Below are positions 1-64,000 of a stretch of DNA of 64,000 bases, one piece after another. A program made the translations under genes and the position numbers. The notes beneath the pieces were generated by a model. The model made no database searches and was not told where the DNA came from. It saw nothing but the letters and a program-made list of their open reading frames with translations. The stretch lies in assembly GCA_900466745.1 (NCBI GenBank), contig UBNE01000028.1:62001-126000 (forward strand), given 5' to 3'. The DNA comes from Hyphomicrobiales bacterium (GTDB taxonomy: Bacteria; Pseudomonadota; Alphaproteobacteria; Rhizobiales; Beijerinckiaceae). The first letter of the stretch is position 1. The number at the start of each line of letters is the position of its first letter.

Positions 1-1
1 G

Positions 2-361
2 GCCCTGAACGCCTTGCTGACCGGCACCCGGAGGGAGCGGCGCGCGATCGAGGCGCGCCTGTCTCTCGGCGCGGACCGCCATCTGGCGCTGCGCGACATT
101 CGCGTCTCGGCTGCGCGGAACGGCCTCATCCCGGTCGTCAACCAGATGGCGGGCGCCGGGGTCATCACCCTGCCGGGGATCATGACGGGCCAGATCCTGG
201 CCGGCATGGACCCGCTGGACGCCGCAAAATACCAGATCCTCCTGATGCTGCTGCTGGCGGGCGCCGGCGTCATCGGCGTCCTCCTGTCGACCCAGCTCTT
301 CGTCTACGCGATCACGGACGAGCGGGACCGGCTGAGGCTCGATCGCATCAGCCCGAAATAG
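2..361 (+). CDS. fetB: FetB-like iron export ABC transporter permease, 3' end only
   Basis: The last 119 residues of a membrane permease; the reading frame is open from the left edge, so the N-terminal half lies outside the window. The fragment holds the conserved cytoplasmic stretch after a transmembrane helix (EARLSLGAD), the NQMAGAGVITLPGIMTGQIL segment and a last hydrophobic helix (ILLMLLLAGAGVIGVLL). These are characteristic of the FetB/YbbM (UPF0014) family, which pairs with a FetA ATPase and is implicated in metal export and oxidative stress resistance. It is the only gene here with a core-chromosome look and marks the left flank of the mobile region. Family call is firm; substrate is by family only. 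Confidence 0.85.
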   Translation, partial: ALNALLTGTRRERRAIEARLSLGADRHLALRDIRVSAARNGLIPVVNQMAGAGVITLPGIMTGQILAGMDPLDAAKYQILLMLLLAGAGVIGVLLSTQLFVYAITDERDRLRLDRISPK

Positions 362-757
362 CTTACCGCGTCTGCCACGCAACCGGCCGAAAGCGCTAGT
401 CCGACGTGTCAGATGTCTCAACTGCATTGCTTCTACGAGATCGCAATTCCGGCACGCATGGGCCAATGCAGCTTGATTTCCCAGCGACCGCAGTGCCCAT
501 CATTGTCTCGTCGGGCGCGCCATTCTTTTAAGCAATTGAAAATTATAATGTCCTTTGGAGCGCCTAGGACATAGATGGGCACCGCCCGCTGTGAACTGAC
601 AATCGCGTCGATTCCGCCAGGAAATGGCGGGTAGAAAGTACCTCAGACTTTTTGCCAGTATCCAAGCTCTCCCTTCGTCTTGTGTCTGACGCAACGGCGT
701 GAAGAATGGTCTGCGCTTCGCTGACCCCTTCGGTCGAATTGTGTCGGGCCCTGATCG
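362..757. other. Intergenic stretch between fetB and the Wadjet operon
   Basis: About 400 bases with no convincing gene: the open frames on both strands are rich in Arg, Ser and Pro and look like nothing known. It contains the left copy of the 47-bp repeat (476-522) and must hold the promoter of the Wadjet operon. I could not pick out a clear -35/-10 pair. Confidence 0.6.
476..522 (+). repeat. Left copy of 47-bp direct repeat (candidate att site)
   Basis: Matches 8852-8898 in the same orientation with 5 mismatches in 47 positions, including identical blocks of 15 bases (GCAGTGCCCATCATT) and 17 bases (TCTCGTCGGGCGCGCCA). The right copy is inside the 3' end of the serine recombinase gene. Read on the minus strand this left copy could encode the same peptide WRARRDNDGHC, but no recombinase sequence is found upstream of it. 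That favours a duplicated attachment site over a decayed gene copy. The two copies enclose the whole Wadjet cargo. Confidence 0.7.
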
Positions 758-2269
758 ATGCCGCTGTTTCGCTATCTGGCGGACGACGCCTTCCTGATTT
801 TCTCGCGCCGGCATCGATATGCTTACGAGGCCGCGTTGCTGGAGATTCATGAGCGGTTCTTCGCGAGCGGGGCCGTTTTTCCCACACCGCAGGAGGTCAT
901 CCACAGTCTCTACGATCTTCTCGACCGTAGGCCCGACCTAATCGACGAGGACGGCGACGCTGATGAAGGCCTGCCGGAAATCGTCTCGAAAGGCCGGCGG
1001 CGCCTGCGCTTTGCAGGATCCGGCGGCGAAACTGGCGACAAAGCCTTGAAGTTCGCCACGCAACTCTACCAGGGCCTCGTTCGGACAGGTTGGCTGGAAG
1101 AGGAAGAGTTCGGCCTAAGGGTGACCGTCGACATGCCGATGGGGGCGCTCCTTGTCGTTCAGCGGTTCGCCAGCCTCAAAGCCGATGTTTCGCAGCGTTT
1201 CGGCGGTCTCATCGTCCATGTCAAAACCAGTCTCGACCAGGTCGAGAAGCTCGATGCACAAAGCTCAGGCAAGCTCCGCGGGGATGCCGCCCACGCCCTG
1301 CATCAGGCACGCATTCAAGTCGATGAATTCTCGCGGGCGCTCCGAGCCATCCTGTCCGACCTGCGCCGCATCAGAAAGACCCTGTTCGAGGCCGAGGGCC
1401 TCCGCCAGAAGATGGACACCTACTTCGAAGAGTTCATCGGCGAACTCTTGCTGAAAGATTTCCAGTCGATTCTCACACACAACCACCCTTACCGTTTTCG
1501 TGACCAGATCATCGCCAGCGTGCGAAACATCCATACGGATCATGAGCGTCTGTCTGCGGTGGCGACGGGATATTTGGAGCAGGGCCTTTCGCCTTCGGCG
1601 GAAGCCGATGACGACCTGCTGGCGATCGAGCACGGCTTCGACACTGTGGGCGAAATGTTTGAGCGCATCACGCAGTTCCGCCGCATGCTCGAAAACCGCC
1701 TGCGCAATACCGTCAAATATGCCGAGCAGGGCGAAAGAGGCCTCGGCAGCCGGTCCCGGGATCTCGTCAAGCGGCTCGAACGTCTCCTCGAACAGGAGAC
1801 CGGGCGTTACGAAGCTCCGACCGTTCCGGTGTCGGTCGAACCGGTCATGTCGCCATGGTCGCCGACACTGCTCGCCACACCACGGCAAGCCACGCTCCCG
1901 ATACAGGCGCGACCGTTGGCCGCTCGCCCGTTCGATCCCGTTTATCTCGCCCGAAAGCGGCTGAAAGCCGAATATCTTGATCGCATCGATCCCAGCGTCG
2001 ATCGGATTGCAGCTTTCCTTCGTCGCAAGGTGCCGCCCTTCGGAACGCGGGAAGCGCGCTTCATCGCGATCGACGATGTCGATGAATTCCTGGCATTCGA
2101 AGCCGTACGCCGTTTCGCCTTCGCGAAAGCCGTACCGGACGAAATTGCCGAGCGCTTCGACATCGATGCCGGGCAGGACGGATCGATGCATGACAGCGAC
2201 TGGCTGGAATGTACCAATTTCATCATCCGCCATAGCCGACCGGGAGAGCGCGATGCTGGCGGAGTTTGA
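758..2269 (+). CDS. jetA: Wadjet anti-plasmid/anti-phage protein JetA
   Basis: A 503-aa protein, first gene of a four-gene Wadjet operon. The N-terminus (LFRYLADDAFLIFSRRHRY...LLEIHERFF) and the long helical middle are typical of JetA family proteins, the kleisin-like subunit that bridges the JetC SMC dimer. Known Wadjet complexes extrude DNA loops and cleave closed circular DNA such as plasmids. Predicted roughly: N-terminal winged-helix-like part to about residue 150, helical middle to about 345, a Pro-rich linker, then a C-terminal winged-helix-like part. The stop overlaps the jetB start by 17 bases, so translation is probably coupled. The exact Wadjet subtype cannot be fixed without a profile search. 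Confidence 0.85.
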   Translation: MPLFRYLADDAFLIFSRRHRYAYEAALLEIHERFFASGAVFPTPQEVIHSLYDLLDRRPDLIDEDGDADEGLPEIVSKGRRRLRFAGSGGETGDKALKFATQLYQGLVRTGWLEEEEFGLRVTVDMPMGALLVVQRFASLKADVSQRFGGLIVHVKTSLDQVEKLDAQSSGKLRGDAAHALHQARIQVDEFSRALRAILSDLRRIRKTLFEAEGLRQKMDTYFEEFIGELLLKDFQSILTHNHPYRFRDQIIASVRNIHTDHERLSAVATGYLEQGLSPSAEADDDLLAIEHGFDTVGEMFERITQFRRMLENRLRNTVKYAEQGERGLGSRSRDLVKRLERLLEQETGRYEAPTVPVSVEPVMSPWSPTLLATPRQATLPIQARPLAARPFDPVYLARKRLKAEYLDRIDPSVDRIAAFLRRKVPPFGTREARFIAIDDVDEFLAFEAVRRFAFAKAVPDEIAERFDIDAGQDGSMHDSDWLECTNFIIRHSRPGERDAGGV

Positions 2270-2921
2270 GGAGATCGAAGCCCGGCACGGAGCCGAGAAG
2301 GGAGCTGATCTGCGCAAGGCCTGCCGCTATCTCCTTCGGCATCAGTTCGCCTATGCTGGCGATCGCGGTGTCGCGACCGTCTACAATACGCTGACCGACG
2401 GCCGCTTCCGGAATGCGGTCGATGGCCTCCTCGACAGCGTCGGCTACCGTGTCATCCGCAATGCGGAGGAGCAGTGGGTCGGCATCCTCCTCGATGATGA
2501 CGATGCCTCGTCCGTCCCGAAGCTCAAGCTCGACGAAACCATCACGTTGCTGGTGGCAGCCGGCCATTGGCAGGACGACGCCGATCATGGCGACCTTCTC
2601 GATCGGGCCACCTCCTTGACCACCCTCAACGTGCTTTACGAGCGCTACAAGGATCTTCTGCAGTCGGCCGCGAAGCCGGCGTTGTCCATCGCACGTTTTC
2701 TCGATCTGCTGCGTGAACTCGAAATGCGCTGCATCGTGGATATCGGCGAATACGACCGTGACCAGCAGGATCGCGAGGTCACCATCCGCTCGATGATCAA
2801 GCTCGTGAGCGGCGACGAGCCGCTGCGCCGCATCGAGAGCTATGTGAAGTCCGAAGAGGTCAGGCAGCGTTCCCGAGCTGATCGAACTCCAGATGATCCC
2901 GCGACCGGAGCCGACGCCTGA
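2253..2921 (+). CDS. jetB: Wadjet protein JetB (DUF4194 family)
   Basis: A 222-aa protein from ATG 2253. The frame is open further upstream inside jetA, but only this start gives the expected N-terminus (MLAEFEEIEARHG) and it has a GGGAGAG site just upstream. The sequence LRKACRYLLRHQFAY...FRNAVDGLLDSVGYRVIRN fits DUF4194, the MukE/KITE-like winged-helix subunit of Wadjet that binds the JetA kleisin. The stop TGA shares its last base with the jetC ATG (TGATG), a sign of tight coupling. The C-terminal 20 residues are polar and probably disordered. Confidence 0.85.
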   Translation: MLAEFEEIEARHGAEKGADLRKACRYLLRHQFAYAGDRGVATVYNTLTDGRFRNAVDGLLDSVGYRVIRNAEEQWVGILLDDDDASSVPKLKLDETITLLVAAGHWQDDADHGDLLDRATSLTTLNVLYERYKDLLQSAAKPALSIARFLDLLRELEMRCIVDIGEYDRDQQDREVTIRSMIKLVSGDEPLRRIESYVKSEEVRQRSRADRTPDDPATGADA

Positions 2922-5900
2922 TGGAGCTCCGACACATCGCCATGGTGAATTGGCACCTCTTCGATGTCGAGGACATCGCGATCGCCGGAAATGCGGGCAT
3001 CCTGGGCGAGAACGCCTCCGGCAAGTCAACCGTCCTCGACATGATCCAGGTCGTACTGACCGGAGCGAGCAGGAGTTATCTCCGGCTCAATGCGATCGCG
3101 GGCGAAGGAGCGCGCACGCGCTCGGGCTCGCGCCGCTCGGTTCACGGCTATTGCCTCGGAACGTTGCGAGAAGGCGAGTTCCGGAGGAAGGACGCCTTCA
3201 CCTATCTTTCGCTCGGCTTCGCCGATCGCGACGGGAAACGCCCTCCCGTCAGCATCGGCCTCGCGCTACAGGCAAGCGCCTCCGACAGCTCGGAGACAGT
3301 GTACGGACGTTTCGTCGCGATCGGACGCATCCTCACGACGAAGGACTTCCTCGACGAACGAGGCGATGGTCGCTTTCCCGCATCCTGGGACGAGGTCAAG
3401 GCGCGGATCGGCGCTGCGCTCGGCGCCGGGCGCTTCGTGAACCATCGCGACAGGGCGCTCGACTATGTCCGCGAGTACATGCGGCACTTGGTGCCGACGC
3501 TCCCGGCGAGCGAGCCCAGCGCCGCTGCCATGCTGAAGGCGACGGTCAACGCGATGTCGCTGAACCACGGCCTTTCCGCGACGGAATTCGTCCGCAACTT
3601 CATCCTCGAGGACAATCCGATCCGGATCGGCGAGCTTCGCGCCTCGATCGAGACCTACAGGGGCGTCAACGCCACCATCGCCACGATGCGCCGCAAGCTG
3701 GAGGCACTGAAGGAGATCCAGACCGCGCTCGACCTCTACCAGGAAACGGTGAACCAGCAGGCCTTGGAGCGCTGGCTCGGCAAACGCGGCCGCTTTCTCG
3801 CCGCTCTCACCATGAATCGGGCTCACAAGGCCAGGATCGCCGACGCTCGGCGAGGGCTCGAAGCCGACCGGGAAGATATCGAGGCCCTCGACGAGGTGAT
3901 CGGCGAGGCGGAAGAGGAGATCGAACGGATCAACGCCGCCCTAGCGGCTCACCAAGCCAAAACGGGGCGGGATGTTTGGGCGGACAATCTGCGCCGGCTC
4001 GACGAGCAGGCAGAGAGCCGCGACAGGCTGATCGCCGCTCAGGCGTCCGCGGCCGCTGCCCTCGGCAACGTCGCGGGATTGCCGGATGCTGCGGACTGCC
4101 CCGGCCTGGCGGCGATCGGAGCCTATCGAAGCGCCGTGACCGCGCCGGCAGGAGAGCGCAGGCTTGCCGAACTTCGCGAAGCCGAGCAGGCCCTGCGCGC
4201 GGTCGTTCCGGCGGCCGCCGCATGGATGGCCGAAAAACAGCGCGAGATATCGGCCTTGCTCCACGCACAGCGCAACGATCTGCACGCTCTGCAGGAGAAA
4301 CTCGATCAGAGTGCCGATCCGAAGGGGCAAGCCTATCTGGAGGACGGCACGCGGCGGCTGATGCGCCGCCTCGAAAGCGCCGGCATGGATGCCAGACCCC
4401 TCTGCGATCTCGTCGAGATCACCGATACGAATTGGGTTCCGGCCGCCGAGGCCCTGCTAGCGCGCGATCGGGAGGCCATCTTCGTGAGGCGAGACGAAAT
4501 CCACGCTGCCACGCGCCTGTTCAAGGAGAATTGGCGCGAGTTTCGGCGGGCCTCTCTCGTTAGTCTGAACAAGCTCGAAACCTTCCGCGAGGCACCGAAA
4601 CCGGGAACCCTTCCAGCGATCTTCCGTTCCGAGGATCGCGATGCCCTGGCCTTCCTTCAGCGCCGCTATGGCAATGTGCGCCTGGCCGAGACGCTGGAGG
4701 TGTTCAACCTGCCGGGTCGAGCGCTGATGAAGGACGGCCTCTATGATGACGGCCTCGTACGCAGCCATCGTTCCATCGAGCCTCGCGACCACAAGATCGG
4801 CAAGGCGGCCCAAGCTGAGGCCATCACCACGATGATCGGGCAGCTTCAATCCCTAGCCGCCGCCTATGGTGAGACCGAGGCCGTCGAAGGGCGGCTCCGC
4901 AAGGCCGCGGCCGCCTTGGCGAGTATCGGTGAGGGGGGCTCGCTCGCCGACTTGCTCGAAGAGGCGACGAAGGAACGTGGCCACCGGAGCGAAATCGTCG
5001 ACCATATCGCGGCGATCGACGCTGCAGGCGATGGTGGTCTCCGCGAACGCCTGCGAGCTCAGAAGGAATTTCTTCGGCTGAAGGCGGATCAGCGAAAATC
5101 GATCCACGATCGCAACGCAAGTTATCAAACCGAGATCGCCAAGGCGAACTACGCTCTCGGTGCGAGCGAAACGTCGGACGGCTCAGAAAAGGCCTGCCGC
5201 TTGACCAGGAGCTTCTACGCCGCCGAGCGCAAATTGTATTCTTCGGTTCAGGGGGTAGCCGCTTACCAAGGTCGTCTCGAACCCCTTGTCGGGAAAACGA
5301 AGGCCAGATCGATCGACCTGCTACAGAGTCAGGCAGAGGCACATACGAGCATTGCCAAAACGTCCGAGGATGCCGCCGCCGCGGCGAAAGAGCGTATGGG
5401 CCGGCAGGAACTCGACTTGCGACGCCTGCTCATGGAGTATTTCAACGATCCCGCCTTCGGCACCAGCGCGCAAGTCGGGCCCCAAAGTCATTTACTCGAT
5501 GAGATCAGGCCCTGGGCCAGAACCTTGATCGAAGACCTCGAAGGGAACGAAATCCGCCGGCACGAGGACAAGGCGCGCGAGGCGGCCGAGCGGATCAGAA
5601 CGCTGGTTCGCGGCGAATTCCTCAATCTGCTGAACCAGCGCATCGCGAAAATGGAGCGCGATCTGGCTCAACTCAATCGCTCGCTGCGCGACCATCCGTT
5701 CCATAACGAGCGCTACTCGTTCCACGCGACGGCGGAAGCGGAATTCCGCCCGGTTCTAGAGATCGTCCGAATCAGCCGCATCTCCGACGATGTCCTCGAC
5801 ATGCTGTTCCAGGCCGAGATGCCGGAGGATTTTCCACATCGAGACACGGTGAAAGCGGTCGAGCAATTGCTGGAGGACCCCGACAAGGATTTCCGGGCGT

Positions 5901-6385
5901 TCGAAGACTACCGCAACTTCCACACCTTCGAGATCCATATGGAGGATGTGCAGACCGGCAAGCGAACGCGCTGGGAAACGAGGCGCGGCACCGGGTCGGG
6001 CGCCGAGCAGCAGGTTCCTCTCTATGTCGCGATCGGCGCCTCCCTCGCTTCGGTCTTTGGAACCGCGCAAGGCGGCCCGTCGCGGCAGCGCGGCATGGCG
6101 CCGGCCCTGTTCGACGAAGCGTTCTCGAAGCTCGACGGCAAGAACCAGCGCCAGATGATGAGCTTCTACCAAGACCTCGGATTACAGGTCGTGATCGCGG
6201 CACCGATGGAAAAGAAGGCCGCTATCATGGGTTACATGGAGACGATCGTCGATATCGACAGGATCGGTGATCAATCGCTGGCGACCGTCATCCGCCTCAA
6301 ATCCAAGGCACGCGACGCGCTCCTCCGCATGAACCCGGACTTCATGAGCGACGAGGAGATCGCAGCCGGCCTCGCAGCGGAATGA
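2921..6385 (+). CDS. jetC: Wadjet SMC-like ATPase JetC
   Basis: A 1154-aa SMC/SbcC/MukB-like ATPase, the motor of the Wadjet complex. Walker A is GENASGKST at residues 29-37. Near the C-terminus are a signature-like element (GTGSGAEQQ, about 1022-1030) and Walker B followed by a D-loop (ALFDEAFSKLDG, about 1065). Between them are two long helical stretches that read as coiled coil (about 250-470 and 640-960) around a hinge-like middle. Length and architecture match JetC. In known systems the dimer loads on DNA with JetA and JetB, extrudes loops, and cleavage by JetD follows when a small circle is fully extruded. All nucleotide-binding motifs look intact, so the system should be active. Confidence 0.93.
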   Translation: MELRHIAMVNWHLFDVEDIAIAGNAGILGENASGKSTVLDMIQVVLTGASRSYLRLNAIAGEGARTRSGSRRSVHGYCLGTLREGEFRRKDAFTYLSLGFADRDGKRPPVSIGLALQASASDSSETVYGRFVAIGRILTTKDFLDERGDGRFPASWDEVKARIGAALGAGRFVNHRDRALDYVREYMRHLVPTLPASEPSAAAMLKATVNAMSLNHGLSATEFVRNFILEDNPIRIGELRASIETYRGVNATIATMRRKLEALKEIQTALDLYQETVNQQALERWLGKRGRFLAALTMNRAHKARIADARRGLEADREDIEALDEVIGEAEEEIERINAALAAHQAKTGRDVWADNLRRLDEQAESRDRLIAAQASAAAALGNVAGLPDAADCPGLAAIGAYRSAVTAPAGERRLAELREAEQALRAVVPAAAAWMAEKQREISALLHAQRNDLHALQEKLDQSADPKGQAYLEDGTRRLMRRLESAGMDARPLCDLVEITDTNWVPAAEALLARDREAIFVRRDEIHAATRLFKENWREFRRASLVSLNKLETFREAPKPGTLPAIFRSEDRDALAFLQRRYGNVRLAETLEVFNLPGRALMKDGLYDDGLVRSHRSIEPRDHKIGKAAQAEAITTMIGQLQSLAAAYGETEAVEGRLRKAAAALASIGEGGSLADLLEEATKERGHRSEIVDHIAAIDAAGDGGLRERLRAQKEFLRLKADQRKSIHDRNASYQTEIAKANYALGASETSDGSEKACRLTRSFYAAERKLYSSVQGVAAYQGRLEPLVGKTKARSIDLLQSQAEAHTSIAKTSEDAAAAAKERMGRQELDLRRLLMEYFNDPAFGTSAQVGPQSHLLDEIRPWARTLIEDLEGNEIRRHEDKAREAAERIRTLVRGEFLNLLNQRIAKMERDLAQLNRSLRDHPFHNERYSFHATAEAEFRPVLEIVRISRISDDVLDMLFQAEMPEDFPHRDTVKAVEQLLEDPDKDFRAFEDYRNFHTFEIHMEDVQTGKRTRWETRRGTGSGAEQQVPLYVAIGASLASVFGTAQGGPSRQRGMAPALFDEAFSKLDGKNQRQMMSFYQDLGLQVVIAAPMEKKAAIMGYMETIVDIDRIGDQSLATVIRLKSKARDALLRMNPDFMSDEEIAAGLAAE

Positions 6386-6389
6386 GGCG

Positions 6390-7595
6390 ATGGTCCGGAG
6401 GTTCGTTTCCTCGGCACAGCTGTTGAGCGATCTTCTCGATCGCTGGGAAGCCGGAAGCGCCGAAGGTCCCCTGGCCTATCCGGACCATACGGGCTTCCCC
6501 GACATCACGAGCCAAGACCGCTTTCTTCGCGAACTGGAAGCAGCGGAGAGAGTCGGCGCCGTTTCGCTGACTTATGCTGCCGGTCGCAGGCGCGGCGAGC
6601 TGAAGCATGTCCGGCTCGTCAACCCCGAAAGGCTCTACGAGCATCTCGGTCGGAACAGTGCCGAGCGCCAGGCCGCGGATGCGCTGCGAAAGGCGATCGC
6701 AGGTTCGGCACTCGCACCGGCGCTGGAAACCGCCGCGCGCGAGATCGCCGATGGCTGGGCGCGGCGACGGCGTTGGTGCAACCTCGGTCCTGCGGACTGG
6801 GAGGGATTACGAACGGCCCTTTCGCTGGCGCAGGCCGTTCTGGAAGGACGGCAGCTCGATCAGGACTATCGCACCTTCTCCCGGCGCGTGAGCGGAGACA
6901 GCAAGGCGCTGGAGCGCCTGGAGACGGCCGTCGTGTCGCTCCTGAGAAGGATCGTTCCGCTCCCTTCCGATGCCGATGCCCGTTCCGCGTTGGCGACGCT
7001 CGGCCTTGAGCGTTTCGGCCCGCCAATTCTCCTGTCCGGCCAGTTCCTTCTCGATGGTTTCCGGCTGCCCCCGCATCCGATCTATTTCGGATTGCCTCCA
7101 GCCACGGCCGGCAGACTCCGTTTTCCGATCGTCCCTGCCTATGTGCTCACGATCGAGAACTTCGCGAGCTTCAACCGTCATGTCTCGGAAACGGACCCCG
7201 AGCGGCACGGCTTGACGCTCTATGCCGGCGGCTACCCTTCCCTCGCGGTTCAACGCGCGCTGGCGAGCATCTCGACAGCGCTGCCCTCGACCGTTCCCTT
7301 CTATCACTGGTCCGATATCGATCCCGACGGGACCTGGATTTTCCGGACCGTCGAGAAGGCGATTGGGCGTCGTATACTGCCGCATCTGATGACGGTAGAG
7401 CTGGCGGAGCAACACGGCGACTGGCCGACTCGGCCTAACCGCTTACGGCGCGGAGAGGCAGAAGGATCAGCCATTGCAGAGTTGGTCGATTTCCTCGCAT
7501 CGGATCAGGCGAAGTATCTAGAGCAGGAGGAAATCGACCCCCGCATGCCCTTGCTGCCCGATAAGGTCGATATCGGCTCGGCGTCACATCCCTGA
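6390..7595 (+). CDS. jetD: Wadjet nuclease JetD (DUF3322/DUF2220)
   Basis: A 401-aa protein starting 5 bases after the jetC stop. The N-terminal half fits DUF3322. The C-terminal half carries a TOPRIM-like nuclease core: a glutamate in LTIENFASF (about residue 256) and the acidic motif HWSDIDPDG (about 305-313), followed by helices ending near LPHLMTVEL. JetD is the topoisomerase VI/Spo11-like endonuclease subunit that makes the double-strand break in extruded plasmids. Acidic residues expected to bind metal are present, so cleavage activity is likely retained. The operon appears complete with no missing subunit. Confidence 0.9.
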   Translation: MVRRFVSSAQLLSDLLDRWEAGSAEGPLAYPDHTGFPDITSQDRFLRELEAAERVGAVSLTYAAGRRRGELKHVRLVNPERLYEHLGRNSAERQAADALRKAIAGSALAPALETAAREIADGWARRRRWCNLGPADWEGLRTALSLAQAVLEGRQLDQDYRTFSRRVSGDSKALERLETAVVSLLRRIVPLPSDADARSALATLGLERFGPPILLSGQFLLDGFRLPPHPIYFGLPPATAGRLRFPIVPAYVLTIENFASFNRHVSETDPERHGLTLYAGGYPSLAVQRALASISTALPSTVPFYHWSDIDPDGTWIFRTVEKAIGRRILPHLMTVELAEQHGDWPTRPNRLRRGEAEGSAIAELVDFLASDQAKYLEQEEIDPRMPLLPDKVDIGSASHP

Positions 7596-7635
7596 CAGGA
7601 AGCAACGCTTTCATATCCCGACAGCGGGGTTTCGG

Positions 7636-8244
7636 ATGCACTTCTCCCGAGCGAGCAAGCGCGGCTTCAACGGCAGAATCGCGATCCTTCGTCATATCGC
7701 TCTCACCGGCAGGACGATCGCCGGGGACCCTGTCTGGAGCATCAAGGAGCTCGCCGCGCTTCGGCTGCTTTATCCAGATAAGCAGGCAATTGCGTCGGCA
7801 CTGGTCCGCAGAAGCAAGATCGCCATCCAGCATAAGGCGCGTTCTCTCGGCTTGGTCATACCGCGGCGGTTCTGGTCAGAGCAGGAAGTGAAACTGCTGC
7901 GCACGCTGTACAGGATGTCCGTCGCGACGGCCGAGCTCGTCTCACTCTTTCCGGGCAGAACCAAACAGCAGATATGGCGAAAGGCTGGCCGCCTTCGAAT
8001 CCAGCGGCCGCGAAGGCCGCTCCGGATGACCGGCCTTCCTCTTGTCGACAGCATTCGCCAACTCGCATTCGCGCAAGGACACTCGATGACGGAGATGGAT
8101 GTCTGGACAGGGGCGAAGGGCTATTTCCGCTCTCCTCGCTACTGCAACTGGCGAGTTCTCACGCGCGCAGTCAAAGTCTTGGACTGCGAACCAACGGTGA
8201 GCTGGCAACGCAATCTTTCCGACATTGATCGTCGATCGCGATAG
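7636..8244 (+). CDS. Unknown protein with two SANT/Myb-like repeats, copy 1
   Basis: A 202-aa basic protein not matching a family I can name. Two helical repeats of the SANT/Myb or homeodomain-like type are visible: WSIKELAALRLLYP...ARSLGL (about 36-75) and WSEQEVKLLRTLYR...AGRLRI (about 83-125). A C-terminal segment (about 137-190) looks like an XRE-type helix-turn-helix and contains SMTEMDVWTGAKGYF. The next gene has the same three-part layout, so the two are diverged paralogues. It lies 40 bases after jetD in the same direction and inside the repeat-bounded cargo. DNA binding is likely; a role as regulator or recombination accessory factor is inference. Confidence 0.7.
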   Translation: MHFSRASKRGFNGRIAILRHIALTGRTIAGDPVWSIKELAALRLLYPDKQAIASALVRRSKIAIQHKARSLGLVIPRRFWSEQEVKLLRTLYRMSVATAELVSLFPGRTKQQIWRKAGRLRIQRPRRPLRMTGLPLVDSIRQLAFAQGHSMTEMDVWTGAKGYFRSPRYCNWRVLTRAVKVLDCEPTVSWQRNLSDIDRRSR

Positions 8245-8255
8245 GCGAGTGAGCC

Positions 8256-8765
8256 ATGACCACTGGTCGCGAGGCATGGCGAGACATTGAAGACTTCGCG
8301 GTCGTCCTACTCTATCCGAGCTACGATACCCTTCGGCAGCTTCTTCCTTGGAGGAGTTATTCCGCCATACGACGGCGCGCGCGCCATCTCGGCGTCGCGC
8401 GCCATCGTCATATCTGGACGGGGCCAGAGGTTGCCCGACTGACGGCGGCTTTCCGGAACGGAGCTTCGAACGACGAGCTCGCGAGGCTCCTTCCCGATAT
8501 GAGGCCAGCGCAATATCTGAGTAAGGCGCAACATCTCGGTTTGCCCAGACGCCATCGCAAGTTGGTCGCGTTCGAGTGCCCCGCCTTGCGCGACATTCGC
8601 TTTCGGGCCGGGGAAGTCGGCCTCTCGCTTCGCGAACTCGACAGAAAAGCTGGGACCGGACGATATTTTCAGCGCTCTACCCGTCGTATCTGTCTGAGGA
8701 GTATCGTGCGGGCGGCGGGCCTCCTTGGTGGAGAAGTTATTCTGCGACCATTAGGCATCGAATGA
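8256..8765 (+). CDS. Unknown protein with two SANT/Myb-like repeats, copy 2
   Basis: A 169-aa basic protein, a paralogue of the preceding gene, 11 bases downstream. Repeat 1 covers about residues 8-48 (ending RRRARHLGV). Repeat 2 starts IWTGPEVARL (about 53) and ends KAQHLGL. The C-terminal helix-turn-helix-like part has GLSLRELDRKAGTGRYF, aligning with the matching region of copy 1. It ends 40 bases before the convergent recombinase stop. Function unknown; its position suggests it moves with the Wadjet cargo and may help control it or the recombinase. Confidence 0.7.
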   Translation: MTTGREAWRDIEDFAVVLLYPSYDTLRQLLPWRSYSAIRRRARHLGVARHRHIWTGPEVARLTAAFRNGASNDELARLLPDMRPAQYLSKAQHLGLPRRHRKLVAFECPALRDIRFRAGEVGLSLRELDRKAGTGRYFQRSTRRICLRSIVRAAGLLGGEVILRPLGIE

Positions 8766-8805
8766 CCGCCGGATGTCGATGTAAGTGAAGAAAGGCCTCT
8801 TCCGT

Positions 8806-10545
8806 TCACTCCAGACGGGCTTCTTTGCGTCGAGCTTCTCGTGGACGCCGAATTTCCCAATGATTGCAGTGCCCATCATTATCTCGTCGGGCGCGCCACT
8901 TCGGTACACATCTGCGAACACCGTCTGCCGCGAGCGAGAGCCCGGCGACGGCCTGTTCCAGAGTGGATTTATCCCCGACAATCCGGACGACGCCGTCATC
9001 GACCTCGACGCGGTCGATAACGGCTTGAAGATAGGCCTTCCGGAACGGCGTCTCGCCCGAGGTAATGTTTTCGCGCATGGCGCGACCGAAGCGCTCGATC
9101 ACTGCGGGATCAAAGGCGGTCGGCGGCGCGGCCTGAGCCCTGATCCGGTCGAGGGCAGTGCCGGCCCGCTCGCGGTCGAGCTTCAGGCTGGCGATGCGCT
9201 CCTTGAGGATGTCGTCGAGCTCGGCGATGCCGTCCTCGACCATCTTGTAGAGACGCTTGAGCTTGTCCTCGGCCTCAGTGAGGTCGGACCGGAGCGCGGC
9301 GACGCGCTTGTCGACTTCGAGAACTTGGGTGGCACGGCGCTCCGAGACCGAGGTCAGCAGCGCGGTCAGATGCGCGGGCTGGAACAGCCGGTCGACCAGC
9401 CCTTCCGTAACAAGGCCATCGAGCTTCGCCATCGGGATCGACCGCCCTTTGCAGGCCGTCTTTCCCTGCCGCGCGCAGGTCGAGCAGGTATAGTATTTAT
9501 GGATCGCTCCTGACCGGGAGGTACCGGTCCGGAGCGTCATCGCACCCTGGCAGGAAGCGCAGACGGCAAGCCCGGTCAGCAGGATCGGACCGGTGACGGC
9601 CCGTGGTGCGGCAACGCGCGGATCACGGCTTTTCAGCGAGGCGGCGACCGCGTCGAATTCCGCCCGCTCGATGATCGGTGGAACGCTGACGACGATGCGC
9701 TCGCTCTCGGGCTTGTCACGCAAGGTCTTGGAGCTGCGACGGTTGAACACCCATTCCCCGGCATAGACGCTGTTGGTCAGAATGGTGTGGACGGCGCTGA
9801 CGCCGAAGCGCCCGCCCTTGCGGGTGCGATAGCCGTGCTCGTTCAGCCAGCAGGCAATGGCCTTGACGCCCATCGGGCCTGACTGCCCTTGGCCCAGTCT
9901 GTAAAGCCGGTAGATCAGCCGGATGGTCTCCGCCTCGACCGGATCGACCGCGAGCCGCTTCTTGACGCGAACACCGCGCTTCTCGACCTCTTCGGTCATG
10001 TAGCCCAGCGGCACGGGCGAGCCGTTATAAAAACCCTGGCGTGCGTTCTCCTTCATTGCACGCAGAACGTGCTTTCCGTTCTCGCGGGACTGGTACTCAT
10101 CGAAGAGAGCGATGATCTGCCTCATCATTCCGTGCGCTGGAGCGTCACCGAGCTCCTGCGTGATCGACACCAGACGCACGCCCACCTTCGAGAGCTTGCG
10201 CACATACATCTCAAGCCCGAAGGCGTCCCGGAAGAAGCGACTGAAGGAATGGACGATGATGATGTCGAAGGGGCGGTCGTCGTCGCAGGCGCGCTCGATC
10301 ATGCGCTGGAATTCGGTCCGGTCCTCCTCCATGCCCGAGGCGCCGGCATCGACATATTCCGCGACCATCGCCCAGCCGCGCGTGGCGCAATGCGCCAGAG
10401 CCTGTTTGCGCTGATCTGGTATTGATAAGTCAGATTCCGCTTGTCGTCCTGTAGATACTCTAAAGTAACCACAAGATCTAATGGAGATTGCAGAGGAGCT
10501 TTCTGTGATAGAGTATTTATCTTTTATTTTGATATGATGATTCAT
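8806..10545 (-). CDS. Large serine recombinase (resolvase/integrase)
   Basis: A 579-aa site-specific recombinase. The order is catalytic resolvase domain (nucleophile probably Ser31 in YFRVSTGRQ; downstream arginines in FSRFFRD), recombinase domain (about 190-300), zinc ribbon with CASC (about 327) and CSTC (about 353), then a long coiled coil (about 385-455) and a basic tail. This is the plan of large serine integrases that move phages, ICEs and islands. The last 30 codons include the right copy of the 47-bp repeat at 8852-8898, so the gene's 3' end is also a candidate attachment site. The first 120 bases and the upstream region are clearly more AT-rich than their surroundings. The start is uncertain by a few codons. 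Confidence 0.93.
   Translation of the reverse strand: MNHHIKIKDKYSITESSSAISIRSCGYFRVSTGRQAESDLSIPDQRKQALAHCATRGWAMVAEYVDAGASGMEEDRTEFQRMIERACDDDRPFDIIIVHSFSRFFRDAFGLEMYVRKLSKVGVRLVSITQELGDAPAHGMMRQIIALFDEYQSRENGKHVLRAMKENARQGFYNGSPVPLGYMTEEVEKRGVRVKKRLAVDPVEAETIRLIYRLYRLGQGQSGPMGVKAIACWLNEHGYRTRKGGRFGVSAVHTILTNSVYAGEWVFNRRSSKTLRDKPESERIVVSVPPIIERAEFDAVAASLKSRDPRVAAPRAVTGPILLTGLAVCASCQGAMTLRTGTSRSGAIHKYYTCSTCARQGKTACKGRSIPMAKLDGLVTEGLVDRLFQPAHLTALLTSVSERRATQVLEVDKRVAALRSDLTEAEDKLKRLYKMVEDGIAELDDILKERIASLKLDRERAGTALDRIRAQAAPPTAFDPAVIERFGRAMRENITSGETPFRKAYLQAVIDRVEVDDGVVRIVGDKSTLEQAVAGLSLAADGVRRCVPKWRARRDNDGHCNHWEIRRPREARRKEARLE
8852..8898 (+). repeat. Right copy of 47-bp direct repeat (candidate att site in recombinase 3' end)
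   Basis: Counterpart of 476-522. It encodes the recombinase residues WRARRDNDGHCNHWEI on the minus strand. Mismatches to the left copy are one transition in the middle and four within the six bases next to ATTTCCCA. If the two copies recombine, the intervening cargo would leave and the recombinase would keep its frame but gain a different 16-residue tail. Confidence 0.7.
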
Positions 10546-10693
10546 GAGGCGACCGCAGAGATGGGGTTGCTCAAAACATTAGAGCATAACGACTTGAAAT
10601 TAAACAGAAATATTCAATAGTCTCCGCTAAAATCTGCCTGACGCAGCAAAATGCCGGCACCTTGACGGCACCGACATTGCTGAACTTGGACAA
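10546..10693. other. AT-rich recombinase promoter region
   Basis: This gap between the recombinase start and the end of the next minus-strand gene is distinctly AT-rich (for example 10576-10620). It should hold the recombinase promoter and possibly an arm-type or attP site. GGCACC occurs twice 11 bases apart near 10655-10670. No gene is visible. Confidence 0.4.
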
Positions 10694-11128
10694 TCAGCAG
10701 CATTCGAGGCCGATGCAATCCTGCCGCGGATAGTGCTCGATCGTCAGAAGAGCATACCGCTCGACAAAGCCGAAGATCGTCACCGGAATGGTGGCAGGCG
10801 GATTGTCGACCAGAGAGAAGCCGGGCTCACCGTCTCTCTCCGACAGAGCACGCGGAGTAGCCTCCAACCGCAGCCGGTTGTCATCGAACGCAGCTCGCAA
10901 GGCATCGAACTGTTCGCGGCGATGCGCAATCACAAAGACGCGGGCGAGCCGGTGTGCAAAATGCACGCCAAGCGAGACCCGGATAGGCGAATTCTGTACC
11001 GCCTCCGACCCGGGCGGCTTTGCCGCCTCCAAAACAGCGCGAAGAAAGGCATGGGTCGCGACAAGGCGCTCCGATTCGATGTCGGCGATGAGATCGTTGA
11101 AGAGCTCATGAGGGGGAATGTAGCTCAT
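10694..11128 (-). CDS. Conserved-looking hypothetical protein, last gene of the relaxase operon
   Basis: A 144-aa protein from ATG 11128 (MSYIPPHELFNDLIADIESERL); the frame is open upstream but that part is Arg/Ser-rich and overlaps the relaxase 3' end out of frame. An AGAAAGAG-like site precedes the chosen start. The sequence is mixed alpha/beta, with FGFVERYALLTIEHYP near the C-terminus and two terminal cysteines. I do not recognise a family. It starts 71 bases after the relaxase stop and is probably co-transcribed with it, hinting at a mobilisation or partner-control role. Confidence 0.6.
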   Translation of the reverse strand: MSYIPPHELFNDLIADIESERLVATHAFLRAVLEAAKPPGSEAVQNSPIRVSLGVHFAHRLARVFVIAHRREQFDALRAAFDDNRLRLEATPRALSERDGEPGFSLVDNPPATIPVTIFGFVERYALLTIEHYPRQDCIGLECC

Positions 11129-11198
11129 TTTTTCTCTTTCTGATGTTTGCAGAACGATTGCGACTCGTTGGAAAGGCGGTCCGCGCGCCCGTGCGGTT

Positions 11199-13991
11199 TC
11201 ATTGCGGGGCACGGTTGCCTCCGAACAGTTCATCGAGCAGATCGGCGAGAAAGCGCTCGACGATTTCCACTTCGGCCCGCGTGACCGGTACCTCTTCGGG
11301 CCAGTCGGTCTCGAGGCGCCAGTCGACCGCTGCGGCACGCGCACGCCCCTTGCGGCGGTGATCGGTAGCCGGTGGAGCAAGAGCGCCGACGCGGCCGCGA
11401 TCAGAGCTCACGAGCGAGTTCCCGGCGCCGGTCCGTGCGCTCCTTTCCGCGACGATTAGATCGAGCGCATTGGTCTTGACGGTGGCGCGAGACAGCCGCG
11501 CAGCGAGATGCGCCATCCGCGCTTGGTCGCCCCCGAGGCTGGCGGCCTGAGGCCCGGCGTCTTCGAGTTCGCGATCGAGGGCACGGCGATCGACGAAGAA
11601 CTCGGTCGTTTCCCGTGCGCGGCTGGCGGTGACATAAGCGTCGTGGCGGTCGAAACGGCTGGAGATCAGCGACAGATGTCGGGCAACGGACATGCCTTGC
11701 GAGGCGAACGTTGTCGCCGCCAGCGCGGAAGAGATACGCGCCCGGCCCTTGGCGTCGGCAACCTCGGCCGGGGAGAAGGCGAACCGCTGGCCATCCTTCT
11801 CCGCCAAAATCCGAATGGCGCCGTCCGAATCCATGCCGATCGTAACGACTCGGGCTTCGGTCCCGTTGATCACGCCCAGCGCGTCGTTGCGGATCAGGAA
11901 CCGAATCCGGTCTCCGACCGCGACACGAAGCGTATGGCGATTGCCGGAGGCATCCGCGGCCTCGATCGCTGTATCGGGGCCGGTGATGAGTCCGCGCTGC
12001 CGCAGGCGGTTGCGCAGGGCTGCGGACAGAGCCCGCACCTCGGCATTGGTCTTGGCCGTGACGAGGACGGTTTCGCTGGGGAAGGCATCGGTGAGTTGCT
12101 GCCAGCGGTCAGCGAGCGCCTCGACCGTCGCGCGCGGTCCGTCGCACATCTGGAGCAGGCCGCGCTCGGCGAAGGCGTCGAGCGCGGCCCGTGCGTCGCC
12201 GCGGGCGAAGTCCATCGGCGCCTGCCGGGCCCAGGCTTCGTGCTGCCGCACGATCGTGCTGAGTTCGACCGCGCCGATGGCCTCTCGGATCAGTCGGGCA
12301 GCGTGGCCGGGGCCTACGGGACGAAGCTGGTTTTCATCACCGACGCTGACAATAATGCCGCCGGAGCGATCGACGGCTTGAAGCAATTTTAGCGCCTGGG
12401 GCGTGGACTGAAGTCCGGCCTCCTCGACGATCAGGCAGGTTTTGCTCGTAAATGGATCTCCGCCGCGCTCGATACGGGACAGCCAGGAATCAATGGCGCG
12501 GGCCTCGATACCGAGATCAGTACCGAGCGCATTCGCAGCGCGCCAAGCCACCGCTGCGCCAACGACCTGATAACCGGCAGCCTGCCAGGCTCGTGTAATG
12601 GCGCTGAGGGTGGTCGACTTGCCGGTGCCGGCCGCACCCTGAACATGGACGAGCCGCTTTCCGATGGTGGCGGCCCGGATGACATCGCGCTGTTCGCTGT
12701 TGAAAGGCGTCGCCCTCAACAGATCTTCGACAGCGCTGGGGCCTGGTGCCGCGACATGGCTTTTGGCCAAGCGGCCGGCCAGGTCGACGAGCGCCTTCTC
12801 GGCGGCCAGCATCTGCGGCGTCGAATAAGCTGGCCCGTCACGGGTCTGCGCGAGTCGGACGACCTGCTCGCTGGCGGCAAGTCGGTCGACAGCTTCGATG
12901 GTCTGCTCGGCAGAGGCGAGCGTGGCAACCAGCGAATTGGCCGTGGCTTCGATCAGGGCGAGCCGCGAAAACGTCGCCTCATACTCGGTCAGCGCCGCGG
13001 GAACGGCGGCAATGCGCTCCCGCTGCTTGTGGCTGCGCTTTTCAGGGTCGAGCATCGCAGCACGACCGGCGTCCTGTGCGGCTGCGACAACATCTTCCGG
13101 GCGAAAACCCTGGCCGAGCGCGGCCTCCCGCCAGCGGCGGGTCAGGTTCGCGCTGCTCCATTCACGCTTGGCGTTGCGGTTGCTGAAATTGACGGCGGCG
13201 GCGAGCGCCGGCGCCTCGGCCGAAGTCAGCCCTACCTGCGCGAGCTCTTCCTCCAGCGCGGCCCGGCGTGCGCTGAAGAATTTGCAGAGCGGTTCGGGAA
13301 TACCAGCGATCGACCAGCGCCAGTCGTTATCGGCTTGCTCGATGGCGAAGCCGCGCTCCTGCAACGCCGTGGCCAATTGCAGCCGGTAGATGGCTCCGAG
13401 CCCCTTCTTCCAGCTCCGCAGGCCGACGGAGTCGATCGCCCCCCATGAACCGTCCGAGCGCTCCGCGAGCGAGGGGATGCAGACATGATGGTGGCGCTGG
13501 GGAGACGGCATGATAGTGCCGTCGGCATGCTCCTCGGGGCGAGCTTCATCATGGGTGAAGACCGCGGCCGTGAAGCGCGCATGCTCACGCCTGGCGCCGT
13601 TGCGGCCGCGGCGTGCGAGGGGGATCTCGGCCTCGATCAGCCGAAGCGTCGCTTCGACGGCCTCGCGCTCTGCCTGCGCGATGACCAGTCGCTGTTCAGG
13701 ACCACTGAGAGCATACAGTACGGAAACGGCCTTGGGCGATGACAGCGTGATATCGACGCCGAGCGTGCGGTTCGCCGTCGAGACCTGGCCGAGACGATCG
13801 CTGTCCTTGTCGAGGCCACTGCAGATGCGGTCGAAATCCTCCGGCCGGACCGGATCGCCAGCCGCGATACCAAGCCGCTCATGGCCGCGCAGCCAGACGC
13901 CGCGGCCTTCGCCCCCCGCATAATAGTCGAGGGCCGCGCTCTGCTTCGTGTAGTAGCCGGTTGAGCGGATGACTGCGAAACTCGCGACCAA
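11199..13991 (-). CDS. MobF-family conjugative relaxase (TrwC/TraI-like) with helicase domain
   Basis: A 930-aa relaxase-helicase. The N-terminal TrwC-type relaxase domain has the catalytic tyrosine pair Tyr13/Tyr14 (STGYYTKQ) and a metal-binding histidine cluster (RHHHVCIP, about 165-170). The C-terminal half is a RecD/TraI-like helicase with Walker A QGAAGTGKSTT (about 450-460) and Walker B IVEEAGLQS. It would nick oriT, stay covalently bound to the strand and unwind it for transfer. The start is TTG 13991, chosen because it gives the canonical N-terminus and has GAGG seven bases upstream. That ribosome-binding site is buried in a perfect inverted repeat. Confidence 0.92.
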   Translation of the reverse strand: MVASFAVIRSTGYYTKQSAALDYYAGGEGRGVWLRGHERLGIAAGDPVRPEDFDRICSGLDKDSDRLGQVSTANRTLGVDITLSSPKAVSVLYALSGPEQRLVIAQAEREAVEATLRLIEAEIPLARRGRNGARREHARFTAAVFTHDEARPEEHADGTIMPSPQRHHHVCIPSLAERSDGSWGAIDSVGLRSWKKGLGAIYRLQLATALQERGFAIEQADNDWRWSIAGIPEPLCKFFSARRAALEEELAQVGLTSAEAPALAAAVNFSNRNAKREWSSANLTRRWREAALGQGFRPEDVVAAAQDAGRAAMLDPEKRSHKQRERIAAVPAALTEYEATFSRLALIEATANSLVATLASAEQTIEAVDRLAASEQVVRLAQTRDGPAYSTPQMLAAEKALVDLAGRLAKSHVAAPGPSAVEDLLRATPFNSEQRDVIRAATIGKRLVHVQGAAGTGKSTTLSAITRAWQAAGYQVVGAAVAWRAANALGTDLGIEARAIDSWLSRIERGGDPFTSKTCLIVEEAGLQSTPQALKLLQAVDRSGGIIVSVGDENQLRPVGPGHAARLIREAIGAVELSTIVRQHEAWARQAPMDFARGDARAALDAFAERGLLQMCDGPRATVEALADRWQQLTDAFPSETVLVTAKTNAEVRALSAALRNRLRQRGLITGPDTAIEAADASGNRHTLRVAVGDRIRFLIRNDALGVINGTEARVVTIGMDSDGAIRILAEKDGQRFAFSPAEVADAKGRARISSALAATTFASQGMSVARHLSLISSRFDRHDAYVTASRARETTEFFVDRRALDRELEDAGPQAASLGGDQARMAHLAARLSRATVKTNALDLIVAERSARTGAGNSLVSSDRGRVGALAPPATDHRRKGRARAAAVDWRLETDWPEEVPVTRAEVEIVERFLADLLDELFGGNRAPQ

Positions 13992-13994
13992 GGT

Positions 13995-14019
13995 GATGCC
14001 TCAGGATTGAAGAGGCATC
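13995..14019 (-). promoter_or_regulatory. Inverted repeat covering the relaxase ribosome-binding site
   Basis: GATGCCTC at 13995-14002 pairs perfectly with GAGGCATC at 14012-14019 (8-bp stem, 9-base loop). On the minus-strand mRNA the GAGG Shine-Dalgarno is in the 3' arm, three bases from the TTG start. Folding would hide the site and hold relaxase translation low. A similar arrangement precedes the ParA-like gene. Confidence 0.6.
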
Positions 14020-14039
14020 CGATCTACGAGCTGGCCGAT

Positions 14040-14097
14040 TTGGCCGTTGGGAAATGAATGGCCAAAATGCAAAACGGCCGCCCGAAGGCGGCCGTCG
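14040..14097 (-). terminator. Tandem-hairpin element with rho-independent terminator
   Basis: On the minus strand, a perfect 9-bp GC-rich hairpin (14074-14095, loop of 4) is followed by TTTT and then a second hairpin whose arms are 14040-14045 and 14060-14065. The first hairpin plus T-run is a good intrinsic terminator for the coupling-protein gene that ends at 14113. The same two-hairpin plan, with different arm sequences but the same loop GGGAAATGAAT, occurs at 17162-17213. The element also lies in the 5' leader of the relaxase gene. Confidence 0.7.
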
Positions 14098-14112
14098 TGA
14101 GGAAGATCGGCT

Positions 14113-15876
14113 TTACGCCGACCAACTCTCGGTCAACCAGGGCGCCGGCTCGAAGGCTGCCCGGCGCCGGGGCCAGATCGTCAGGGGAATATCGACCTGG
14201 GCGACGGTTGCGAAACCGAGCACGATCGCGCGCGACCACAGGAGCCCGCCGCGTTCGAATGTCCCAAGATCATCCGCGATGGCCGAAGGGGCGATGACCG
14301 GCTCTTCCATCGTCTCATAGGCCAGCCTCATGCCATCCCTCAGTTCCTGGCTGGTCGGCTCCCGTTCGCGCCGGACTTCACGCTCGCCGATCCAGGTTTC
14401 GCAGACCCGGTGCGTGGTCTCACCATCCTCCAGTGCGAGCACGCAGCGGATTCCCAGCCGCGCCTCGATCAGGCGGGCCTGTGTCTCGCCATAGATTTCC
14501 TCGAGCTGTCCGAGATCCTGCAGGGTCGCGATTGTCGTGACGCCGGCCTCTCGACCGAGCGCCAGCAGCCGCGGCAAGCGCTTGGCTGCAATTCCGAGCT
14601 CCGGGAATTCGTCGAGCACCATGGCGTAGCTGCCGCCATCCGCAGGAGCACGGTCCGGGCTCAGCACGAAAGCCGCGATCGCATCGACGATATGCGCCCC
14701 GATCGCGCTCGACAGCTCCGGATACTCGGCTGACTTCTGGAACACCAGCGTATCCGGCAGGGAGCCATCCTGCCGCGTCCATTCCCTGATACTGAACCGG
14801 CGATCGGCCGGCACCTCGCGCCATGCTTCGGCAAGGGGCACAATCTGAGTGAGGGCAGCGACCCACAAAGTCGTCAGGATCGACAGGACCGTCCTGCTTT
14901 CCTCGCTGTCAGCGTTGAATGTGATCAGCGTCGCCGAGGGTGCCTCGATTGAGCTCAGCGCGGCCTTGATCTGGGAGGGCGGCGACAGAATCAGCTCTGC
15001 AAGTTCAGGCCAGCCCCATGGCTCCGGCTGCTTCTGCAGGTAGACGATCAGGTCGGCGAGGATGGCACGGGCCGCATCCGCCCACATCGGATCGTGCTCG
15101 GCTGCGGCGACGATCTTGCTGGCGAACTCGGCTGCGTGCATCCGCGTGCGCAGATCGGCGGCAGCGTCCCAGGCCCAGCTTCGTGCGTCCGCTGCCGCTA
15201 CCAGGATGAATTCATCGGTGGGCAGTCCCGCGACCATGTCGCCTTTCACGTCGAGGATAAAAGTCTTGCCGGGCCGTTCAAGCAGTTGTTCGATCAGACC
15301 ACGCAGCCAGCCGGTTTTGCCGGAGCCATGGCCTCCAAGGAGCAGGATGTTGCGCACCTCCTGTTTCCGGCTGAGCCGAACATGAGGCAACAGCCACAAG
15401 CCACCCGCATCGCCGCCGCGCGAAGCGATGAACCGCCGGATGGCCTGACGAGCCAGTTCTCCGAAGGTGATCGCGCGACCGCGTTTCGTCTGCACCGTCT
15501 CAGAAAGCGGGGCGTGGATCAGGGCATCGGCGAACGCGACGCCGCCGGCGATCACAACGGCAGCGAGGGTGTAGGTCGCCGCCAGACGCGCTTCACGCGT
15601 GCTCGTCATCAGGGCGAAAAGATTCTGGAGCGGCTCCAGATGGCAATCGATGCTGAACGGGACTCCCGCCGCGATGCAACCAAGAGGCCGAGCCGCGCTC
15701 CGCCAAAGCTCCGTGCCGAGTACGGCGAGATCGATCGGCATAGGTCCGAAGAGGCCCCGCCCGGTCGGCGAGAACAACCAGAAGATGACGATGCCGGCGA
15801 AAACCAGTGTGACGGAAGCAGCGACGGCGCCGGCAAGGACAGCCTGCATGCTCCGAGACTGAGCATAGTGCAACAT
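14113..15876 (-). CDS. Type IV coupling protein (TrwB/TraD-like AAA+ ATPase)
   Basis: A 587-aa inner-membrane ATPase that would hand the relaxase-DNA complex to a type IV secretion channel. The N-terminus has a first transmembrane helix (about 10-35) and a second hydrophobic segment (about 98-116). The P-loop is GGHGSGKTG (about 180-188) and Walker B is in MVLDEFPELG. The segment FILDVKGDMV after the P-loop is typical of the TrwB AAD-binding family. ATG 15876 has AGGAAA upstream. It is followed by a strong terminator and then the relaxase, the usual MobF-T4CP pairing. Its own secretion channel genes are not in the window. Confidence 0.88.
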   Translation of the reverse strand: MLHYAQSRSMQAVLAGAVAASVTLVFAGIVIFWLFSPTGRGLFGPMPIDLAVLGTELWRSAARPLGCIAAGVPFSIDCHLEPLQNLFALMTSTREARLAATYTLAAVVIAGGVAFADALIHAPLSETVQTKRGRAITFGELARQAIRRFIASRGGDAGGLWLLPHVRLSRKQEVRNILLLGGHGSGKTGWLRGLIEQLLERPGKTFILDVKGDMVAGLPTDEFILVAAADARSWAWDAAADLRTRMHAAEFASKIVAAAEHDPMWADAARAILADLIVYLQKQPEPWGWPELAELILSPPSQIKAALSSIEAPSATLITFNADSEESRTVLSILTTLWVAALTQIVPLAEAWREVPADRRFSIREWTRQDGSLPDTLVFQKSAEYPELSSAIGAHIVDAIAAFVLSPDRAPADGGSYAMVLDEFPELGIAAKRLPRLLALGREAGVTTIATLQDLGQLEEIYGETQARLIEARLGIRCVLALEDGETTHRVCETWIGEREVRREREPTSQELRDGMRLAYETMEEPVIAPSAIADDLGTFERGGLLWSRAIVLGFATVAQVDIPLTIWPRRRAAFEPAPWLTESWSA

Positions 15877-15888
15877 GATGTGATTTCC

Positions 15889-16266
15889 TCAGAGAGAGAA
15901 CAGCCGCAGCAGCGGCGGCACGCAGACCAGACCGGCGCCGAAGGCTGCCCCAGTCAGAACGGCCCGCCAGAACGAGCCGAGTTCCGGGCGCCGTTCGGCG
16001 GCCCACCCCTGTGGAGGCCGGCCATCGCCGGTCTCGATTTCGATGTTGTCATCGTCGGCGGAACCCGTCGGCGCCTCCTGCTGCGCGATCGACGCGCAAA
16101 ACAGGTCAAGCCCGGCACGCCCCAGGCGCTGCAAGCGCTTGGGATCGAACTTGGAGGGATTGGACTGCAGCTCCGCCATCAGGCGCCAGACCTGCGCACG
16201 ACGCGCGCTTTCGCCGATCTTCGCAGCCTGGCGAGCGGCCCGGTCGAAATCAGATCGACGCGCCAT
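15889..16266 (-). CDS. Small membrane-anchored hypothetical protein of the mobilisation operon
   Basis: A 125-aa protein with an N-terminal basic helical region (MARRSDFDRAARQAAKIGESARRAQVW, quoted in parts: residues 1-27), a polar middle and one C-terminal transmembrane helix (about 101-120, AVLTGAAFGAGLVCVPPLL). It overlaps the end of the ParA-like gene by 17 bases and ends 12 bases before the coupling-protein start, so the three are surely one operon. No family recognised. A tail-anchored helper of the coupling protein or ATPase is a reasonable guess only. Confidence 0.65.
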   Translation of the reverse strand: MARRSDFDRAARQAAKIGESARRAQVWRLMAELQSNPSKFDPKRLQRLGRAGLDLFCASIAQQEAPTGSADDDNIEIETGDGRPPQGWAAERRPELGSFWRAVLTGAAFGAGLVCVPPLLRLFSL

Positions 16267-17101
16267 CGCCGTCCTCCCGCTCGAAACGGATCAGCTTGTC
16301 GAGCTCGTCGCAGACCACGCTCATCCACGCGGCGATGTCGCCGCGCGCGATCTTGGCCTCGGGCTTGGGCAGACCGGTCAATGCCATGATCTGCGAAACC
16401 GGCATCGAGACGACATCGACCGGGCGGACGCCGGCTGCCTCGAACGCGCGCCACGAGGCGCCCTCGATCAGCGGCATCCGCAGCACCGCGGCGCCCGACC
16501 GCATCGGCAGGATCTCATCGCGATAGGCCGCGGCCGCGTCGGAGGCGGGGTGCAGCCGCTCGATCAGGCCATCGCGCTCGTTCTCGACGAGAGCCAGGCG
16601 AGCGTCCGGCAGCTTGTCGAGGAAGGCTTTCGCCGCGCGCGCACCGAGCCGCATGGATTCGGCCGTGGCACCGACCGGAGTGACGATGATCGGCGTGGCC
16701 CCCATTTCGCGAAGCTCTTCGTCGAGATCGATCATTCCGGCCCAGAGCGCGCCGCGCGAGGCCATGTTGGCCCCGAATTCGACGATGGTCAGGCCGCCGG
16801 CGGCGCTGGTCTGCTCGATCATCTCGTAGAGCGGTGTGAAGGCGCGCTGCTCGGCCGACGGATCACGCCGCACCTGCCGGGGATCGATCTTGATAGTCAC
16901 GACCGCCGGCCCCAGGAGCAGCGGCAGGCGACCCTGATCGTCGACCTGGACGATGCCGGTCGGCACACCGGACAGCCGCGCGCGGTCGGCGAGCGTCAAC
17001 ACGGTCAGGCTCTTGCCCTCTCCACCCTTGTCCTGGACGACGATGACCAGGGCCGGCAGGGAGGCCGGCGTCGGCGGTTTCGGTTTCGGATTTCTGGTCA
17101 T
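16250..17101 (-). CDS. ParA/MinD-like P-loop ATPase of the mobilisation module
   Basis: A 283-aa protein with the deviant Walker A motif KGGEGKSL (residues 25-32) that defines ParA/MinD/SIMIBI ATPases, after a Pro-rich N-terminal tail. TIVEFGAN (around residue 105) occupies the Walker B-like position, and IIVTPVGAT follows near residue 140. ParA-like proteins linked to conjugation genes (VirC1-like) can place relaxosomes at the secretion channel, and others segregate plasmids. No ParB partner lies next to it; the truncated parB is 7 kb away on the other strand. The start is ATG 17101 with a GGAGATGAG site, which is in an inverted repeat. Confidence 0.82.
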   Translation of the reverse strand: MTRNPKPKPPTPASLPALVIVVQDKGGEGKSLTVLTLADRARLSGVPTGIVQVDDQGRLPLLLGPAVVTIKIDPRQVRRDPSAEQRAFTPLYEMIEQTSAAGGLTIVEFGANMASRGALWAGMIDLDEELREMGATPIIVTPVGATAESMRLGARAAKAFLDKLPDARLALVENERDGLIERLHPASDAAAAYRDEILPMRSGAAVLRMPLIEGASWRAFEAAGVRPVDVVSMPVSQIMALTGLPKPEAKIARGDIAAWMSVVCDELDKLIRFEREDGDGASI

Positions 17102-17108
17102 TCGTTCT

Positions 17109-17138
17109 CATCTCCATTGCAACGAGTGCGCGGAGATG
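17109..17138 (-). promoter_or_regulatory. Inverted repeat covering the ParA-like gene's ribosome-binding site
   Basis: CATCTCC (17109-17115) pairs perfectly with GGAGATG (17132-17138), 16 bases apart. On the minus-strand mRNA GGAGATG is the Shine-Dalgarno of the ParA-like gene, eight bases from ATG 17101. The arrangement mirrors that at the relaxase start, although the sequence differs. Confidence 0.55.
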
Positions 17139-17161
17139 AAGGGCGAGCCGGATCGCGCCGT

Positions 17162-17213
17162 CTGGGAAATGAATACCCAGAATGCAAAACGCCCGACCGA
17201 AGGCCGGGCGTTT
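17162..17213 (-). terminator. Second tandem-hairpin element with rho-independent terminator
   Basis: On the minus strand, a hairpin with arms 17202-17213 and 17087+100 to 17198 (that is 17187-17198; one A-C mismatch, GAA loop) is followed by a short T-run. A second hairpin follows, CTGGG 17162-17166 with CCCAG 17176-17180. The loop AAATGAAT and the linker AATGCAAAACG are shared with 14040-14097, while the arm sequences differ in a way that keeps pairing. It ends transcription of the 426-aa gene (stop 17242) and lies in the leader of the ParA-like gene. Confidence 0.65.
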
Positions 17214-17241
17214 CTCTTAGCGCTTCCTCGCAGCGAGCGCT

Positions 17242-18522
17242 TCAGCGTTTGCGGAGGGCCGCCAGGAAGTCCTGCCATTCCTCGACCGACATGAGTTCGA
17301 GCGCATAGTCAGCCAAAAGCGCGTGAACCTCCGTGTAGGCTTCCGAAGACGGCTCTGCAGCCTGTGAGAGGAGGATCCGGCTAAGCGTGTCGATTTCCCG
17401 ACAGCCGAACGCCATTTTCTTTCCCCTCGCCCAGCGGCCGAGCTGGCGCGCGATGCCGAACTCGACGGACGCCAGCATGTGCGATGAGCATAGCAGATTG
17501 GGATCGATGTCGGCGAGAAAGGCGATTTCGGCGAGCTCTCTGGGCGTGAAGCTGTTCTGCGTGATGATGCTGTGATCATGCTTCGTCATCTTCTCGACCT
17601 GCATCGGATCGTAAAGTCTGGTGCGTCGGCCATCGATCTGCGAGAGGTGTTTCCGCAACTGCTGGGAGAGGTCCTGTTTGCATCCGATGAGCTCCGTTGC
17701 CTCACGGACCGCCCGCATAAGGAGCTCAACAGAGCGCACCAATTCGGCGCTGTAAGCGTCGAAGTCGGTAGGTTCCCATTCGGATGCGTCTCGATCAAAG
17801 ATTCTGGCGATAATTTCCGCTTGGGCCTCGGCGGGCGTCTTCACGCCCCTGATCCATCCGGCCGCGAGCTTGCGCCCCTCCTCCTGGAGCGCAGCGAGGA
17901 CCGCAAGCCAGTCATCCTCGTTCGCCGGCCCGTCACCCATCCGATTCCTCTGGAGGTTTCGCCCCTTTGCCGGAAGGCCTTCGACCCAGACCAGTGCGGA
18001 GAGGGTGCTGACCTTCGGAATATCGATCGGATCGACGGTGCGTCCCTTCCTCTTGGCCTGGATCGCCTCGATGGCGCGCAGTTCGATGTCGCGTCGATAC
18101 ACCTCGAAGGCCAGAGCCTCACGCAGTGCGACCTCGATAACGTCCTTCCTTCGACCACCCTTTGGCAGCGGCTCCCGGATCTGATGCAAAGTCCCCATTG
18201 TCAGAACAGGCTTGCCACGCCGAAAATCAGCCAGCTCCTTCTCGCCGAGCGCATAAGGTAGAGCCTGGATCTCCTCCTCCCGAACGATGAAGACATTCGG
18301 GCGGGCACACAGCGACAACCTTTTCAGCGTCTCCTCATCAACGCGCGATTTCCAGCCATCGAGATGATCGGGGTGAATCACGAAGAACGGGAGCGTCACC
18401 TCGACCGGAATTGCGTCGGTTGGGCGAGGGCTCTGGTCGATGAGTTCTTTGGCCTTGCCGATCTGAACCATGAGCTGGTTCAAGGTTCGGCGCATGCTGT
18501 TGATGTTGTTCGCAAAAGTCAT
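17242..18522 (-). CDS. Unknown 426-aa protein of the mobilisation region
   Basis: No family recognised. The start at ATG 18522 (MTFANNINSMRR) is preferred because GGAAGGAACT lies seven bases upstream; an in-frame ATG 15 bases further up is possible. The protein is mixed helical and charged, with no signal peptide, no clear membrane helix and no P-loop. N-terminal part: VTLPFFVIHPDHLDGW. C-terminal part: helical, with FTPRELAEIAFLADIDPNLLCSS quoted from about residue 328 on only in part (FTPRELAEIAFLADID). It precedes the ParA-like gene with a terminator between. It could be a mobilisation or replication accessory protein; this is open. Confidence 0.65.
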   Translation of the reverse strand: MTFANNINSMRRTLNQLMVQIGKAKELIDQSPRPTDAIPVEVTLPFFVIHPDHLDGWKSRVDEETLKRLSLCARPNVFIVREEEIQALPYALGEKELADFRRGKPVLTMGTLHQIREPLPKGGRRKDVIEVALREALAFEVYRRDIELRAIEAIQAKRKGRTVDPIDIPKVSTLSALVWVEGLPAKGRNLQRNRMGDGPANEDDWLAVLAALQEEGRKLAAGWIRGVKTPAEAQAEIIARIFDRDASEWEPTDFDAYSAELVRSVELLMRAVREATELIGCKQDLSQQLRKHLSQIDGRRTRLYDPMQVEKMTKHDHSIITQNSFTPRELAEIAFLADIDPNLLCSSHMLASVEFGIARQLGRWARGKKMAFGCREIDTLSRILLSQAAEPSSEAYTEVHALLADYALELMSVEEWQDFLAALRKR

Positions 18523-19355
18523 GCTAGTTCCTTCCATGCGTTGATCTGAGCGCGACTGTCGTGCGCCAGGTCGTGAGGTGAGTGGCTTGAATGCAGGGGC
18601 GGAAGCGCCACGCCCCTAGACGAATCCGGCGGCTAGGCGACGAGATTGCCGAGTTGTCGGGAACGGCTATGGCGGCATGCCGCGAACTGCAGCGAGTTGG
18701 CGATCGTGAACGCGCGGCCGAAGGAACCGGCGCGCCGAGCACATAATCGGTGCGGCAATTGGCCGGGCACAGACGGTCGGACGGGAATGCGCGATGTGGC
18801 GCCGCAGATTGGCCAGCGCAACCATCACCCGCCCGCAGACATCGGTGACGGCTGGCGTGCTGCCGCGAAACCGCGATTGGCGAGACGCCGGCGGGATGCC
18901 GTTGAGCGTTGCAGCCGTTTGCAACGTCACCGGTGGAAGAAAAGAAATGGCAGATGAGACGGCGCACAACACAGCGGCCTCCGGAAGGAGGTTACCCGCT
19001 GCCGCCGTGGAGCCCCGCCAGGCTCAAATGAGCAGCGATGCTGCTCAACTCACAGTGCAGTTACGATCGGTTTGGGATACCGGTCGCTGGTCTGGCCCGC
19101 GACGGCCCTCCGTGGGCCGTTTGGTCCGGGGTTGTGTTGCGGCTTCCCGGCGCCGCCGCATCCCCAGCGCGAAATGGTGCCAGTAAATGCGTTCTCGATG
19201 CCTTGAGCACGGTCAGATCCCCTAACGATATGCGCCGCTTCTGCGAATATCAATGCGCGTTCGATCAAATCAGCCGGATAGTTAACGTTGATGAGCGGTC
19301 GATTCCGACACTCGAGTTCTGCGGCGCCGATCCACTTCGATGTGCTTTCAAGTAA
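18523..19355. other. Long non-coding or undetermined stretch
   Basis: About 830 bases where open frames on both strands are rich in Arg, Ser and Cys and show no family. One frame on the plus strand beginning with ATG 18949 has a GAAGAAAAG stretch just before it but then becomes low-complexity basic sequence; I do not call it. A perfect 7-bp hairpin is at 19030-19046. As a large gap next to a relaxase region it is a place to look for oriT or an origin, but I see no recognisable nic site. Confidence 0.5.
19030..19046. repeat. Perfect short inverted repeat
   Basis: GAGCAGC, a 3-base GAT spacer, then GCTGCTC: a perfect 7-bp stem inside the non-coding stretch. There is no T-run on either side, so it is not a classical terminator. 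An operator or oriT-associated hairpin is possible. Confidence 0.35.
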
Positions 19356-19373
19356 GAGGACGGGCGGGGGTCC

Positions 19374-19427
19374 GTGACGAGGTCAGGGTCGAGAGAGAGG
19401 CTCCCGGCGCCCGTCATAGATGTTCTC
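19374..19427 (+). promoter_or_regulatory. Conserved structured leader, copy 1 (before the DUF932 remnant)
   Basis: Begins GTGACGAGGTCAGGGTCG and ends in GCCCGTCATAGA shortly before ATG 19428. GACG at 19376-19379 can pair with CGTC at 19412-19415, enclosing a purine-rich GAGAGAGGCTC loop region. It matches the leader of the intact DUF932 gene (21563-21619) closely and the parB leader (23646-23703) in shape and in several blocks. Confidence 0.6.
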
Positions 19428-19632
19428 ATGGCCCAGGTTGAGGTTCGGGATGCTACCCGCAGCCCTGCCAGCGGCTACAAGGTGGATGTGACACGCGGCG
19501 AGCGGGTCGGCCGCGTGTCGTCGGAGTGCTTCTCGCCGCCGGCGGACGAGCGCTATCTGTCTCTGCCGGACGCAGCGGAAAGCGAACAGTGGAGATCGCG
19601 GCGATCTGGATGGAGGCCAGCCGGGGCAGAAG
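19428..19632 (+). pseudogene. Decayed 5' fragment of a DUF932-family gene
   Basis: The first 45 codons (MAQVEVRDATRSPASGYKVD, then RVSSECFSPPADERYLSLPD) align with the intact DUF932 gene that starts at 21620. After SLPD about 16 codons are missing and the frame shifts. Similarity continues in another frame (IAAIWMEASRG) to about 19630 and then stops. The duplicated block includes the leader. It is a partial tandem duplication or the relic of a second DUF932 copy, ended by the XRE gene region. No function expected. Confidence 0.75.
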
Positions 19633-19723
19633 GGCCAGCAGCATTCGGAGGTGAGTTCGCAAGGTTAAGCGTTCCCGGTGATGACAATGCCGCTGGGCGC
19701 AATCAAGCGATTGGCCGCATCGA

Positions 19724-19951
19724 TCAGCTGTCTTTGAGCAATTGCCAGGCCGGAACGTTCAGCCCGAGCGCGATGCGTTCCAGATTATCGATCGAGACGT
19801 TGCGCTCGCCCCGTTCGACCGCGCCGAAATAGGTGCGGTCCATCTCGATCGTCAGCGCAAAATCCTGCTGGCTCACACCACGCTCGTGGCGCAGGCGCCG
19901 GATATTGGTGGCGACGATCGTCCGAAGCTCGCCGGGGTGGGTTCGTTTCAC
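19724..19951 (-). CDS. XRE-family transcriptional regulator
   Basis: A 75-aa protein that is almost entirely one Cro/C1-type helix-turn-helix: NIRRLRHERGVSQQDFALTI, then a recognition helix (TYFGAVERGERNVS) and the final helix LERIALGLNV. Such single-domain regulators control plasmid or ICE maintenance and transfer genes. It is transcribed away from the secreted-protein gene at 20043, so the 92-base gap probably holds divergent promoters. Target genes are unknown; the neighbouring accessory operons are candidates. Confidence 0.88.
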   Translation of the reverse strand: MKRTHPGELRTIVATNIRRLRHERGVSQQDFALTIEMDRTYFGAVERGERNVSIDNLERIALGLNVPAWQLLKDS

Positions 19952-19976
19952 CGGCCCAAATCAGCCGATGGATGTT

Positions 19977-20006
19977 TTTATAGCGACGGTTTTTAAGCAT
20001 CATTAA
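19977..20006 (-). promoter_or_regulatory. Possible promoter for the XRE regulator
   Basis: On the minus strand TATAAA (19977-19982) lies 18 bases after TTAATG (20001-20006), in a locally AT-rich stretch. The -35 is a poor match to TTGACA. Position is right for a short leader ahead of ATG 19951. Confidence 0.3.
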
Positions 20007-20042
20007 TCTGATGACTTTAAGAACCATGGACAGGTTGCTTGT

Positions 20043-20921
20043 ATGTCGGGCATGGCCAAATTGCGTAAGTTGAGATGGTTGCTTGCTGTAGGCCTTGCCG
20101 GGTTTGCAGTTCGAACGGCACAAGCTACCGACCGCCAATGGCTGTCGACGGGAGATCGCTTCGGTCCTCGGGCCTATCTGACGGCGCTTTCGGGGGCAGG
20201 CACAGAAGCAGCGACCGCAGAAGGACGCGTCGACCGCGCCTCAGCTGAGGAAGCGTGCAGAGATAACGGCTCGACGGAGTCGGATTGCGTTGAGCAGATT
20301 CTCCGGAACGAAGCCGGCAGAACCCATCGGGCTTCCGCTGATTGCCGCGGCGGTATTCTGAAGCCTACGACGGGCGGCGTCTTTCGCTATGCAGGTCTCT
20401 GGACTTCCGGCGTGGGCAATGGCCGCTCGCGCTGGCGGGACGAGGCAGGGCAGTTTGTCGGACAGGCCAGTGCTGGCGGAGGCCTCGGCTTGGCTCAGCA
20501 ATGGGAAGTTCTCTGCCCGGCAGCCGGAGTGAGGCAGGTTGAGCAGGAGCCGGGCACGGTCGACCTGTCGACGATGGGCTGCTCCGCCTATGATCACAAT
20601 GGCAGTCAGGTCACCGTTGCCGCCGAGAGCGGGCTGATCGCCTATTCTGAGCCGAAGGCCTCGTTGCGTGATGTCGCGCGCACAGGAACCGTCATCTTTC
20701 GTGGTGAGCCATTCGGTTACAGTGGCAAGATCGTCGGCACTGCCTACGCGTTCAAACGCGGCTGCCCGCCAGCCCCTTACGCGGTGCGCGGCGAGTATTC
20801 ACCGGACAACACCACCATCGTGCTGCGCGGTGCCGCACCGATCCGCAAGGGCTGTGAGGTCACAGGCTATTCGGTCCGAAGCCCACACGCTGTCTTGAGG
20901 TTCAAAAGCCTCATGAGCTAG
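20043..20921 (+). CDS. Secreted hypothetical protein
   Basis: A 292-aa protein with a signal peptide: basic start (KLRKLR), hydrophobic core (WLLAVGLAGFAV) and a likely cleavage after AQA near residue 28. The mature part has paired cysteines (around residues 73, 82, 100, 160, 180, 247 and 274) suitable for disulfides and is rich in beta-prone segments. No family recognised. It is probably periplasmic or exported. Next to DUF932 and an XRE gene it looks like accessory cargo of the mobile element. Confidence 0.65.
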   Translation: MSGMAKLRKLRWLLAVGLAGFAVRTAQATDRQWLSTGDRFGPRAYLTALSGAGTEAATAEGRVDRASAEEACRDNGSTESDCVEQILRNEAGRTHRASADCRGGILKPTTGGVFRYAGLWTSGVGNGRSRWRDEAGQFVGQASAGGGLGLAQQWEVLCPAAGVRQVEQEPGTVDLSTMGCSAYDHNGSQVTVAAESGLIAYSEPKASLRDVARTGTVIFRGEPFGYSGKIVGTAYAFKRGCPPAPYAVRGEYSPDNTTIVLRGAAPIRKGCEVTGYSVRSPHAVLRFKSLMS

Positions 20922-21007
20922 CCGCCCTCGCGGCAGCGTGGTCAGCGCCTCATCCTGCAACTGCCGATCCTTCTGCCCCCCCTTGCCGTACAACGAAGGC
21001 CAGCATC

Positions 21008-21490
21008 ATGCGCATTATGGAGTTTGAAGGTGAAGCCGCCGCGTTCGGGATCAGCAAGATCAGCGCGTTCGACGATGGATCATGCACCGAGTATTCCAGC
21101 GTCGAGTTTAACGAAAAGAACGGCCGGAGAATTCTGATCGAGAACGTCAACTTCATGAATGAAGTCGGCCGCTTGTTCGAACTGAGCGAACCTTGCCGCA
21201 TCTATCTGATGACCGGGAAGAAGAACGTCAAAATCGCCTTCGGCATCAAGAGAGCCGACGGGCAGGCGGCTTATCAAAGCTTCCAGAAACTCGAGATCCA
21301 CACAGGCCTGATGATGATCGGGATGGGGATTCCGCTGAGCCTGTTCCTCATCGGCATCCCGGTCATCCTCTACGGCCTGTATTTCCTCCTCCGGGCGCCC
21401 TTCAATGAGAAGGCCCGCCGCCGCGCCTTCTACGGGGAGGATCCAATCGTCGAGCGGCAACTCAAAGCGCGCGAGATGGTGCGCATTTAG
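21008..21490 (+). CDS. Membrane-associated hypothetical protein
   Basis: A 160-aa protein: a soluble N-terminal domain of about 95 residues, then one strong hydrophobic segment long enough for one or two helices (about 98-126, MMIGMGIPLSLFLIGIPVIL and LYFLL), then a basic cytoplasmic tail (FNEKARRRAF). ATG 21008 is used; ATG 21017 is an alternative. No family recognised. It is 87 bases after the secreted-protein gene and in the same direction. Confidence 0.6.
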   Translation: MRIMEFEGEAAAFGISKISAFDDGSCTEYSSVEFNEKNGRRILIENVNFMNEVGRLFELSEPCRIYLMTGKKNVKIAFGIKRADGQAAYQSFQKLEIHTGLMMIGMGIPLSLFLIGIPVILYGLYFLLRAPFNEKARRRAFYGEDPIVERQLKAREMVRI

Positions 21491-21562
21491 CCTCGTTTCA
21501 GCGGTTGGCCCGAGGCGCTCCCCCCGCAGTGTTCAGAGAGCGAGAGGGTGGAGCGGGGTTCC

Positions 21563-21619
21563 GTGACGAGGTCAGGGTCGGGAGAGAGGCTCCGGGCGCC
21601 CCGTCATGGAGATAGTCTC
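21563..21619 (+). promoter_or_regulatory. Conserved structured leader, copy 2 (DUF932 gene)
   Basis: GTGACGAGGTCAGGGTCG...GGAGAGAGGCTC...CCCCGTCATGGAG. GACG 21565-21568 pairs with CGTC 21602-21605 and adjoining G and C bases extend the stem. It ends right before the DUF932 start and supplies its GGAG ribosome-binding site. Same block order as copies 1 and 3. Confidence 0.65.
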
Positions 21620-22816
21620 ATGACCCAGGTCGAGGTTCTGGAACCTGCCCGCAATCCTGCCGGCGGCTACAAGGTGGATGCGAGCCGCGGCAAGCGAATC
21701 GGCCGCGTGTCGTCGGAATGGTTCTCGCGGCCAGCGGACGAGCGCTACCTGTCACTGCCGGATCTGTTTGCGGCCGTGATGCGCCGGACCGAACGCAGCC
21801 GGACCAGGACGGTGGCGAGCGCGGCGATCCGGGTGGAAGCCAGCCGCGGCGATGCCGAGCGGCTGACGCTGCTGTTGCCCGGTACAGATGCGCCCGTCGC
21901 GCCGACCCACTGGAGTTTTGGCCAGCTCACGAGCCTGGTCGGCGCGCCGGCGGCCTATCTGCGCCAGCTCCCGGCATCGCTCGCCGCCATCAACCTGCAA
22001 TATGGCCTGACCTCGCATCGCGCCGAACAGGTCAAGACCTTTGAGATCGAGAACGGTCGCACCGAGCTGCGCGCCGTGACTGGCCCCGATTACGGGCGCA
22101 TCTACGATCACGAACTGGTCGCCGCCGTGCAGCGGATCGCTGGCAATGGCACCGGCGACACGCGCTGGAAGGTGCCGGGCGTGCTCGACTGGTCGACCGG
22201 CATCTACAATCCGTGCGTCGATATCACTCAGGATACGACGACGCTGTATGCCTCCGATCGCGACGCCTTCCTCTTCCTGGTCGACGACCTGAACCCGATC
22301 GAGGCCGGCCGGCTGCCGGACGGCTCGCCGGACCTCTACTTCCGCGGCTTCTATTGCTGGAATTCCGAGGTCGGCGCCAAGACGCTCGGCATGGCGAGCT
22401 TCTACCTCCGTGCGGTCTGCCAGAACCGCAATCTCTGGGGCGTCGAGGATTTCGAGGAGATCACCATCCGCCACTCCAAATACGCCGCCTCGCGCTTCGC
22501 CCATGAAGCCGCCCCGGCGCTGACCCGCTTCGCCAATTCATCCCCGATCCCGTTCGTGAACGGCATCCGGACGGCGCGCGCGAGGATCGTCGCGCGCAAC
22601 GACGAGGATCGCGAGGAATTCCTGCGCAAGCGCGGATTTTCGCGAGGCGAGACGGCGAAGATCATCGAGACGGTGCTGATCGAGGAAGGTCGCCCACCCG
22701 AGAGTGTGTTCGATTTCGTGCAGGGCATCACCGCACTTGCGCGCGGCAAGACCCATCAGGATGCACGGCTGGATCTGGAGGGGCGGGCGAAGAAGCTCCT
22801 CGACCGGTCTATCTAA
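21620..22816 (+). CDS. DUF932-family plasmid/ICE protein
   Basis: A 398-aa protein starting at ATG 21620 directly after the conserved leader. The pattern TRWKVPGVLDW...ITQDTTTLYASDRDAFLFLVDD and the central FRGFYCWNSEVGAKTLGMASF (quoted in part) are typical of DUF932 (YubP/phage LGT-like) proteins found on conjugative plasmids and ICEs of Proteobacteria. The biochemical role is not established. The first third resembles the relic at 19428. It sits with parB-like, DUF2493 and DUF736 genes, which travel together in many alphaproteobacterial elements. Confidence 0.85.
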   Translation: MTQVEVLEPARNPAGGYKVDASRGKRIGRVSSEWFSRPADERYLSLPDLFAAVMRRTERSRTRTVASAAIRVEASRGDAERLTLLLPGTDAPVAPTHWSFGQLTSLVGAPAAYLRQLPASLAAINLQYGLTSHRAEQVKTFEIENGRTELRAVTGPDYGRIYDHELVAAVQRIAGNGTGDTRWKVPGVLDWSTGIYNPCVDITQDTTTLYASDRDAFLFLVDDLNPIEAGRLPDGSPDLYFRGFYCWNSEVGAKTLGMASFYLRAVCQNRNLWGVEDFEEITIRHSKYAASRFAHEAAPALTRFANSSPIPFVNGIRTARARIVARNDEDREEFLRKRGFSRGETAKIIETVLIEEGRPPESVFDFVQGITALARGKTHQDARLDLEGRAKKLLDRSI

Positions 22817-23021
22817 GGTCTGAAAATCGATGTCGGTCGAACGGGCGTAGCCATCGAATCGCCATGCGAACGCAGGGTAATTTCTAGAATTATTCCTGCG
22901 TTAACCACAGCAATGAGGGCGATGCTGCCCATCCACCGAAAGCAACCATCGGCCTGTTGGATTCGCGCGCTCTGCCTGAGTATTTGACTGTTAGCCACTT
23001 ATCGGACGAAGGAGATCACAA

Positions 23022-23567
23022 ATGGCTGACATCGATCAGATTTCTGAGATCAAGGATCGAATCTCGACGATTCAGACCCGCATCGATACGCTTTCAAGCG
23101 TAACCGCAGCGGATTGCGCCAAGGTCGCCTCTCGCAAGATAACTTTTCTCACCCCTAGCCATTTCATCGGCGGCACGACTGAGAAGCCCGAGATCGAGAT
23201 GACGATCGGATTGGATGATTTTTCCCTGATCGTGGGGGCTTCCGGTGTCGAATTTTGGGAAGCCTTCGACTCGTATCTTGAAGATGTCGAGCGCACGCAG
23301 CTTTCTGCGCAGACGAATGCTGAGATCGACAAATTCGAGGCGGACTGGGCAGCCGATGGCTCGCAGTTCGACTGGAAGCAGGACTTTCAAGAACTGCCGC
23401 ACCACGCAGTCGCTGAAATCCGGGCCCTGGTCAAAGCCCAAATGTGGCGCAGCGACGATCTAGAGCAGATGCTTGCTGAGGCTCTTTTCGAGGCCGTGCA
23501 GGAACGCCTCCCGAGCCTTCGTGACGAACTCGAGGAGTTGAACGACAGCCTCGAAGAGCTCGCATAG
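23022..23567 (+). CDS. Hypothetical protein with terminal coiled coils
   Basis: A 181-aa acidic protein. Residues 5-28 (ISEIKDRISTIQTRIDTLSS) and the C-terminus (ERLPSLRDELEELNDSLEEL) read as amphipathic coiled coils around an alpha/beta middle. GAAGGAG lies nine bases before ATG 23022. No family recognised. It sits between DUF932 and the parB remnant, somewhat less GC-rich than its neighbours, and could be a recent insertion into the accessory block. Confidence 0.65.
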   Translation: MADIDQISEIKDRISTIQTRIDTLSSVTAADCAKVASRKITFLTPSHFIGGTTEKPEIEMTIGLDDFSLIVGASGVEFWEAFDSYLEDVERTQLSAQTNAEIDKFEADWAADGSQFDWKQDFQELPHHAVAEIRALVKAQMWRSDDLEQMLAEALFEAVQERLPSLRDELEELNDSLEELA

Positions 23568-23645
23568 CGCCGACATAGCGAAGAACGCTGCCAGCGTTCT
23601 ACTTTTCAGGGTCACCCTCGGAGTCAGAGGGCGGCGCTTTGCTGC

Positions 23646-23703
23646 GTGACGGGTTGGAAGCCGAAAGAGAGTCTTCCGGCCGCCCGTCGCGGAGTGCATC
23701 ACC
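23646..23703 (+). promoter_or_regulatory. Conserved structured leader, copy 3 (parB-like gene)
   Basis: GTGACGGGTTGGAAGCCG...AAAGAGAGTCTTCC...GCCCGTCGCGGAG, ending before ATG 23704. The outer stem GACGGG (23648-23653) with CCCGTC (23683-23688) is perfect and an inner GGAAG/CTTCC pair fits. Compared with copies 1 and 2 several paired bases differ while pairing is kept, which supports a functional RNA structure. Confidence 0.6.
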
Positions 23704-24438
23704 ATGGCTGCTGCGAAGAAGATCACCCTGTCGCCCTCGCGCGACGTTCCTTTCGACAAGCTGGTGCTGAGCCAGGCAAATGTCCGGCGCATCAAGGCCG
23801 GCATCTCGATCGAGGAATTGGCCGAGGACATCGCCCGGCGCGGCCTGCTTCATGGGCTCAGCGTCCGGTCCGTCGTCGACGAGGCCGGCATCGAGACCGG
23901 CCTGTTCGAAATCCCCGCCGGCGGCCGGCGCTACCGCGCGCTGGAACTGCTGGTGAAGCAGAAGCGCCTCGCCAGGACCGCGCCGGTGCCCTGCGTCGTC
24001 CGCGACAGCGGCATCGCCGAGGAGGATTCGCTTGCAGAGAATGTCCAGCGCGCGCCGCTGCATCCGCTCGACCAGTTCCGGGCCTTCCTGACGCTGCGCG
24101 AGAAGGGCCAGTCGGAAGAGGAGATCGCGGCAGCCTTCTTCGTCTCGGTCAATGTCGTCAAGCAGCGGCTGAAGCTCGCCTCCGTCTCGCCGGCGCTGCT
24201 CGACACCTATGCCGAGGATGGGATGACGCTCGATCAGCTCATGGCCTTCACGGTCTGCGGCGACCATGATCGGCAGGAGCAGGTCTTCGAGCGCCTGAAG
24301 GCTTCCTACGACAAGCAGCCCTATGTCTGCCGGCCCGCCCGCCCCGTGGGCTTTCCGTCGCCGCGAAGGCCGCGAGGAGCGCGGCCCGCCCGACGAGGAG
24401 ACCCCGCCGATGCGCGACGAACCGGACGATCACCTTGA
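23704..24438 (+). pseudogene. Truncated ParB/RepB-type partition-like protein
   Basis: The N-terminal 205 residues are a good ParB/Srx plus helix-turn-helix region: LVLSQANVRR, a GGRRYRALELL box, ENVQRAPLHPLDQFRAF and the motif VSVNVVKQRLKLA. Full-length relatives on such elements run to roughly 600-700 residues. Here homology stops near SYDKQPY (24325) and the frame runs on for 38 residues of Pro/Arg-rich sequence that overlaps the next gene's leader. A deletion has fused the 5' third to the DUF2493 upstream region. The remaining part could still bind DNA, but it lacks the normal C-terminus. Confidence 0.75.
24368..24386 (+). repeat. Perfect hairpin just upstream of the DUF2493 gene
   Basis: GGCCGCG (24368-24374), loop AGGAG, CGCGGCC (24380-24386). 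It lies 23 bases before ATG 24410, at the junction where the parB-like gene is truncated. No T-run. Possibly part of the DUF2493 leader. Confidence 0.4.
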
Positions 24439-25336
24439 ACCACACGCCGCATCCCCGACCGCGCATGTCCTGGCCGGGTTGCAACTCTACGGCTATCGCC
24501 CCCAGGGCGACGAGCCCGATACACGCCCATTACCGGGCGAGGCCGATCTCGCTGGGGCCGTCACCGAGATCTTCGACGCGCTCGCCGGCACGCTCGGCGA
24601 CAGTGGCCTCGAGCCCGATCTTCCCGATCTGCTCTGGTCGGCCGTCCAGCTCTTCCACCGCGCCGCCGGCCGGATCGAACGCGAACTCGACCGCAATGAG
24701 CAGGCCCAGCGCCAGCTCGGCGCCGAGCAGGATGGCAGCGAGGTGCAATCCGTCTCATTGGAACGGCTGCTCACAGCCGGACAGAGTCTGGTCGGGCGCC
24801 GCGACGCCTTCGAGGCCATGCGCGACGAGGCCGCCGCGCACTATGAGCGCCATTGCGGAATGCCTTGGCGACCGCGGGCCGGCTCGCTAGTCAACCACAA
24901 GGCCGTGACCGCAACGCTGATCGACAGCCGCGACTTCCTGACGGCACGCAGACGCGCCCAACAGGAAGTGCTGCTGCCATCCGGGCCGAAGATCGCCTTC
25001 ACCGGCGGGCTCGACTGCAATGACCATCGGCTGATCTGGGATGCACTCGATCGGGTCCATGTCAAATATCCAGACATGGTCCTGTTGCACGGCAAGTCGA
25101 CCAAGGGCGCCGAGAAAATCGCGTCCCGTTGGGCAGATCACCGCAGCGTACCCCAGATCGGCTTTGCGCCCGACTGGGCACGACATGGCCGGGCCGCTCC
25201 CTTCCGGCGCAACGACGCCATGCTGGAGGTGCTTCCGGTCGGCGTCATGGTCTTTGCGGGCACCGGCATCCAGCAGAACCTTGCCGACAAGGCCACTGGC
25301 CTCGGCATCCCCGTCTGGAGATTCGGCAGCGTCTGA
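24410..25336 (+). CDS. DUF2493 (SLOG/YpsA-related) domain protein
   Basis: A 308-aa protein from ATG 24410, preceded by CGAGGAGACC; the open frame reaches further up but that part is low-complexity read-through of the parB deletion junction. The N-terminal 170 residues are helical. The C-terminal DUF2493 domain (about 185-300) has KIAFTGGLDCNDHRLIWDAL, then VLLHGKSTKGAEKIASRWA and GFAPDWARHGRAAPFRRN, the Rossmann-like SLOG pattern that binds nucleotide-derived ligands. Proteins of this kind are common next to DUF932/DUF736 on alphaproteobacterial plasmids; the function is not established. Confidence 0.82.
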   Translation: MRDEPDDHLEPHAASPTAHVLAGLQLYGYRPQGDEPDTRPLPGEADLAGAVTEIFDALAGTLGDSGLEPDLPDLLWSAVQLFHRAAGRIERELDRNEQAQRQLGAEQDGSEVQSVSLERLLTAGQSLVGRRDAFEAMRDEAAAHYERHCGMPWRPRAGSLVNHKAVTATLIDSRDFLTARRRAQQEVLLPSGPKIAFTGGLDCNDHRLIWDALDRVHVKYPDMVLLHGKSTKGAEKIASRWADHRSVPQIGFAPDWARHGRAAPFRRNDAMLEVLPVGVMVFAGTGIQQNLADKATGLGIPVWRFGSV

Positions 25337-25578
25337 GCACAGCCGTAGGGAGCCCGGCACCAGCGTCGAGCCAGGCCGTCCTTCTCTCTGAGCTCGCGAG
25401 CCTACCGGCAGGCGGCTCGCGTCAAGGACGGGCGGTTCCCCCAATTTTGCGCTCCGGCGCAGCCGGATCACAAAATCGGCTCCCCCGCCCGCCGGCAGGC
25501 CGGTCGCTGCGCGCTCCCTGACCCGATCCGCCAACACCTGGTCGGCGACCTCCCGTCATCGAGACAACGGAGGTTCAC

Positions 25579-25737
25579 ATGACCGAGTTCTTCGACATCC
25601 ACGCCGAGATCGCCGAGCTGCGCGCGGAGCTTGCTGACTGCATCCTCACCCGCGAGGAACATGCCGGAGCGCTTCGGCGCCTTGAGGAACTGCTCGCCGA
25701 GGTCGCGCGCCGCCGGGAAGAGGAGGAGGGAGCCTAA
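25579..25737 (+). CDS. Small acidic coiled-coil protein (52 aa)
   Basis: A short frame with a clear GGAGG site six bases before ATG 25579. The product (MTEFFDIHAEIAELRAELAD at the start, REEEEGA at the end) is almost all one charged amphipathic helix with leucine heptads, fitting a small dimerising coiled coil. Codon use resembles the neighbours. It lies between DUF2493 and DUF736 in the same direction. Function unknown. Confidence 0.6.
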   Translation: MTEFFDIHAEIAELRAELADCILTREEHAGALRRLEELLAEVARRREEEEGA

Positions 25738-26414
25738 GCTCCCTCCAATCCTGCCGCCGGTCGCGTCACCGCGACCGGCTTCGTCAGTTCGGCCGGCGCT
25801 GACGATGCCCCGCCGGAGCCGTCCGGTTGGGCAGGCGGGCCGCCCGCCCTTGCTTCGTCAGGCGAGCATTGCAGGGCCTGTCCCGTCATCCTCGTCGGCG
25901 AAGGGCGGACAGGTCGGCAGGGAACCCGATCGACGATTGCCGCTCATCGGGGCCATGCAGAGCCTTTGGAGCCGGGCGTCGCCATCATCCCGATCGGCCT
26001 GAGACCGGCGAAGCGGGTGCAATCGGTCGAAGTGTTGCTCGTCACGATGACGATCAGGCCCGGCCCTGGCGTAACGGGCGGGAGCGGCAGCCGGTGAGCC
26101 CCGATACCGGTTCTGCAAAAGCCCACCGAACTGGCCAGATTCTCCTTGGTCCCGCCAGTCGCGCGCTCCGAAACGGCCTCTTCAATGGGCTGATCTGACC
26201 GAAGGACGGCTCACGCCTCGACCGCCTATGGCGCAACAGCGGCGTCGAAACTTTCTTCCCCTGCCGGCTGTGCCGTCATTCCTCGCGAGCCAAGAAACTT
26301 CCTCCTTTGCTGTCAGGCCCCCGTCGGGGGTGCGCCGGCGCTCGCCTCCGGCCTGCCGATCGCCATCGAGGCCGCAACGGTGCGGGCTCGAAGCAGATAT
26401 CAAGGAGAACCACC
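25738..26414. other. Gene-free stretch before the DUF736 gene
   Basis: About 680 bases of GC-rich sequence. Frames on both strands are Arg/Pro/Gly-rich and differ in no way from chance reading of GC-rich DNA. No repeat, RNA gene or promoter could be supported. It may hold the DUF736 promoter. Confidence 0.5.
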
Positions 26415-26741
26415 ATGGCCACCATCGGCACCTTCAAGCAGACCGCCGCCAACGACTTCGTCGGCGACATCGTCACCCTCAGCGTCCAGGCCAAGGGCGT
26501 CCGGATCATCCCGGAAACCCGCGCCACCGGCGAGAACGCCCCCAGCCACCGCGTCTTCGTTGGCCGCGCCGAGATCGGCGCCGCCTGGGCCAAGCGCTCC
26601 AGCGAGGGCCGCGACTATCTCGGGCTCAAGCTCGACGATCCGAGCTTCAGTGCCCCGATCTTCGCCAACCTCTTCAACGACGAAGACGGCGAGAGCTACA
26701 GCCTGATCTGGTCCCGGCCCAGCCGCCGCAACGGCGAGTGA
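26415..26741 (+). CDS. DUF736 family protein
   Basis: A 108-aa protein matching DUF736 over its full length: MATIGTFKQTAANDFVGDI, LSVQAKGVRIIPE, then SHRVFVGRAEIGAAW and YLGLKLDDPSF. AAGGAGAA precedes ATG 26415. DUF736 proteins are abundant on plasmids and ICEs of Alphaproteobacteria and have no proven function. A GC-rich hairpin follows the stop. Codon bias is very strong toward C and G. Confidence 0.92.
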   Translation: MATIGTFKQTAANDFVGDIVTLSVQAKGVRIIPETRATGENAPSHRVFVGRAEIGAAWAKRSSEGRDYLGLKLDDPSFSAPIFANLFNDEDGESYSLIWSRPSRRNGE

Positions 26742-26754
26742 GGCCGCCACCCCA

Positions 26755-26780
26755 GCCCCGCCGGGTACCTCCGGCGGGGC
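26755..26780 (+). terminator. Hairpin after DUF736, possible terminator
   Basis: GCCCCGCCGG (26755-26764), six-base loop, CCGGCGGGGC (26771-26780): a perfect 10-bp stem 13 bases after the DUF736 stop. There is no T-run after it, so termination would be non-canonical or the stem stabilises the mRNA end. Confidence 0.45.
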
Positions 26781-26834
26781 ATCGCCATGCCCTTCAGAGA
26801 CAAGCCGGGCCGCGGATGCGCGCCCCGGCTTGTG

Positions 26835-27374
26835 TTATTCGTCCCGCCTGAGGCGGGCGGCTCGTTTCATATAAGCGAGCAACGCATTGCCCTCTGGCTG
26901 CGCACCGGGTTTCTCTGCAACGACTCCGCGCTTCGGCCGCTCCGGTAAAACAGTAGCGGCGGCATTGGCTTGCGTCGCAGGCTGCCGCTGGCGCCCAGCG
27001 GGCGCGAGATCAGGGCTTTTGGGCGACACGGGCAATCGGGCTGCTCTCTTCGGGATTTCGGGAGAGATCGCGCGGCGTGCTGGTGTCTCATCCGCCGCCT
27101 GACGCTCCGCGTGCTGCTTGCGCCATACCAGCGATTGGACATGCCCCCGCAGCAGCGGCCGCCCGTCGCTGCGGGTCGCTCCCGCCCGGAACAGCAAGGC
27201 GACGATGTCGCTCCATTCCAGGCCGCGGTGGCGGGCCCGCTCGAACCATCCGAGATGCTCGTCGATCACCCTGGCCAGTTTCAGGCGCCGCCCCTCCGGC
27301 CCCTGCATATCGGCCGCGATCGCCTCTGCTCCCTTCAGCAGATCCGTGTCGCTCGTGATCGATCGTTTCGCCAT
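26835..27374 (-). CDS. Hypothetical plasmid/ICE protein with disordered C-terminus
   Basis: A 179-aa basic protein. Residues 1-90 form a compact helical domain (MAKRSITSDTDLLKGAEAIA, LEWSDIVALLFRAGA, GHVQSLVWRKQ). Residues 95-165 are Pro/Ala/Arg-rich and probably disordered, then a final short basic helix. The layout resembles small DNA-binding accessory proteins of mobilisation or partition systems, but I cannot name the family. Convergent with DUF736. The AT-rich region upstream (27420-27510) with repeats may be its control region. Confidence 0.6.
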   Translation of the reverse strand: MAKRSITSDTDLLKGAEAIAADMQGPEGRRLKLARVIDEHLGWFERARHRGLEWSDIVALLFRAGATRSDGRPLLRGHVQSLVWRKQHAERQAADETPARRAISPEIPKRAARLPVSPKSPDLAPAGRQRQPATQANAAATVLPERPKRGVVAEKPGAQPEGNALLAYMKRAARLRRDE

Positions 27375-27449
27375 TCGCCTGCCCTAAGAACTCGGCCGAT
27401 TCCCTCAAGCCATACCTCGCAACATGATCGCATGCCTCAAATCGGATCG

Positions 27450-27484
27450 CATCAAAACAAATCACTCCACATCAGAACAAATTA
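27450..27484. repeat. Two imperfect 15-bp direct repeats in AT-rich DNA
   Basis: CATCAAAACAAATCA (27450-27464) and CATCAGAACAAATTA (27470-27484), 13 of 15 identical, 20 bases apart (two helical turns). They lie upstream of the minus-strand gene that starts at 27374, in the AT-rich boundary between the mobile region and the capsule locus. Spacing suits a protein-binding site. Confidence 0.4.
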
Positions 27485-27494
27485 ATTTAAATTA

Positions 27495-27508
27495 TGCACA
27501 CCTGTGCA
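27495..27508. promoter_or_regulatory. Palindrome TGCACA-CC-TGTGCA, possible operator
   Basis: A perfect 6-bp inverted repeat with a 2-base centre, just right of the direct repeats. A dimeric regulator could bind here. It is 52 bases beyond the end of the ACP gene and 121 bases upstream of the 27374 start. Confidence 0.35.
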
Positions 27509-27560
27509 CCTATGGTACGTGACGTGATCTCCAATTCGGAATGCAGTCGAAGTGAGCGGT

Positions 27561-27812
27561 TCATAGGCGTCTGGCAAGATATTCACAGAAGCTATCAACG
27601 GTCGGATGCTGATCGAGAATGTCTGGGTCGAGTTCGATCTGAAGTTTTTCTTCGACCGCCAGAATAAAATGAACCGCCATCGCGGAATCCAGACCTAATT
27701 CGGGGAAGGTCGCGGAGCGAGGGATACTGCCTGAGTCGATATCAAGAATCAAAGCCAACTCTCTAGTGCACAAGAGGTAAATTTCGCTAAATGTGTCCAT
27801 TTCCGGATTCAT
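27561..27812 (-). CDS. Stand-alone acyl carrier protein
   Basis: An 83-aa acyl carrier protein with the phosphopantetheine site at Ser43 in ELGLDSAMAV and the usual four-helix spacing. It starts 22 bases after the stop of the acyl-AMP ligase gene, so they form one operon. Dedicated ACPs next to fatty acyl-AMP ligases receive the activated acyl chain directly. The likely downstream partner is the polyketide synthase at 49932, for which it could deliver a starter chain. Or it feeds the oxoamine synthase. Confidence 0.88.
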   Translation of the reverse strand: MNPEMDTFSEIYLLCTRELALILDIDSGSIPRSATFPELGLDSAMAVHFILAVEEKLQIELDPDILDQHPTVDSFCEYLARRL

Positions 27813-27834
27813 TCACCTAGATATCAGATTACCT

Positions 27835-29574
27835 TTACGATAAACTAAAAACTTCAAATTCACTATCGAGCCAAAGTTGTCTGGCTAGAAAACGTTGAAC
27901 TTTTCCGCTCGTCGTTTTTGGCAGGGCCCCGGGTTTGATCAGCGTGATCTTAGCGATCGAAATCTCATGGGCTTCAATAACGGCAGCCCGGATTGCAGCC
28001 TCAATCACGCGACAATCCAGCCCATGCCGATGGGTGCGCTCGACCTCCTGGACCAGAACGATCTTTTCCAGCCCTGATCGGTCCGGAACGGTGAACACCG
28101 CTCCATGATCGCGGCGAAGGGCAGGATGGGCTTCGGCCGCAGTCGCCTCGATGTCCTGGGGATAGTGATTGACACCGCGGATGATCAGCAGGTCCTTCAA
28201 TCTGCCAAGAAGGAACAGGCCCAGTTCGGCATCCAGATGGCCGAGGTCCCCCGTCCGCAACCAACCTTCAGCCGGCGCGGACTCCCCTGCTATCGCAGCG
28301 CGGAAGAGCTGCTGGGTATCGGCCGATTTCGCCCAGTAGCCTTGCGCCACGCTGGCGCCCCGGATCCACACTTCACCCACTCTTGACGGCGCCAGGCGCT
28401 GGCGCGTGTCAGGATCGACAATGGCGATCTCAAGTCCATCGGCTACAACGCCACAGCAGACAATCGACGCAGTGTCCGCGTCCGCAGTGGGCTCGACGAT
28501 CTCGCGCTCCTGCAGGGCCCGAACACTCATATCCTTCAGCACAGGCCCTTTCGCTGCCGCCGCAGGCGCACTGACCATCAGGGTTGCCTCAGCCAGCCCG
28601 TAAGCCGGACGCAGGACTTCCGCGCGAAAACCATAAGGGGCGAAACAATTCGTGAAGCGTTGCAGTGTGCTGGTGCGCACAGGCTCGGCGGCATTGATCG
28701 CGAGGCGCCAGCCACTTAGGTCGACGCCCTCCATCTGCTCCGGACGGAAGCGGTCCACGCACAGATCGTAAGCGAAATTCGGTGCAGCTGCGGCCTCTGC
28801 TCCGAAACGGCTGATGTTCCGCAGCCAACCGAGCGGCCTGTGCATGAAACCTGAAGGTGGCATCAGGATGCTGGTCGCTCCGCAGTAAAGCGGCAGCAGC
28901 AGGTTCAGGATGAGCCCCATATCATGATAGTGAGGCACCCAATTGACATGGCGAGCGCCGGCGCTGGTGCCAAACCGCGCCTGCATCATCGTGAGATTGG
29001 CGAGAAGATTGCCATGCGTCACCATCACGCCCCGTGGCGAGCTCGTCGAACCGGAGGTATACTGGAGAAAAGCGAGCGTATCGCATTCAACCGCCTTCAC
29101 AGATGAGCGGGCGACATCCTCGCGGCCAAGGACTACCGGGACATGCACGATCCCCTGCCCGGCGAGTTGCTCCAGAAAGGCGGGCCGTAACCCATCCCAG
29201 TCGCCGCCTGGTGTCAGAACCAGACGCGGCGAGCAGTCGGCGATGATGGCGGCGCTCGCGTCCGCCCGCGCCCTTTTGCGCGGCAGCATGAGCGGGACGG
29301 CCACGACCCTGGCGATCAGGCAGGCAAGATACGCCACGATAAATTCGAGGCCCGTCGGAAAGACGAGCAATGCTCGCTCTCCTGGCCGGCTCCGCTCCGA
29401 CAGATCGGCCGCCAACGCGCTTGCCTCGCGAAGCAGCGCCGCGAAAGTCAGCTCTGATACGACGCCATGAGCGTCGGAGGTCAAGGCGACTGCAGATTGC
29501 GCCCCTCGCGTACCGGCATGATGTACCAGCACCTCCGGTAGCGACAAATGGTCGTTCATGTCACTTGAACCCAT
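27835..29574 (-). CDS. Fatty acyl-AMP ligase (FAAL, FadD-like)
   Basis: A 579-aa adenylating enzyme. The ATP-binding loop is YTSGSTSSPRGV (about 172-183). The conserved NWVPHYHDMGLI and the C-terminal GRLKDLLIIRGVNHYPQDIE are hallmarks of the FAAL branch, which makes acyl-adenylates and passes them to an ACP and not to CoA. Start ATG 29574 has GAGG eight bases upstream; a TTG two codons further up is possible. It is co-transcribed with the ACP. In the capsule context it probably supplies the starter acyl chain for the RkpA-like synthase. Confidence 0.9.
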   Translation of the reverse strand: MGSSDMNDHLSLPEVLVHHAGTRGAQSAVALTSDAHGVVSELTFAALLREASALAADLSERSRPGERALLVFPTGLEFIVAYLACLIARVVAVPLMLPRKRARADASAAIIADCSPRLVLTPGGDWDGLRPAFLEQLAGQGIVHVPVVLGREDVARSSVKAVECDTLAFLQYTSGSTSSPRGVMVTHGNLLANLTMMQARFGTSAGARHVNWVPHYHDMGLILNLLLPLYCGATSILMPPSGFMHRPLGWLRNISRFGAEAAAAPNFAYDLCVDRFRPEQMEGVDLSGWRLAINAAEPVRTSTLQRFTNCFAPYGFRAEVLRPAYGLAEATLMVSAPAAAAKGPVLKDMSVRALQEREIVEPTADADTASIVCCGVVADGLEIAIVDPDTRQRLAPSRVGEVWIRGASVAQGYWAKSADTQQLFRAAIAGESAPAEGWLRTGDLGHLDAELGLFLLGRLKDLLIIRGVNHYPQDIEATAAEAHPALRRDHGAVFTVPDRSGLEKIVLVQEVERTHRHGLDCRVIEAAIRAAVIEAHEISIAKITLIKPGALPKTTSGKVQRFLARQLWLDSEFEVFSLS

Positions 29575-29720
29575 CAGCAACGCCTCGAGTACGTCTCGAT
29601 AAACATGTGGAGACCGTCAATTGCATATCGCATCGCAATAGATGCCTCTTGGCCACGCTTGCAAGAAGCGGGGGAACAAGGCAGCTGTTTCAATGAACCG
29701 CGTTACTGGAGCGCCGGATC

Positions 29721-31472
29721 ATGATGGATGGGCGGCAGAATGATGAATCAGTTCCTTCGGCGGCAGCGTCCGGGGAACGTGATCTTCTGCCTCTCATGGA
29801 GGTCCAACCGCCCGGCCGGCGCAACCGTGACGGTACGGTCTCTTATTGGCTGGTTCCGCCTCTAGACCATCTGATGTACGGCCCGTTTCTGCGCTTAGCA
29901 GCAGGGCGTTATTGCCTGAGCTTCAAGGCACAGGTCGGCCTGGCATTGCCTGGAGATCATCCCATCCTAGGAGTCGAAATCGTCGCACAGAACCGAGTCC
30001 TGCGAGCCTGGAGAGACTTCACCGCTGCCGAGCTTCGAAGCGGCACGCAGCAGATGCTGTTCGAAGTGCCAGATGCGATCGGTGCAGGATCAGAGAGCGA
30101 CGCTCCGTTCGAGTTTCGCTTCACCGCGTTTGGACGCGGCACGTTTCGTGTGACCGAGCTTTCTCTGCGACCGCTCCGCTCGATCGATACGCCCTTTGAC
30201 CAACAGATGATATGGCGCCTGCTCGATCGCTTCCGCCGGGTTCCAGTACCCGGGTGCATGAGGATTTCGCCGCTATCGATCAGCCATCTCAAGTTCGGGC
30301 GGCCCTGGACACGCTTCTGTCTGCCGAGCGGCCGTTTCACGCTCGATCTGGAATTCGAACTCTTTTCGCTCAAGCGAGCCGAAAGTCCCGCGCTCGAAGT
30401 TCGGCTCGTCGATCATGAAAGACATGTTGTTATCGAGAAGCAGTTTCTGGGTCGGGACCTCGATGGCAACAAGCTGTCCATTCCGTTTTCCGTTCCTGCC
30501 GATATGAGTTACGAAGCCGGCCGGCCGGCCCGGTTGCGGATCGAGATAAACCATTTCGGGACCATCCGGTTGGCGCTCAATGACATCCGTGTCGTCCGCG
30601 TTGGCGGAGTGACGGAAAACGAGGTTTATGTACCTCGGCCATTCACCACCGCTGTCCCCTTGCGCAAGAACCTCCTCGTTCTCGGCAATTGCCAGGCCCG
30701 GATCGTGGCTCGGGCCCTGCAAAACCACCGCGGCTTTTCCCGACAGTTCCAAGTTTTTCATCATGAGCTCGAGCTGCCACAGAATTTGCGACAGCAAGCC
30801 CTGAGCGACCTTGAGGCCAGCGACATCCTGTTGATTCAGGACATCAAGGAATGGGAAATGTATCCGCTTCGCGAGCATGTCCCGCCGGGCGCACAGATTC
30901 TGCGTTACCCTTGCGTACGCTTCGCTTCGCTGTGGCCCTTTGACGCGTTCAACGGCCCCGACGATAAGCTCGCGGCAGCCAAGGACTATCCAAATTTCGA
31001 GTTTACATATTTCGATGGGCTATTAGCTCGACTCCGTCGGGAGATTCCCGATCCAGAGGAGCGCTTCAGCGTCTACCGCGACCTTGCAATTGACGGGATC
31101 ATCAATCCCGCCCGGCTTCATATGTTCGAAGAACGACGCCTCCTTGCCATGGATCAGAAGTTCGACATAGGCGTTGGAGCCTTCATCCTCGAGAATTTTC
31201 GGAAACGGCGGCTGTTTCACACAACCGCCCATCCCAACGGCAAGCTGCTCAACATGCTCCTTGCCTATATCGGCCGCGAACTCGGGGTCTCTTGCACGTA
31301 TTGGACCACGTTGGGGTTGGATACGCTCCGCGACCTGCAAGTACCGGTTCATCCTGCTGTGGCGAAGAAGTTATCCGTGATCTGGGCCAATGAGAGAACC
31401 CACTATCGCTATCGTGGTCGTATGGTGACGTGGGAGCAGTACTTCCAAAAATACATTACTCACTACGGTTAG
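29721..31472 (+). CDS. WcbI-type capsule protein with N-terminal beta-sandwich modules
   Basis: A 583-aa protein. The C-terminal 270 residues match the WcbI family (putative polysaccharide acetyltransferase/esterase fold): LLVLGNCQARIVARAL (around 318), then ILLIQDI, and a late HPNGKLLNMLL histidine motif. The N-terminal 300 residues hold two beta-rich modules beginning YGPFLRLAAGRYCLSF (about 53) and FCLPSGRFTLDLEFEL (about 195), similar to a module in the gene at 59959. WcbI proteins are encoded in capsule loci, and the usual family length is near 300, so this is a fusion. It is divergent from the acyl-AMP ligase gene across 146 bases that must hold both promoters. Confidence 0.78.
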   Translation: MMDGRQNDESVPSAAASGERDLLPLMEVQPPGRRNRDGTVSYWLVPPLDHLMYGPFLRLAAGRYCLSFKAQVGLALPGDHPILGVEIVAQNRVLRAWRDFTAAELRSGTQQMLFEVPDAIGAGSESDAPFEFRFTAFGRGTFRVTELSLRPLRSIDTPFDQQMIWRLLDRFRRVPVPGCMRISPLSISHLKFGRPWTRFCLPSGRFTLDLEFELFSLKRAESPALEVRLVDHERHVVIEKQFLGRDLDGNKLSIPFSVPADMSYEAGRPARLRIEINHFGTIRLALNDIRVVRVGGVTENEVYVPRPFTTAVPLRKNLLVLGNCQARIVARALQNHRGFSRQFQVFHHELELPQNLRQQALSDLEASDILLIQDIKEWEMYPLREHVPPGAQILRYPCVRFASLWPFDAFNGPDDKLAAAKDYPNFEFTYFDGLLARLRREIPDPEERFSVYRDLAIDGIINPARLHMFEERRLLAMDQKFDIGVGAFILENFRKRRLFHTTAHPNGKLLNMLLAYIGRELGVSCTYWTTLGLDTLRDLQVPVHPAVAKKLSVIWANERTHYRYRGRMVTWEQYFQKYITHYG

Positions 31473-31527
31473 AGCTCCAAAGAGGTGGCCAGATTGGCCT
31501 CACCGTTGCGACTTCAGCCGCTGTCGA

Positions 31528-32412
31528 TTAGTCTGGAAAACGCTGCAGCAGTCGGCGCTGGCGGCGGAGAAAGAACGGAGCGTAGAGGCTGTGGCATAGT
31601 CCAAAAAGCGCCATCAGGCGTGACGGCACCAGAAGGAAGCGCCCGGCTTCCGCCTGTCGGATCATCGATTCGGCAACCCAGTCGGCCGATAGCGTGCCTC
31701 CTCCCCGCGCGATCAGGCGCGTCACCGTTGGACGGCGACTGTTGTCATAGGCGAGTTGGGGCGTATCAGTATCGGGGGGACAGGCGACGCTGACGGAGAT
31801 GCCAAATGGCGCGAGCTCGCTAAAAAGCGTCTCCGCTAGGGCGCGGACTGCAAACTTGCTTGGCCCATAGCCGGAATAACCAGCAATGCCGGTAAACGCC
31901 GCAGCGCTCGCGACCAGCGTCATCCGCCCTCGTCCTGCGGACTGCATTGCCGGCGCAACAGCCCGTACGAGGTGAAGCGTTCCGAAATAGTTGGTTTCCA
32001 TCTGCGCCCGATGCGAGGCAAGATCCAGATCCATGAACAAGCCGGGTTCGACAATGCCGGCCGAGGTGATCAGCCAATCAATCCGGCCATGGCGCGCGAG
32101 GATCGAAGCGACCGCCGCCTCACATGTGACCGCTTCGCCCACATCCACGGAGTGGACTTCAGCCAAGGGAAACGCCCCTTCCTGCAGGTTCCGCTGGGCT
32201 TCGCACAGCCGCTCCTCGTTTCGCCCAAGGAGAACGACCAGATAGCCGCGTTGTTGCAGTTGCCTAGCGCAAGCCAACCCAATCCCGCTCGATCCACCGG
32301 AGATGACCGCCACTGGCTGCTGGCTGAGCTGCACCGACACCGCAATCCTCGACCTTGACGCCCCCGTTCTCGCAAAATCCTGCGGGATTGCCCGCGTGTC
32401 CTGCGCTAACAC
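31528..32412 (-). CDS. Short-chain dehydrogenase/reductase, RkpH/ketosphinganine-reductase-like
   Basis: A 294-aa classical SDR: cofactor loop SGGSSGIG (about 38-45), NYFGTLHLV, catalytic serine in VASAAAF and YxxxK as YGPSK (around 175-179). The ending with a hydrophobic patch and RRQRR suggests membrane contact. Fold and context resemble 3-ketosphinganine reductases and RkpH of Sinorhizobium. It would reduce the keto group of the alpha-oxoamine made by the RkpG-like enzyme to an amino alcohol. The GTG start at 32412 is uncertain; the conserved core starts near residue 31. Confidence 0.82.
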   Translation of the reverse strand: MLAQDTRAIPQDFARTGASRSRIAVSVQLSQQPVAVISGGSSGIGLACARQLQQRGYLVVLLGRNEERLCEAQRNLQEGAFPLAEVHSVDVGEAVTCEAAVASILARHGRIDWLITSAGIVEPGLFMDLDLASHRAQMETNYFGTLHLVRAVAPAMQSAGRGRMTLVASAAAFTGIAGYSGYGPSKFAVRALAETLFSELAPFGISVSVACPPDTDTPQLAYDNSRRPTVTRLIARGGGTLSADWVAESMIRQAEAGRFLLVPSRLMALFGLCHSLYAPFFLRRQRRLLQRFPD

Positions 32413-32776
32413 GGCAGGCTTAACCCTATGCCTTCTTCAACGCAAAACGCACCTTTCGGCAGCAGTGTCTCAACCTTCTTCAAACACTTGTTCAGTGCTC
32501 TTCTCTATGAACGATTCGCAAGGTCGCAACTCATCAGGGTTCGCGATCAAACCTGATTTCGGCAATTTCACACGATAATTTTTCGCCGGCTTGCCCATAT
32601 AGTTTCATCTTCTTGGAAGGTGAAGCCCTCCAGAGAACATATCGAGCTTAAGCATATCGCTGCGACGAAAAGAGCTTGCTTGACATAGGGTTATCCTGCT
32701 GGCTATCCGACGCCCGGCTGCAGGAGCGCCACATGGTTGTCGCCGGCGGTCGGATTTGGATTGCGAGTTGCCGGAC
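32413..32776. other. Divergent promoter region between the SDR and manC
   Basis: 364 bases without a gene. It holds the upstream region of the minus-strand SDR and the candidate manC promoter at 32680-32708. The stretch 32480-32600 is less GC-rich than the flanks. No repeats seen. Confidence 0.5.
32680..32708 (+). promoter_or_regulatory. Candidate sigma-70-type promoter of manC
   Basis: A perfect TTGACA at 32680-32685 followed, 17 bases later, by CTATCC (32703-32708). The -35 is ideal and the -10 weak, as is common in Alphaproteobacteria. Transcription would start near 32716, about 60 bases before the manC ATG. Confidence 0.4.
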
Positions 32777-34189
32777 ATGCCGTCGAAAATCATACCTGTG
32801 GTGATGTGTGGCGGCGCGGGGACGCGGCTTTGGCCAGTTTCACGCGATACGATGCCGAAGCAATTCATCCCGCTGCTCGGGGAGGAATCGACCTTCCAGC
32901 GCGCGATGCGGCTCCTATCAGAGCCTTCCGTCTTCGAGCCGGCGATCGTAATCACCAATGTGGATTATCGCTTCACGGTGCAGGAGCAGCTTAAGACTAT
33001 CGGCATCGCCGCGCAGATCGTGCTCGAGCCGAGCCGCCGCGATTCCGCCGCCGCAATTGCGGTCGGAACAGAACTCGCGCTCGCTCGCGACGAGAAAGCG
33101 GTGGTCGGCGTCTTCGCCGCCGATCATATCGTCCAGGACACGAAGCTCTTCGTCGAGACCTGTCGCCTGGCCGGCATCGCGGCCGCGCAGGGCCGGATCG
33201 TCACCATAGGCATCCCGCCGACTCACCCCGCGACTGGCTACGGCTATATCCGGCCGGGCGAGGAGATCGGCGGGCATGCGCGCAAGGTCTCCGCCTTCGT
33301 CGAGAAGCCGGATGCCATCCGCGCTGCGCAATATCTGCTCGACGGCTATCTCTGGAACTCGGGCAACTTCATCTTCGACGGTGCGACGATGCGCGCCGAA
33401 CTCCAAGCCTTGGCGCCGGACGTCGCTGGCCCGGTTGCCGAGGCCGTCGACGGGGCGAAGCTGGACCTCGACTTCCTGCGACTCGACGCCGCGGCCTTCG
33501 GCCGGGCACAGAAGATCTCAATCGACTATGCGGTGATGGAGAAGACGGACAAGGCCGCCGTGGTCTCCGGCCAGTTCGGGTGGTCCGACGTCGGTGGCTG
33601 GGCTGCGGTCTGGGACTTGGCCGATAAGGACGGGAGCGGAAATGTTATCGAAGGGCGCGGCTACATACTCGAAGGGTCAGGCAACCTAGTTCGCTCGGAG
33701 GAAGCCTTGATCGCGCTGGTCGGCCTCGACGATGTCGCGGTGATCGCGACACGCGACGCGGTGCTCGTCACCCCCAAAGCCAAGGCCGACAAGGTCAAGG
33801 AGATGGTGGCGCTGATCACGACAGCAGGCGAATCGGAGGCTGGCGCCCATCGCGAGATCCAGCGCCCCTGGGGCAAGTATCTCTCGATCGATTTAGGGGG
33901 ACGCCATCAGGTCAAGCGCATCACGGTGAAGCCTGGCGGAGTGCTCTCGCTGCAGAAGCATCACCATCGCGCCGAGCACTGGATCGTGGTGCGCGGCACG
34001 GCCAAGGTAACGCGCAATGAAGAGACCATCATGGTGCATGAGACCGAGTCGATCTATCTGCCGATCGGCTGCATACACCGCATGGCGAACCCAGGCAGGA
34101 TCCCGCTCGAACTGATCGAGGTGCAGGTCGGCTCTTATCTTGGCGAGGACGACATCGTGCGCATCGAGGACATCTATAAGCGTGTCTGA
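32777..34189 (+). CDS. manC: Mannose-1-phosphate guanylyltransferase / mannose-6-phosphate isomerase
   Basis: A 470-aa bifunctional enzyme making GDP-mannose for the capsule. The nucleotidyltransferase signature GGAGTRLWPVSRDTMPKQF is at residues 10-28, FVEKPDA follows, and the C-terminal cupin isomerase domain has RPWGKY and the metal-binding HHHRAEHW. Length is standard for ManC/CpsB/NoeJ. ATG 32777 is chosen because the conserved N-terminus begins there; a TTG seven codons upstream is less likely. Presence implies mannose or a GDP-mannose-derived sugar (fucose, rhamnose, perosamine) in the polymer. Confidence 0.95.
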   Translation: MPSKIIPVVMCGGAGTRLWPVSRDTMPKQFIPLLGEESTFQRAMRLLSEPSVFEPAIVITNVDYRFTVQEQLKTIGIAAQIVLEPSRRDSAAAIAVGTELALARDEKAVVGVFAADHIVQDTKLFVETCRLAGIAAAQGRIVTIGIPPTHPATGYGYIRPGEEIGGHARKVSAFVEKPDAIRAAQYLLDGYLWNSGNFIFDGATMRAELQALAPDVAGPVAEAVDGAKLDLDFLRLDAAAFGRAQKISIDYAVMEKTDKAAVVSGQFGWSDVGGWAAVWDLADKDGSGNVIEGRGYILEGSGNLVRSEEALIALVGLDDVAVIATRDAVLVTPKAKADKVKEMVALITTAGESEAGAHREIQRPWGKYLSIDLGGRHQVKRITVKPGGVLSLQKHHHRAEHWIVVRGTAKVTRNEETIMVHETESIYLPIGCIHRMANPGRIPLELIEVQVGSYLGEDDIVRIEDIYKRV

Positions 34190-34396
34190 TGATCTTCTCG
34201 GGTTGGGGACCGAGGCGGATTCTCAGATTGAGGTTTGCAGTTAGGATTTGCCATGTAGGGCGCCTTGAAACGGTGCTCCATCATCTCATGAATAGGGCGG
34301 CGCGCAGTTCTCGTTCGATGATCGCAGGCATATCCTGCTTGAAAATCCCTTGGGCGTCGCGCTATGCCGTAGACAGTACTGTATCGGAGCAATGTG

Positions 34397-36652
34397 ATGC
34401 TAAGGAAGGCTGTTGATTCGCTGGTCGGGAAGAGCCGAGACATCAAACGTCACATTGCCGCAGCCGACGAGCAGCGAGACCGCCGTAACTGGGCCGAGAG
34501 TGCGCGCTTGTATCGCGCGGTCTTGAATCTCGATGACAGTTTGGATCACGTGTGGGTTCAGTATGGGCACTCGCTGAAGGAAAGCGGTGACTTGGCCGGC
34601 GCCGAAATCGCTTATCAGAAGGCACTCACCCTTGCGGATCTTGCCGATACGCATTTGCAGCTCGGTCATCTCCACAAACTCATGGGCAGGCTGCGGGAAG
34701 CGGAACAGGACTATCTGCACGCTTTCGATCGGCAACCCAACCTGAAGGACGCGCGCACAGAACTCGGCAACTTCAACTGGAATCCGGCACGGCTCCGCAA
34801 ACGCCAGAACGCGGCAGCTCCCGATCAGCGGAAGCCCACTGACAGCAACCTCTCGATCGCGTTCGAACTCAGTGACTTGATCGACCACCTTCAGCGCGCG
34901 CGCTATCCGACCGGCATTCAGCGCGTGCAACTATGCTTGGCCGAAGCGTTCCTTCGCGACGAGGAACCGCCGCGTTTTGTTTATTATGAGCATATTTCGT
35001 CGCGCTTCTACGAGGTCGACGCGGCGCAGGTCCATGACATCGTGGAGGTCGTGACGAATGTCGCCCGGAGCGACCAGGCCCGAACCGAGATCGTGGATCG
35101 GCTGAAGTCCTCGATCACGACACGTCCCCCTTACGAATTCCAGCAGGGGGAGCACCTCGTCAATGTCGGCACGTCCTGGGGCTTCCTGAACTATTTTCTA
35201 ACGGTCAGGGAAGCCAAGCGCCGCTTCGGCATCCGTTACGTTCCGATGATCCATGATTGCATCCCGCTGCTCTTCCCCGAGTTCTGCAATCCAAATCTCG
35301 TCTGCGACTTCATTAACTGGGTCTCGCACATGCTTGTCGAGGCGGACCTGATCCTGAGCAATTCAGAAAACACGCGGAAGGATTTGGCGGCCGTCGCGGC
35401 GCAGATGGGCGTGGCGCTGCCACCGGTCAGCATCCTTCGGTTGAATGGCGAATACGGCAAGAATGATGCGGATCCGGAAGAGGATCTCGCGGCGATCGAG
35501 CTTTTGCGTTTGAACAATCTCGACGTAACCGACTATGTGCTTTTCGTCTCGACGATCGAGCCGCGCAAGAATCACATGCTCGCCCTCAATGCCTGGTCGA
35601 ACATGCTGAAGAAGGCGCCCGCAGGTCCTGTGCCGAAGCTCGTCTGCGTCGGCAGTGCCGGCTGGATGAACGACGCCTTCCATGAACGCTTGGAACGGGA
35701 CAAGGCGCTCGGTCAATCCGTCGTCGTCCTGCGTGACGTCTCCGACCAGTTCCTGCAGTTGCTCTATCGCCGCTGCATGTTCACGCTGTTTCCGAGCCTT
35801 TACGAGGGCTGGGGCCTGCCGATTTCCGAGGCCCTGGCGCATGGCAAGGTGCCGCTGGTCTCGAATGTCTCCTCGCATCCCGAGGCAGGCGGTGATCTCG
35901 CCGTTTATTTCGACCTCGATTCGGAGAGCGACTTCCGCGCCAAGCTTGCAAAGCTCATTGAGGACGAACCGGCTCGTAAGACGCTGGAAGGCAAAATTGC
36001 GAGAGGACAACCGCTGCGCCCTTGGCGAGAGATCGGCGAGGAGATGCTCCGCGGGCTGCAGACGCTGCCGCCAGCCGAGTATAAGCCGGTGGACGCGGCA
36101 CCCGAGATCCTGTCTGGTCGCTATTATGGAATGATGCGGAACGTTCACGACCGCATCGACAACATCTGGTTCAGCGGCGATCCGCTGCGGCGCGGCATTG
36201 GCTGGCATGCCCCCGAGCCCTGGGGCTGCTGGGTGCGCGGCCATATGGGCGAAATCGCCCTTCGCCTGCCTGAGGGGGCAGAGGAATTTGAAGTCTTTCT
36301 GCAACTAGTATCATCGCCGCATCTTGCCAACACCATTAAGGTGTCGGTTCCCGGAGGACATTGGGCAAGTTCCACAAGCCGCCAGCCCAGCGAAGAATGG
36401 TGGGAGCGCGTGCCGGTGCGCTTGAGGCCGGGTTCCAGCCGTATCCTCGTGTTGCGCGTTTCGGGAGCGGTGATCGACGACTTCTCCATCCCGAGCCAGG
36501 GCGTCGATCCGCGCAAGGCCTCGCTTGGCGTCAAAGGCCTCTATGTCTGTCCCGCCGGCGACCCAGGACTGCGTCAGGCCTTGACCGAGGCTATCGTGCT
36601 GAACGATTTCAGTGAGATCGCCCGCCGCTTCCAGCGGCCGGCTCTGGTGTGA
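34397..36652 (+). CDS. TPR-GT4 glycosyltransferase with C-terminal beta domain
   Basis: A protein of about 751 aa in three parts. Residues 15-130 are TPR-like repeats (YGHSLKESGDLAGAEIAYQK and LGHLHKLMGRLREAEQDYLH). Residues 155-570 are a GT-B glycosyltransferase of family 4, with FVSTIEPRKNH and the nucleotide-sugar-binding PSLYEGWGLPISEALAHG. Residues 590-740 are a beta-rich domain. ATG 34397 has GGAG seven bases upstream; the GTG directly before it is possible. It should build the capsule chain in the cytoplasm; donor and acceptor are unknown. Confidence 0.88.
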   Translation: MLRKAVDSLVGKSRDIKRHIAAADEQRDRRNWAESARLYRAVLNLDDSLDHVWVQYGHSLKESGDLAGAEIAYQKALTLADLADTHLQLGHLHKLMGRLREAEQDYLHAFDRQPNLKDARTELGNFNWNPARLRKRQNAAAPDQRKPTDSNLSIAFELSDLIDHLQRARYPTGIQRVQLCLAEAFLRDEEPPRFVYYEHISSRFYEVDAAQVHDIVEVVTNVARSDQARTEIVDRLKSSITTRPPYEFQQGEHLVNVGTSWGFLNYFLTVREAKRRFGIRYVPMIHDCIPLLFPEFCNPNLVCDFINWVSHMLVEADLILSNSENTRKDLAAVAAQMGVALPPVSILRLNGEYGKNDADPEEDLAAIELLRLNNLDVTDYVLFVSTIEPRKNHMLALNAWSNMLKKAPAGPVPKLVCVGSAGWMNDAFHERLERDKALGQSVVVLRDVSDQFLQLLYRRCMFTLFPSLYEGWGLPISEALAHGKVPLVSNVSSHPEAGGDLAVYFDLDSESDFRAKLAKLIEDEPARKTLEGKIARGQPLRPWREIGEEMLRGLQTLPPAEYKPVDAAPEILSGRYYGMMRNVHDRIDNIWFSGDPLRRGIGWHAPEPWGCWVRGHMGEIALRLPEGAEEFEVFLQLVSSPHLANTIKVSVPGGHWASSTSRQPSEEWWERVPVRLRPGSSRILVLRVSGAVIDDFSIPSQGVDPRKASLGVKGLYVCPAGDPGLRQALTEAIVLNDFSEIARRFQRPALV

Positions 36653-36662
36653 GGCGCAGGCG

Positions 36663-37613
36663 GTGCTAACGAGCGACGAAGTTGTCTGGGGTTATCGCTA
36701 TGCGCTTGGGCGTGATCCGGAGAGCAGTCTCGTGCTCGATCGGCACAAAGCCGCACACGACGACTGGCGACAGTTTCGCGAGCGTCTGCTGACGTCCGCC
36801 GAATTCCTGCATGCCCAGCGGGGCCGGACCCTGCCGCCGAAATGGGTCGCAACTGAAATCCTGCAGGGGCAGCGCCTTCTTTGGCTCGACCTCGAAGACG
36901 CGTTCGTCTCCCGTGGCTGTTTGATGGATGGTTACGAGCCGCTCGAAAGCGCTTTCGTCCGAGCGAACCTGAAACCGGGAGACGTCTTCCTCGACATCGG
37001 CGCCAACATCGGATGGTTCACGATGCTGGCGAGCACGATCGTCGGCGAGCGCGGCCATATCCACGCCTTCGAGCCCCGCAAGCCGACGGCGGACTATCTG
37101 CGCCGTAGTGTCGAGGCCAACGCCCTTTCAAGCCTCGTGACGGTACACGAGGTCGGGCTCGCCGACAAAGACGGAGAGTGGCACCTCGCCTGGGCGCAGG
37201 GCACGACGAATCCGGGTAGTTCCTGCCTGGTCGCGGATCCAACCGGTGCTGCCAATCTGAACGCGATCACGATCAACCTGCGGAAGTTGGATGATCTCGA
37301 GCTGAGTAAGGTCGATTTCGTTAAGATCGACATCGAAGGTGCCGAAATGCTGGCAGTGAGCGGCGGCAGGCGGACGATTGCACAACACCGCCCTGTTGTG
37401 ATGTCGGAGCTGCACCCGAAACAGCTCCAACTCGTTTCCGGAGCGACGTCGGCCGAGTATATCGGGTGGTTCAAGCAGCAAGGCTATCGTGTGTTCCTCC
37501 TGGAGGCCGATCGAAACGATGAACTCGACGACTTTCCGCATTTTCTGAACAAGGACCTGGTCAATATCGTCTGCATACCCGTAGATAAAGCCGAGCTGCG
37601 GGTTAGCTTGTAG
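36663..37613 (+). CDS. FkbM-family methyltransferase with N-terminal linker-like module
   Basis: A 316-aa protein starting at GTG 36663, 10 bases after the glycosyltransferase stop, with GAGG upstream. Residues 1-45 (VVWGYRYALGRDPES...SAEFL) form a small helical module shared with the methyltransferase at 39253 and reminiscent of DUF4214. The SAM-binding core has FLDIGANIGWFT (about 107) and VDFVKIDIEGAEML (about 220), both typical of FkbM O-methyltransferases. It probably methylates a sugar hydroxyl in the capsule or a lipid intermediate. Confidence 0.85.
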   Translation: MLTSDEVVWGYRYALGRDPESSLVLDRHKAAHDDWRQFRERLLTSAEFLHAQRGRTLPPKWVATEILQGQRLLWLDLEDAFVSRGCLMDGYEPLESAFVRANLKPGDVFLDIGANIGWFTMLASTIVGERGHIHAFEPRKPTADYLRRSVEANALSSLVTVHEVGLADKDGEWHLAWAQGTTNPGSSCLVADPTGAANLNAITINLRKLDDLELSKVDFVKIDIEGAEMLAVSGGRRTIAQHRPVVMSELHPKQLQLVSGATSAEYIGWFKQQGYRVFLLEADRNDELDDFPHFLNKDLVNIVCIPVDKAELRVSL

Positions 37614-37667
37614 GCACGCGACTGTTGGCCAAAAATTAGCAAAGAAACAGATGGATCCACCTGCGTG

Positions 37668-38600
37668 ATGAAGAACCCCGTTGCGATCTTGGCATTCAAC
37701 CGACCGGAGTACTTGAAGGAAACGCTGCAATCGCTTTCGAGACAGGCTGCAGGTTCCTTGGACGGCCGAGAGATTCACCTATTTCAAGATGGAATTGTCT
37801 CTGCCGTTTCCGGCCGCGAATATGCTAGTATGGAGGCGCTGAAGCGCAATATCGAAGAATTTCTGAACGTGTTCCCCAATGGGTTCGTTCATGTTCAAGG
37901 ATGGAACAAAGGAATCGCCGAACATTTCAATGTTGTTGAACGTTACTTTTTTGAATTTAATCAATTTGAAGCCGCAATTTTTCTCGAAGATGACATGATT
38001 TTGAGCGAACTCTATTTGAGGATAATGGATGAATTGATCGATTACGCCAAAATTAACGAAAAAATTGGGTATGTCGCAGCATATGGAAATCACTACGCGC
38101 CGCTCGACGCCCAAATCCAGAACAAGTCAAAAATCATCGACATGCATCACCACTGGGCGTTCGCTCTGCTGCGGCGTCAGTGGCTGCGCCAAAAGCCTCT
38201 TGTAGACGAGTATCTGGCTCTAATATCCGGCGTCGATTACAAGAATCGGGACCACGTGAAGATCATTGATTTCTTTCGGACAAAAGGTTTTATGCCCTTC
38301 ACGACTTCGCAGGATGCGGTAAAGGGGGCGATCGCCCATATGTCGGGAGCAGTACGCTTGATGACCTTCCCGTGTTACGGAAAGTACATCGGAAAACAGG
38401 GCGTGAATTTCACGGAGAAAGCCTACGAAGATATGAAGTTCGATACGACAATTCTGTGCAACAGCAGTCCTGATCGGCTCGACTGGCCGTCCGAAGCGGA
38501 ATTGGACAGCAAGATTGCCGCGCTCCGAAAGGCCCACATCGAAAATCTGGACAAGGTGAATGATCTCTTTCCTTTCTACGAAAAATTGAAAAACGCCTAA
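37668..38600 (+). CDS. GT2-like glycosyltransferase in an AT-rich patch
   Basis: A 310-aa protein with a GT-A-type start (PVAILAFNRPEYLKETLQSL), a metal-binding acidic motif in IFLEDDMILS (about 103-112), and HHHWAFALLRRQW in the middle. It resembles sugar-nucleotide-dependent transferases that act in capsule or LPS assembly. ATG 37668 is used; the GTG before it is equally possible. The gene is markedly richer in A and T, with AAT and AAA codons, than neighbouring capsule genes. That suggests recent horizontal gain inside the locus. Confidence 0.8.
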   Translation: MKNPVAILAFNRPEYLKETLQSLSRQAAGSLDGREIHLFQDGIVSAVSGREYASMEALKRNIEEFLNVFPNGFVHVQGWNKGIAEHFNVVERYFFEFNQFEAAIFLEDDMILSELYLRIMDELIDYAKINEKIGYVAAYGNHYAPLDAQIQNKSKIIDMHHHWAFALLRRQWLRQKPLVDEYLALISGVDYKNRDHVKIIDFFRTKGFMPFTTSQDAVKGAIAHMSGAVRLMTFPCYGKYIGKQGVNFTEKAYEDMKFDTTILCNSSPDRLDWPSEAELDSKIAALRKAHIENLDKVNDLFPFYEKLKNA

Positions 38601-39256
38601 GGCGCCAACATGTATGTTGAAAACGATGCAAAGAACGACTGCATCGTAATATTCTTTTTCTTTTTAAACACAACCATCGTATCGGCCTGCTCTTTTATCT
38701 CAAAGAATTTCTCCATATCGTAGTAACTGTGTCTGACAGTGTAGTCGTGAACAGCCACAAGCGCGTCGTCGGCCATAAAGCAATAGGCTGCCGACGCGCA
38801 TGCATTTCTGAAACGCCCATCAATAAAAATGAGATTGTAAAGAAAGTCATATTTCGTGAACGGCGTCAGGTAATATCTTGGCCAGTGCCTGATCTTGCTG
38901 TCATCGGTCGGAGCTCCCCAAGCGCCAACCGACCCGATGTCCACATGCTCGAAGAAGAGCGCTCGTCGCTCGATTGCCGCCGCGACCGCCTCCTTCTTTT
39001 TCAGAGCCTCGATCCAGTTCGGATCACTGTCGACCGAGACTATCAGCTTGCAGCCGAGAGCGACGGCGATCTCCGTGCTGCCGCCGCAGCCGAACTCCAG
39101 ATAGCATGGATTGTTCTCGACCAGGCGCTCGAACAAGGCGCGCTCGCGCTCCGTCAGGCGTGCCTGAATATGCTCCGTGCGCCGATCCATGGGGCCGTTT
39201 TCCAATCTCATCAAGTTCATCGCGCATTGAAAAGGATCGCCATCGGCGCAGCTCAC
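38597..39256 (-). CDS. Class I SAM-dependent methyltransferase-like protein
   Basis: A 219-aa protein with a Rossmann-like core: CYLEFGCGGSTEIAVALG (about 51-68) is a SAM-binding loop, LIVSVDSD follows as the acidic second strand, and NLIFIDGRFR marks the substrate-side loop. The GTG start at 39256 overlaps the upstream methyltransferase stop (GTGA), so translation is coupled; ATG codons at residues 13, 16 and 23 are alternatives. The 3' part is AT-rich like the convergent glycosyltransferase it meets tail to tail, overlapping by four bases. Substrate unknown. Confidence 0.72.
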   Translation of the reverse strand: MSCADGDPFQCAMNLMRLENGPMDRRTEHIQARLTERERALFERLVENNPCYLEFGCGGSTEIAVALGCKLIVSVDSDPNWIEALKKKEAVAAAIERRALFFEHVDIGSVGAWGAPTDDSKIRHWPRYYLTPFTKYDFLYNLIFIDGRFRNACASAAYCFMADDALVAVHDYTVRHSYYDMEKFFEIKEQADTMVVFKKKKNITMQSFFASFSTYMLAP

Positions 39257-40248
39257 CGAGCCTTCTTCCGCGCAGCTCGGGCAGATTCGGCGGCGATCGG
39301 CGCCACTGCTCGACGACCGAAGAACGTCTGTGACAAGAACGCTTCCGAACCGGTGAGACCGTCCTCCTGAATCTCAATCGGCGAGATGTCGTGCTTTTGG
39401 AAGAGCTGAAAAATAACCTGTTGGGGCAGGACATGCATCTCCATGCCAGGAACCTGATCTCTGAGATAATCCGTCAGCGAGAACCGGTAGCCAACCCGGT
39501 AGGTAGGGACCTGGAACAACACATAGCCGCCCGGCCTGAGCCGCGAAAATAGAGTATCGAGCAGATAGGCAATCACTGGAGGCGGGTTATGCTGGAAGAC
39601 AATCGTCGAGTAGAGAAGGTCGAATTCCGGCAGGTCGGCGACATCCTCGGCGCGGTGAAGCTGAACCAGCTCGACGTTCGATATCGCCATTTTGGTCAGC
39701 CAGGATCCGGCAATCTCGAGATGCGGCGCCGAGATGTCGATGCCGTAGACTTTCGGAAAGAGCGCGGCGATGGCGGAGGTGGCCCTGCCGACCCCGCAAC
39801 CGAATTCGAGGCACGTCTTTACCCCGATTAAGGATTGTCCATTTCGCGCAAAAAAGGCTCTGATCAGCTCCGCGTCGCCGCGCCCGCTGCCGTAGAAGTC
39901 CCGTTCGGTCTCGGCGATACGGCCGCTCTTGAAGGCATCCGACGTCACAACCGACCAGTGCGGCTCCTCGCTGCCGAGCTTCGCCCAAGACCGCGCAACA
40001 TGGTCGAACATCTGCTGGAGCTGGCCCGAATCGTCCGGAACATCGACACTGATCGCCGGAGCGCGGGCGAAACGTCCGATCCCCGAATTTATCTCGGGCG
40101 AATAATTGAATTCGTTCGACTTGATGAAAGCTTCGCGAAGTGAATTCCAACTGGGGGAACGCCGATGTATTTCAATAACTTCATCGCTTTCTGGTTCTCG
40201 ACCGAAAAAACAACGATAGGCCCAAATCACTTGTTCTCGGTCTAACAT
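39253..40248 (-). CDS. SAM-dependent methyltransferase with N-terminal linker-like module
   Basis: A 331-aa protein. Residues 1-48 (VIWAYRCFFGREPESDEVIE...SNEF) repeat the module seen in the FkbM protein at 36663. The methyltransferase core follows: CLEFGCGVGRATSAIAALFP (about 138-157), VYGIDIS, LYSTIVFQHNPPP, and RPGGYVLFQVP, a standard class I order. It is translationally coupled to the next gene. It probably methylates a capsule sugar or terminal residue. Gene starts only about 160 bases from the divergent glycosidase start. Confidence 0.8.
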   Translation of the reverse strand: MLDREQVIWAYRCFFGREPESDEVIEIHRRSPSWNSLREAFIKSNEFNYSPEINSGIGRFARAPAISVDVPDDSGQLQQMFDHVARSWAKLGSEEPHWSVVTSDAFKSGRIAETERDFYGSGRGDAELIRAFFARNGQSLIGVKTCLEFGCGVGRATSAIAALFPKVYGIDISAPHLEIAGSWLTKMAISNVELVQLHRAEDVADLPEFDLLYSTIVFQHNPPPVIAYLLDTLFSRLRPGGYVLFQVPTYRVGYRFSLTDYLRDQVPGMEMHVLPQQVIFQLFQKHDISPIEIQEDGLTGSEAFLSQTFFGRRAVAPIAAESARAARKKAR

Positions 40249-40406
40249 CTCAGGCTCTGTTTATTTAGATGCGGAACGCAGGCGCGTTATTCGTTGCAAG
40301 CGAGCGCTGCATTTGTCAACGAATATATGCTGCGACTTCTCTTTCCGCTGAGGTTGCCAACAAGACTGGAGCCGCCCATTCTTCGTCGCCATGGAGAGGA
40401 ATCGTC

Positions 40407-41636
40407 ATGCGACTGGTGTTGCTCGTCCTGGCCCTCTTGGGTTCAAGCTGGCCCTGCGCGGCTCAGTCCCATCCCTCGCTCCGGGGCAAACACGTCGTCG
40501 GTTATCAAGGATGGTTTGGGTGTCCGGGTGACGCCTCCGGCCGAGGATGGTTTCACTGGTTCCGCGACGGCCAATCACCGTCATCGTCCAGCCTCACTAT
40601 CGATCTTTGGCCCGACATGTCCGAAGCCTCTGCGTTGGAACGGTGCCGCACGGGTCTACCGCTTCCGTCGGGACAGGAGGCCACGCTGTTTTCTTCCACA
40701 AACGCCGCAACCGTCCGCCGCCACTTCCAATGGATGAGGCAATACGAAATAGACGGCGTGGCCGCCATCCGGTTTGCCTCGCAACTGTCGGATGCGGCTC
40801 GGAACGGCTGGGTCACGAGCGTCCTGCGCAACGTCCGTTCGGCTGCGGAGGCCGAAGGGCGCGGTTTCTTCGTCATGTACGATTTGTCGGGGCAGACAGC
40901 CGAGAAACTGCTGCCTGCCTTGGCGGCGGACTGGACTCGACTAACGAAGGACGAAGAGATTCTCTTGAGCCCGTCCTATATGCACCATCGTGGAAAGCCA
41001 GTTGTAGCGCTTTGGGGGCTCGGCTTGAACCGCGTGAAGCTCGACGCGGCTTCCGCCCAGCGTCTGATCGATTTCTTCAAGGCGCAGGGAGCCACCGTCT
41101 TCGGGGGGGTACCGGCCTATTGGCGCACGCTCGAACGGGATTCGCATTCCGAGCCGGCTTGGAGGGCGGTCTATGCGAGCCTCGACGTGCTCAGCCCCTG
41201 GACGGTCGGGCGTTTCCGCACCCCGGAGGAGGCCGCAGCCTTCGACAAGTCCGTAATGGCGCCGGATATCGCCGCAGCCCGGGCCGCCGGGCAGGACTAT
41301 ATGCCGGTCATCTTTCCCGGCTTCTCTTGGTTCAACCTGCAGCAGGGCCGGAATCCGCTCGACCAGATCCCGCGGCTCTGCGGCGCCTTCTACCGGGCGC
41401 AAGTCAAGGGCGCGCTGGCGAGCGGAGCCGATATGCTTTTCACCGCCATGTTCGACGAGGTCGACGAAGGAACGGCGATTTTCAAGCTGGAACAGGATCC
41501 GCAGAAGCTTCCAGCGGGCGCAAGACTGCTTATCCCGGACCTCGGTTCGGCCTGCAGCGGCGGAAATGACCTCTATCTCAAGCTGGCCGGTGAAGCGACT
41601 AGGGCGGTGCGGAAAGGAGTCAAGCCGCAACGCTGA
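40407..41636 (+). CDS. Secreted glycoside hydrolase, family 71/99-like
   Basis: A 409-aa protein with a signal peptide (MRLVLLVLALLGSSWPCAAQS) and then GKHVVGYQGWFGCPGD, the start typical of the GH71/GH99-like family. GFSWFNLQQG (about 310) and the acidic FDEVDEGTAI (about 350) align with the catalytic region of GH99 endo-alpha-mannosidases. Exported hydrolases in capsule loci trim polymer or release it from the surface. With ManC next door a mannose-containing substrate is plausible. ATG 40407 has GAGAGGA upstream; an open frame extends to 40269 but lacks the signal peptide start. Confidence 0.82.
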   Translation: MRLVLLVLALLGSSWPCAAQSHPSLRGKHVVGYQGWFGCPGDASGRGWFHWFRDGQSPSSSSLTIDLWPDMSEASALERCRTGLPLPSGQEATLFSSTNAATVRRHFQWMRQYEIDGVAAIRFASQLSDAARNGWVTSVLRNVRSAAEAEGRGFFVMYDLSGQTAEKLLPALAADWTRLTKDEEILLSPSYMHHRGKPVVALWGLGLNRVKLDAASAQRLIDFFKAQGATVFGGVPAYWRTLERDSHSEPAWRAVYASLDVLSPWTVGRFRTPEEAAAFDKSVMAPDIAAARAAGQDYMPVIFPGFSWFNLQQGRNPLDQIPRLCGAFYRAQVKGALASGADMLFTAMFDEVDEGTAIFKLEQDPQKLPAGARLLIPDLGSACSGGNDLYLKLAGEATRAVRKGVKPQR

Positions 41637-41643
41637 GAAACGG

Positions 41644-42480
41644 TCACCGGAACGTCAGTGTCTTTCGTGAGGACTGCACAGCCCAGATGCCAAGCGCTGT
41701 CAGCCCGGTCGCCCAGATCGCGGCATAGCCTATCGAATAGTGTGTTTCGACCGTTCGTCCGAAAAAGCCGGCCCGGAACATCTCGTAGATATGTACCAGC
41801 GGGACGGCGAGTGCGTAGTCTTGCGCAGATTTCGGCAACCAGGAAACCATGAAAAAAGCTCCCGATAGCGGGAGAATCAGATATTGTGTCGGCTGGATCA
41901 AGTTTTCCAGGACCTCAGATTTCTCTGAGAGCCCCGCAATGATACAAGTTACGCCGAACCCGAGCCAGCTCATCATCAGCCAACCTGCAAGAACCAGCGA
42001 TGGATCATCGATCCAATCCACGATACCGGCCGAGAGCAGCATGAGATAGACGACGAGACCAGCGGCGCTCACGCCAGCGATCTCCGTAACGGTACGCGCT
42101 ACAAGTATGTCGAATACCGAAATGCGACGATGATATAGAAGCGAGTAATTGCCCGACATGACTCGAATCGCATTCGACAAATGGCGCCAGAGCGTCAGCG
42201 GCATATAACCCGAGATGACGAAAGCGGCGACGGAAACCCCATGAGCGCCCGTAGGATGAAGGAACGTCCAGAGGACGATGACTCCTCCCACTAGGAACAT
42301 CGGCTCGACGATCAGCCATAGAAATCCGAGATTGCCGCGACCGTATTTCGCCACGATGTTGCGGATCATCAGCGCTTCGATGACGCGCGCCTGATTCACA
42401 AGGCGGATGGAGAGCGTCGGCTCCGGCAGGGTAGGTCGCCTTGATGGAGTTGCGTCGTGTGATGAGAGAGTTGACCGCAT
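41644..42480 (-). CDS. kpsM: Capsule ABC transporter permease KpsM
   Basis: A 278-aa ABC-2 type inner-membrane permease with six hydrophobic segments and the conserved entry ALMIRNIVAKYGRGNLGFLW. SLLYHRRISVFDILVAR and LPLSGAFFMVSWLP follow. It exports lipid-linked polysaccharide together with KpsT. ATG 42480 is preferred since it gives the usual KpsM length; an ATG at 42558 would add 26 polar residues. It is divergent from kpsE1, and the 140 bases between hold both promoters. Confidence 0.92.
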   Translation of the reverse strand: MRSTLSSHDATPSRRPTLPEPTLSIRLVNQARVIEALMIRNIVAKYGRGNLGFLWLIVEPMFLVGGVIVLWTFLHPTGAHGVSVAAFVISGYMPLTLWRHLSNAIRVMSGNYSLLYHRRISVFDILVARTVTEIAGVSAAGLVVYLMLLSAGIVDWIDDPSLVLAGWLMMSWLGFGVTCIIAGLSEKSEVLENLIQPTQYLILPLSGAFFMVSWLPKSAQDYALAVPLVHIYEMFRAGFFGRTVETHYSIGYAAIWATGLTALGIWAVQSSRKTLTFR

Positions 42481-42620
42481 TGCTCGCCCCGGAACGGCTG
42501 AACCGCCGCACCACATAAGGAAACTGATTGCGCGATCCGAAGGGAAGATGCAAGACACGAGGCGAACGATAGGGAAGGTGAAAGATCCATGGTGGGGATT
42601 TGCGCTTCAGCGAAACTGCG

Positions 42621-43925
42621 ATGCGTGACGTTCTGATCCCGACACGCTTGCGCAGGCTGCTGCTCGATCGGCGGCCGCAAAGCATGCCAGCCGCATCGAA
42701 TCCCTCCCCCTCTCTTTCCAGCGGTTTCGCGCCCTTAACAGAACTGCGCCGCTTCTCCGGACACCCTGTCAGCACCTACGATCATGTGGCGCTTCGCAGA
42801 CGCCGCTGGTTTGATCTCGATCGCCGGTTCGGAGCCCTATTGTTTGTGGTTCTGCCAACGGTCGTCGCCATGGTTTATTATGGCCTTATCGCCGCGGATC
42901 GTTTCGTCTCCCAGAGCGAATTCGTCCTGCGCAGCGTCGGCGCCGCTGACGCATCCGGGATTTCGGCGATGATCGCCTCTCAGACCGGCGGTGCCGTGTC
43001 GAGCGGATTATCTATTGGCGGGGACCGCGACGCGCAGGCGGTCGCGACCTACATCGCGTCGCATGACGGTATGGCAGTCGTTGATCGCGCGCTCGATCTG
43101 CGCAAGGTCTTCTCAAGGTCGGAGGCCGATTTCGTCGCCCGCTTTCCCGGCCCTGTCTCCAAAGACACCAATTACGCACTCTATCGCTACTACGAGCGCA
43201 TGGTGTCTGTGTCCTACGACCCGACGACGAGCGTCATCAAGCTCTCGACCGAGGCATTTCGCCCCGAAGATGCGAAGGCGATCGGTGAGGCGCTCATCGC
43301 CAGCGCTGAGGCTATCGTTAACCGCATGGATCTGCGTGCCCGGCAGGATGCGATACGAGCGGCGCAGGAGCAGGTCGACGCGGCGCGGAATCAGGTCGTC
43401 ACCGCCCAGCACAACCTGACAGCGTTTCGTCTGCGCGAGAAGATGGTCGATCCCGTCAAAATGAGCGGTGTGATCCTCGCATCCATATCTCAGCTCGTCA
43501 GCCAGAGCGTCGCACTGAAGGCTCAGCTGTCCGACTTGCGGAAAAACGCACCGACCAATCAGCAAGCCGGGGTCCTACAAAACCAGATCGCCTCGATCGA
43601 GGAGCAGATCGCTGCCGAGCAGCGCAAACTCACCGGGCCGGACGGCTCAATGTCGCCGATTCTCGCCGAGTATGCGCAGCTCAGCCTGCAGAGTGAATTC
43701 GCGAATCGGATTTATGCGGCGTCACTGGACCAGCTGGAAACGGCACGGGCAGAGGCCGCGCGCCAACGTGCGTTCATCGAGCGGATCTCCGGTCCGACGC
43801 TCGCCGACGACAGCACACAACCGAAGCGGACACTGATGGTCCTACTCATATTCGCTGTTTCGCTGTCGGCATGGTCGATCCTGCGGTTTATTGTACGCGA
43901 TTCACGGGCACATCACGGCCGATGA
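42621..43925 (+). CDS. kpsE: Capsule export inner-membrane protein KpsE, copy 1
   Basis: A 434-aa KpsE/BexC/CtrB family protein (polysaccharide co-polymerase-like). A first transmembrane helix is at about 75-97 (FGALLFVVLPTVVAMVYYGL), then FVSQSEFVLRS, a long periplasmic coiled coil (about 235-390), and a second helix near the C-terminus (LMVLLIFAVSLSAWSILRFI). ATG 42621 is taken; a TTG at 42600 is in frame. The stop overlaps the kpsT start (ATGA). It would couple the ABC transporter to the outer-membrane KpsD/Wza channel. Confidence 0.92.
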   Translation: MRDVLIPTRLRRLLLDRRPQSMPAASNPSPSLSSGFAPLTELRRFSGHPVSTYDHVALRRRRWFDLDRRFGALLFVVLPTVVAMVYYGLIAADRFVSQSEFVLRSVGAADASGISAMIASQTGGAVSSGLSIGGDRDAQAVATYIASHDGMAVVDRALDLRKVFSRSEADFVARFPGPVSKDTNYALYRYYERMVSVSYDPTTSVIKLSTEAFRPEDAKAIGEALIASAEAIVNRMDLRARQDAIRAAQEQVDAARNQVVTAQHNLTAFRLREKMVDPVKMSGVILASISQLVSQSVALKAQLSDLRKNAPTNQQAGVLQNQIASIEEQIAAEQRKLTGPDGSMSPILAEYAQLSLQSEFANRIYAASLDQLETARAEAARQRAFIERISGPTLADDSTQPKRTLMVLLIFAVSLSAWSILRFIVRDSRAHHGR

Positions 43926-44701
43926 GCGCGCCACACACCGCGGATTCGACTTTCGAGCAGGAGCTGCCGCCACTGCGGCGCCTCGTTACGCGTTTGCGGC
44001 GAAATCGCTCCGATGACGATAAGCGAACCGAAGGGGAGCCTCTTTACGAACCCGCGATCGTTGCCGGCGGTCTGGTGAAAGAGTTCGAGACAGAGATCGG
44101 ACGGCGCCGCGTCCTTGACGGGATTTCGTTCGAGGTCCGCATGGGTGAGCGCCTCGCCATCCTGGGGCGCAACGGGGCAGGCAAATCGACGCTGATAAGC
44201 CTGCTGTGCGGGCTGCAATTGCCGACCTCTGGCGTCATTCATCGTGGGCTCAGCATGTCCTGGCCGATTGCTATCGATGGCGCCGTCCAGGGTGAAATGA
44301 CGGGTTACGATTACGCACGTTTCATCTTGCGCGTCTATGGTGCCCCCTTCGACGAGAAGTTCGATTACGTCCAGGCTTTCGCGGAAATCGGCCGCCAAAT
44401 CCACATGCCGATGCGGTTCTATTCGACCGGAATGCGCGCGCGCCTTGCCTTCGCGTTGTCCTTCGCCATCGATTTCGACTGCATCCTCATCGACGAGGTC
44501 CTGGCCGTCGGTGATCCACGCTTCCAGCAAAGGTGCCATGACGAGCTTTTCGTTCGCCGCAGGGACTGCGCGATGATCATCGCGATCCACGATAGCGGCT
44601 TCGTTCGTGAACATTGCACCTCGGCCCTTGTGCTCAAGCAAGGACGTGGCCGCGTTTTTCATGATGTGAGCTTTGCGACAGAGATTTATCAATCGCTCTG
44701 A
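43922..44701 (+). CDS. kpsT: Capsule ABC transporter ATPase KpsT
   Basis: A 259-aa ATP-binding subunit. Walker A GRNGAGKST is at residues 82-90, the divergent signature YSTGMRARLAFALS (about 165-178) is typical of polysaccharide exporters, and Walker B ILIDEVLAVGD follows. A polar extension of about 45 residues precedes the ATPase core, longer than in Escherichia coli KpsT. It overlaps kpsE1 by four bases and lies 42 bases before kpsE2. Confidence 0.95.
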   Translation: MSAPHTADSTFEQELPPLRRLVTRLRRNRSDDDKRTEGEPLYEPAIVAGGLVKEFETEIGRRRVLDGISFEVRMGERLAILGRNGAGKSTLISLLCGLQLPTSGVIHRGLSMSWPIAIDGAVQGEMTGYDYARFILRVYGAPFDEKFDYVQAFAEIGRQIHMPMRFYSTGMRARLAFALSFAIDFDCILIDEVLAVGDPRFQQRCHDELFVRRRDCAMIIAIHDSGFVREHCTSALVLKQGRGRVFHDVSFATEIYQSL

Positions 44702-44743
44702 ACCGCTGCCCGCACTGATTGCACCGCAGGCTCATGGAGACGA

Positions 44744-45946
44744 ATGTTGGGGTTCATGGGACAGTTATTCCCCGTACAGACCGGCCGCAGCGTGCGCGAA
44801 GCTCCTGCAGGCTTCGCCACTCATCGGTTCGGAGGCCGTCCCCCTTTCCTGCGCAAGATTCCCTGGTCTTGGCTGATCGTCTTGCTGCCGACCGTTCTGG
44901 CGCTTGTCTATTACGGCCTTATCGCCACCGACCGCTACGTGTCGGAGGCGCAGATCGTAGTCCGGCGTGCTTCAGACCAGGGTGCGGCTGGCGGCTTCGC
45001 TTCCTTTCTCAAGTCGGCTGGCATCAGCGGCGGCCCCGACGATGTCAACGTCCTGCAGGCCTATGTCCTGTCTCGCGATGCTGTTCGCGGCCTGCAGCAA
45101 CGGTTGCCGATCAAAGAAATTTTCGGACCATCAGGAGTTGATTTCATCGCACGCTGGCCATCGCCGATCTATGGGGCCACGGAGGAGGAGCTCTATCGCT
45201 ACTATCTGACGATGGTTACGGCCGCTCCCAGCCATGAGACGGGCGTGCTGACGATCGCGGTTCAAGCATTTGATCCGGCACAGGCCAAGGCAATGACCTC
45301 TGCTCTTCTCGATTTGGCTGAGACGATGGTCAACCGCATCAATGAGCGCGTGCAGTCCGAGAGCATTAGGTCGGCCAACGAGGAGGTCCGTCGGAGCGAG
45401 GAGGCTCTGATCGCCAGCCAAATTGCGCTCACTCAGTTCAGAAACCGCGAACTCATTCTGGATCCGGAGCGAAATGCGGTTTTGCTCGCGGAGCTGATCG
45501 GCAAATTGAGCACGGAGCTTGCCAGCACCCTCGCCCAAATCGAGCAGCTTCGGCAAAGCGCGCCGAATAATCCGCAACTTGGTCCCTTGAACGTGCATGC
45601 GGCTTCATTGAAGCAGCAAATCGAGGCGCAGCGCGCGCTCGTGTCGTCAGCAGGTAGCGGCTTGGCTGACAAGGTTTCGGAATATGAGCGCCTCAATCTG
45701 CAGCAACAGTTTGCAACCCGTCGCCTCGCGACGGCCGTCGCCGCTTTGACGGTCGCCAAGGCGCAAGCCCGACGCCAGCAGATTTTTCTGGAGCGGATCG
45801 TAGAGCCCAACCTCGCCGACAAGTCGACCCGACCGAGGCGGGTCGTCAACACTGTGACGGTGCTCGGCTGGTCGTTGCTGCTCTATTTGATCTTTTGGCT
45901 GATCGGCACCGGTATTCGCGAGCATGCTGCGGCCCACTCCGCCTGA
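44744..45946 (+). CDS. kpsE: Capsule export inner-membrane protein KpsE, copy 2
   Basis: A 400-aa paralogue of the product at 42621: same first helix (WLIVLLPTVLALVYYGLIAT), same RYVSEAQIVVRR entry, a periplasmic coiled coil (about 205-350) and a last helix (LGWSLLLYLIFWLIG). GGAGA lies four bases before ATG 44744. Two KpsE-type proteins on either side of KpsT are unusual, since most loci have one. They may form mixed rings or serve two polymers. Confidence 0.9.
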   Translation: MLGFMGQLFPVQTGRSVREAPAGFATHRFGGRPPFLRKIPWSWLIVLLPTVLALVYYGLIATDRYVSEAQIVVRRASDQGAAGGFASFLKSAGISGGPDDVNVLQAYVLSRDAVRGLQQRLPIKEIFGPSGVDFIARWPSPIYGATEEELYRYYLTMVTAAPSHETGVLTIAVQAFDPAQAKAMTSALLDLAETMVNRINERVQSESIRSANEEVRRSEEALIASQIALTQFRNRELILDPERNAVLLAELIGKLSTELASTLAQIEQLRQSAPNNPQLGPLNVHAASLKQQIEAQRALVSSAGSGLADKVSEYERLNLQQQFATRRLATAVAALTVAKAQARRQQIFLERIVEPNLADKSTRPRRVVNTVTVLGWSLLLYLIFWLIGTGIREHAAAHSA

Positions 45947-45982
45947 CCCTCCCCAGCTGGAGGCGGAACTTGGCAACTGCCT

Positions 45983-46708
45983 CTAGATTGTCTTCAAGAA
46001 TGCCGATGCGTCTCGCGCGACCTCCGGTTTGGGCGTGTCCTCCGCATATTCCTCGTTCCGAAGGACTTCGGCATAGGAGGCGACTAGGCAGGCGAAGATA
46101 ATGAAAAAAATCAGTGCCATCGCGCCCACCGCGATGTCGCACCACGTCATGTCAATTCCCATCCATTCGAAGCGCGGTGCGCCGAAGATGAGGATCAAGA
46201 TGTTCATTGCGATGATCATCAATCTGACTTCGGTCGGCCCACTACCCAAAAGCGAGACGTGAAACTCGTTTGAGACGGAGGTCCGTACGAACGAATAGAT
46301 CGACAGCGCGTGGTAGCCGGCCAAAGCAAGCAGCGCGATATCCATTCCGACAAAGGGCGAAATGCCCATCCCGAGGCAGATCAGAAGATTGCCGATGACG
46401 TCGACGGTCTGGTCGAGGAAATAGCCATAGCGCGGCCGCTCAATCCCCCTGACGCGGGCAAGCGTCCCATCAAGCGAGTCGCCGAACCAGTGCAACACGA
46501 GACCAAACGACGCGAGCCAAAGAAAGCTCGTCGAATAGAAGGTCAGGCCATAGCCTGCCAGGGTCACGAACGCGCCGAAAATGCCAAACGCCGTGAGACC
46601 GTCCGGCTTGATCCACACCGGCAGACGCGACGCGATCCATATGAGGATCTTGCGCTCGACCTGCGCTGTTACACTCGCATGAATACGGATCAAGCTCGCT
46701 CCCCTCAA
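45983..46708 (-). CDS. CDP-alcohol phosphatidyltransferase family protein
   Basis: A 241-aa multi-pass membrane enzyme. The family motif is intact: Asp77, Asp80-Gly81, Ala84-Arg85, Gly95, Asp99, Asp103 (DSLDGTLARV, then GYFLDQTVD). It moves a phospho-alcohol from CDP-alcohol to an acceptor, as in phospholipid or inositol-phosphate head-group synthesis. In this locus it could add a phospho head group to the sphingoid-like lipid or make a phospholipid acceptor for the capsule. The TTG at 46708 is the longest start; a TTG five codons later has a better AGGGGAG site. Convergent with kpsE2. Confidence 0.88.
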   Translation of the reverse strand: MRGASLIRIHASVTAQVERKILIWIASRLPVWIKPDGLTAFGIFGAFVTLAGYGLTFYSTSFLWLASFGLVLHWFGDSLDGTLARVRGIERPRYGYFLDQTVDVIGNLLICLGMGISPFVGMDIALLALAGYHALSIYSFVRTSVSNEFHVSLLGSGPTEVRLMIIAMNILILIFGAPRFEWMGIDMTWCDIAVGAMALIFFIIFACLVASYAEVLRNEEYAEDTPKPEVARDASAFLKTI

Positions 46709-46844
46709 TACTGAACCGCTATCGCGAGATGCTCCTCAAAAATCAAGCCTGATTGCGCTTGATCGAGCCCTAGCCTATGCAAATGATGCCGGTCCCGACG
46801 AGGCTATCGGCCTCTTGCACCGCCCGCAATCGGAAGCGAATGGA

Positions 46845-48170
46845 ATGGCCGCCCTGGTCGTTGGATATGACGCGACGAGGCTGTTTCTGGGGCCGTTGTC
46901 TCTCACACCTCGTGGAATCGACCGCATCGAACTCGAATATGCCCGGCATTTCTTTCGCCATGCCTCAGCCGATTGCCTCGCGGTCCTACCGACCCCATGG
47001 GGAATCAGGTGCTATTCGCGCGAGCGTGCCCTGCGAGGACTGGATCGGCTCGAGCAGCTCTGGCCCGAATGTCTCGATCTGCAACGAGACGAAGTCTGGC
47101 TTGCATTGAAGGGGCATCTTGAAGGAACGCCGCAGGGGCGTGCGCCGCAGGCGGCGAGAGATAGCTTCGCTATGCGTGCACAACGCATGGCCTCTTTGCT
47201 CAAAGCCACGGGGATCGGCCTCGGCGGCGACGTGTCTTCCACCCTGCCGGAGCAGGCGATCTATCTGAATATCGGCCAGATTTCCCTTGCGATTCCTTTG
47301 CTGCTTCGCTGGCTGCAGCGCCGAACCGATATCAGACCTGTCTTCATGTTACATGACGTCATTCCGCTCGAAACACCGGAATACGTCGAACCGGCCGGCG
47401 TGCGCGGTCACGCCCGTATGATTGAACATACCGCACGCTACGCTGCGGGGCTCGTCGTGACGACGCAGGCCGCAAAAGCGGCCGTGTGCGCGGCCCTGGC
47501 GGAACGCGATGCTCCGGCGCTGCCGATGCTGGCTTTACCGTTTCCGGTGCCTTCAGCTTTTCGCGATGTGAACACCGACCTCCCGCCGCTGACGAGCAAA
47601 CCCTATTTCCTGGTTTGCGGCGCCATCGAGCCGCGCAAAAATCACCTCCTTCTGCTTGAGGTCTGGAAAAGACTGTATGCCCGCATGGGCGCTGCAACAC
47701 CGCTGCTGATCATTGTTGGCGCGTCAGGCTGGCACGCGCAGTTCATCGAGGATCGCATTAGACGGACCCCCATCGCCAGCACCCATATTCACATAGTCAA
47801 AGGGCTCTCAACGGCCGCGCTGAAACATATGATGAGGAGCGCTACGGGCCTACTCATGCCGTCCTTCATCGAAGGCTTCGGGCTGCCAATCGTTGAGGCC
47901 GCGTCACTGGGGACGCCTGTTGTCGCGTCAGACATCGAAGCTCATCGCGAGGTCGCCCCTGATACTGTGCGCCTTGTCGATCCAATCGACGGACAAGGTT
48001 GGGAGCGAGCCATTCTATCTGTCCTGGAACGGCATCGCGGCAGCCGTAATGGCACATCGCCTTCGGAACCAGTTGATCTCCACAGATCGGACTGGGGGAG
48101 CTATTTCGAGCGGCTCACCGAATTCATGACCGGCCTGGAGCGGCGTCGAAACCCAGGCTCATTCACCTGA
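46845..48170 (+). CDS. Glycosyltransferase family 4
   Basis: A 441-aa GT-B enzyme. The N-terminal half has VVGYDATRLFLG and FMLHDVIPLETPEY; the C-terminal Rossmann domain has FLVCGAIEPRKNH (about 259) and MPSFIEGFGLPIVEAASLG (about 337), the GT4 nucleotide-sugar site. The same IEPRKNH signature occurs in the GT4 domains at 34397 and (as IEPKKN) 61983, so the three form one subgroup. It should add one sugar in the capsule repeat. ATG 46845 is used; upstream frame has no ATG. Confidence 0.9.
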   Translation: MAALVVGYDATRLFLGPLSLTPRGIDRIELEYARHFFRHASADCLAVLPTPWGIRCYSRERALRGLDRLEQLWPECLDLQRDEVWLALKGHLEGTPQGRAPQAARDSFAMRAQRMASLLKATGIGLGGDVSSTLPEQAIYLNIGQISLAIPLLLRWLQRRTDIRPVFMLHDVIPLETPEYVEPAGVRGHARMIEHTARYAAGLVVTTQAAKAAVCAALAERDAPALPMLALPFPVPSAFRDVNTDLPPLTSKPYFLVCGAIEPRKNHLLLLEVWKRLYARMGAATPLLIIVGASGWHAQFIEDRIRRTPIASTHIHIVKGLSTAALKHMMRSATGLLMPSFIEGFGLPIVEAASLGTPVVASDIEAHREVAPDTVRLVDPIDGQGWERAILSVLERHRGSRNGTSPSEPVDLHRSDWGSYFERLTEFMTGLERRRNPGSFT

Positions 48171-48304
48171 CAAAGTCGCTGCAGCACGCCCTCCGACGTG
48201 CCGGATACACCTCTTTGTTTAGGTCAAGGTTGCCGATGCTCGATGGAGGCTCCGGCAGCAGCGCAACTGAGCTTGCCGGCCAATCTGGCAGGCTGCTGCG
48301 CTAT

Positions 48305-49555
48305 TCAGACAATCCGGTCCGTCGTCCAGCGAAACGAACCTTTTCGCACGCCGGAAACCGCGAGCGCATAGGCTTCCTCGAACCAGCCGATCCGTTCCTC
48401 ATGGAGCGCCAGACGCGGTGGTGGATCATCGGCGGCCGCATGTGCCTGCAAAAGTTCGCAGGCAACATTGTCCTCTCTGAGCACCCGTCGAGCATAAAAG
48501 GTGAAAATGCGATCGATCACGGGCCAGGCGAGCCAGCGCGCAATCTTGCGCCAAGCCTGTTTCGTTTCCGGCTGGGGCACTCGGAAAGAGTGTGAAACGA
48601 GCTTCGATCGATTGTGCGCCATCGGGAGGATGTGGAGCACCACAACATACCAGTAGCCTTCGCCGAAAAGGCGTGTGGCAGGCACGAAACTGACCACGAG
48701 CCCGGGGAAAATCTGGAGGATGCGATAGCGAGGCGGGAAAAATGCTCCCCTCTCGCACTGATCCACCATGTCAGGCAGCGAACTTGCATTGCCGGCGCGG
48801 AAAAACATGCTGTGCGGCCCGATCTGATCGTAGCGCGTCTCCTTGCCGGGGAGGTAACCCTCCTTCCCAAAGGTCGACGGGTGGATGGCGACGATATGAT
48901 AGTCGTCCAGCGAGATCTCATGAATGTATCGCCAATGGGCGTTCACTGCGAATTTCGCCGCGTCGGTGCTCCTCCGCATGAAGGAAGAGGTGTATTTGAG
49001 TATCGGAAATGCTGGCCCCAGCCATGCCTCGAGGCTTGGTCCGGCCGGATCAGCAAAGCGTCCGAAGATGAACCCACCCGCCTGCGCAAGCTCGACCCGG
49101 TTCAATCGCGCGTCGATTTCGCGCGGCGCCTTGCCGAACATGTCGATGCAATTGGGAATGCCGAGCGCAAGCCCCTCGTGATTGTAGCGCCAGTGATGAA
49201 ACCCGCAGACCAAAGGCCCACGGCCGCTGTCATCATGCCTCAGCGGATAGCCGCGATGGACGCATTTGTTCTCGAAGGCAACGATCCCTTGGCTGAACCG
49301 CTGCACGATGACGGAACGTCCACCCAGTATGGAGCGGAACCAATCATTCTCCCCGGCGACCTGATGTTCGAATCCGAGGAAGGTCCAGCACGTTTCCAGA
49401 GCCTTCCTTTCCGCGGCAAAGGCCTCGGGGCATACCCTTGCAGCATTGAGAAGAGCCCGTATTTCAGCAGGAAGTACATCTGGCAGGGGAAGTTCGGCAG
49501 GCATAAAGAAACTATGCCGCAACGGCATAGCCCTCGCAATGTGGCTCCCCGCCAT
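48305..49555 (-). CDS. Rieske [2Fe-2S] non-heme iron oxygenase
   Basis: A 416-aa protein with an N-terminal Rieske cluster: Cys98-x-His100, sixteen residues, Cys117-x2-His120. The catalytic iron site is LDDYHIVAIH (Asp218, His220, His225), as in ring-hydroxylating and aliphatic Rieske oxygenases. It would need ferredoxin and reductase partners from elsewhere. Located beside the RkpA-like synthase and in divergent orientation, it may hydroxylate the lipid chain or another capsule precursor; this is inference. Start ATG 49555, with in-frame alternatives at 49528 and 49504. Confidence 0.88.
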   Translation of the reverse strand: MAGSHIARAMPLRHSFFMPAELPLPDVLPAEIRALLNAARVCPEAFAAERKALETCWTFLGFEHQVAGENDWFRSILGGRSVIVQRFSQGIVAFENKCVHRGYPLRHDDSGRGPLVCGFHHWRYNHEGLALGIPNCIDMFGKAPREIDARLNRVELAQAGGFIFGRFADPAGPSLEAWLGPAFPILKYTSSFMRRSTDAAKFAVNAHWRYIHEISLDDYHIVAIHPSTFGKEGYLPGKETRYDQIGPHSMFFRAGNASSLPDMVDQCERGAFFPPRYRILQIFPGLVVSFVPATRLFGEGYWYVVVLHILPMAHNRSKLVSHSFRVPQPETKQAWRKIARWLAWPVIDRIFTFYARRVLREDNVACELLQAHAAADDPPPRLALHEERIGWFEEAYALAVSGVRKGSFRWTTDRIV

Positions 49556-49931
49556 GGGGCGCCATCGGTGTCGTTCAAGACCAGACGTCCTGCCAAGCTA
49601 TGTACGAAATTAAAATTCCACCGTCCGGCGCGTCTCCAGAATTGAATTTGAACATCGATCAATCGAAATCTAAATATTTTAACGCTTCGCATCGGACCGG
49701 CGGTTGATCATGGATATGCCGCTGCCGCATGTGTGGATCAAGCTTGGCGCAACATGGCGCATTGCAGCCCAGAAGCCACAGCTTTAGTCGAATTGCCCTA
49801 ACTGATGGAATTTTGATCGGACGGCATTGCGTTACGTGTTGCGCCGAACCATGAAGAACCTCTCAGCCAGCATTGACGTCGCTTTGCCCGGCCGAGCCAC
49901 CGAAGAGAGCGCCAAAGTAAGCTGAGCCCTG
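49556..49931. other. Divergent promoter region before the PKS
   Basis: 376 bases with no gene. The part 49605-49690 is AT-rich (for example AATCTAAATATTTTAACG) and likely holds divergent promoters for the Rieske and PKS genes. I could not choose a specific -35/-10 pair. Confidence 0.45.
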
Positions 49932-52900
49932 ATGTCCCAGACGTCTGCAATTGTTGTCGGTGAAACTGCGATCGTCGGAGCGGCCTGCCAATTGCCAGGT
50001 GCCCCCAATCTCGCAGCGTTCTGGAAACTCTTACAAGGCGAGCAGAACGCGATTTCGTCAAGGCCCGATGGGCGCTGGAATGTCGAGCGCTTTCTCCGGC
50101 CGGGCAAACCGACTCCCGGCTTCGCCTATACTTTTGCCGGAGGCTATCTGGAACATCCGCTTGCATTCGACCCCGCGCCCTTTGGTCTGTCGCCGCGGGA
50201 AGTCGAACAGATGGACCCGCAGCAGAGGCTTCTACTGAAGACGGTCTGGCGGGCTTTCGAAGATGCCGGCATTTCACCCTCGTCGGTCGCCGGACGGAAC
50301 GTCGGCGTCTATGTCGGCGCTTCGGTTGTCGACTATCAGAGCGCGGCGTCGCATGATCCCGCCCTGATGGGTAGCCACTTTATGACTGGCAACTCGTTGT
50401 CCATCCTCTCGAACCGCATTTCTTACGTCTTCGATCTGAAAGGTCCGAGTTTTACGATCGACTCAGCTTGCTCTTCCTCCTTCATTGCTTTGACACAAGC
50501 CATGACCGCGCTGGAGGCGGGGAAAATCGACATGGCAATCGTCGCCGGTGTCAATCTTCTGCTTTCGCCGGCTCCATTCATCGGATTTTCGCAGGCACGG
50601 ATGCTCTCTCCCACGGGCGCCTGCCGGCCGTTCTCAAACGATGGTGACGGCTATGTCCGTGCGGAGGGAAGTGCCGTAGTGCTGCTACAGCGCCACGCCG
50701 ATGCGACAAGACAGGGGCGGCGGATACGCGGAATTATTACCGCTGCCGGAACGAATTCGGATGGCTGGACGAATGGCATCGCACTGCCGTCGTCCAAGGC
50801 GCAGCAGGCTCTGATCGAAGATATCTATGCCGCTGCGAACGTTTCCGCCGACGATCTGGCTTTTGTCGAGGCTCACGGAACCGGTACCAAAATTGGCGAC
50901 CCAGTCGAAGCAGCGGCCATTGGCTGTGCTCTTGGCAAACGCCGCAGCAGGCCCTTGCCGATCGGCTCGGTGAAATCGAACATTGGCCATCTGGAGGCTG
51001 CCTCGGGCCTTGCCGGACTGCTCAAGGCGGCGCTGGCGCTTGAGCAGGGTATCGTGCCTCGATCGCTTTTCTCGGACGTGCCCAGTGAAACGATCGACTT
51101 CGCCGACCTCAATCTTGCGCTGATCTCGACCGCGCAGCCTTTTGAGGAGTCGATCGCAGGAATCTGCAACTATGGTTTCGGCGGTTCCAATGCGCACGTG
51201 ATTCTGCGCAAAGCTCCGAGCTCGCTTGTGAACGCCAAGCCGCGACCGCGCCTTGTCTCGACTTCGACTGACAACGGGCCGCGCGCACCAGAAGTCCTGC
51301 TCCTCAGCGCGGCGACCGAGGAGGCCCTGAAAATTCGGGCGCGTCAGCTGGGCGAAAGCCTCGGCCGATCTTTGCACGTCTGCGAGATGGCGAACGCCCT
51401 TGGTCACCAGGCCGAGCGGTTGTCTCACCGCCTCGCATTTCCAGTGCCCGATGACGACGAAACCGCCTCGCGAATCCTTCTCGACTTCGCAGACGGAGTC
51501 TCCGCCGCCGGTGCAGTTGCGCAAGCACGCGCCCGGCAAGAAGAACGCTCCCCAGTCTTCATATTTTCCGGTAACGGAAGTCAGTACGCCGCCATGGGCC
51601 AGAAGGTCTATGCTGCTAATGCCGCATTTCGGCGAGAGATCGCAGAGATTGACGAGCTCTGTGTCGCATTGGCGGGCTGGTCGCTGGCGGAGCGGTTTCG
51701 AAACGGCGTCTCCGACGAGGATCTAGCGCAGACCTCCGTGGCCCAGCCGCTTATCTTTGCCGTCCAATCAGCATTGGCGGCTGTCCTCAAGGGATACGGT
51801 GTGCGTCCGGCAGCGGTCGTCGGGCATAGCATCGGAGAAATCGCGGCCGCGGAAGCGGCTGGGATTCTTTCCCGAGAAGAAGCTCTGCGTGTCATCCATG
51901 CGAGAAGCGCCCATCAGCAGTTGACCCGAGGAACTGGCAAGATGCTGGTCCTGGCTGCGCAGGAACAAGCTGTTCGCGCGCTGATCGAGGACTTTTGCTA
52001 TCAGACCATCGACATAGCCGCGATCAACGGCCCCGGTTCCACAACTGTGGCGGGTTCCAATGAAGAGATCGACGCCCTCATGGCATCGGCCCGCAAGCGC
52101 AGGGTGGCGAGCGTTTTGCTCGATGTCGAATACCCATTCCATTCAGCTCTGCTCGCGCCGCTCCATGACAACCTTGTCGCCGATCTTGGCAACCTCACCG
52201 GCCGAGAGGGTGACGTCGACTTCTTTTCGACCGTGACCGGTCGACGCGTGGTCGGCTCGTCGATCAACGCGCTCTACTGGGCTGACAACATGCGGCAGAC
52301 CGTGCGGTTCATGCCGGCGATTGAAGCGGCCTTGGAAGCGTATCCGGACGCCGCTTTCGTTGAAATTGGCGCCCGGCCAATCCTTGGCAACGTTGTCAAT
52401 GACATCCTCCGGAAGCAGCAAAAGACGAATCCTGTCCTAGCTACGCTCTCAGCGCAGGAGATCGTATCAGGCGACCCGGTTCGTCTCGTCGCTGCGAACC
52501 TGATTGCGCACGGTATCCGCCATGATCGCGAGGCTGTTTTCGGCGACAGGCTAGCTGCGACCGTTGCCTTGCCGCCGTACCCATTTCAGGAAGAGAATTT
52601 TTATCTCGGCGAGACGTCTGAAGCGATCGGCGTCTTTGGACGCCCCATGACCTCCTCCTCGCTCCATCCTCTGCTGGGGCCGAGGATGGCGGAAGGATCG
52701 CCGGAATGGCGCAGTCTGCTCGACCCGACGTTGCTGCCTTATCTCAGCGACCACGTCGTCAACGGGGCGGTGATTGCGCCTGCCACCGCGTTCGTCGAAA
52801 TGGCTCTTGCAGCAGCCGACGCCTTGCATCCGGGCGCGAGGCTTGAACTCGATGAGTTCGACATTCTTCGTCCGCTGACCTTCGGCGAGGACGAAACGCG

Positions 52901-55900
52901 GGAGATCTCGGTCCGATACGGCAGCCGAGTCGAGACGATCGAGATCTGGAGCAGGAGGCGTCTGTCCGGAGATGATTGGCTGCTGCATGCACGGGGCGTG
53001 ATCAGGGTCTTGCCGCCTTCTGAAGCACCGCAGACAGTGTTTCCTCAGCCAGCGTCCCCACGGACGAGCACCGCAAAGGAGGTTTATGCCGAGACGGAGC
53101 GGGCAGGCCTCAGCTATGGTCAGGCCTTCCAACTCGTCGTCAGCGGATTTTGGGACGAGACTGTCGGCCACTCGGTCCTAAAGCCTGCAGTCGGGGGAAC
53201 CGGAGCGTTCGCGAACGACCATATCCTGCACCCCATTTCGTTCGATGCAGCATTTCACGGCCTGCTGCTAGCGCGTCGCCAACGCGACGGAGAACGGAAG
53301 GCCTATCTGCCGATCCGTTTCCGCAAGATCAGGGTCTGGCGTCCAAGGCAGCCGGTCCTGCGCGCGATCACCGAACTCGCCAAGGAGACGGATCGATTCA
53401 AGTCGGTACGGGTCTTCCTGCTCGGCGAAGGCGATGTCGTCGTGGCTTCGGCGGAGGCAGCCGTCTTTCGGGCCGTGCATCTGATCAAACCGTTTGTGGC
53501 CGAACGCACGTTCCGCGAAGCGCCGGTTGCAGTCGCTCGCGCTCCTATCCACCTCGATGAGGCACCAGTGGTCGGGGCTGCCTTGAGCGATCGGCAGGAT
53601 GCATCGAACGTTCGGCTGCTGTTGAAGGCCACGGCCATCGGTCTGGCGCAGCGCCTGTTCTCGCAAGGCGCTGCGCCAGATGCTGTTCCGCGGTGGCTCA
53701 TGAAGGCGGCAGAAGAGCTTCTTGAAACGGCGGGCGCGCTCGAAAACAGACCTGATGGGCGTATCGGCTTGCCCAGTTCATCCGTGCCTGCACCGGAAAT
53801 TGTCCTTGCGACAATCTGCGCTCGCTTCCCGCAGGCAAATGCGGAAATCCAGCTCATCTCACAGGCCATCGCCGGTGTCGATGCTCTACTCACGCTGGCC
53901 GCTCCAGGGCATGCACCGGCCACGCGGCCGGGACAAACCTGGTGGGCATCATCGCTGCACGCTCACCAGGCTGCCGAAACGATCGCCCACCAGGTTGAAC
54001 AGATTGCAAGCGATCGCAGGGGTCTGCGCATCCTCGTCACAGGAGAGGCCGGCCCGATCCTGGCAGGGGCTCTCGCGGATGTGCTCGCTCCTGGCAGCGC
54101 CGATGTGACGGTTCTTCACGACGCGGCGAATCTGCCGGATCCTGTGTCCGGCTCTGGCGAACGAGTCGGCCGTTTCGACCTGCTGGTCGGCCTTTATGGC
54201 CTCGTGACTTTGGGTGATGGCGCAGCGGACCTTGCCGGGTCGATCGGTCAGCTCGGCCCTGATGCCGCGATCTTGATCGGAGCCGCCAACGCCGATCCCA
54301 ACATCTCGTTCCTACAGACCATCGGCACTCCCGCGGCAGAACTCACGCTCCCTCCGGCTCTCCGTGAATGGTTGGCAGCCGCGAATGTGGTCGATCTGAG
54401 CGGGGAAGTTCTCAGCGATGCGGCAATCACTCTCTATCGTGGGCGGACGCCAAACCACGCGACGGCGGCACGCTCGAAAAGCCGCATTCTCCTCCTTTCG
54501 CCACCGGAAGCACCCGTCAGCCCCGAGGAACTCGGGCTGAATGCTGCGGATATTCTCGAAGCGTCACCGTCCGCAGAGCTCGAAACCTGGCTCGCGGCTG
54601 GTTCTGACGACACTTCGGCCATCCTGCTTCCCCTGAGCTTCGCAGTCAGCGACAGCGCAGTTCTCGCCGCCCGGCTCGACGCCCTCATCGCATTGCTTCA
54701 CAAACTGGGCGAAGCACGGCGGACACTGCTTTTCATGGTCGTGACCATGCCGGACGCCGCGGGCGAGAGCCCCGACGCATCACTGGCTGTCAGGGCGGCG
54801 ATAGGAGGTTTCGTTCGAGTCGCCATCAACGAATTTCCCGATTTGGACTTGCGACTGGTCGACGTAGAGACTGCCGATCTCGCGTCGAAGCTGGTGGACA
54901 TCATCCGTGATCCGGGCAGCGAACGTGAGTGGCGGATTTCTAGCGAAGGCATTTCCGTAAATCGCATGCGTCGCGGCATGGTCGACGACATGGCGCTCGG
55001 CCAAAGGGAGCGAGCCGTTCTTCATTTCGGGGAAAGCGGAAGCCTCAGCGGCTTCGAATGGCTCAAAGAATCGAGAGAAGCGCCCCGCGATGGAGAAATC
55101 GAAATCGAGGTCGCGGCATCCAGCCTGAACTATCGCGATCTGCTCGTGGCGCTGGGCGTTCTCGACGACGATCTACTCGGAGCCGGCCTGACTCGGGCAG
55201 CACTCGGCTTCGAGTGCTCCGGGACGGTTGTCCGTGTTGGAGCTGGCGTCACGACATTGAACCCGGGTGATCGGGTCATGGGTTTTGCCGCCGGTACCTT
55301 CGCTTCGCATGTGGTCTGTCCCGCCTCGCACATGTTCCCGATTCCACAGGGAATGACACTGGAAGGCGCGGCAACGGTTCCCGTCGCATTCGCGACGGCC
55401 TGGCACGCGCTCGTCGAGCGGGGCCGCATTAGGGCTGGGGAGACAGTGCTCATTCATGGCGGCGCCGGCGGAGTCGGCCTCGCCGCCATTCAGATCGCTA
55501 AACTGAAACAGGCGCGGATCCTCGCGACTGCGCGCAGTGGCGCCCGGCGAGCACTGGCACGGGCGGCGGGAGCTGATTTCGCCTTCGACTCCAGGAATGA
55601 GCATTTCGAACACGCCATCCGTGACCGGTTCGGTGGCGTTGACCTCGTCCTCAATTCGCTGGCGGGCGCCGCGATGCTGGCAAGCTTCAGATTGCTGAAG
55701 CCCTTCGGCCGGTTCCTCGAACTCGGCAAACGCGATTTTCTCGAGAACTCGCTGCTTCCTCTGCGCCCCTTCGTCAGGAACATCGTCTATTCGGGCGTGG
55801 ACCTCGACGAATTGCTCGCGCACGACCTGCCATCCGTCCGCCAGATGGTGGAGGAAGTCGCAGCGCTCTTCCAGGCTGGGCAATTGCAGCCTCTACCCTA

Positions 55901-57245
55901 TCGTAGCTTTTCGGCCTCTGACGTCGACAATGCCTTCCGGCTGATGCAGGCATCGGACCATGTCGGAAAGATCGTCATTAGCCCCCCGAAGGTGGCTCGC
56001 ATCGACGTAGCCAGGGCTGAATTTCAGGCAAGGCCAGGCCTCTACCTCGTCATCGGCGGGACAACCGGACTTGGATTTGCCACTGCGAAGTGGCTGGCGG
56101 AAAGAGGCGCTACGGCGATTGCCCTCTTGTCCCGCCGTGGCCAGGTCGACGCTGACTTGGCTGAGGCGGTGTCCGATCTGCAGGAGGCCGGCGTACACGT
56201 CGTCTCGCATCAGCTCGATGTGCGCGACGGCGAGGCGGTGAAGGCCGTCGTCGCGCAGCTCGTCGCCAATCTCGGTCCCGTCCGGGGGCTGATCCATGCG
56301 GCAGTCCATCTCGACGACGGGCTGATCGCCAACTTGACACCGGAGCGTCTGCGAGACGTGCTCCGCGCCAAGACTGACGGCATCGTCAATCTCGAAGCAG
56401 CACTGGAGGACCAGCCGCTCGATTTCTTCGTCGCCTATTCGTCGGCGAGCGCCTTGATCGGCAGTCCCGGACAAGCAGCCTATGTCACGGCCAATACTTT
56501 CCTGGAAGGCTTCATGAAGCGCAGGCGGAAGCTTGGAAAACCGGCACTGGCGATCGGCTGGGGAGCGATTTCGGACGTCGGAATCCTGGCGCGGGACAAA
56601 CAACTCAGCCAGCGCCTGCGTCGTACGACGGGGGTGTCCGCAATCAGGTCTTCGGAGGCCCTCGCGCATCTTGGTCGACTGCTGAGCCTGGGAGATGCAG
56701 TCGGTCCCGTTCAGTACCTGACCAATATCGGCCGCTCGACGATGGCTGATAAACTCGCGTTGCTGAAGACCCCGGCCTTTACAGGGTTGGGGTTGTCGGG
56801 TGCTGGTCAGGATCAGGACGAGGCCGGCGACGCCCTGCTCGATCTGGCAAACAAGAGCCCACAAGAGGCGCTGGCTATCGTAAAGAACGCAATGCTTCGG
56901 GAAGTTGCCTCGATTCTGCGCCTACCGGTCGACAGGATCGATCCAGATCGCCCATTGGGCGAGATCGGCCTCGATTCATTGATGGCGCTTGAACTGCATC
57001 TGGCGCTCGAAACCTCCCTGGGCACGCAAATCGCCCTTGTTGGTGTGGGGGACAGAACCTTGTCTGGCATGGCGCAAATGATCGTCAACCAGGTCTGCCG
57101 AGCGGGTGGCCCGGCCGATGACGACATGGTACTCGCTGGCGATAGCGCCCAACCAGCGAAGATCGCAGCTGGTTCCATAGAAGAACAAGCCACGGTCTCC
57201 GAGCATGTGCCACCGGCGACGCGTTCCGCGAGGTTTGGACAATGA
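49932..57245 (+). CDS. rkpA: RkpA-like type I polyketide/fatty acid synthase (KS-AT-DH-ER-KR-ACP)
   Basis: A 2437-aa reducing synthase. KS: Cys180 in IDSACSSS, with histidines in EAHGTGTK (about 315) and SNIGHLEA (about 352). AT: Ser633 in GHSIGE; YPFHS favours malonyl-CoA. DH: HVVNGAVIAP (about 941) and HPISFDAAFHG (about 1103). A stretch of about 480 residues without catalytic motifs follows, then ER with HGGAGGVGL (about 1842), KR with GGTTGLGF (about 2041) and Tyr in AAYVTANT (about 2182), and ACP Ser2349 in LGEIGLDSLM. With all reductive domains it makes saturated chains, like a fatty acid synthase. Length and order match Sinorhizobium RkpA (K-antigen). The stop overlaps the oxoamine synthase start by four bases and there is no thioesterase, so release by that enzyme is likely. 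Confidence 0.95.
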   Translation: MSQTSAIVVGETAIVGAACQLPGAPNLAAFWKLLQGEQNAISSRPDGRWNVERFLRPGKPTPGFAYTFAGGYLEHPLAFDPAPFGLSPREVEQMDPQQRLLLKTVWRAFEDAGISPSSVAGRNVGVYVGASVVDYQSAASHDPALMGSHFMTGNSLSILSNRISYVFDLKGPSFTIDSACSSSFIALTQAMTALEAGKIDMAIVAGVNLLLSPAPFIGFSQARMLSPTGACRPFSNDGDGYVRAEGSAVVLLQRHADATRQGRRIRGIITAAGTNSDGWTNGIALPSSKAQQALIEDIYAAANVSADDLAFVEAHGTGTKIGDPVEAAAIGCALGKRRSRPLPIGSVKSNIGHLEAASGLAGLLKAALALEQGIVPRSLFSDVPSETIDFADLNLALISTAQPFEESIAGICNYGFGGSNAHVILRKAPSSLVNAKPRPRLVSTSTDNGPRAPEVLLLSAATEEALKIRARQLGESLGRSLHVCEMANALGHQAERLSHRLAFPVPDDDETASRILLDFADGVSAAGAVAQARARQEERSPVFIFSGNGSQYAAMGQKVYAANAAFRREIAEIDELCVALAGWSLAERFRNGVSDEDLAQTSVAQPLIFAVQSALAAVLKGYGVRPAAVVGHSIGEIAAAEAAGILSREEALRVIHARSAHQQLTRGTGKMLVLAAQEQAVRALIEDFCYQTIDIAAINGPGSTTVAGSNEEIDALMASARKRRVASVLLDVEYPFHSALLAPLHDNLVADLGNLTGREGDVDFFSTVTGRRVVGSSINALYWADNMRQTVRFMPAIEAALEAYPDAAFVEIGARPILGNVVNDILRKQQKTNPVLATLSAQEIVSGDPVRLVAANLIAHGIRHDREAVFGDRLAATVALPPYPFQEENFYLGETSEAIGVFGRPMTSSSLHPLLGPRMAEGSPEWRSLLDPTLLPYLSDHVVNGAVIAPATAFVEMALAAADALHPGARLELDEFDILRPLTFGEDETREISVRYGSRVETIEIWSRRRLSGDDWLLHARGVIRVLPPSEAPQTVFPQPASPRTSTAKEVYAETERAGLSYGQAFQLVVSGFWDETVGHSVLKPAVGGTGAFANDHILHPISFDAAFHGLLLARRQRDGERKAYLPIRFRKIRVWRPRQPVLRAITELAKETDRFKSVRVFLLGEGDVVVASAEAAVFRAVHLIKPFVAERTFREAPVAVARAPIHLDEAPVVGAALSDRQDASNVRLLLKATAIGLAQRLFSQGAAPDAVPRWLMKAAEELLETAGALENRPDGRIGLPSSSVPAPEIVLATICARFPQANAEIQLISQAIAGVDALLTLAAPGHAPATRPGQTWWASSLHAHQAAETIAHQVEQIASDRRGLRILVTGEAGPILAGALADVLAPGSADVTVLHDAANLPDPVSGSGERVGRFDLLVGLYGLVTLGDGAADLAGSIGQLGPDAAILIGAANADPNISFLQTIGTPAAELTLPPALREWLAAANVVDLSGEVLSDAAITLYRGRTPNHATAARSKSRILLLSPPEAPVSPEELGLNAADILEASPSAELETWLAAGSDDTSAILLPLSFAVSDSAVLAARLDALIALLHKLGEARRTLLFMVVTMPDAAGESPDASLAVRAAIGGFVRVAINEFPDLDLRLVDVETADLASKLVDIIRDPGSEREWRISSEGISVNRMRRGMVDDMALGQRERAVLHFGESGSLSGFEWLKESREAPRDGEIEIEVAASSLNYRDLLVALGVLDDDLLGAGLTRAALGFECSGTVVRVGAGVTTLNPGDRVMGFAAGTFASHVVCPASHMFPIPQGMTLEGAATVPVAFATAWHALVERGRIRAGETVLIHGGAGGVGLAAIQIAKLKQARILATARSGARRALARAAGADFAFDSRNEHFEHAIRDRFGGVDLVLNSLAGAAMLASFRLLKPFGRFLELGKRDFLENSLLPLRPFVRNIVYSGVDLDELLAHDLPSVRQMVEEVAALFQAGQLQPLPYRSFSASDVDNAFRLMQASDHVGKIVISPPKVARIDVARAEFQARPGLYLVIGGTTGLGFATAKWLAERGATAIALLSRRGQVDADLAEAVSDLQEAGVHVVSHQLDVRDGEAVKAVVAQLVANLGPVRGLIHAAVHLDDGLIANLTPERLRDVLRAKTDGIVNLEAALEDQPLDFFVAYSSASALIGSPGQAAYVTANTFLEGFMKRRRKLGKPALAIGWGAISDVGILARDKQLSQRLRRTTGVSAIRSSEALAHLGRLLSLGDAVGPVQYLTNIGRSTMADKLALLKTPAFTGLGLSGAGQDQDEAGDALLDLANKSPQEALAIVKNAMLREVASILRLPVDRIDPDRPLGEIGLDSLMALELHLALETSLGTQIALVGVGDRTLSGMAQMIVNQVCRAGGPADDDMVLAGDSAQPAKIAAGSIEEQATVSEHVPPATRSARFGQ

Positions 57246-58582
57246 GCGGTGCGACCGGCCGGCTGACGGACGGAGCGCTTTCCGCATTGCTTGATCAGAT
57301 GCGGGGCACCAGCGAGCCATCCACACCCGCGAGTCTCGCCGCTAGAAAGCTCAGCCATGACGTCGGTATCGCAAGCCACCCGCTTTATCGGCAGATCGAG
57401 CTTCAGAAAAATCTCGCGACGCTAGCTGGCTTACCCAGCCCCTATTACCGGCGGCACGACGCCCGTGCCGGTCATGTCTCGGTCGTCGAGGGGAAGCAGG
57501 TCGTCAACTTCACCTCCTACGACTATCTGGGCCTGAATGGCGATCCGCGAATCCTTAGTGCAGTCGTGCAGGCTGCCAGTGAGTTCGGCACGTCCGTATC
57601 GGGAAGTCGGATCACGTCCGGTGAGCGTCAGATTCACCGCGAACTCGAGCTCGCGCTCGCCAAGAATTATGCTGCCGAGGATTGTGTTGCTTTCGTTTCC
57701 GGACATGCGGCGGCCGTTTCCGCGCTGGCCACTTTGATGGGACCGAAGGACCTCATTGTTCACGACGCCTTCATCCATAATTGCATCGTCGTCGGTGCTC
57801 AGCTTGCTGGCAGCACGCGCCGATTGTTTCCTCACAATGATCTGGATGCGCTCGAAACGCTTCTCGCTGTCGACCGCGAACGCTTCCAACGCGTACTCAT
57901 TGTGAGCGAGGGTCTGTTCTCGATGGATGGCGACGGGCCGGATCTGGAGCGCCTGCTCGCGATCAAGGAACGTTTTGCGGCTTGGCTGATGATCGACGAT
58001 GCGCACGGTCTGGGCATCCTGGGCGAAACGGGCCGCGGCATCTTCGAGCATCAACATCTCGACCCCGCACGGGTTGATTTCTGGCTGGGCACCTTGTCGA
58101 AGTCCCTCGTCAGTTGCGGTGGTTACATCGCCAGCAGCGCCATGGCGGTCGAATTGCTGAAATCCTTTGCGCCTGGCTTCGTCTACAGCGTGGGCATGCC
58201 GGCAACCAACGCCGCCGCTGCGAAAACAGCGCTGGATCTCATGAACCGCGAGCCGGAGCGCGTCGCGCGACTCCAACAACAGTCGCGGCGCTTCCATAAG
58301 ACAGCGAAAAGAGCCGGGCTGGACGTCGGAGACAGCTGGGGTCTTGGAATCATACCGCTGATGACTGGTGATTCGCTTGCGACCCTAGTCCTTGCCGAAC
58401 GCCTTCTGGCCCGAGGCATCAACGCCTTTCCGGTCCTTCCCCCGGGCGTGCCCGAGAGCGGGGCTAGGCTGCGCTTCTTCATTAATGCGCCCCACAGCGA
58501 CAGTCAGATCGACGAGGCCGTCGCGGCCGTCGCAGAGGAAATTGAATACCTGCGGCACCAACCTCTTGCCAGCCCGTCTTGA
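57242..58582 (+). CDS. rkpG: Alpha-oxoamine synthase (RkpG-like, PLP-dependent)
   Basis: A 446-aa fold-type I PLP enzyme of the AONS/serine-palmitoyltransferase family. The PLP lysine is Lys287 in GTLSKSLVS; IDDAHGLGILGETGRG precedes it and SYDYLGLNGDP marks the N-terminal substrate region. These enzymes condense an acyl thioester with an amino acid, releasing CO2 and a keto-amine. An N-terminal extension of about 60 residues may dock to the PKS ACP. The ATGA overlap with the PKS argues that it takes the finished chain directly from the megasynthase. The amino acid used (serine, glycine or alanine) cannot be read from sequence. Confidence 0.9.
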   Translation: MSGATGRLTDGALSALLDQMRGTSEPSTPASLAARKLSHDVGIASHPLYRQIELQKNLATLAGLPSPYYRRHDARAGHVSVVEGKQVVNFTSYDYLGLNGDPRILSAVVQAASEFGTSVSGSRITSGERQIHRELELALAKNYAAEDCVAFVSGHAAAVSALATLMGPKDLIVHDAFIHNCIVVGAQLAGSTRRLFPHNDLDALETLLAVDRERFQRVLIVSEGLFSMDGDGPDLERLLAIKERFAAWLMIDDAHGLGILGETGRGIFEHQHLDPARVDFWLGTLSKSLVSCGGYIASSAMAVELLKSFAPGFVYSVGMPATNAAAAKTALDLMNREPERVARLQQQSRRFHKTAKRAGLDVGDSWGLGIIPLMTGDSLATLVLAERLLARGINAFPVLPPGVPESGARLRFFINAPHSDSQIDEAVAAVAEEIEYLRHQPLASPS

Positions 58583-58609
58583 TGGGCCAGCAGTTGCTCT
58601 ATGGCCCGG

Positions 58610-59767
58610 TCACTTCGTGACGTTATAGATCGCCGCGCCGCTGACGACGGGGCCGGCGACCAGATAGAACAGCTGCAGCGCCTTTTGCAGGTCGCTCAGC
58701 TGAGCATTCGAGACATAGAGCAGATCGCGAGCGTGGATCGGGAAGCGCTCGGCCAGGAATAGGCTACCGGTATCACGCAGATTCAGGCGATAGACGATCG
58801 GAACGCTTCGGCCCGGCTCGAGCAGCGGACTCGCCGGAACGAGATACTTGGCGACCGCATAGGGCTCATACCGCAAGATGAAGACGCCCGAAGGATCCGA
58901 TCGGCTATCAATCAAGCCCCCGGCCTTTGCCAGTGCCTGCGAAAGCTTGATCGCATCTGTCTCGAATGGAATTTCGGCGTTCCGCCCTGTTGCACCATAG
59001 GCAACGAAAGTCTGCGGCTCGCGGACTACGGTGATGAGATCGCCGGAACGCACAAAGATGTTTTCACGCGGATCGGAGACGATCCGCGCCATGGCAACAC
59101 GGGCCGAACGCTGGCCGCGTGTTACCTGAACCATCGCCTCATTGACCGGAATACGAATGCCGCCCGCCCCGGCAATTACGTCCATCAAACGATCGCCCCT
59201 TGTCGACAAGGGAACACGAGCCCCGGTGGCGACCTCTCCGGCGACCGTCACAGAGCTGCTAATGGGACGAGTGACGGTGAGCTGAACTTGTGGCTGGATC
59301 GCCTTGCCTTCGAGGCTCGTGACAATGCGCTTCTGAGCCTCCTCGATTGAAAGGCCGGCCACGCGGACACGCCCGCCATAAGGTACTGAAATCGATCCGT
59401 CGCGACCAACGGGTTGCTCTGGAATAGCCGCGCTCTTCGATCCCGTCGTAAAACGGTCTGTCACCATCGGGGCCGAGAACAACCCCCCGGAGGATGCTTC
59501 CCACACCGTAAGGACGACGAGGTCACCTATACCCACAACCGACTCAGCCGGCGGTTGGCGATTACCGAAACTCGCCTGGAAACTGTCGGGCACCCGCTTC
59601 GCGAGCACTGCGACCACATCGGGCTTGATATCAACTACTTCATAGCGTTGTTGCTCGGCAACCGTCGCTTGTTCAACCACGTCTTCCGCAGTCGGGCCCG
59701 ACGTGGGAAGTGCGCTGCAGCCGGTCAAAGCGGCCAATCCGACAACGACAACGACGTGTTTACGCAT
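58610..59767 (-). CDS. Outer-membrane polysaccharide export lipoprotein (KpsD/Wza-type)
   Basis: A 385-aa protein with a lipobox (ALTGC, Cys17). The polysaccharide export domain runs from about residue 75 (VVGIGDLVVLTVWE), followed by SLBB-like modules (SVTVAGEVATGARVPLSTRG about 172; TFVAYGATGRNAEIPF about 253), and a C-terminal hydrophobic segment (LFYLVAGPVVSGAAIY) that could be the outer-membrane helix. It forms the exit channel for the capsule and should contact the KpsE proteins. It converges with the oxoamine synthase gene. Confidence 0.92.
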   Translation of the reverse strand: MRKHVVVVVGLAALTGCSALPTSGPTAEDVVEQATVAEQQRYEVVDIKPDVVAVLAKRVPDSFQASFGNRQPPAESVVGIGDLVVLTVWEASSGGLFSAPMVTDRFTTGSKSAAIPEQPVGRDGSISVPYGGRVRVAGLSIEEAQKRIVTSLEGKAIQPQVQLTVTRPISSSVTVAGEVATGARVPLSTRGDRLMDVIAGAGGIRIPVNEAMVQVTRGQRSARVAMARIVSDPRENIFVRSGDLITVVREPQTFVAYGATGRNAEIPFETDAIKLSQALAKAGGLIDSRSDPSGVFILRYEPYAVAKYLVPASPLLEPGRSVPIVYRLNLRDTGSLFLAERFPIHARDLLYVSNAQLSDLQKALQLFYLVAGPVVSGAAIYNVTK

Positions 59768-59958
59768 GCTTCCCTAGTCCCAGCGCCGGAGCTTCTAGCA
59801 TGAGGCAGGCCGTGCAACTGTGCTAACGCTGCAACACATCGTCGTTGAAAGGCTGAATCCCATCGCAGATGGCTTCTACCGTCATCGTCCTAAGATATTG
59901 GAAACCCAGCCTCCTGATTGCAGGCAGCGGAAGATGAGATGATTCTGAAGAAGCCGAG

Positions 59959-60963
59959 ATGAGAGACATCGTCGTCGTCAGCCCCCCCTCTCCACTCGCA
60001 GCCTGGGGCTTCCATTTTCTCGAAGGCGCTCTCAGACTGGTTTTCCCCTCTCTCGCCACGCGGCGGGTGGATCGGCTCGATAGCGTCGATGATCTGGACG
60101 CTTGCACGAGTCCTCGCCTGTTTCTGTCGACGTTTCCGCCACCGGCGCTGGCGAATGATTGCGAACGGCTGGACAAAGCCCCGATCATTCTTCTGGACGA
60201 GCTGTTTGCGTCGCTTGCCTATGTTCGTATGGGAGGAACCGTTTCCACGCTCGAGGCCGTCAGAGCCCTGTCAGCGGGCCTGGCGCTCTGTGGCGCGTGC
60301 AAGCGTGTTCCAGGAGCCCAACTCGTCCATCGGCAGAACGATCTTTGCCTGTTTGACCTTCTTGCGCTCGCCGTCCGGACGTCGGGAGCAACGGTCGCTC
60401 CAGACGCGCTCGAAGCGGCTTGTCTTGCCTTCGGCGGATCGGCGAAACGCTGCCACGACGCGTTGCAGGAGTGGGAAGCCCGTTCGGACGCGCCGTCGCT
60501 GTCGGACGAGGATGAGCAGCTCGCGCAGAGCGTGTTGGGTGGATTGTACCCATTTGTCGAGAATGGCGTCGCCCAACCCATGACATGGCCGGGCAGATCA
60601 TTCCTCCTCGGAGATCGACCAGGGACGCCTGCCCCCGTGATATCGGAGGTGACGGGGCGCGCTAGGATCATTTTCTACGGGCCCTATTTCCACTTGCCCA
60701 GCGGCCGCTGGAAGCTTCGGATATCGCTAGGCTTCTCCCATGAGATTCGCAGCCTTCCCCTCAATATCCAGATCGTCAGCACGACATCTCTCGGCGAGGT
60801 CAGGATTCTTGCCGAGCGCGCCGGCATCTTCGCGGTCGATTGCGAGATCGTCATCACAGCGCCGCACGAACCGGTCGAAATCCGCACGATGAATGAACAA
60901 GGCGCGATCGAAGGGCATATTGCGCTGGCGAGCGTCGAGATCATCCATCTGGCCGATCAATGA
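59959..60963 (+). CDS. Hypothetical capsule-locus protein with C-terminal beta-sandwich module
   Basis: A 334-aa protein. The N-terminal 200 residues are alpha/beta with a conserved-looking start (IVVVSPPSPLAAWGFHFLE) and LDELFASLAYVR; no family recognised. The C-terminal part starts YGPYFHLPSGRWKLRISLGF (about 239) and resembles the modules at the start of the WcbI-type protein. It is the first of three plus-strand genes ending in a GT4. It may bind or process the polymer or act with the FkbM methyltransferase that follows; function unknown. Confidence 0.65.
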   Translation: MRDIVVVSPPSPLAAWGFHFLEGALRLVFPSLATRRVDRLDSVDDLDACTSPRLFLSTFPPPALANDCERLDKAPIILLDELFASLAYVRMGGTVSTLEAVRALSAGLALCGACKRVPGAQLVHRQNDLCLFDLLALAVRTSGATVAPDALEAACLAFGGSAKRCHDALQEWEARSDAPSLSDEDEQLAQSVLGGLYPFVENGVAQPMTWPGRSFLLGDRPGTPAPVISEVTGRARIIFYGPYFHLPSGRWKLRISLGFSHEIRSLPLNIQIVSTTSLGEVRILAERAGIFAVDCEIVITAPHEPVEIRTMNEQGAIEGHIALASVEIIHLADQ

Positions 60964-61017
60964 TCGCCGGTTGGAGCCTCGAAGGCAGCCCGCCTTTCCA
61001 AAGGTGGAAAATTCAAT

Positions 61018-61983
61018 ATGCATAGCCGATCAGGCCATTCCGATTTTGGCCTGCCCGTCACCGCCAGCCAGCGGCCTTCGCCGTCATGCGCCCCGCCTCT
61101 CGTTCTACAATTGGAGAAGGCCTTGTTCGAGTTGCACTATCTCAGCACCGCCGACATCGGCGCCATGCGGCGGCAAGATGCTGAGCGGGAAATCCAGAAG
61201 CGCGTCCAGACGGCCTATCTCGGCGATGGCCTTGTCCTTGCGCGTGTGCTCGGCGGCCCCAAGATGCTGATGCGCGCCGACGACCGCGGCTTCGCGCGTC
61301 ACGTCATGCTGGACGGATATTGGGAGAGTTGGCTTACCGTCTTTTGTGCCCGCGTTCTGCAGCCGGGCATGATCGCCTTCGATGTGGGCGCCAATCTGGG
61401 ATACTATACACTGCTGTTCGCCAACCGCGTGGGTCCAGCTGGCCGGGTCATAGCGATCGAGCCTAACCCCGAGACATTCGAGCTCCTGACGGAAACGGTT
61501 GGCTTCAACGGCTATGGCAGCATGACCTCGCTCATCTGCGCCGCGGCAGCGGCGCGATCGGGCGACGTGGCAGAGCTGTTTGTTCCCCTTGGCGAACCCA
61601 AGAATGCGACCATCGCCTTTCGCGCGAACAACCGCCCTTCAGAGCTGACTGCATCAGTGCCGACCATCTCGGTCGATGAGCTGGCGAAGTCGCTTGACCG
61701 CGTCGATTTCGTCAAGATCGACGTCGAGGGCGCGGAGCAGCAAGTCCTTGACGGTATGGCGGCAACGATCGAGCGTTACAAGCCCACCATCGTGCTCGAG
61801 TTCAACGCGAGCCGTTATCGAGCCCCTGGCGCAATCCTCGACAGCCTCGTGTCCGTCTATGGAAAGATTGGTGAGATTACCGTCGAGGGCGTCAGTCAGC
61901 CTATCGGCCGCGACGAGATCTTGTCGGAACGGACCGAGGAGGATCGGTTGCTGTGCTTTGCGGCGCCGGAGCGCACTCTTTGA
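61018..61983 (+). CDS. FkbM-family methyltransferase, second copy
   Basis: A 321-aa protein. The SAM-binding loop is AFDVGANLGYYTLLFANRVG (about 121-140), IAIEPNPETFELL follows and VDFVKIDVEGAEQQVLDG (about 231) is the FkbM hallmark. The N-terminal 100 residues form a helical region unlike that of the FkbM protein at 36663. The stop shares a base with the start of the next glycosyltransferase (TGATG), implying coupled translation and a common substrate. Confidence 0.88.
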   Translation: MHSRSGHSDFGLPVTASQRPSPSCAPPLVLQLEKALFELHYLSTADIGAMRRQDAEREIQKRVQTAYLGDGLVLARVLGGPKMLMRADDRGFARHVMLDGYWESWLTVFCARVLQPGMIAFDVGANLGYYTLLFANRVGPAGRVIAIEPNPETFELLTETVGFNGYGSMTSLICAAAAARSGDVAELFVPLGEPKNATIAFRANNRPSELTASVPTISVDELAKSLDRVDFVKIDVEGAEQQVLDGMAATIERYKPTIVLEFNASRYRAPGAILDSLVSVYGKIGEITVEGVSQPIGRDEILSERTEEDRLLCFAAPERTL

Positions 61984-63317
61984 TGGATTCTGCCAGAGTG
62001 TCCAGGAAAGTCCTGATCGAGGCGCATGCGCTGGCGCGAAACGGCGGGACCGGTATCGCCACCTATGCACGCAACCTCAGCAAGACCGTCACCCAGGCCG
62101 GCTATACTGTCGATCTGCTCATGGGGGTCGACGGCAAGATCAGCCGGCGCGATCCGCTGCTGGCCGAAATCAGCCTTCATGATGCCAGGCGGACAGGCAC
62201 CGATCCGCTGCGGGAAGTCGCGCGCGCCATGGACTGGGCGATTGGTCTGCCTGCAGGGGCGCGGGCGATGCCGTTGCCTCAGCAACGGATCGTGATCGAT
62301 CCCACCTCGGGACAGGTCTCCAGCAGGGACTACGCCGCACACGCGGTGGAGCGACTGGAAGAGCGGGCTTTTTGGCACTTCAATCGCTATAGGCGCCGAA
62401 TGTCGGTCATCCATGAGGAGCGCTATGACCTTTTTCATGCGACACGGCCGATCCCGCTTGCGCTGCCCAGAACGCCGAGTGTTTACACGATCCACGACAT
62501 CGTCCCGTTGCGGCTGCCGCACTCGACGCTGGACAACAAGCGGTACTTCTACCGCGTAGTACGAGAAATCTTGAAGAAGGCGGACCATATCGTCACGGTC
62601 TCCGAATTCACTAAGCGCGATATCATCGATGTGTTTGGCACTGATGAGGATCGTATCACCAACACTTGGCAATCGGTATCGCTCCACAAGTCGGTGTTGG
62701 AACGCTCCGACGAGGACGTGGCGCGAGCGGTTGAATTGCAATACGGCCTCCGCTTCCGAGGTTATTATTTGTTCCTCGGAGCGATCGAGCCGAAGAAGAA
62801 CATCTCGCGTATGGTCGATGCCTATTCGGCAAGCGGTAGCAAGCGTCCACTGGTACTAGTTGGTGGCCTGGGCTGGCAGTACGAACGCGACCTTGAAACG
62901 ATCGGGGACGAACGTTTCGCCGGCTGGCACTTCGATGGTCAGCGCATTACCTCCGAACGCCGTGTCAGGCGCCTGCCCTATGTACCGACGGCCACACTTT
63001 ACACGCTCATTCGCGGCGCAAGAGCTGTCCTTTTTCCGTCGCTCTATGAAGGGTTTGGTCTGCCGATCCTCGAAGCCATGCTGCTGGGCACACCAACCAT
63101 TACATCCAATACGAGCTCGCTTCCGGAGATTGCGGGCGATGCAGCGCTTCTGGTCGATCCCTATCGGCCAGATTCTATCCGTGATGGAATTCGGAGTATC
63201 GACAACGACGACGCACTTTGCAGTGAGCTGGCGCGCCGCGGCAGAGAACGCGCCGAGTTCTTTTCCCCTGAACGACATGCCGAACGCATCAAAGCTGTTT
63301 ACAATCGTGTTCTGTGA
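61983..63317 (+). CDS. Glycosyltransferase family 4, third copy
   Basis: A 444-aa GT-B enzyme. N-terminal: KVLIEAHALARNGGTGIATYARNL (quoted in part, LARNGGTGIATYARNL), typical of GT4 entry loops. Middle: VYTIHDIVPLRLPH. C-terminal site: FLGAIEPKKNISR (about 266) and FPSLYEGFGLPILEAMLLG (about 353). It starts on the stop codon of the FkbM gene. It probably adds the sugar that the FkbM enzyme methylates, or the reverse. Confidence 0.92.
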   Translation: MDSARVSRKVLIEAHALARNGGTGIATYARNLSKTVTQAGYTVDLLMGVDGKISRRDPLLAEISLHDARRTGTDPLREVARAMDWAIGLPAGARAMPLPQQRIVIDPTSGQVSSRDYAAHAVERLEERAFWHFNRYRRRMSVIHEERYDLFHATRPIPLALPRTPSVYTIHDIVPLRLPHSTLDNKRYFYRVVREILKKADHIVTVSEFTKRDIIDVFGTDEDRITNTWQSVSLHKSVLERSDEDVARAVELQYGLRFRGYYLFLGAIEPKKNISRMVDAYSASGSKRPLVLVGGLGWQYERDLETIGDERFAGWHFDGQRITSERRVRRLPYVPTATLYTLIRGARAVLFPSLYEGFGLPILEAMLLGTPTITSNTSSLPEIAGDAALLVDPYRPDSIRDGIRSIDNDDALCSELARRGRERAEFFSPERHAERIKAVYNRVL

Positions 63318-63468
63318 CAGGCTCTGCGAAAGCTCGATCGGCGCGGGAACGATGCTCTGACTGAGCAGAGTCCCGTGCCAAGGATGCAAGGCTCCGGCCA
63401 GCGGCCGCTTTCGGCATCGTCCCCAATGCTGGAATTGTTTCCGCTAACACTAGAGGCTCTCCGATAGG

Positions 63469-64000
63469 GTGGACGTGCCGCTGGTTATCTATCGCTCCCC
63501 GCAACTTTTGGTGAAGGCGGCCCATCGCGGCAGTGACTGCTGCGTCGTGACGTTCGATTCCTTCACGGATACGACGGAGCTCGATCGTTCGGCCTTCGGT
63601 GAAGAATTCCTCGTCAAGCACGGGATCTCGGCCGTTCACGTCGTCAATGCACGCAACCACTGGTATCACGAACCCGACTGGCGCGAAGCGATTGGTGCTG
63701 CTCGCAATGCCGCCTCCGGCTATGCTCGGATCCTGACCTATGGATCAAGCATGGGAGGATACGCTGCGCTTCGGTTCGCTGATCACATCGGAGCTACCGG
63801 CGTCCTGGCATTCTCCCCCCAATATAGCCTTGACCCGCGGAAGGCCCCCTTTGAGAAGCGTTGGCAGAAATCCCGCCGCAGAAAATGGCTGCCCGAACTC
63901 TCCGGCCCGCTTTCATCAGACATTCCCTCAGTCGTCGTCTATGACCCAAGTATGGAATCCGAACGGCTGCATGTAGAACGCATTGCAGACGAAATGCCGA
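63469..64000 (+). CDS. Alpha/beta-hydrolase-like protein, 5' part
   Basis: An open frame from GTG 63469 (a stop lies six codons upstream) to the right edge, at least 177 codons without a stop. The product reads LVIYRSPQLLVKAAHRG, then HWYHEPDWREAI and the nucleophile elbow TYGSSMGGYAALRFADHIG, with GxSxG as GSSMG. Proteins of this kind occur in capsule and surface-glycan loci and are annotated as putative hydrolases or esterases. It follows the GT4 by 151 bases and may add or remove an ester on the polymer. Truncated by the window end; GTG 63475 is an alternative start. Confidence 0.65.
   Translation, partial: MDVPLVIYRSPQLLVKAAHRGSDCCVVTFDSFTDTTELDRSAFGEEFLVKHGISAVHVVNARNHWYHEPDWREAIGAARNAASGYARILTYGSSMGGYAALRFADHIGATGVLAFSPQYSLDPRKAPFEKRWQKSRRRKWLPELSGPLSSDIPSVVVYDPSMESERLHVERIADEMP

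Follow-up and report, generated by a model that had tools for sequence, protein, structure and literature searches.

A 64,000-nt stretch of DNA, referred to here as the window, from a draft genome of 4.49 Mb in 73 contigs probably contains a capsule-type export locus that is free of the Kdo linker and carries its own pathway for a PKS-made phospho-sphingoid lipid anchor, as judged from its genes and their relatives. The genes concerned form a real unit kept in close relatives. Across genomes, the alpha-oxoamine synthase (AOS) of this pathway is linked to capsule genes, and KpsC/S is absent where the CDP-alcohol phosphotransferase (CDPOH) accompanies it.

Gene content of the window

Pfam and NCBIfam profile searches, together with the open reading frames, recovered every gene named in the first-pass annotation at its reported place, with the correction that the Rieske gene lies on the minus strand, antisense to a plus-strand ORF without a Pfam match. 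The features discussed below are as follows.

27561..27812, minus: acyl carrier protein (ACP), downstream of FAAL on the same strand (Pfam PP-binding, 53 bits; homologue beside FAAL in G350, a genome of the same genus)
27835..29580, minus: fatty acyl-AMP ligase (FAAL) (Pfam AMP-binding, NCBIfam; solved FAALs, E 7e-130)
29721..31472, plus: WcbI-type protein with an N-terminal extension (PF18588, 156 bits; 4bqn, E 3e-5)
31528..32412, minus: SDR, probable 3-ketosphinganine reductase (PF00106; tree placement with the SDR of the Sinorhizobium meliloti rkp locus)
32756..34189, plus: ManC-type GDP-mannose pyrophosphorylase/isomerase (Pfam)
41644..42558, minus: KpsM-like ABC permease (PF01061)
42600..43925, plus: KpsE-like co-polymerase 1 (TIGR01010, 246 bits, below the cut-off of 437.5)
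43871..44701, plus: KpsT-like ATPase (PF00005; NCBIfam TagH/Wzt/VexC relatives)
44744..45946, plus: KpsE-like co-polymerase 2 (TIGR01010, 279 bits, below the cut-off of 437.5)
45983..46708, minus: CDPOH, proposed head-group enzyme (PF01066, 31.8 bits against a cut-off of 22; catalytic motif; CEPT1, E 3e-5; fold; linkage to AOS)
46815..48170, plus: GT4 glycosyltransferase paired with CDPOH, proposed to add the first sugar (Pfam; PimA proteins the only solved matches at E<1e-8)
48305..49555, minus: Rieske oxygenase alpha subunit, proposed to hydroxylate the chain (PF00355, PF00848)
49932..57245, plus: type I PKS, KS-AT-DH-ER-KR-ACP, presumed iterative (Pfam; active-site motifs)
57242..58582, plus: AOS (Pfam, NCBIfam; solved serine palmitoyltransferases, E 4e-55; alignment)
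58610..59767, minus: KpsD-like outer-membrane export protein (PF02563)
61953..63317, plus: second GT4 (homologue near AOS in G350 and two Bosea genomes)

The window thus holds a group 2 capsule export set of KpsM, KpsT, KpsE, and KpsD relatives, with the TIGR01010 (KpsE) scores under the curated cut-off. Glycan and export genes split a block of FAAL, ACP, WcbI, and SDR genes from the CDPOH gene. Adjoining KpsM is a 455-aa protein (window 40269-41636) whose only match, a weak one, is to glycosyl hydrolase family 99 (E 0.08); it may serve the export locus by cleaving glycan.

The surroundings of the locus were also recorded. To its left lies a Wadjet-type defence system (window 758-7595) comprising JetA, a DUF4194 protein, an SbcC-like ATPase, and JetD. 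A conjugative or mobilisable element flanking the capsule locus (window 8806-15876) carries a serine recombinase, a TrwC-type relaxase, and a type IV coupling protein. Beyond the right edge of the window is a transposase-like integrase core (L059:709-1494; about 64709-65494 when counted from the start of the window). Genes for glycine-betaine transport and an Mrp antiporter come next, and the capsule locus probably ends around this integrase core, just outside the window.

PKS, AOS, and SDR

The start of the AOS gene overlaps the end of the PKS gene by 4 bp, an arrangement of a reducing monomodular PKS adjoining an AOS as in Sga-type clusters. We found no C-methyltransferase domain in the PKS with Pfam, and the roughly 540 residues between its DH and ER domains matched no Pfam family. 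The AT domain carries the motif YPFH, which we take to indicate a malonyl type. In alignment, the AOS retains the PLP lysine, DDAH, D252, H255, and H155. Its closest proteins are from Bosea sp. (67-68% identity), and a genome of the same genus has one at 63% identity, which makes Bosea or a close relative the probable source of the window. As a separate observation, one member of the family whose genome is without KpsC/S (G082) has two PKS-AOS copies (C8 and C9) with AOS proteins 62-63% identical to that of the window.

Neither the AOS nor the SDR of the window reached the curated NCBIfam cut-offs for BioF, serine palmitoyltransferase, or ketodihydrosphingosine reductase, so these names denote resemblance alone. 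The best serine palmitoyltransferase score of the AOS was 268.7 against a cut-off of 640 bits, and the SDR scored 96 of 400 bits with the ketodihydrosphingosine reductase model. Because BioF was the top NCBIfam model by bits and no serine palmitoyltransferase cut-off was reached, the AOS might be thought to use alanine or glycine, giving a 1-deoxy base or an amino ketone without a C1 hydroxyl, on which CDPOH could not act. We regard this as very unlikely, as the best solved-structure matches of the AOS are serine palmitoyltransferases and PfSgaB, another PKS-linked AOS, is reported to use L-serine almost to the exclusion of L-alanine and glycine (PMC12134224).

In an SDR tree, the window protein grouped with AOS-linked SDRs of Bosea, G350, Roseomonas, Shinella, and S. 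meliloti (12 rows; support, 100/97), and a separate set of 42 rows held a Pseudomonas plasmid SDR and most others. The SDR slot therefore appears to have been filled from at least two lineages. The Pseudomonas plasmid cluster is the one that most resembles the sga genes of Pseudomonas fluorescens MYb115, and the separation of its SDR from that of the window suggests that the link to SgaC is one of position rather than descent.

Conservation of the genes as a unit in close relatives

In G350, the ACP, FAAL, WcbI, CDPOH, GT4, PKS, AOS, second GT4, and SDR genes lie within one 29-kb stretch, in the order ACP-FAAL-WcbI-CDPOH-GT4-PKS-AOS-GT4-(262 aa)-SDR-lipid A type acyltransferase-P450-KpsM; a gene for a fatty-acid hydroxylase is close by. 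Bosea sp. OK403 and Leaf344 likewise carry FAAL-WcbI-CDPOH-GT4-PKS-AOS as an uninterrupted series, with CDPOH-GT4-PKS-AOS in the order seen in the window. This contiguity indicates that the genes form one evolutionary unit in close relatives, and their recurrence side by side in other genomes argues that the gene set is more than chance. FAAL and CDPOH, earlier noted as going beyond the described Rkp set, thus belong to the unit in G350 and the two Bosea genomes. At the limits used, AOS, CDPOH, FAAL, and WcbI had no match in three (G257, G294, and G325) of the five genomes that belong to the same genus as the window, so the locus is accessory.

We rejected the idea that FAAL, Rieske, and CDPOH genes accompany AOS across the order. 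A scan of AOS regions from 32 relatives gave one weak match to FAAL (G210), one weak match to the Rieske protein (G079), and none to CDPOH, and PKS was matched in 29 of the 32 (all except G090, G240, and G238). When these regions were scanned for the CDPOH motif, G079 alone had it near AOS, and three further matches were more than 10 kb away. Variation was also seen among relatives' CDPOH loci. The PKS label was missing in 4 of 12 (G254, G308, G250, and G327), a fifth (G336) had only a short PKS match at 31%, and no exporter gene was seen in the examined stretch at 5 of 14 (G343, G315, G254, G308, and G279).

The FAAL is similar over its full length to solved FAALs and reached no FAAL-specific NCBIfam cut-off. 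FAAL adjoins WcbI in G350, the two Bosea genomes, and G082. Whole-genome searches found WcbI in 4 of 25 genomes, each time with FAAL less than 300 bp away, and FAAL at 51% or more was found in the same four only. In G082, FAAL and WcbI are on a different contig from AOS and CDPOH, and in the order Rhizobiales at large the two are not AOS neighbours. A role of the WcbI-type protein in acyl transfer is our guess.

The assignment of the Rieske oxygenase to the pathway has weaker support than that of FAAL and CDPOH. Within the regions scanned, a good homologue (38-39%) lies 2.7 kb from AOS in Rhizobium oryziradicis, at a locus that also holds a P450, a lipid A type acyltransferase, and a KpsC/S protein. 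A poor homologue in G079 (20%) is 13 kb off, and elsewhere other oxygenase genes are found near AOS, namely P450 (11 regions), PhyH (4 regions), and fatty-acid hydroxylase (Acidisoma and also G350). We infer that the Rieske, P450, PhyH, and fatty-acid hydroxylase proteins would be alternative hydroxylases of the chain.

Association of AOS with capsule genes

Among 249 genomes of the order, 58 had a PKS-type AOS (at least 365 bits), 73 had a strong KpsC/S match, and 71 had a strong KpsE match. KpsC/S was present in 49 of the 58 genomes with AOS versus 24 of the 191 without (AOS only, 9; neither, 167), and the corresponding counts for KpsE were 49 with both, 9 with AOS only, 22 with KpsE only, and 169 with neither. 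These counts exclude 10 genomes with weak PF05159 matches (E 1e-12 or worse), 44 genomes with KpsE weaker than 1e-50, and an AOS tier of 41-47% below 365 bits; the Fisher tests on co-occurrence ignore phylogeny. With one KpsC/S place taken per genome, the 49 AOS-KpsC/S pairs were within 20 kb on the same contig in 26 genomes, farther apart on the same contig in 8, and on different contigs in 15. As a control, none of 20 paralogous AOS-family proteins of at most 37% identity lay within 20 kb of KpsC/S, among the matches listed.

We also clustered 1397 ORFs within 13 kb of AOS from 114 regions, leaving five loci that duplicate other regions out of the clustering and the trees. SDR was found in 39 regions, two KpsC/S clusters in 28 and 11, LtaS-family proteins in 24, KpsD in 20, KpsE and KpsT in 19 each, KpsM in 16, P450 in 11, lipid A type acyltransferase in 7, and PhyH and CDPOH in 4 each. 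Close to PKS-AOS, a sulfate activation gene of the CysN/CysC type is found repeatedly, in a cluster of six regions (L099, L115, G082a, G239, L136, and L143), one member of which could be named, and in G350 (L187:364-2268), which suggests sulfated glycans or lipids.

LTA-synthase family proteins are annotated in PKS-AOS-SDR capsule loci on plasmids of Pseudomonas, Caballeronia, and Paraburkholderia and in an AOS-SDR capsule locus of Acidisoma, with a related one in Shinella. They are not universal in KpsC/S loci, as 36 of the 49 order genomes with AOS and KpsC/S were without a strong LtaS match. Such a match occurred in 14 of the 249 genomes, each time within 4 kb of KpsC/S, among the best six candidates per genome.

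The co-occurrence and close spacing of AOS with KpsC/S and KpsE argue against the possibility that the product of the PKS-AOS-SDR-CDPOH genes is a free membrane or secreted sphingolipid that shares capsule loci only as a co-travelling surface trait. The report that rkpA affects the S. meliloti capsular polysaccharide (KPS), described as lipid-anchored (PMC5539429), points the same way. That possibility, which we consider unlikely, draws on the free sphinganines of MYb115, which are needed to protect Caenorhabditis elegans (PMC12134224), and on a Roseomonas locus (L112) carrying P450-SDR-PKS-AOS-CDPOH with no capsule gene among the neighbours tested, from which it follows that the lipid can exist without a capsule. 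L112 and a locus of another member of the Acetobacteraceae (L113) both have PKS-AOS-CDPOH with P450 and SDR and no KpsC/S, KpsE, or KpsD in the examined stretch, making them candidate producers of free phospho-sphingolipid.

CDPOH occurs where KpsC/S is absent

A PF05159 search of the window's genome (73-contig draft) gave no candidates for the KpsC/KpsS Kdo transferases, with Escherichia coli and Bacillus subtilis controls positive, and a Kdo linker of the known kind would therefore not be expected. This genome also has no LtaS-family match. Of 119 genomes of the family that were searched, 24 had a PKS-type AOS above 380 bits. In this group, 14 genomes had CDPOH on the contig that carries AOS, at a distance of 0.5 to 21 kb; 8 had KpsC/S, none had both, and 2 had neither (Fisher p 6e-5, phylogeny ignored). 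This split separates eight genera from three and thus partly reflects shared descent. AOS rows below 380 bits were excluded, among them a genome (G268) with CDPOH 2.3 kb away, and 11 of the 25 genomes with a CDPOH match fall outside the 14.

A similar pattern was seen in 119 AOS regions, including the window and the five duplicate loci: six had CDPOH, and none of these had LtaS or KpsC/S. None of LtaS, KpsC/S, and CDPOH was seen in 59 regions, many of which are at most 20 kb long, and this number is an overcount because the local KpsC/S profile misses the KpsC/S cluster of 11 regions, to which no CDPOH region belongs. On the AOS tree, the CDPOH label requires at least four changes along supported branches (by a quick method without bootstrap), so AOS and CDPOH do not seem to have been passed down together as one block.

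CDPOH and its paired GT4

The sole sequence match of CDPOH at E<1 was CEPT1, and several CDP-alcohol subgroups tied in comparisons of its predicted fold (a moderate model, pLDDT 72.9, from five sequences). A housekeeping PgsA or Pss identity was set aside, since the gene neighbours, the sequence match, and the ranking of folds all lead away from it. Use of CDP-glycerol was set aside because we found no TagD-type cytidylyltransferase in the window's genome, and the head group is therefore not committed to glycerol. We also rejected specificity of CDPOH for the AOS pathway. Sphingomonads accounted for 13 of 14 plasmid hits, and in the two regions read, on Sphingobium and Novosphingobium plasmids, the annotation shows neither PKS-AOS nor capsule genes next to CDPOH, indicating that the enzyme family is wider than the AOS pathway.

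These sphingomonad relatives are consistent with a division of the locus into separate pathways, in which FAAL, ACP, and WcbI would acylate the glycan, CDPOH and GT4 would serve the glycan or a phospholipid, and only PKS, AOS, and SDR would make the lipid. The parting of the blocks within the window and the separate contigs in G082 fit such a division as well. Nevertheless, we judge it improbable, as the genes are contiguous in G350 and the two Bosea genomes, no more than 5 kb separate CDPOH from AOS in 11 of the 14 family genomes, and the AOS and CDPOH genes of Roseomonas L112 overlap by 4 bp, an overlap that connects CDPOH with the AOS product irrespective of capsule genes. GT4 adjoins CDPOH in 8 of 12 relatives' CDPOH loci.

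Proposed pathway

For a single anchor pathway, we infer the following enzyme steps, head group, and attachment to the glycan. The PKS would assemble a long, saturated acyl chain on the ACP domain that it carries, and the AOS would condense this chain with its amino acid substrate, which is probably serine, giving a 3-keto long-chain base for reduction by the SDR. The Rieske enzyme probably hydroxylates the chain, and FAAL with ACP, perhaps together with WcbI, probably supplies a second acyl group or a starter. CDPOH would then add a phospho-alcohol head group to the base, the adjoining GT4 would add the first sugar to this head group, and the glycan grown on the lipid would exit via KpsM, KpsT, KpsE, and KpsD. 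The phospho-sphingoid anchor would thereby replace the classical terminus, in which KpsC and KpsS place the Kdo linker on a phosphatidylglycerol-type lipid.

Where this AOS family occurs with KpsC/S, the head-group role may at some loci fall to an LtaS-family phosphoglycerol transferase. LtaS-family enzymes transfer phosphoglycerol from phosphatidylglycerol, and the acceptor of KpsS/KpsC is a lyso form. Our own idea is that LtaS may make the Kdo acceptor in these loci; a single-chain phosphoglycerol lipid would resemble the phosphatidylglycerol-type acceptor of KpsS/KpsC.

More tentatively, and with somewhat less than even confidence, we propose a second class of ABC-exported capsules with a PKS-made phospho-sphingolipid terminus, for which, in the lineage of the window, CDPOH and the PimA-like GT4 replace KpsC/S and the LtaS-family protein (perhaps with inositol phosphate and mannose). 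On this proposal, rkp, wcb, and sga would be one pathway. MYb115 would make its phosphoglycerol-sphinganines as intermediates of a capsule anchor, imitating the phosphatidylglycerol-type acceptor of the Kdo transferases, and the LtaS-family protein in the RkpI position would be the missing phosphoglycerol transferase. If true, the rhizobial K antigen genes, wcb-type capsules, and the PKS-made sphingolipids described in 2025 would join into one pathway, and the PKS of rhizobial capsule genetics would gain a biochemical role. LtaS-family proteins and CDPOH would become candidate head-group enzymes, and a capsule class without the Kdo linker would be predicted.

Comparison with known systems

The PKS SgaA and the AOS SgaB make sphinganines in P. 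fluorescens MYb115, which accumulates them in free form and whose protection of C. elegans depends on them; for lipids 154 Da heavier than sphinganine, a phosphoglycerol-sphinganine structure was proposed (PMC12134224). The suggestion of a new lipid class is therefore not upheld as it stood: the core is not a wholly new class, as PKS-made sphinganines are already published. The main text of that paper is without capsule terms, rkp, wcb, or polysaccharide. SgaABC resembles the window in its monomodular PKS, adjacent AOS, and SDR. In the Pseudomonas plasmid cluster, four genes (PhyH, KpsC-type, GNAT, and LtaS-family) lie between AOS and SDR, and the MYb115 locus tags (RS19805, RS19800, and RS19775) leave room for four genes in the same way. 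The plasmid cluster has KpsC/S and LtaS, whereas the window instead has CDPOH, FAAL/ACP, WcbI, and Rieske genes.

The parallel with the Rkp proteins that was drawn at first reading holds, in that an S. meliloti record has PKS-AOS-SDR in the same order and both SDRs fall in one supported set. The rkp-1 locus of S. meliloti is like the window in its KpsD-PKS-AOS-SDR order, with an AOS 44.5% identical. It differs in that the SDR gene is separated by an LtaS-family ORF from the gene of a capsule biosynthesis protein; the window is without both the ORF and the latter gene, and neither LtaS-family nor KpsC/S genes lie beside its PKS-AOS-SDR genes. In S. meliloti Ak57, this 512-aa ORF (L179:18361-19899) occupies the gap between the SDR and capsule genes and is missing from the PLSDB gene table. 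By gene order, the ORF and the capsule biosynthesis protein would be in the RkpI and RkpJ positions. The Ak57 record is 3.72 Mb and labelled pSymB, a size that seems to us too large for pSymB. The rkp gene names follow PMC7902896 and PMC3908369, the latter of which describes the wcb and rkp clusters as orthologous. In S. meliloti, rkpA is one of the genes that affect KPS, which is described as Kdo carried by a lipid anchor (PMC5539429).

Group 2 type ABC-transporter capsules share KpsM, KpsT, KpsE, and KpsD relatives with the window; they have KpsC/KpsS, whose acceptor is a phosphatidylglycerol-type lipid (PMC11041684), whereas the window's genome is without PF05159. Vi-type capsules, like the capsule proposed here, are ABC-exported and without a poly-Kdo linker, but the Vi linker is an acylated N-acetylhexosamine and not a PKS/AOS product (PMC12220298). 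The excerpted text of that 2025 review of capsule attachment covers Kdo and Vi linkers, with no polyketide or rhizobial mention. Among the matches listed from the open-licence PMC literature (titles and abstract starts), none linked a PKS-made sphingoid lipid to a capsule anchor. The canonical Rhodobacterial sphingolipid pathway (SPT, AcpR, and AasR; PMC9386255) has in common with the window an AOS, a dedicated ACP, and an acyl-activating ligase; the window differs in that its chain is expected from a PKS and in its capsule and CDPOH context. Relative to these systems, the PKS-AOS sphinganine chemistry is already known, and what is new here is the split between CDPOH and KpsC/S together with the compact loci of relatives.
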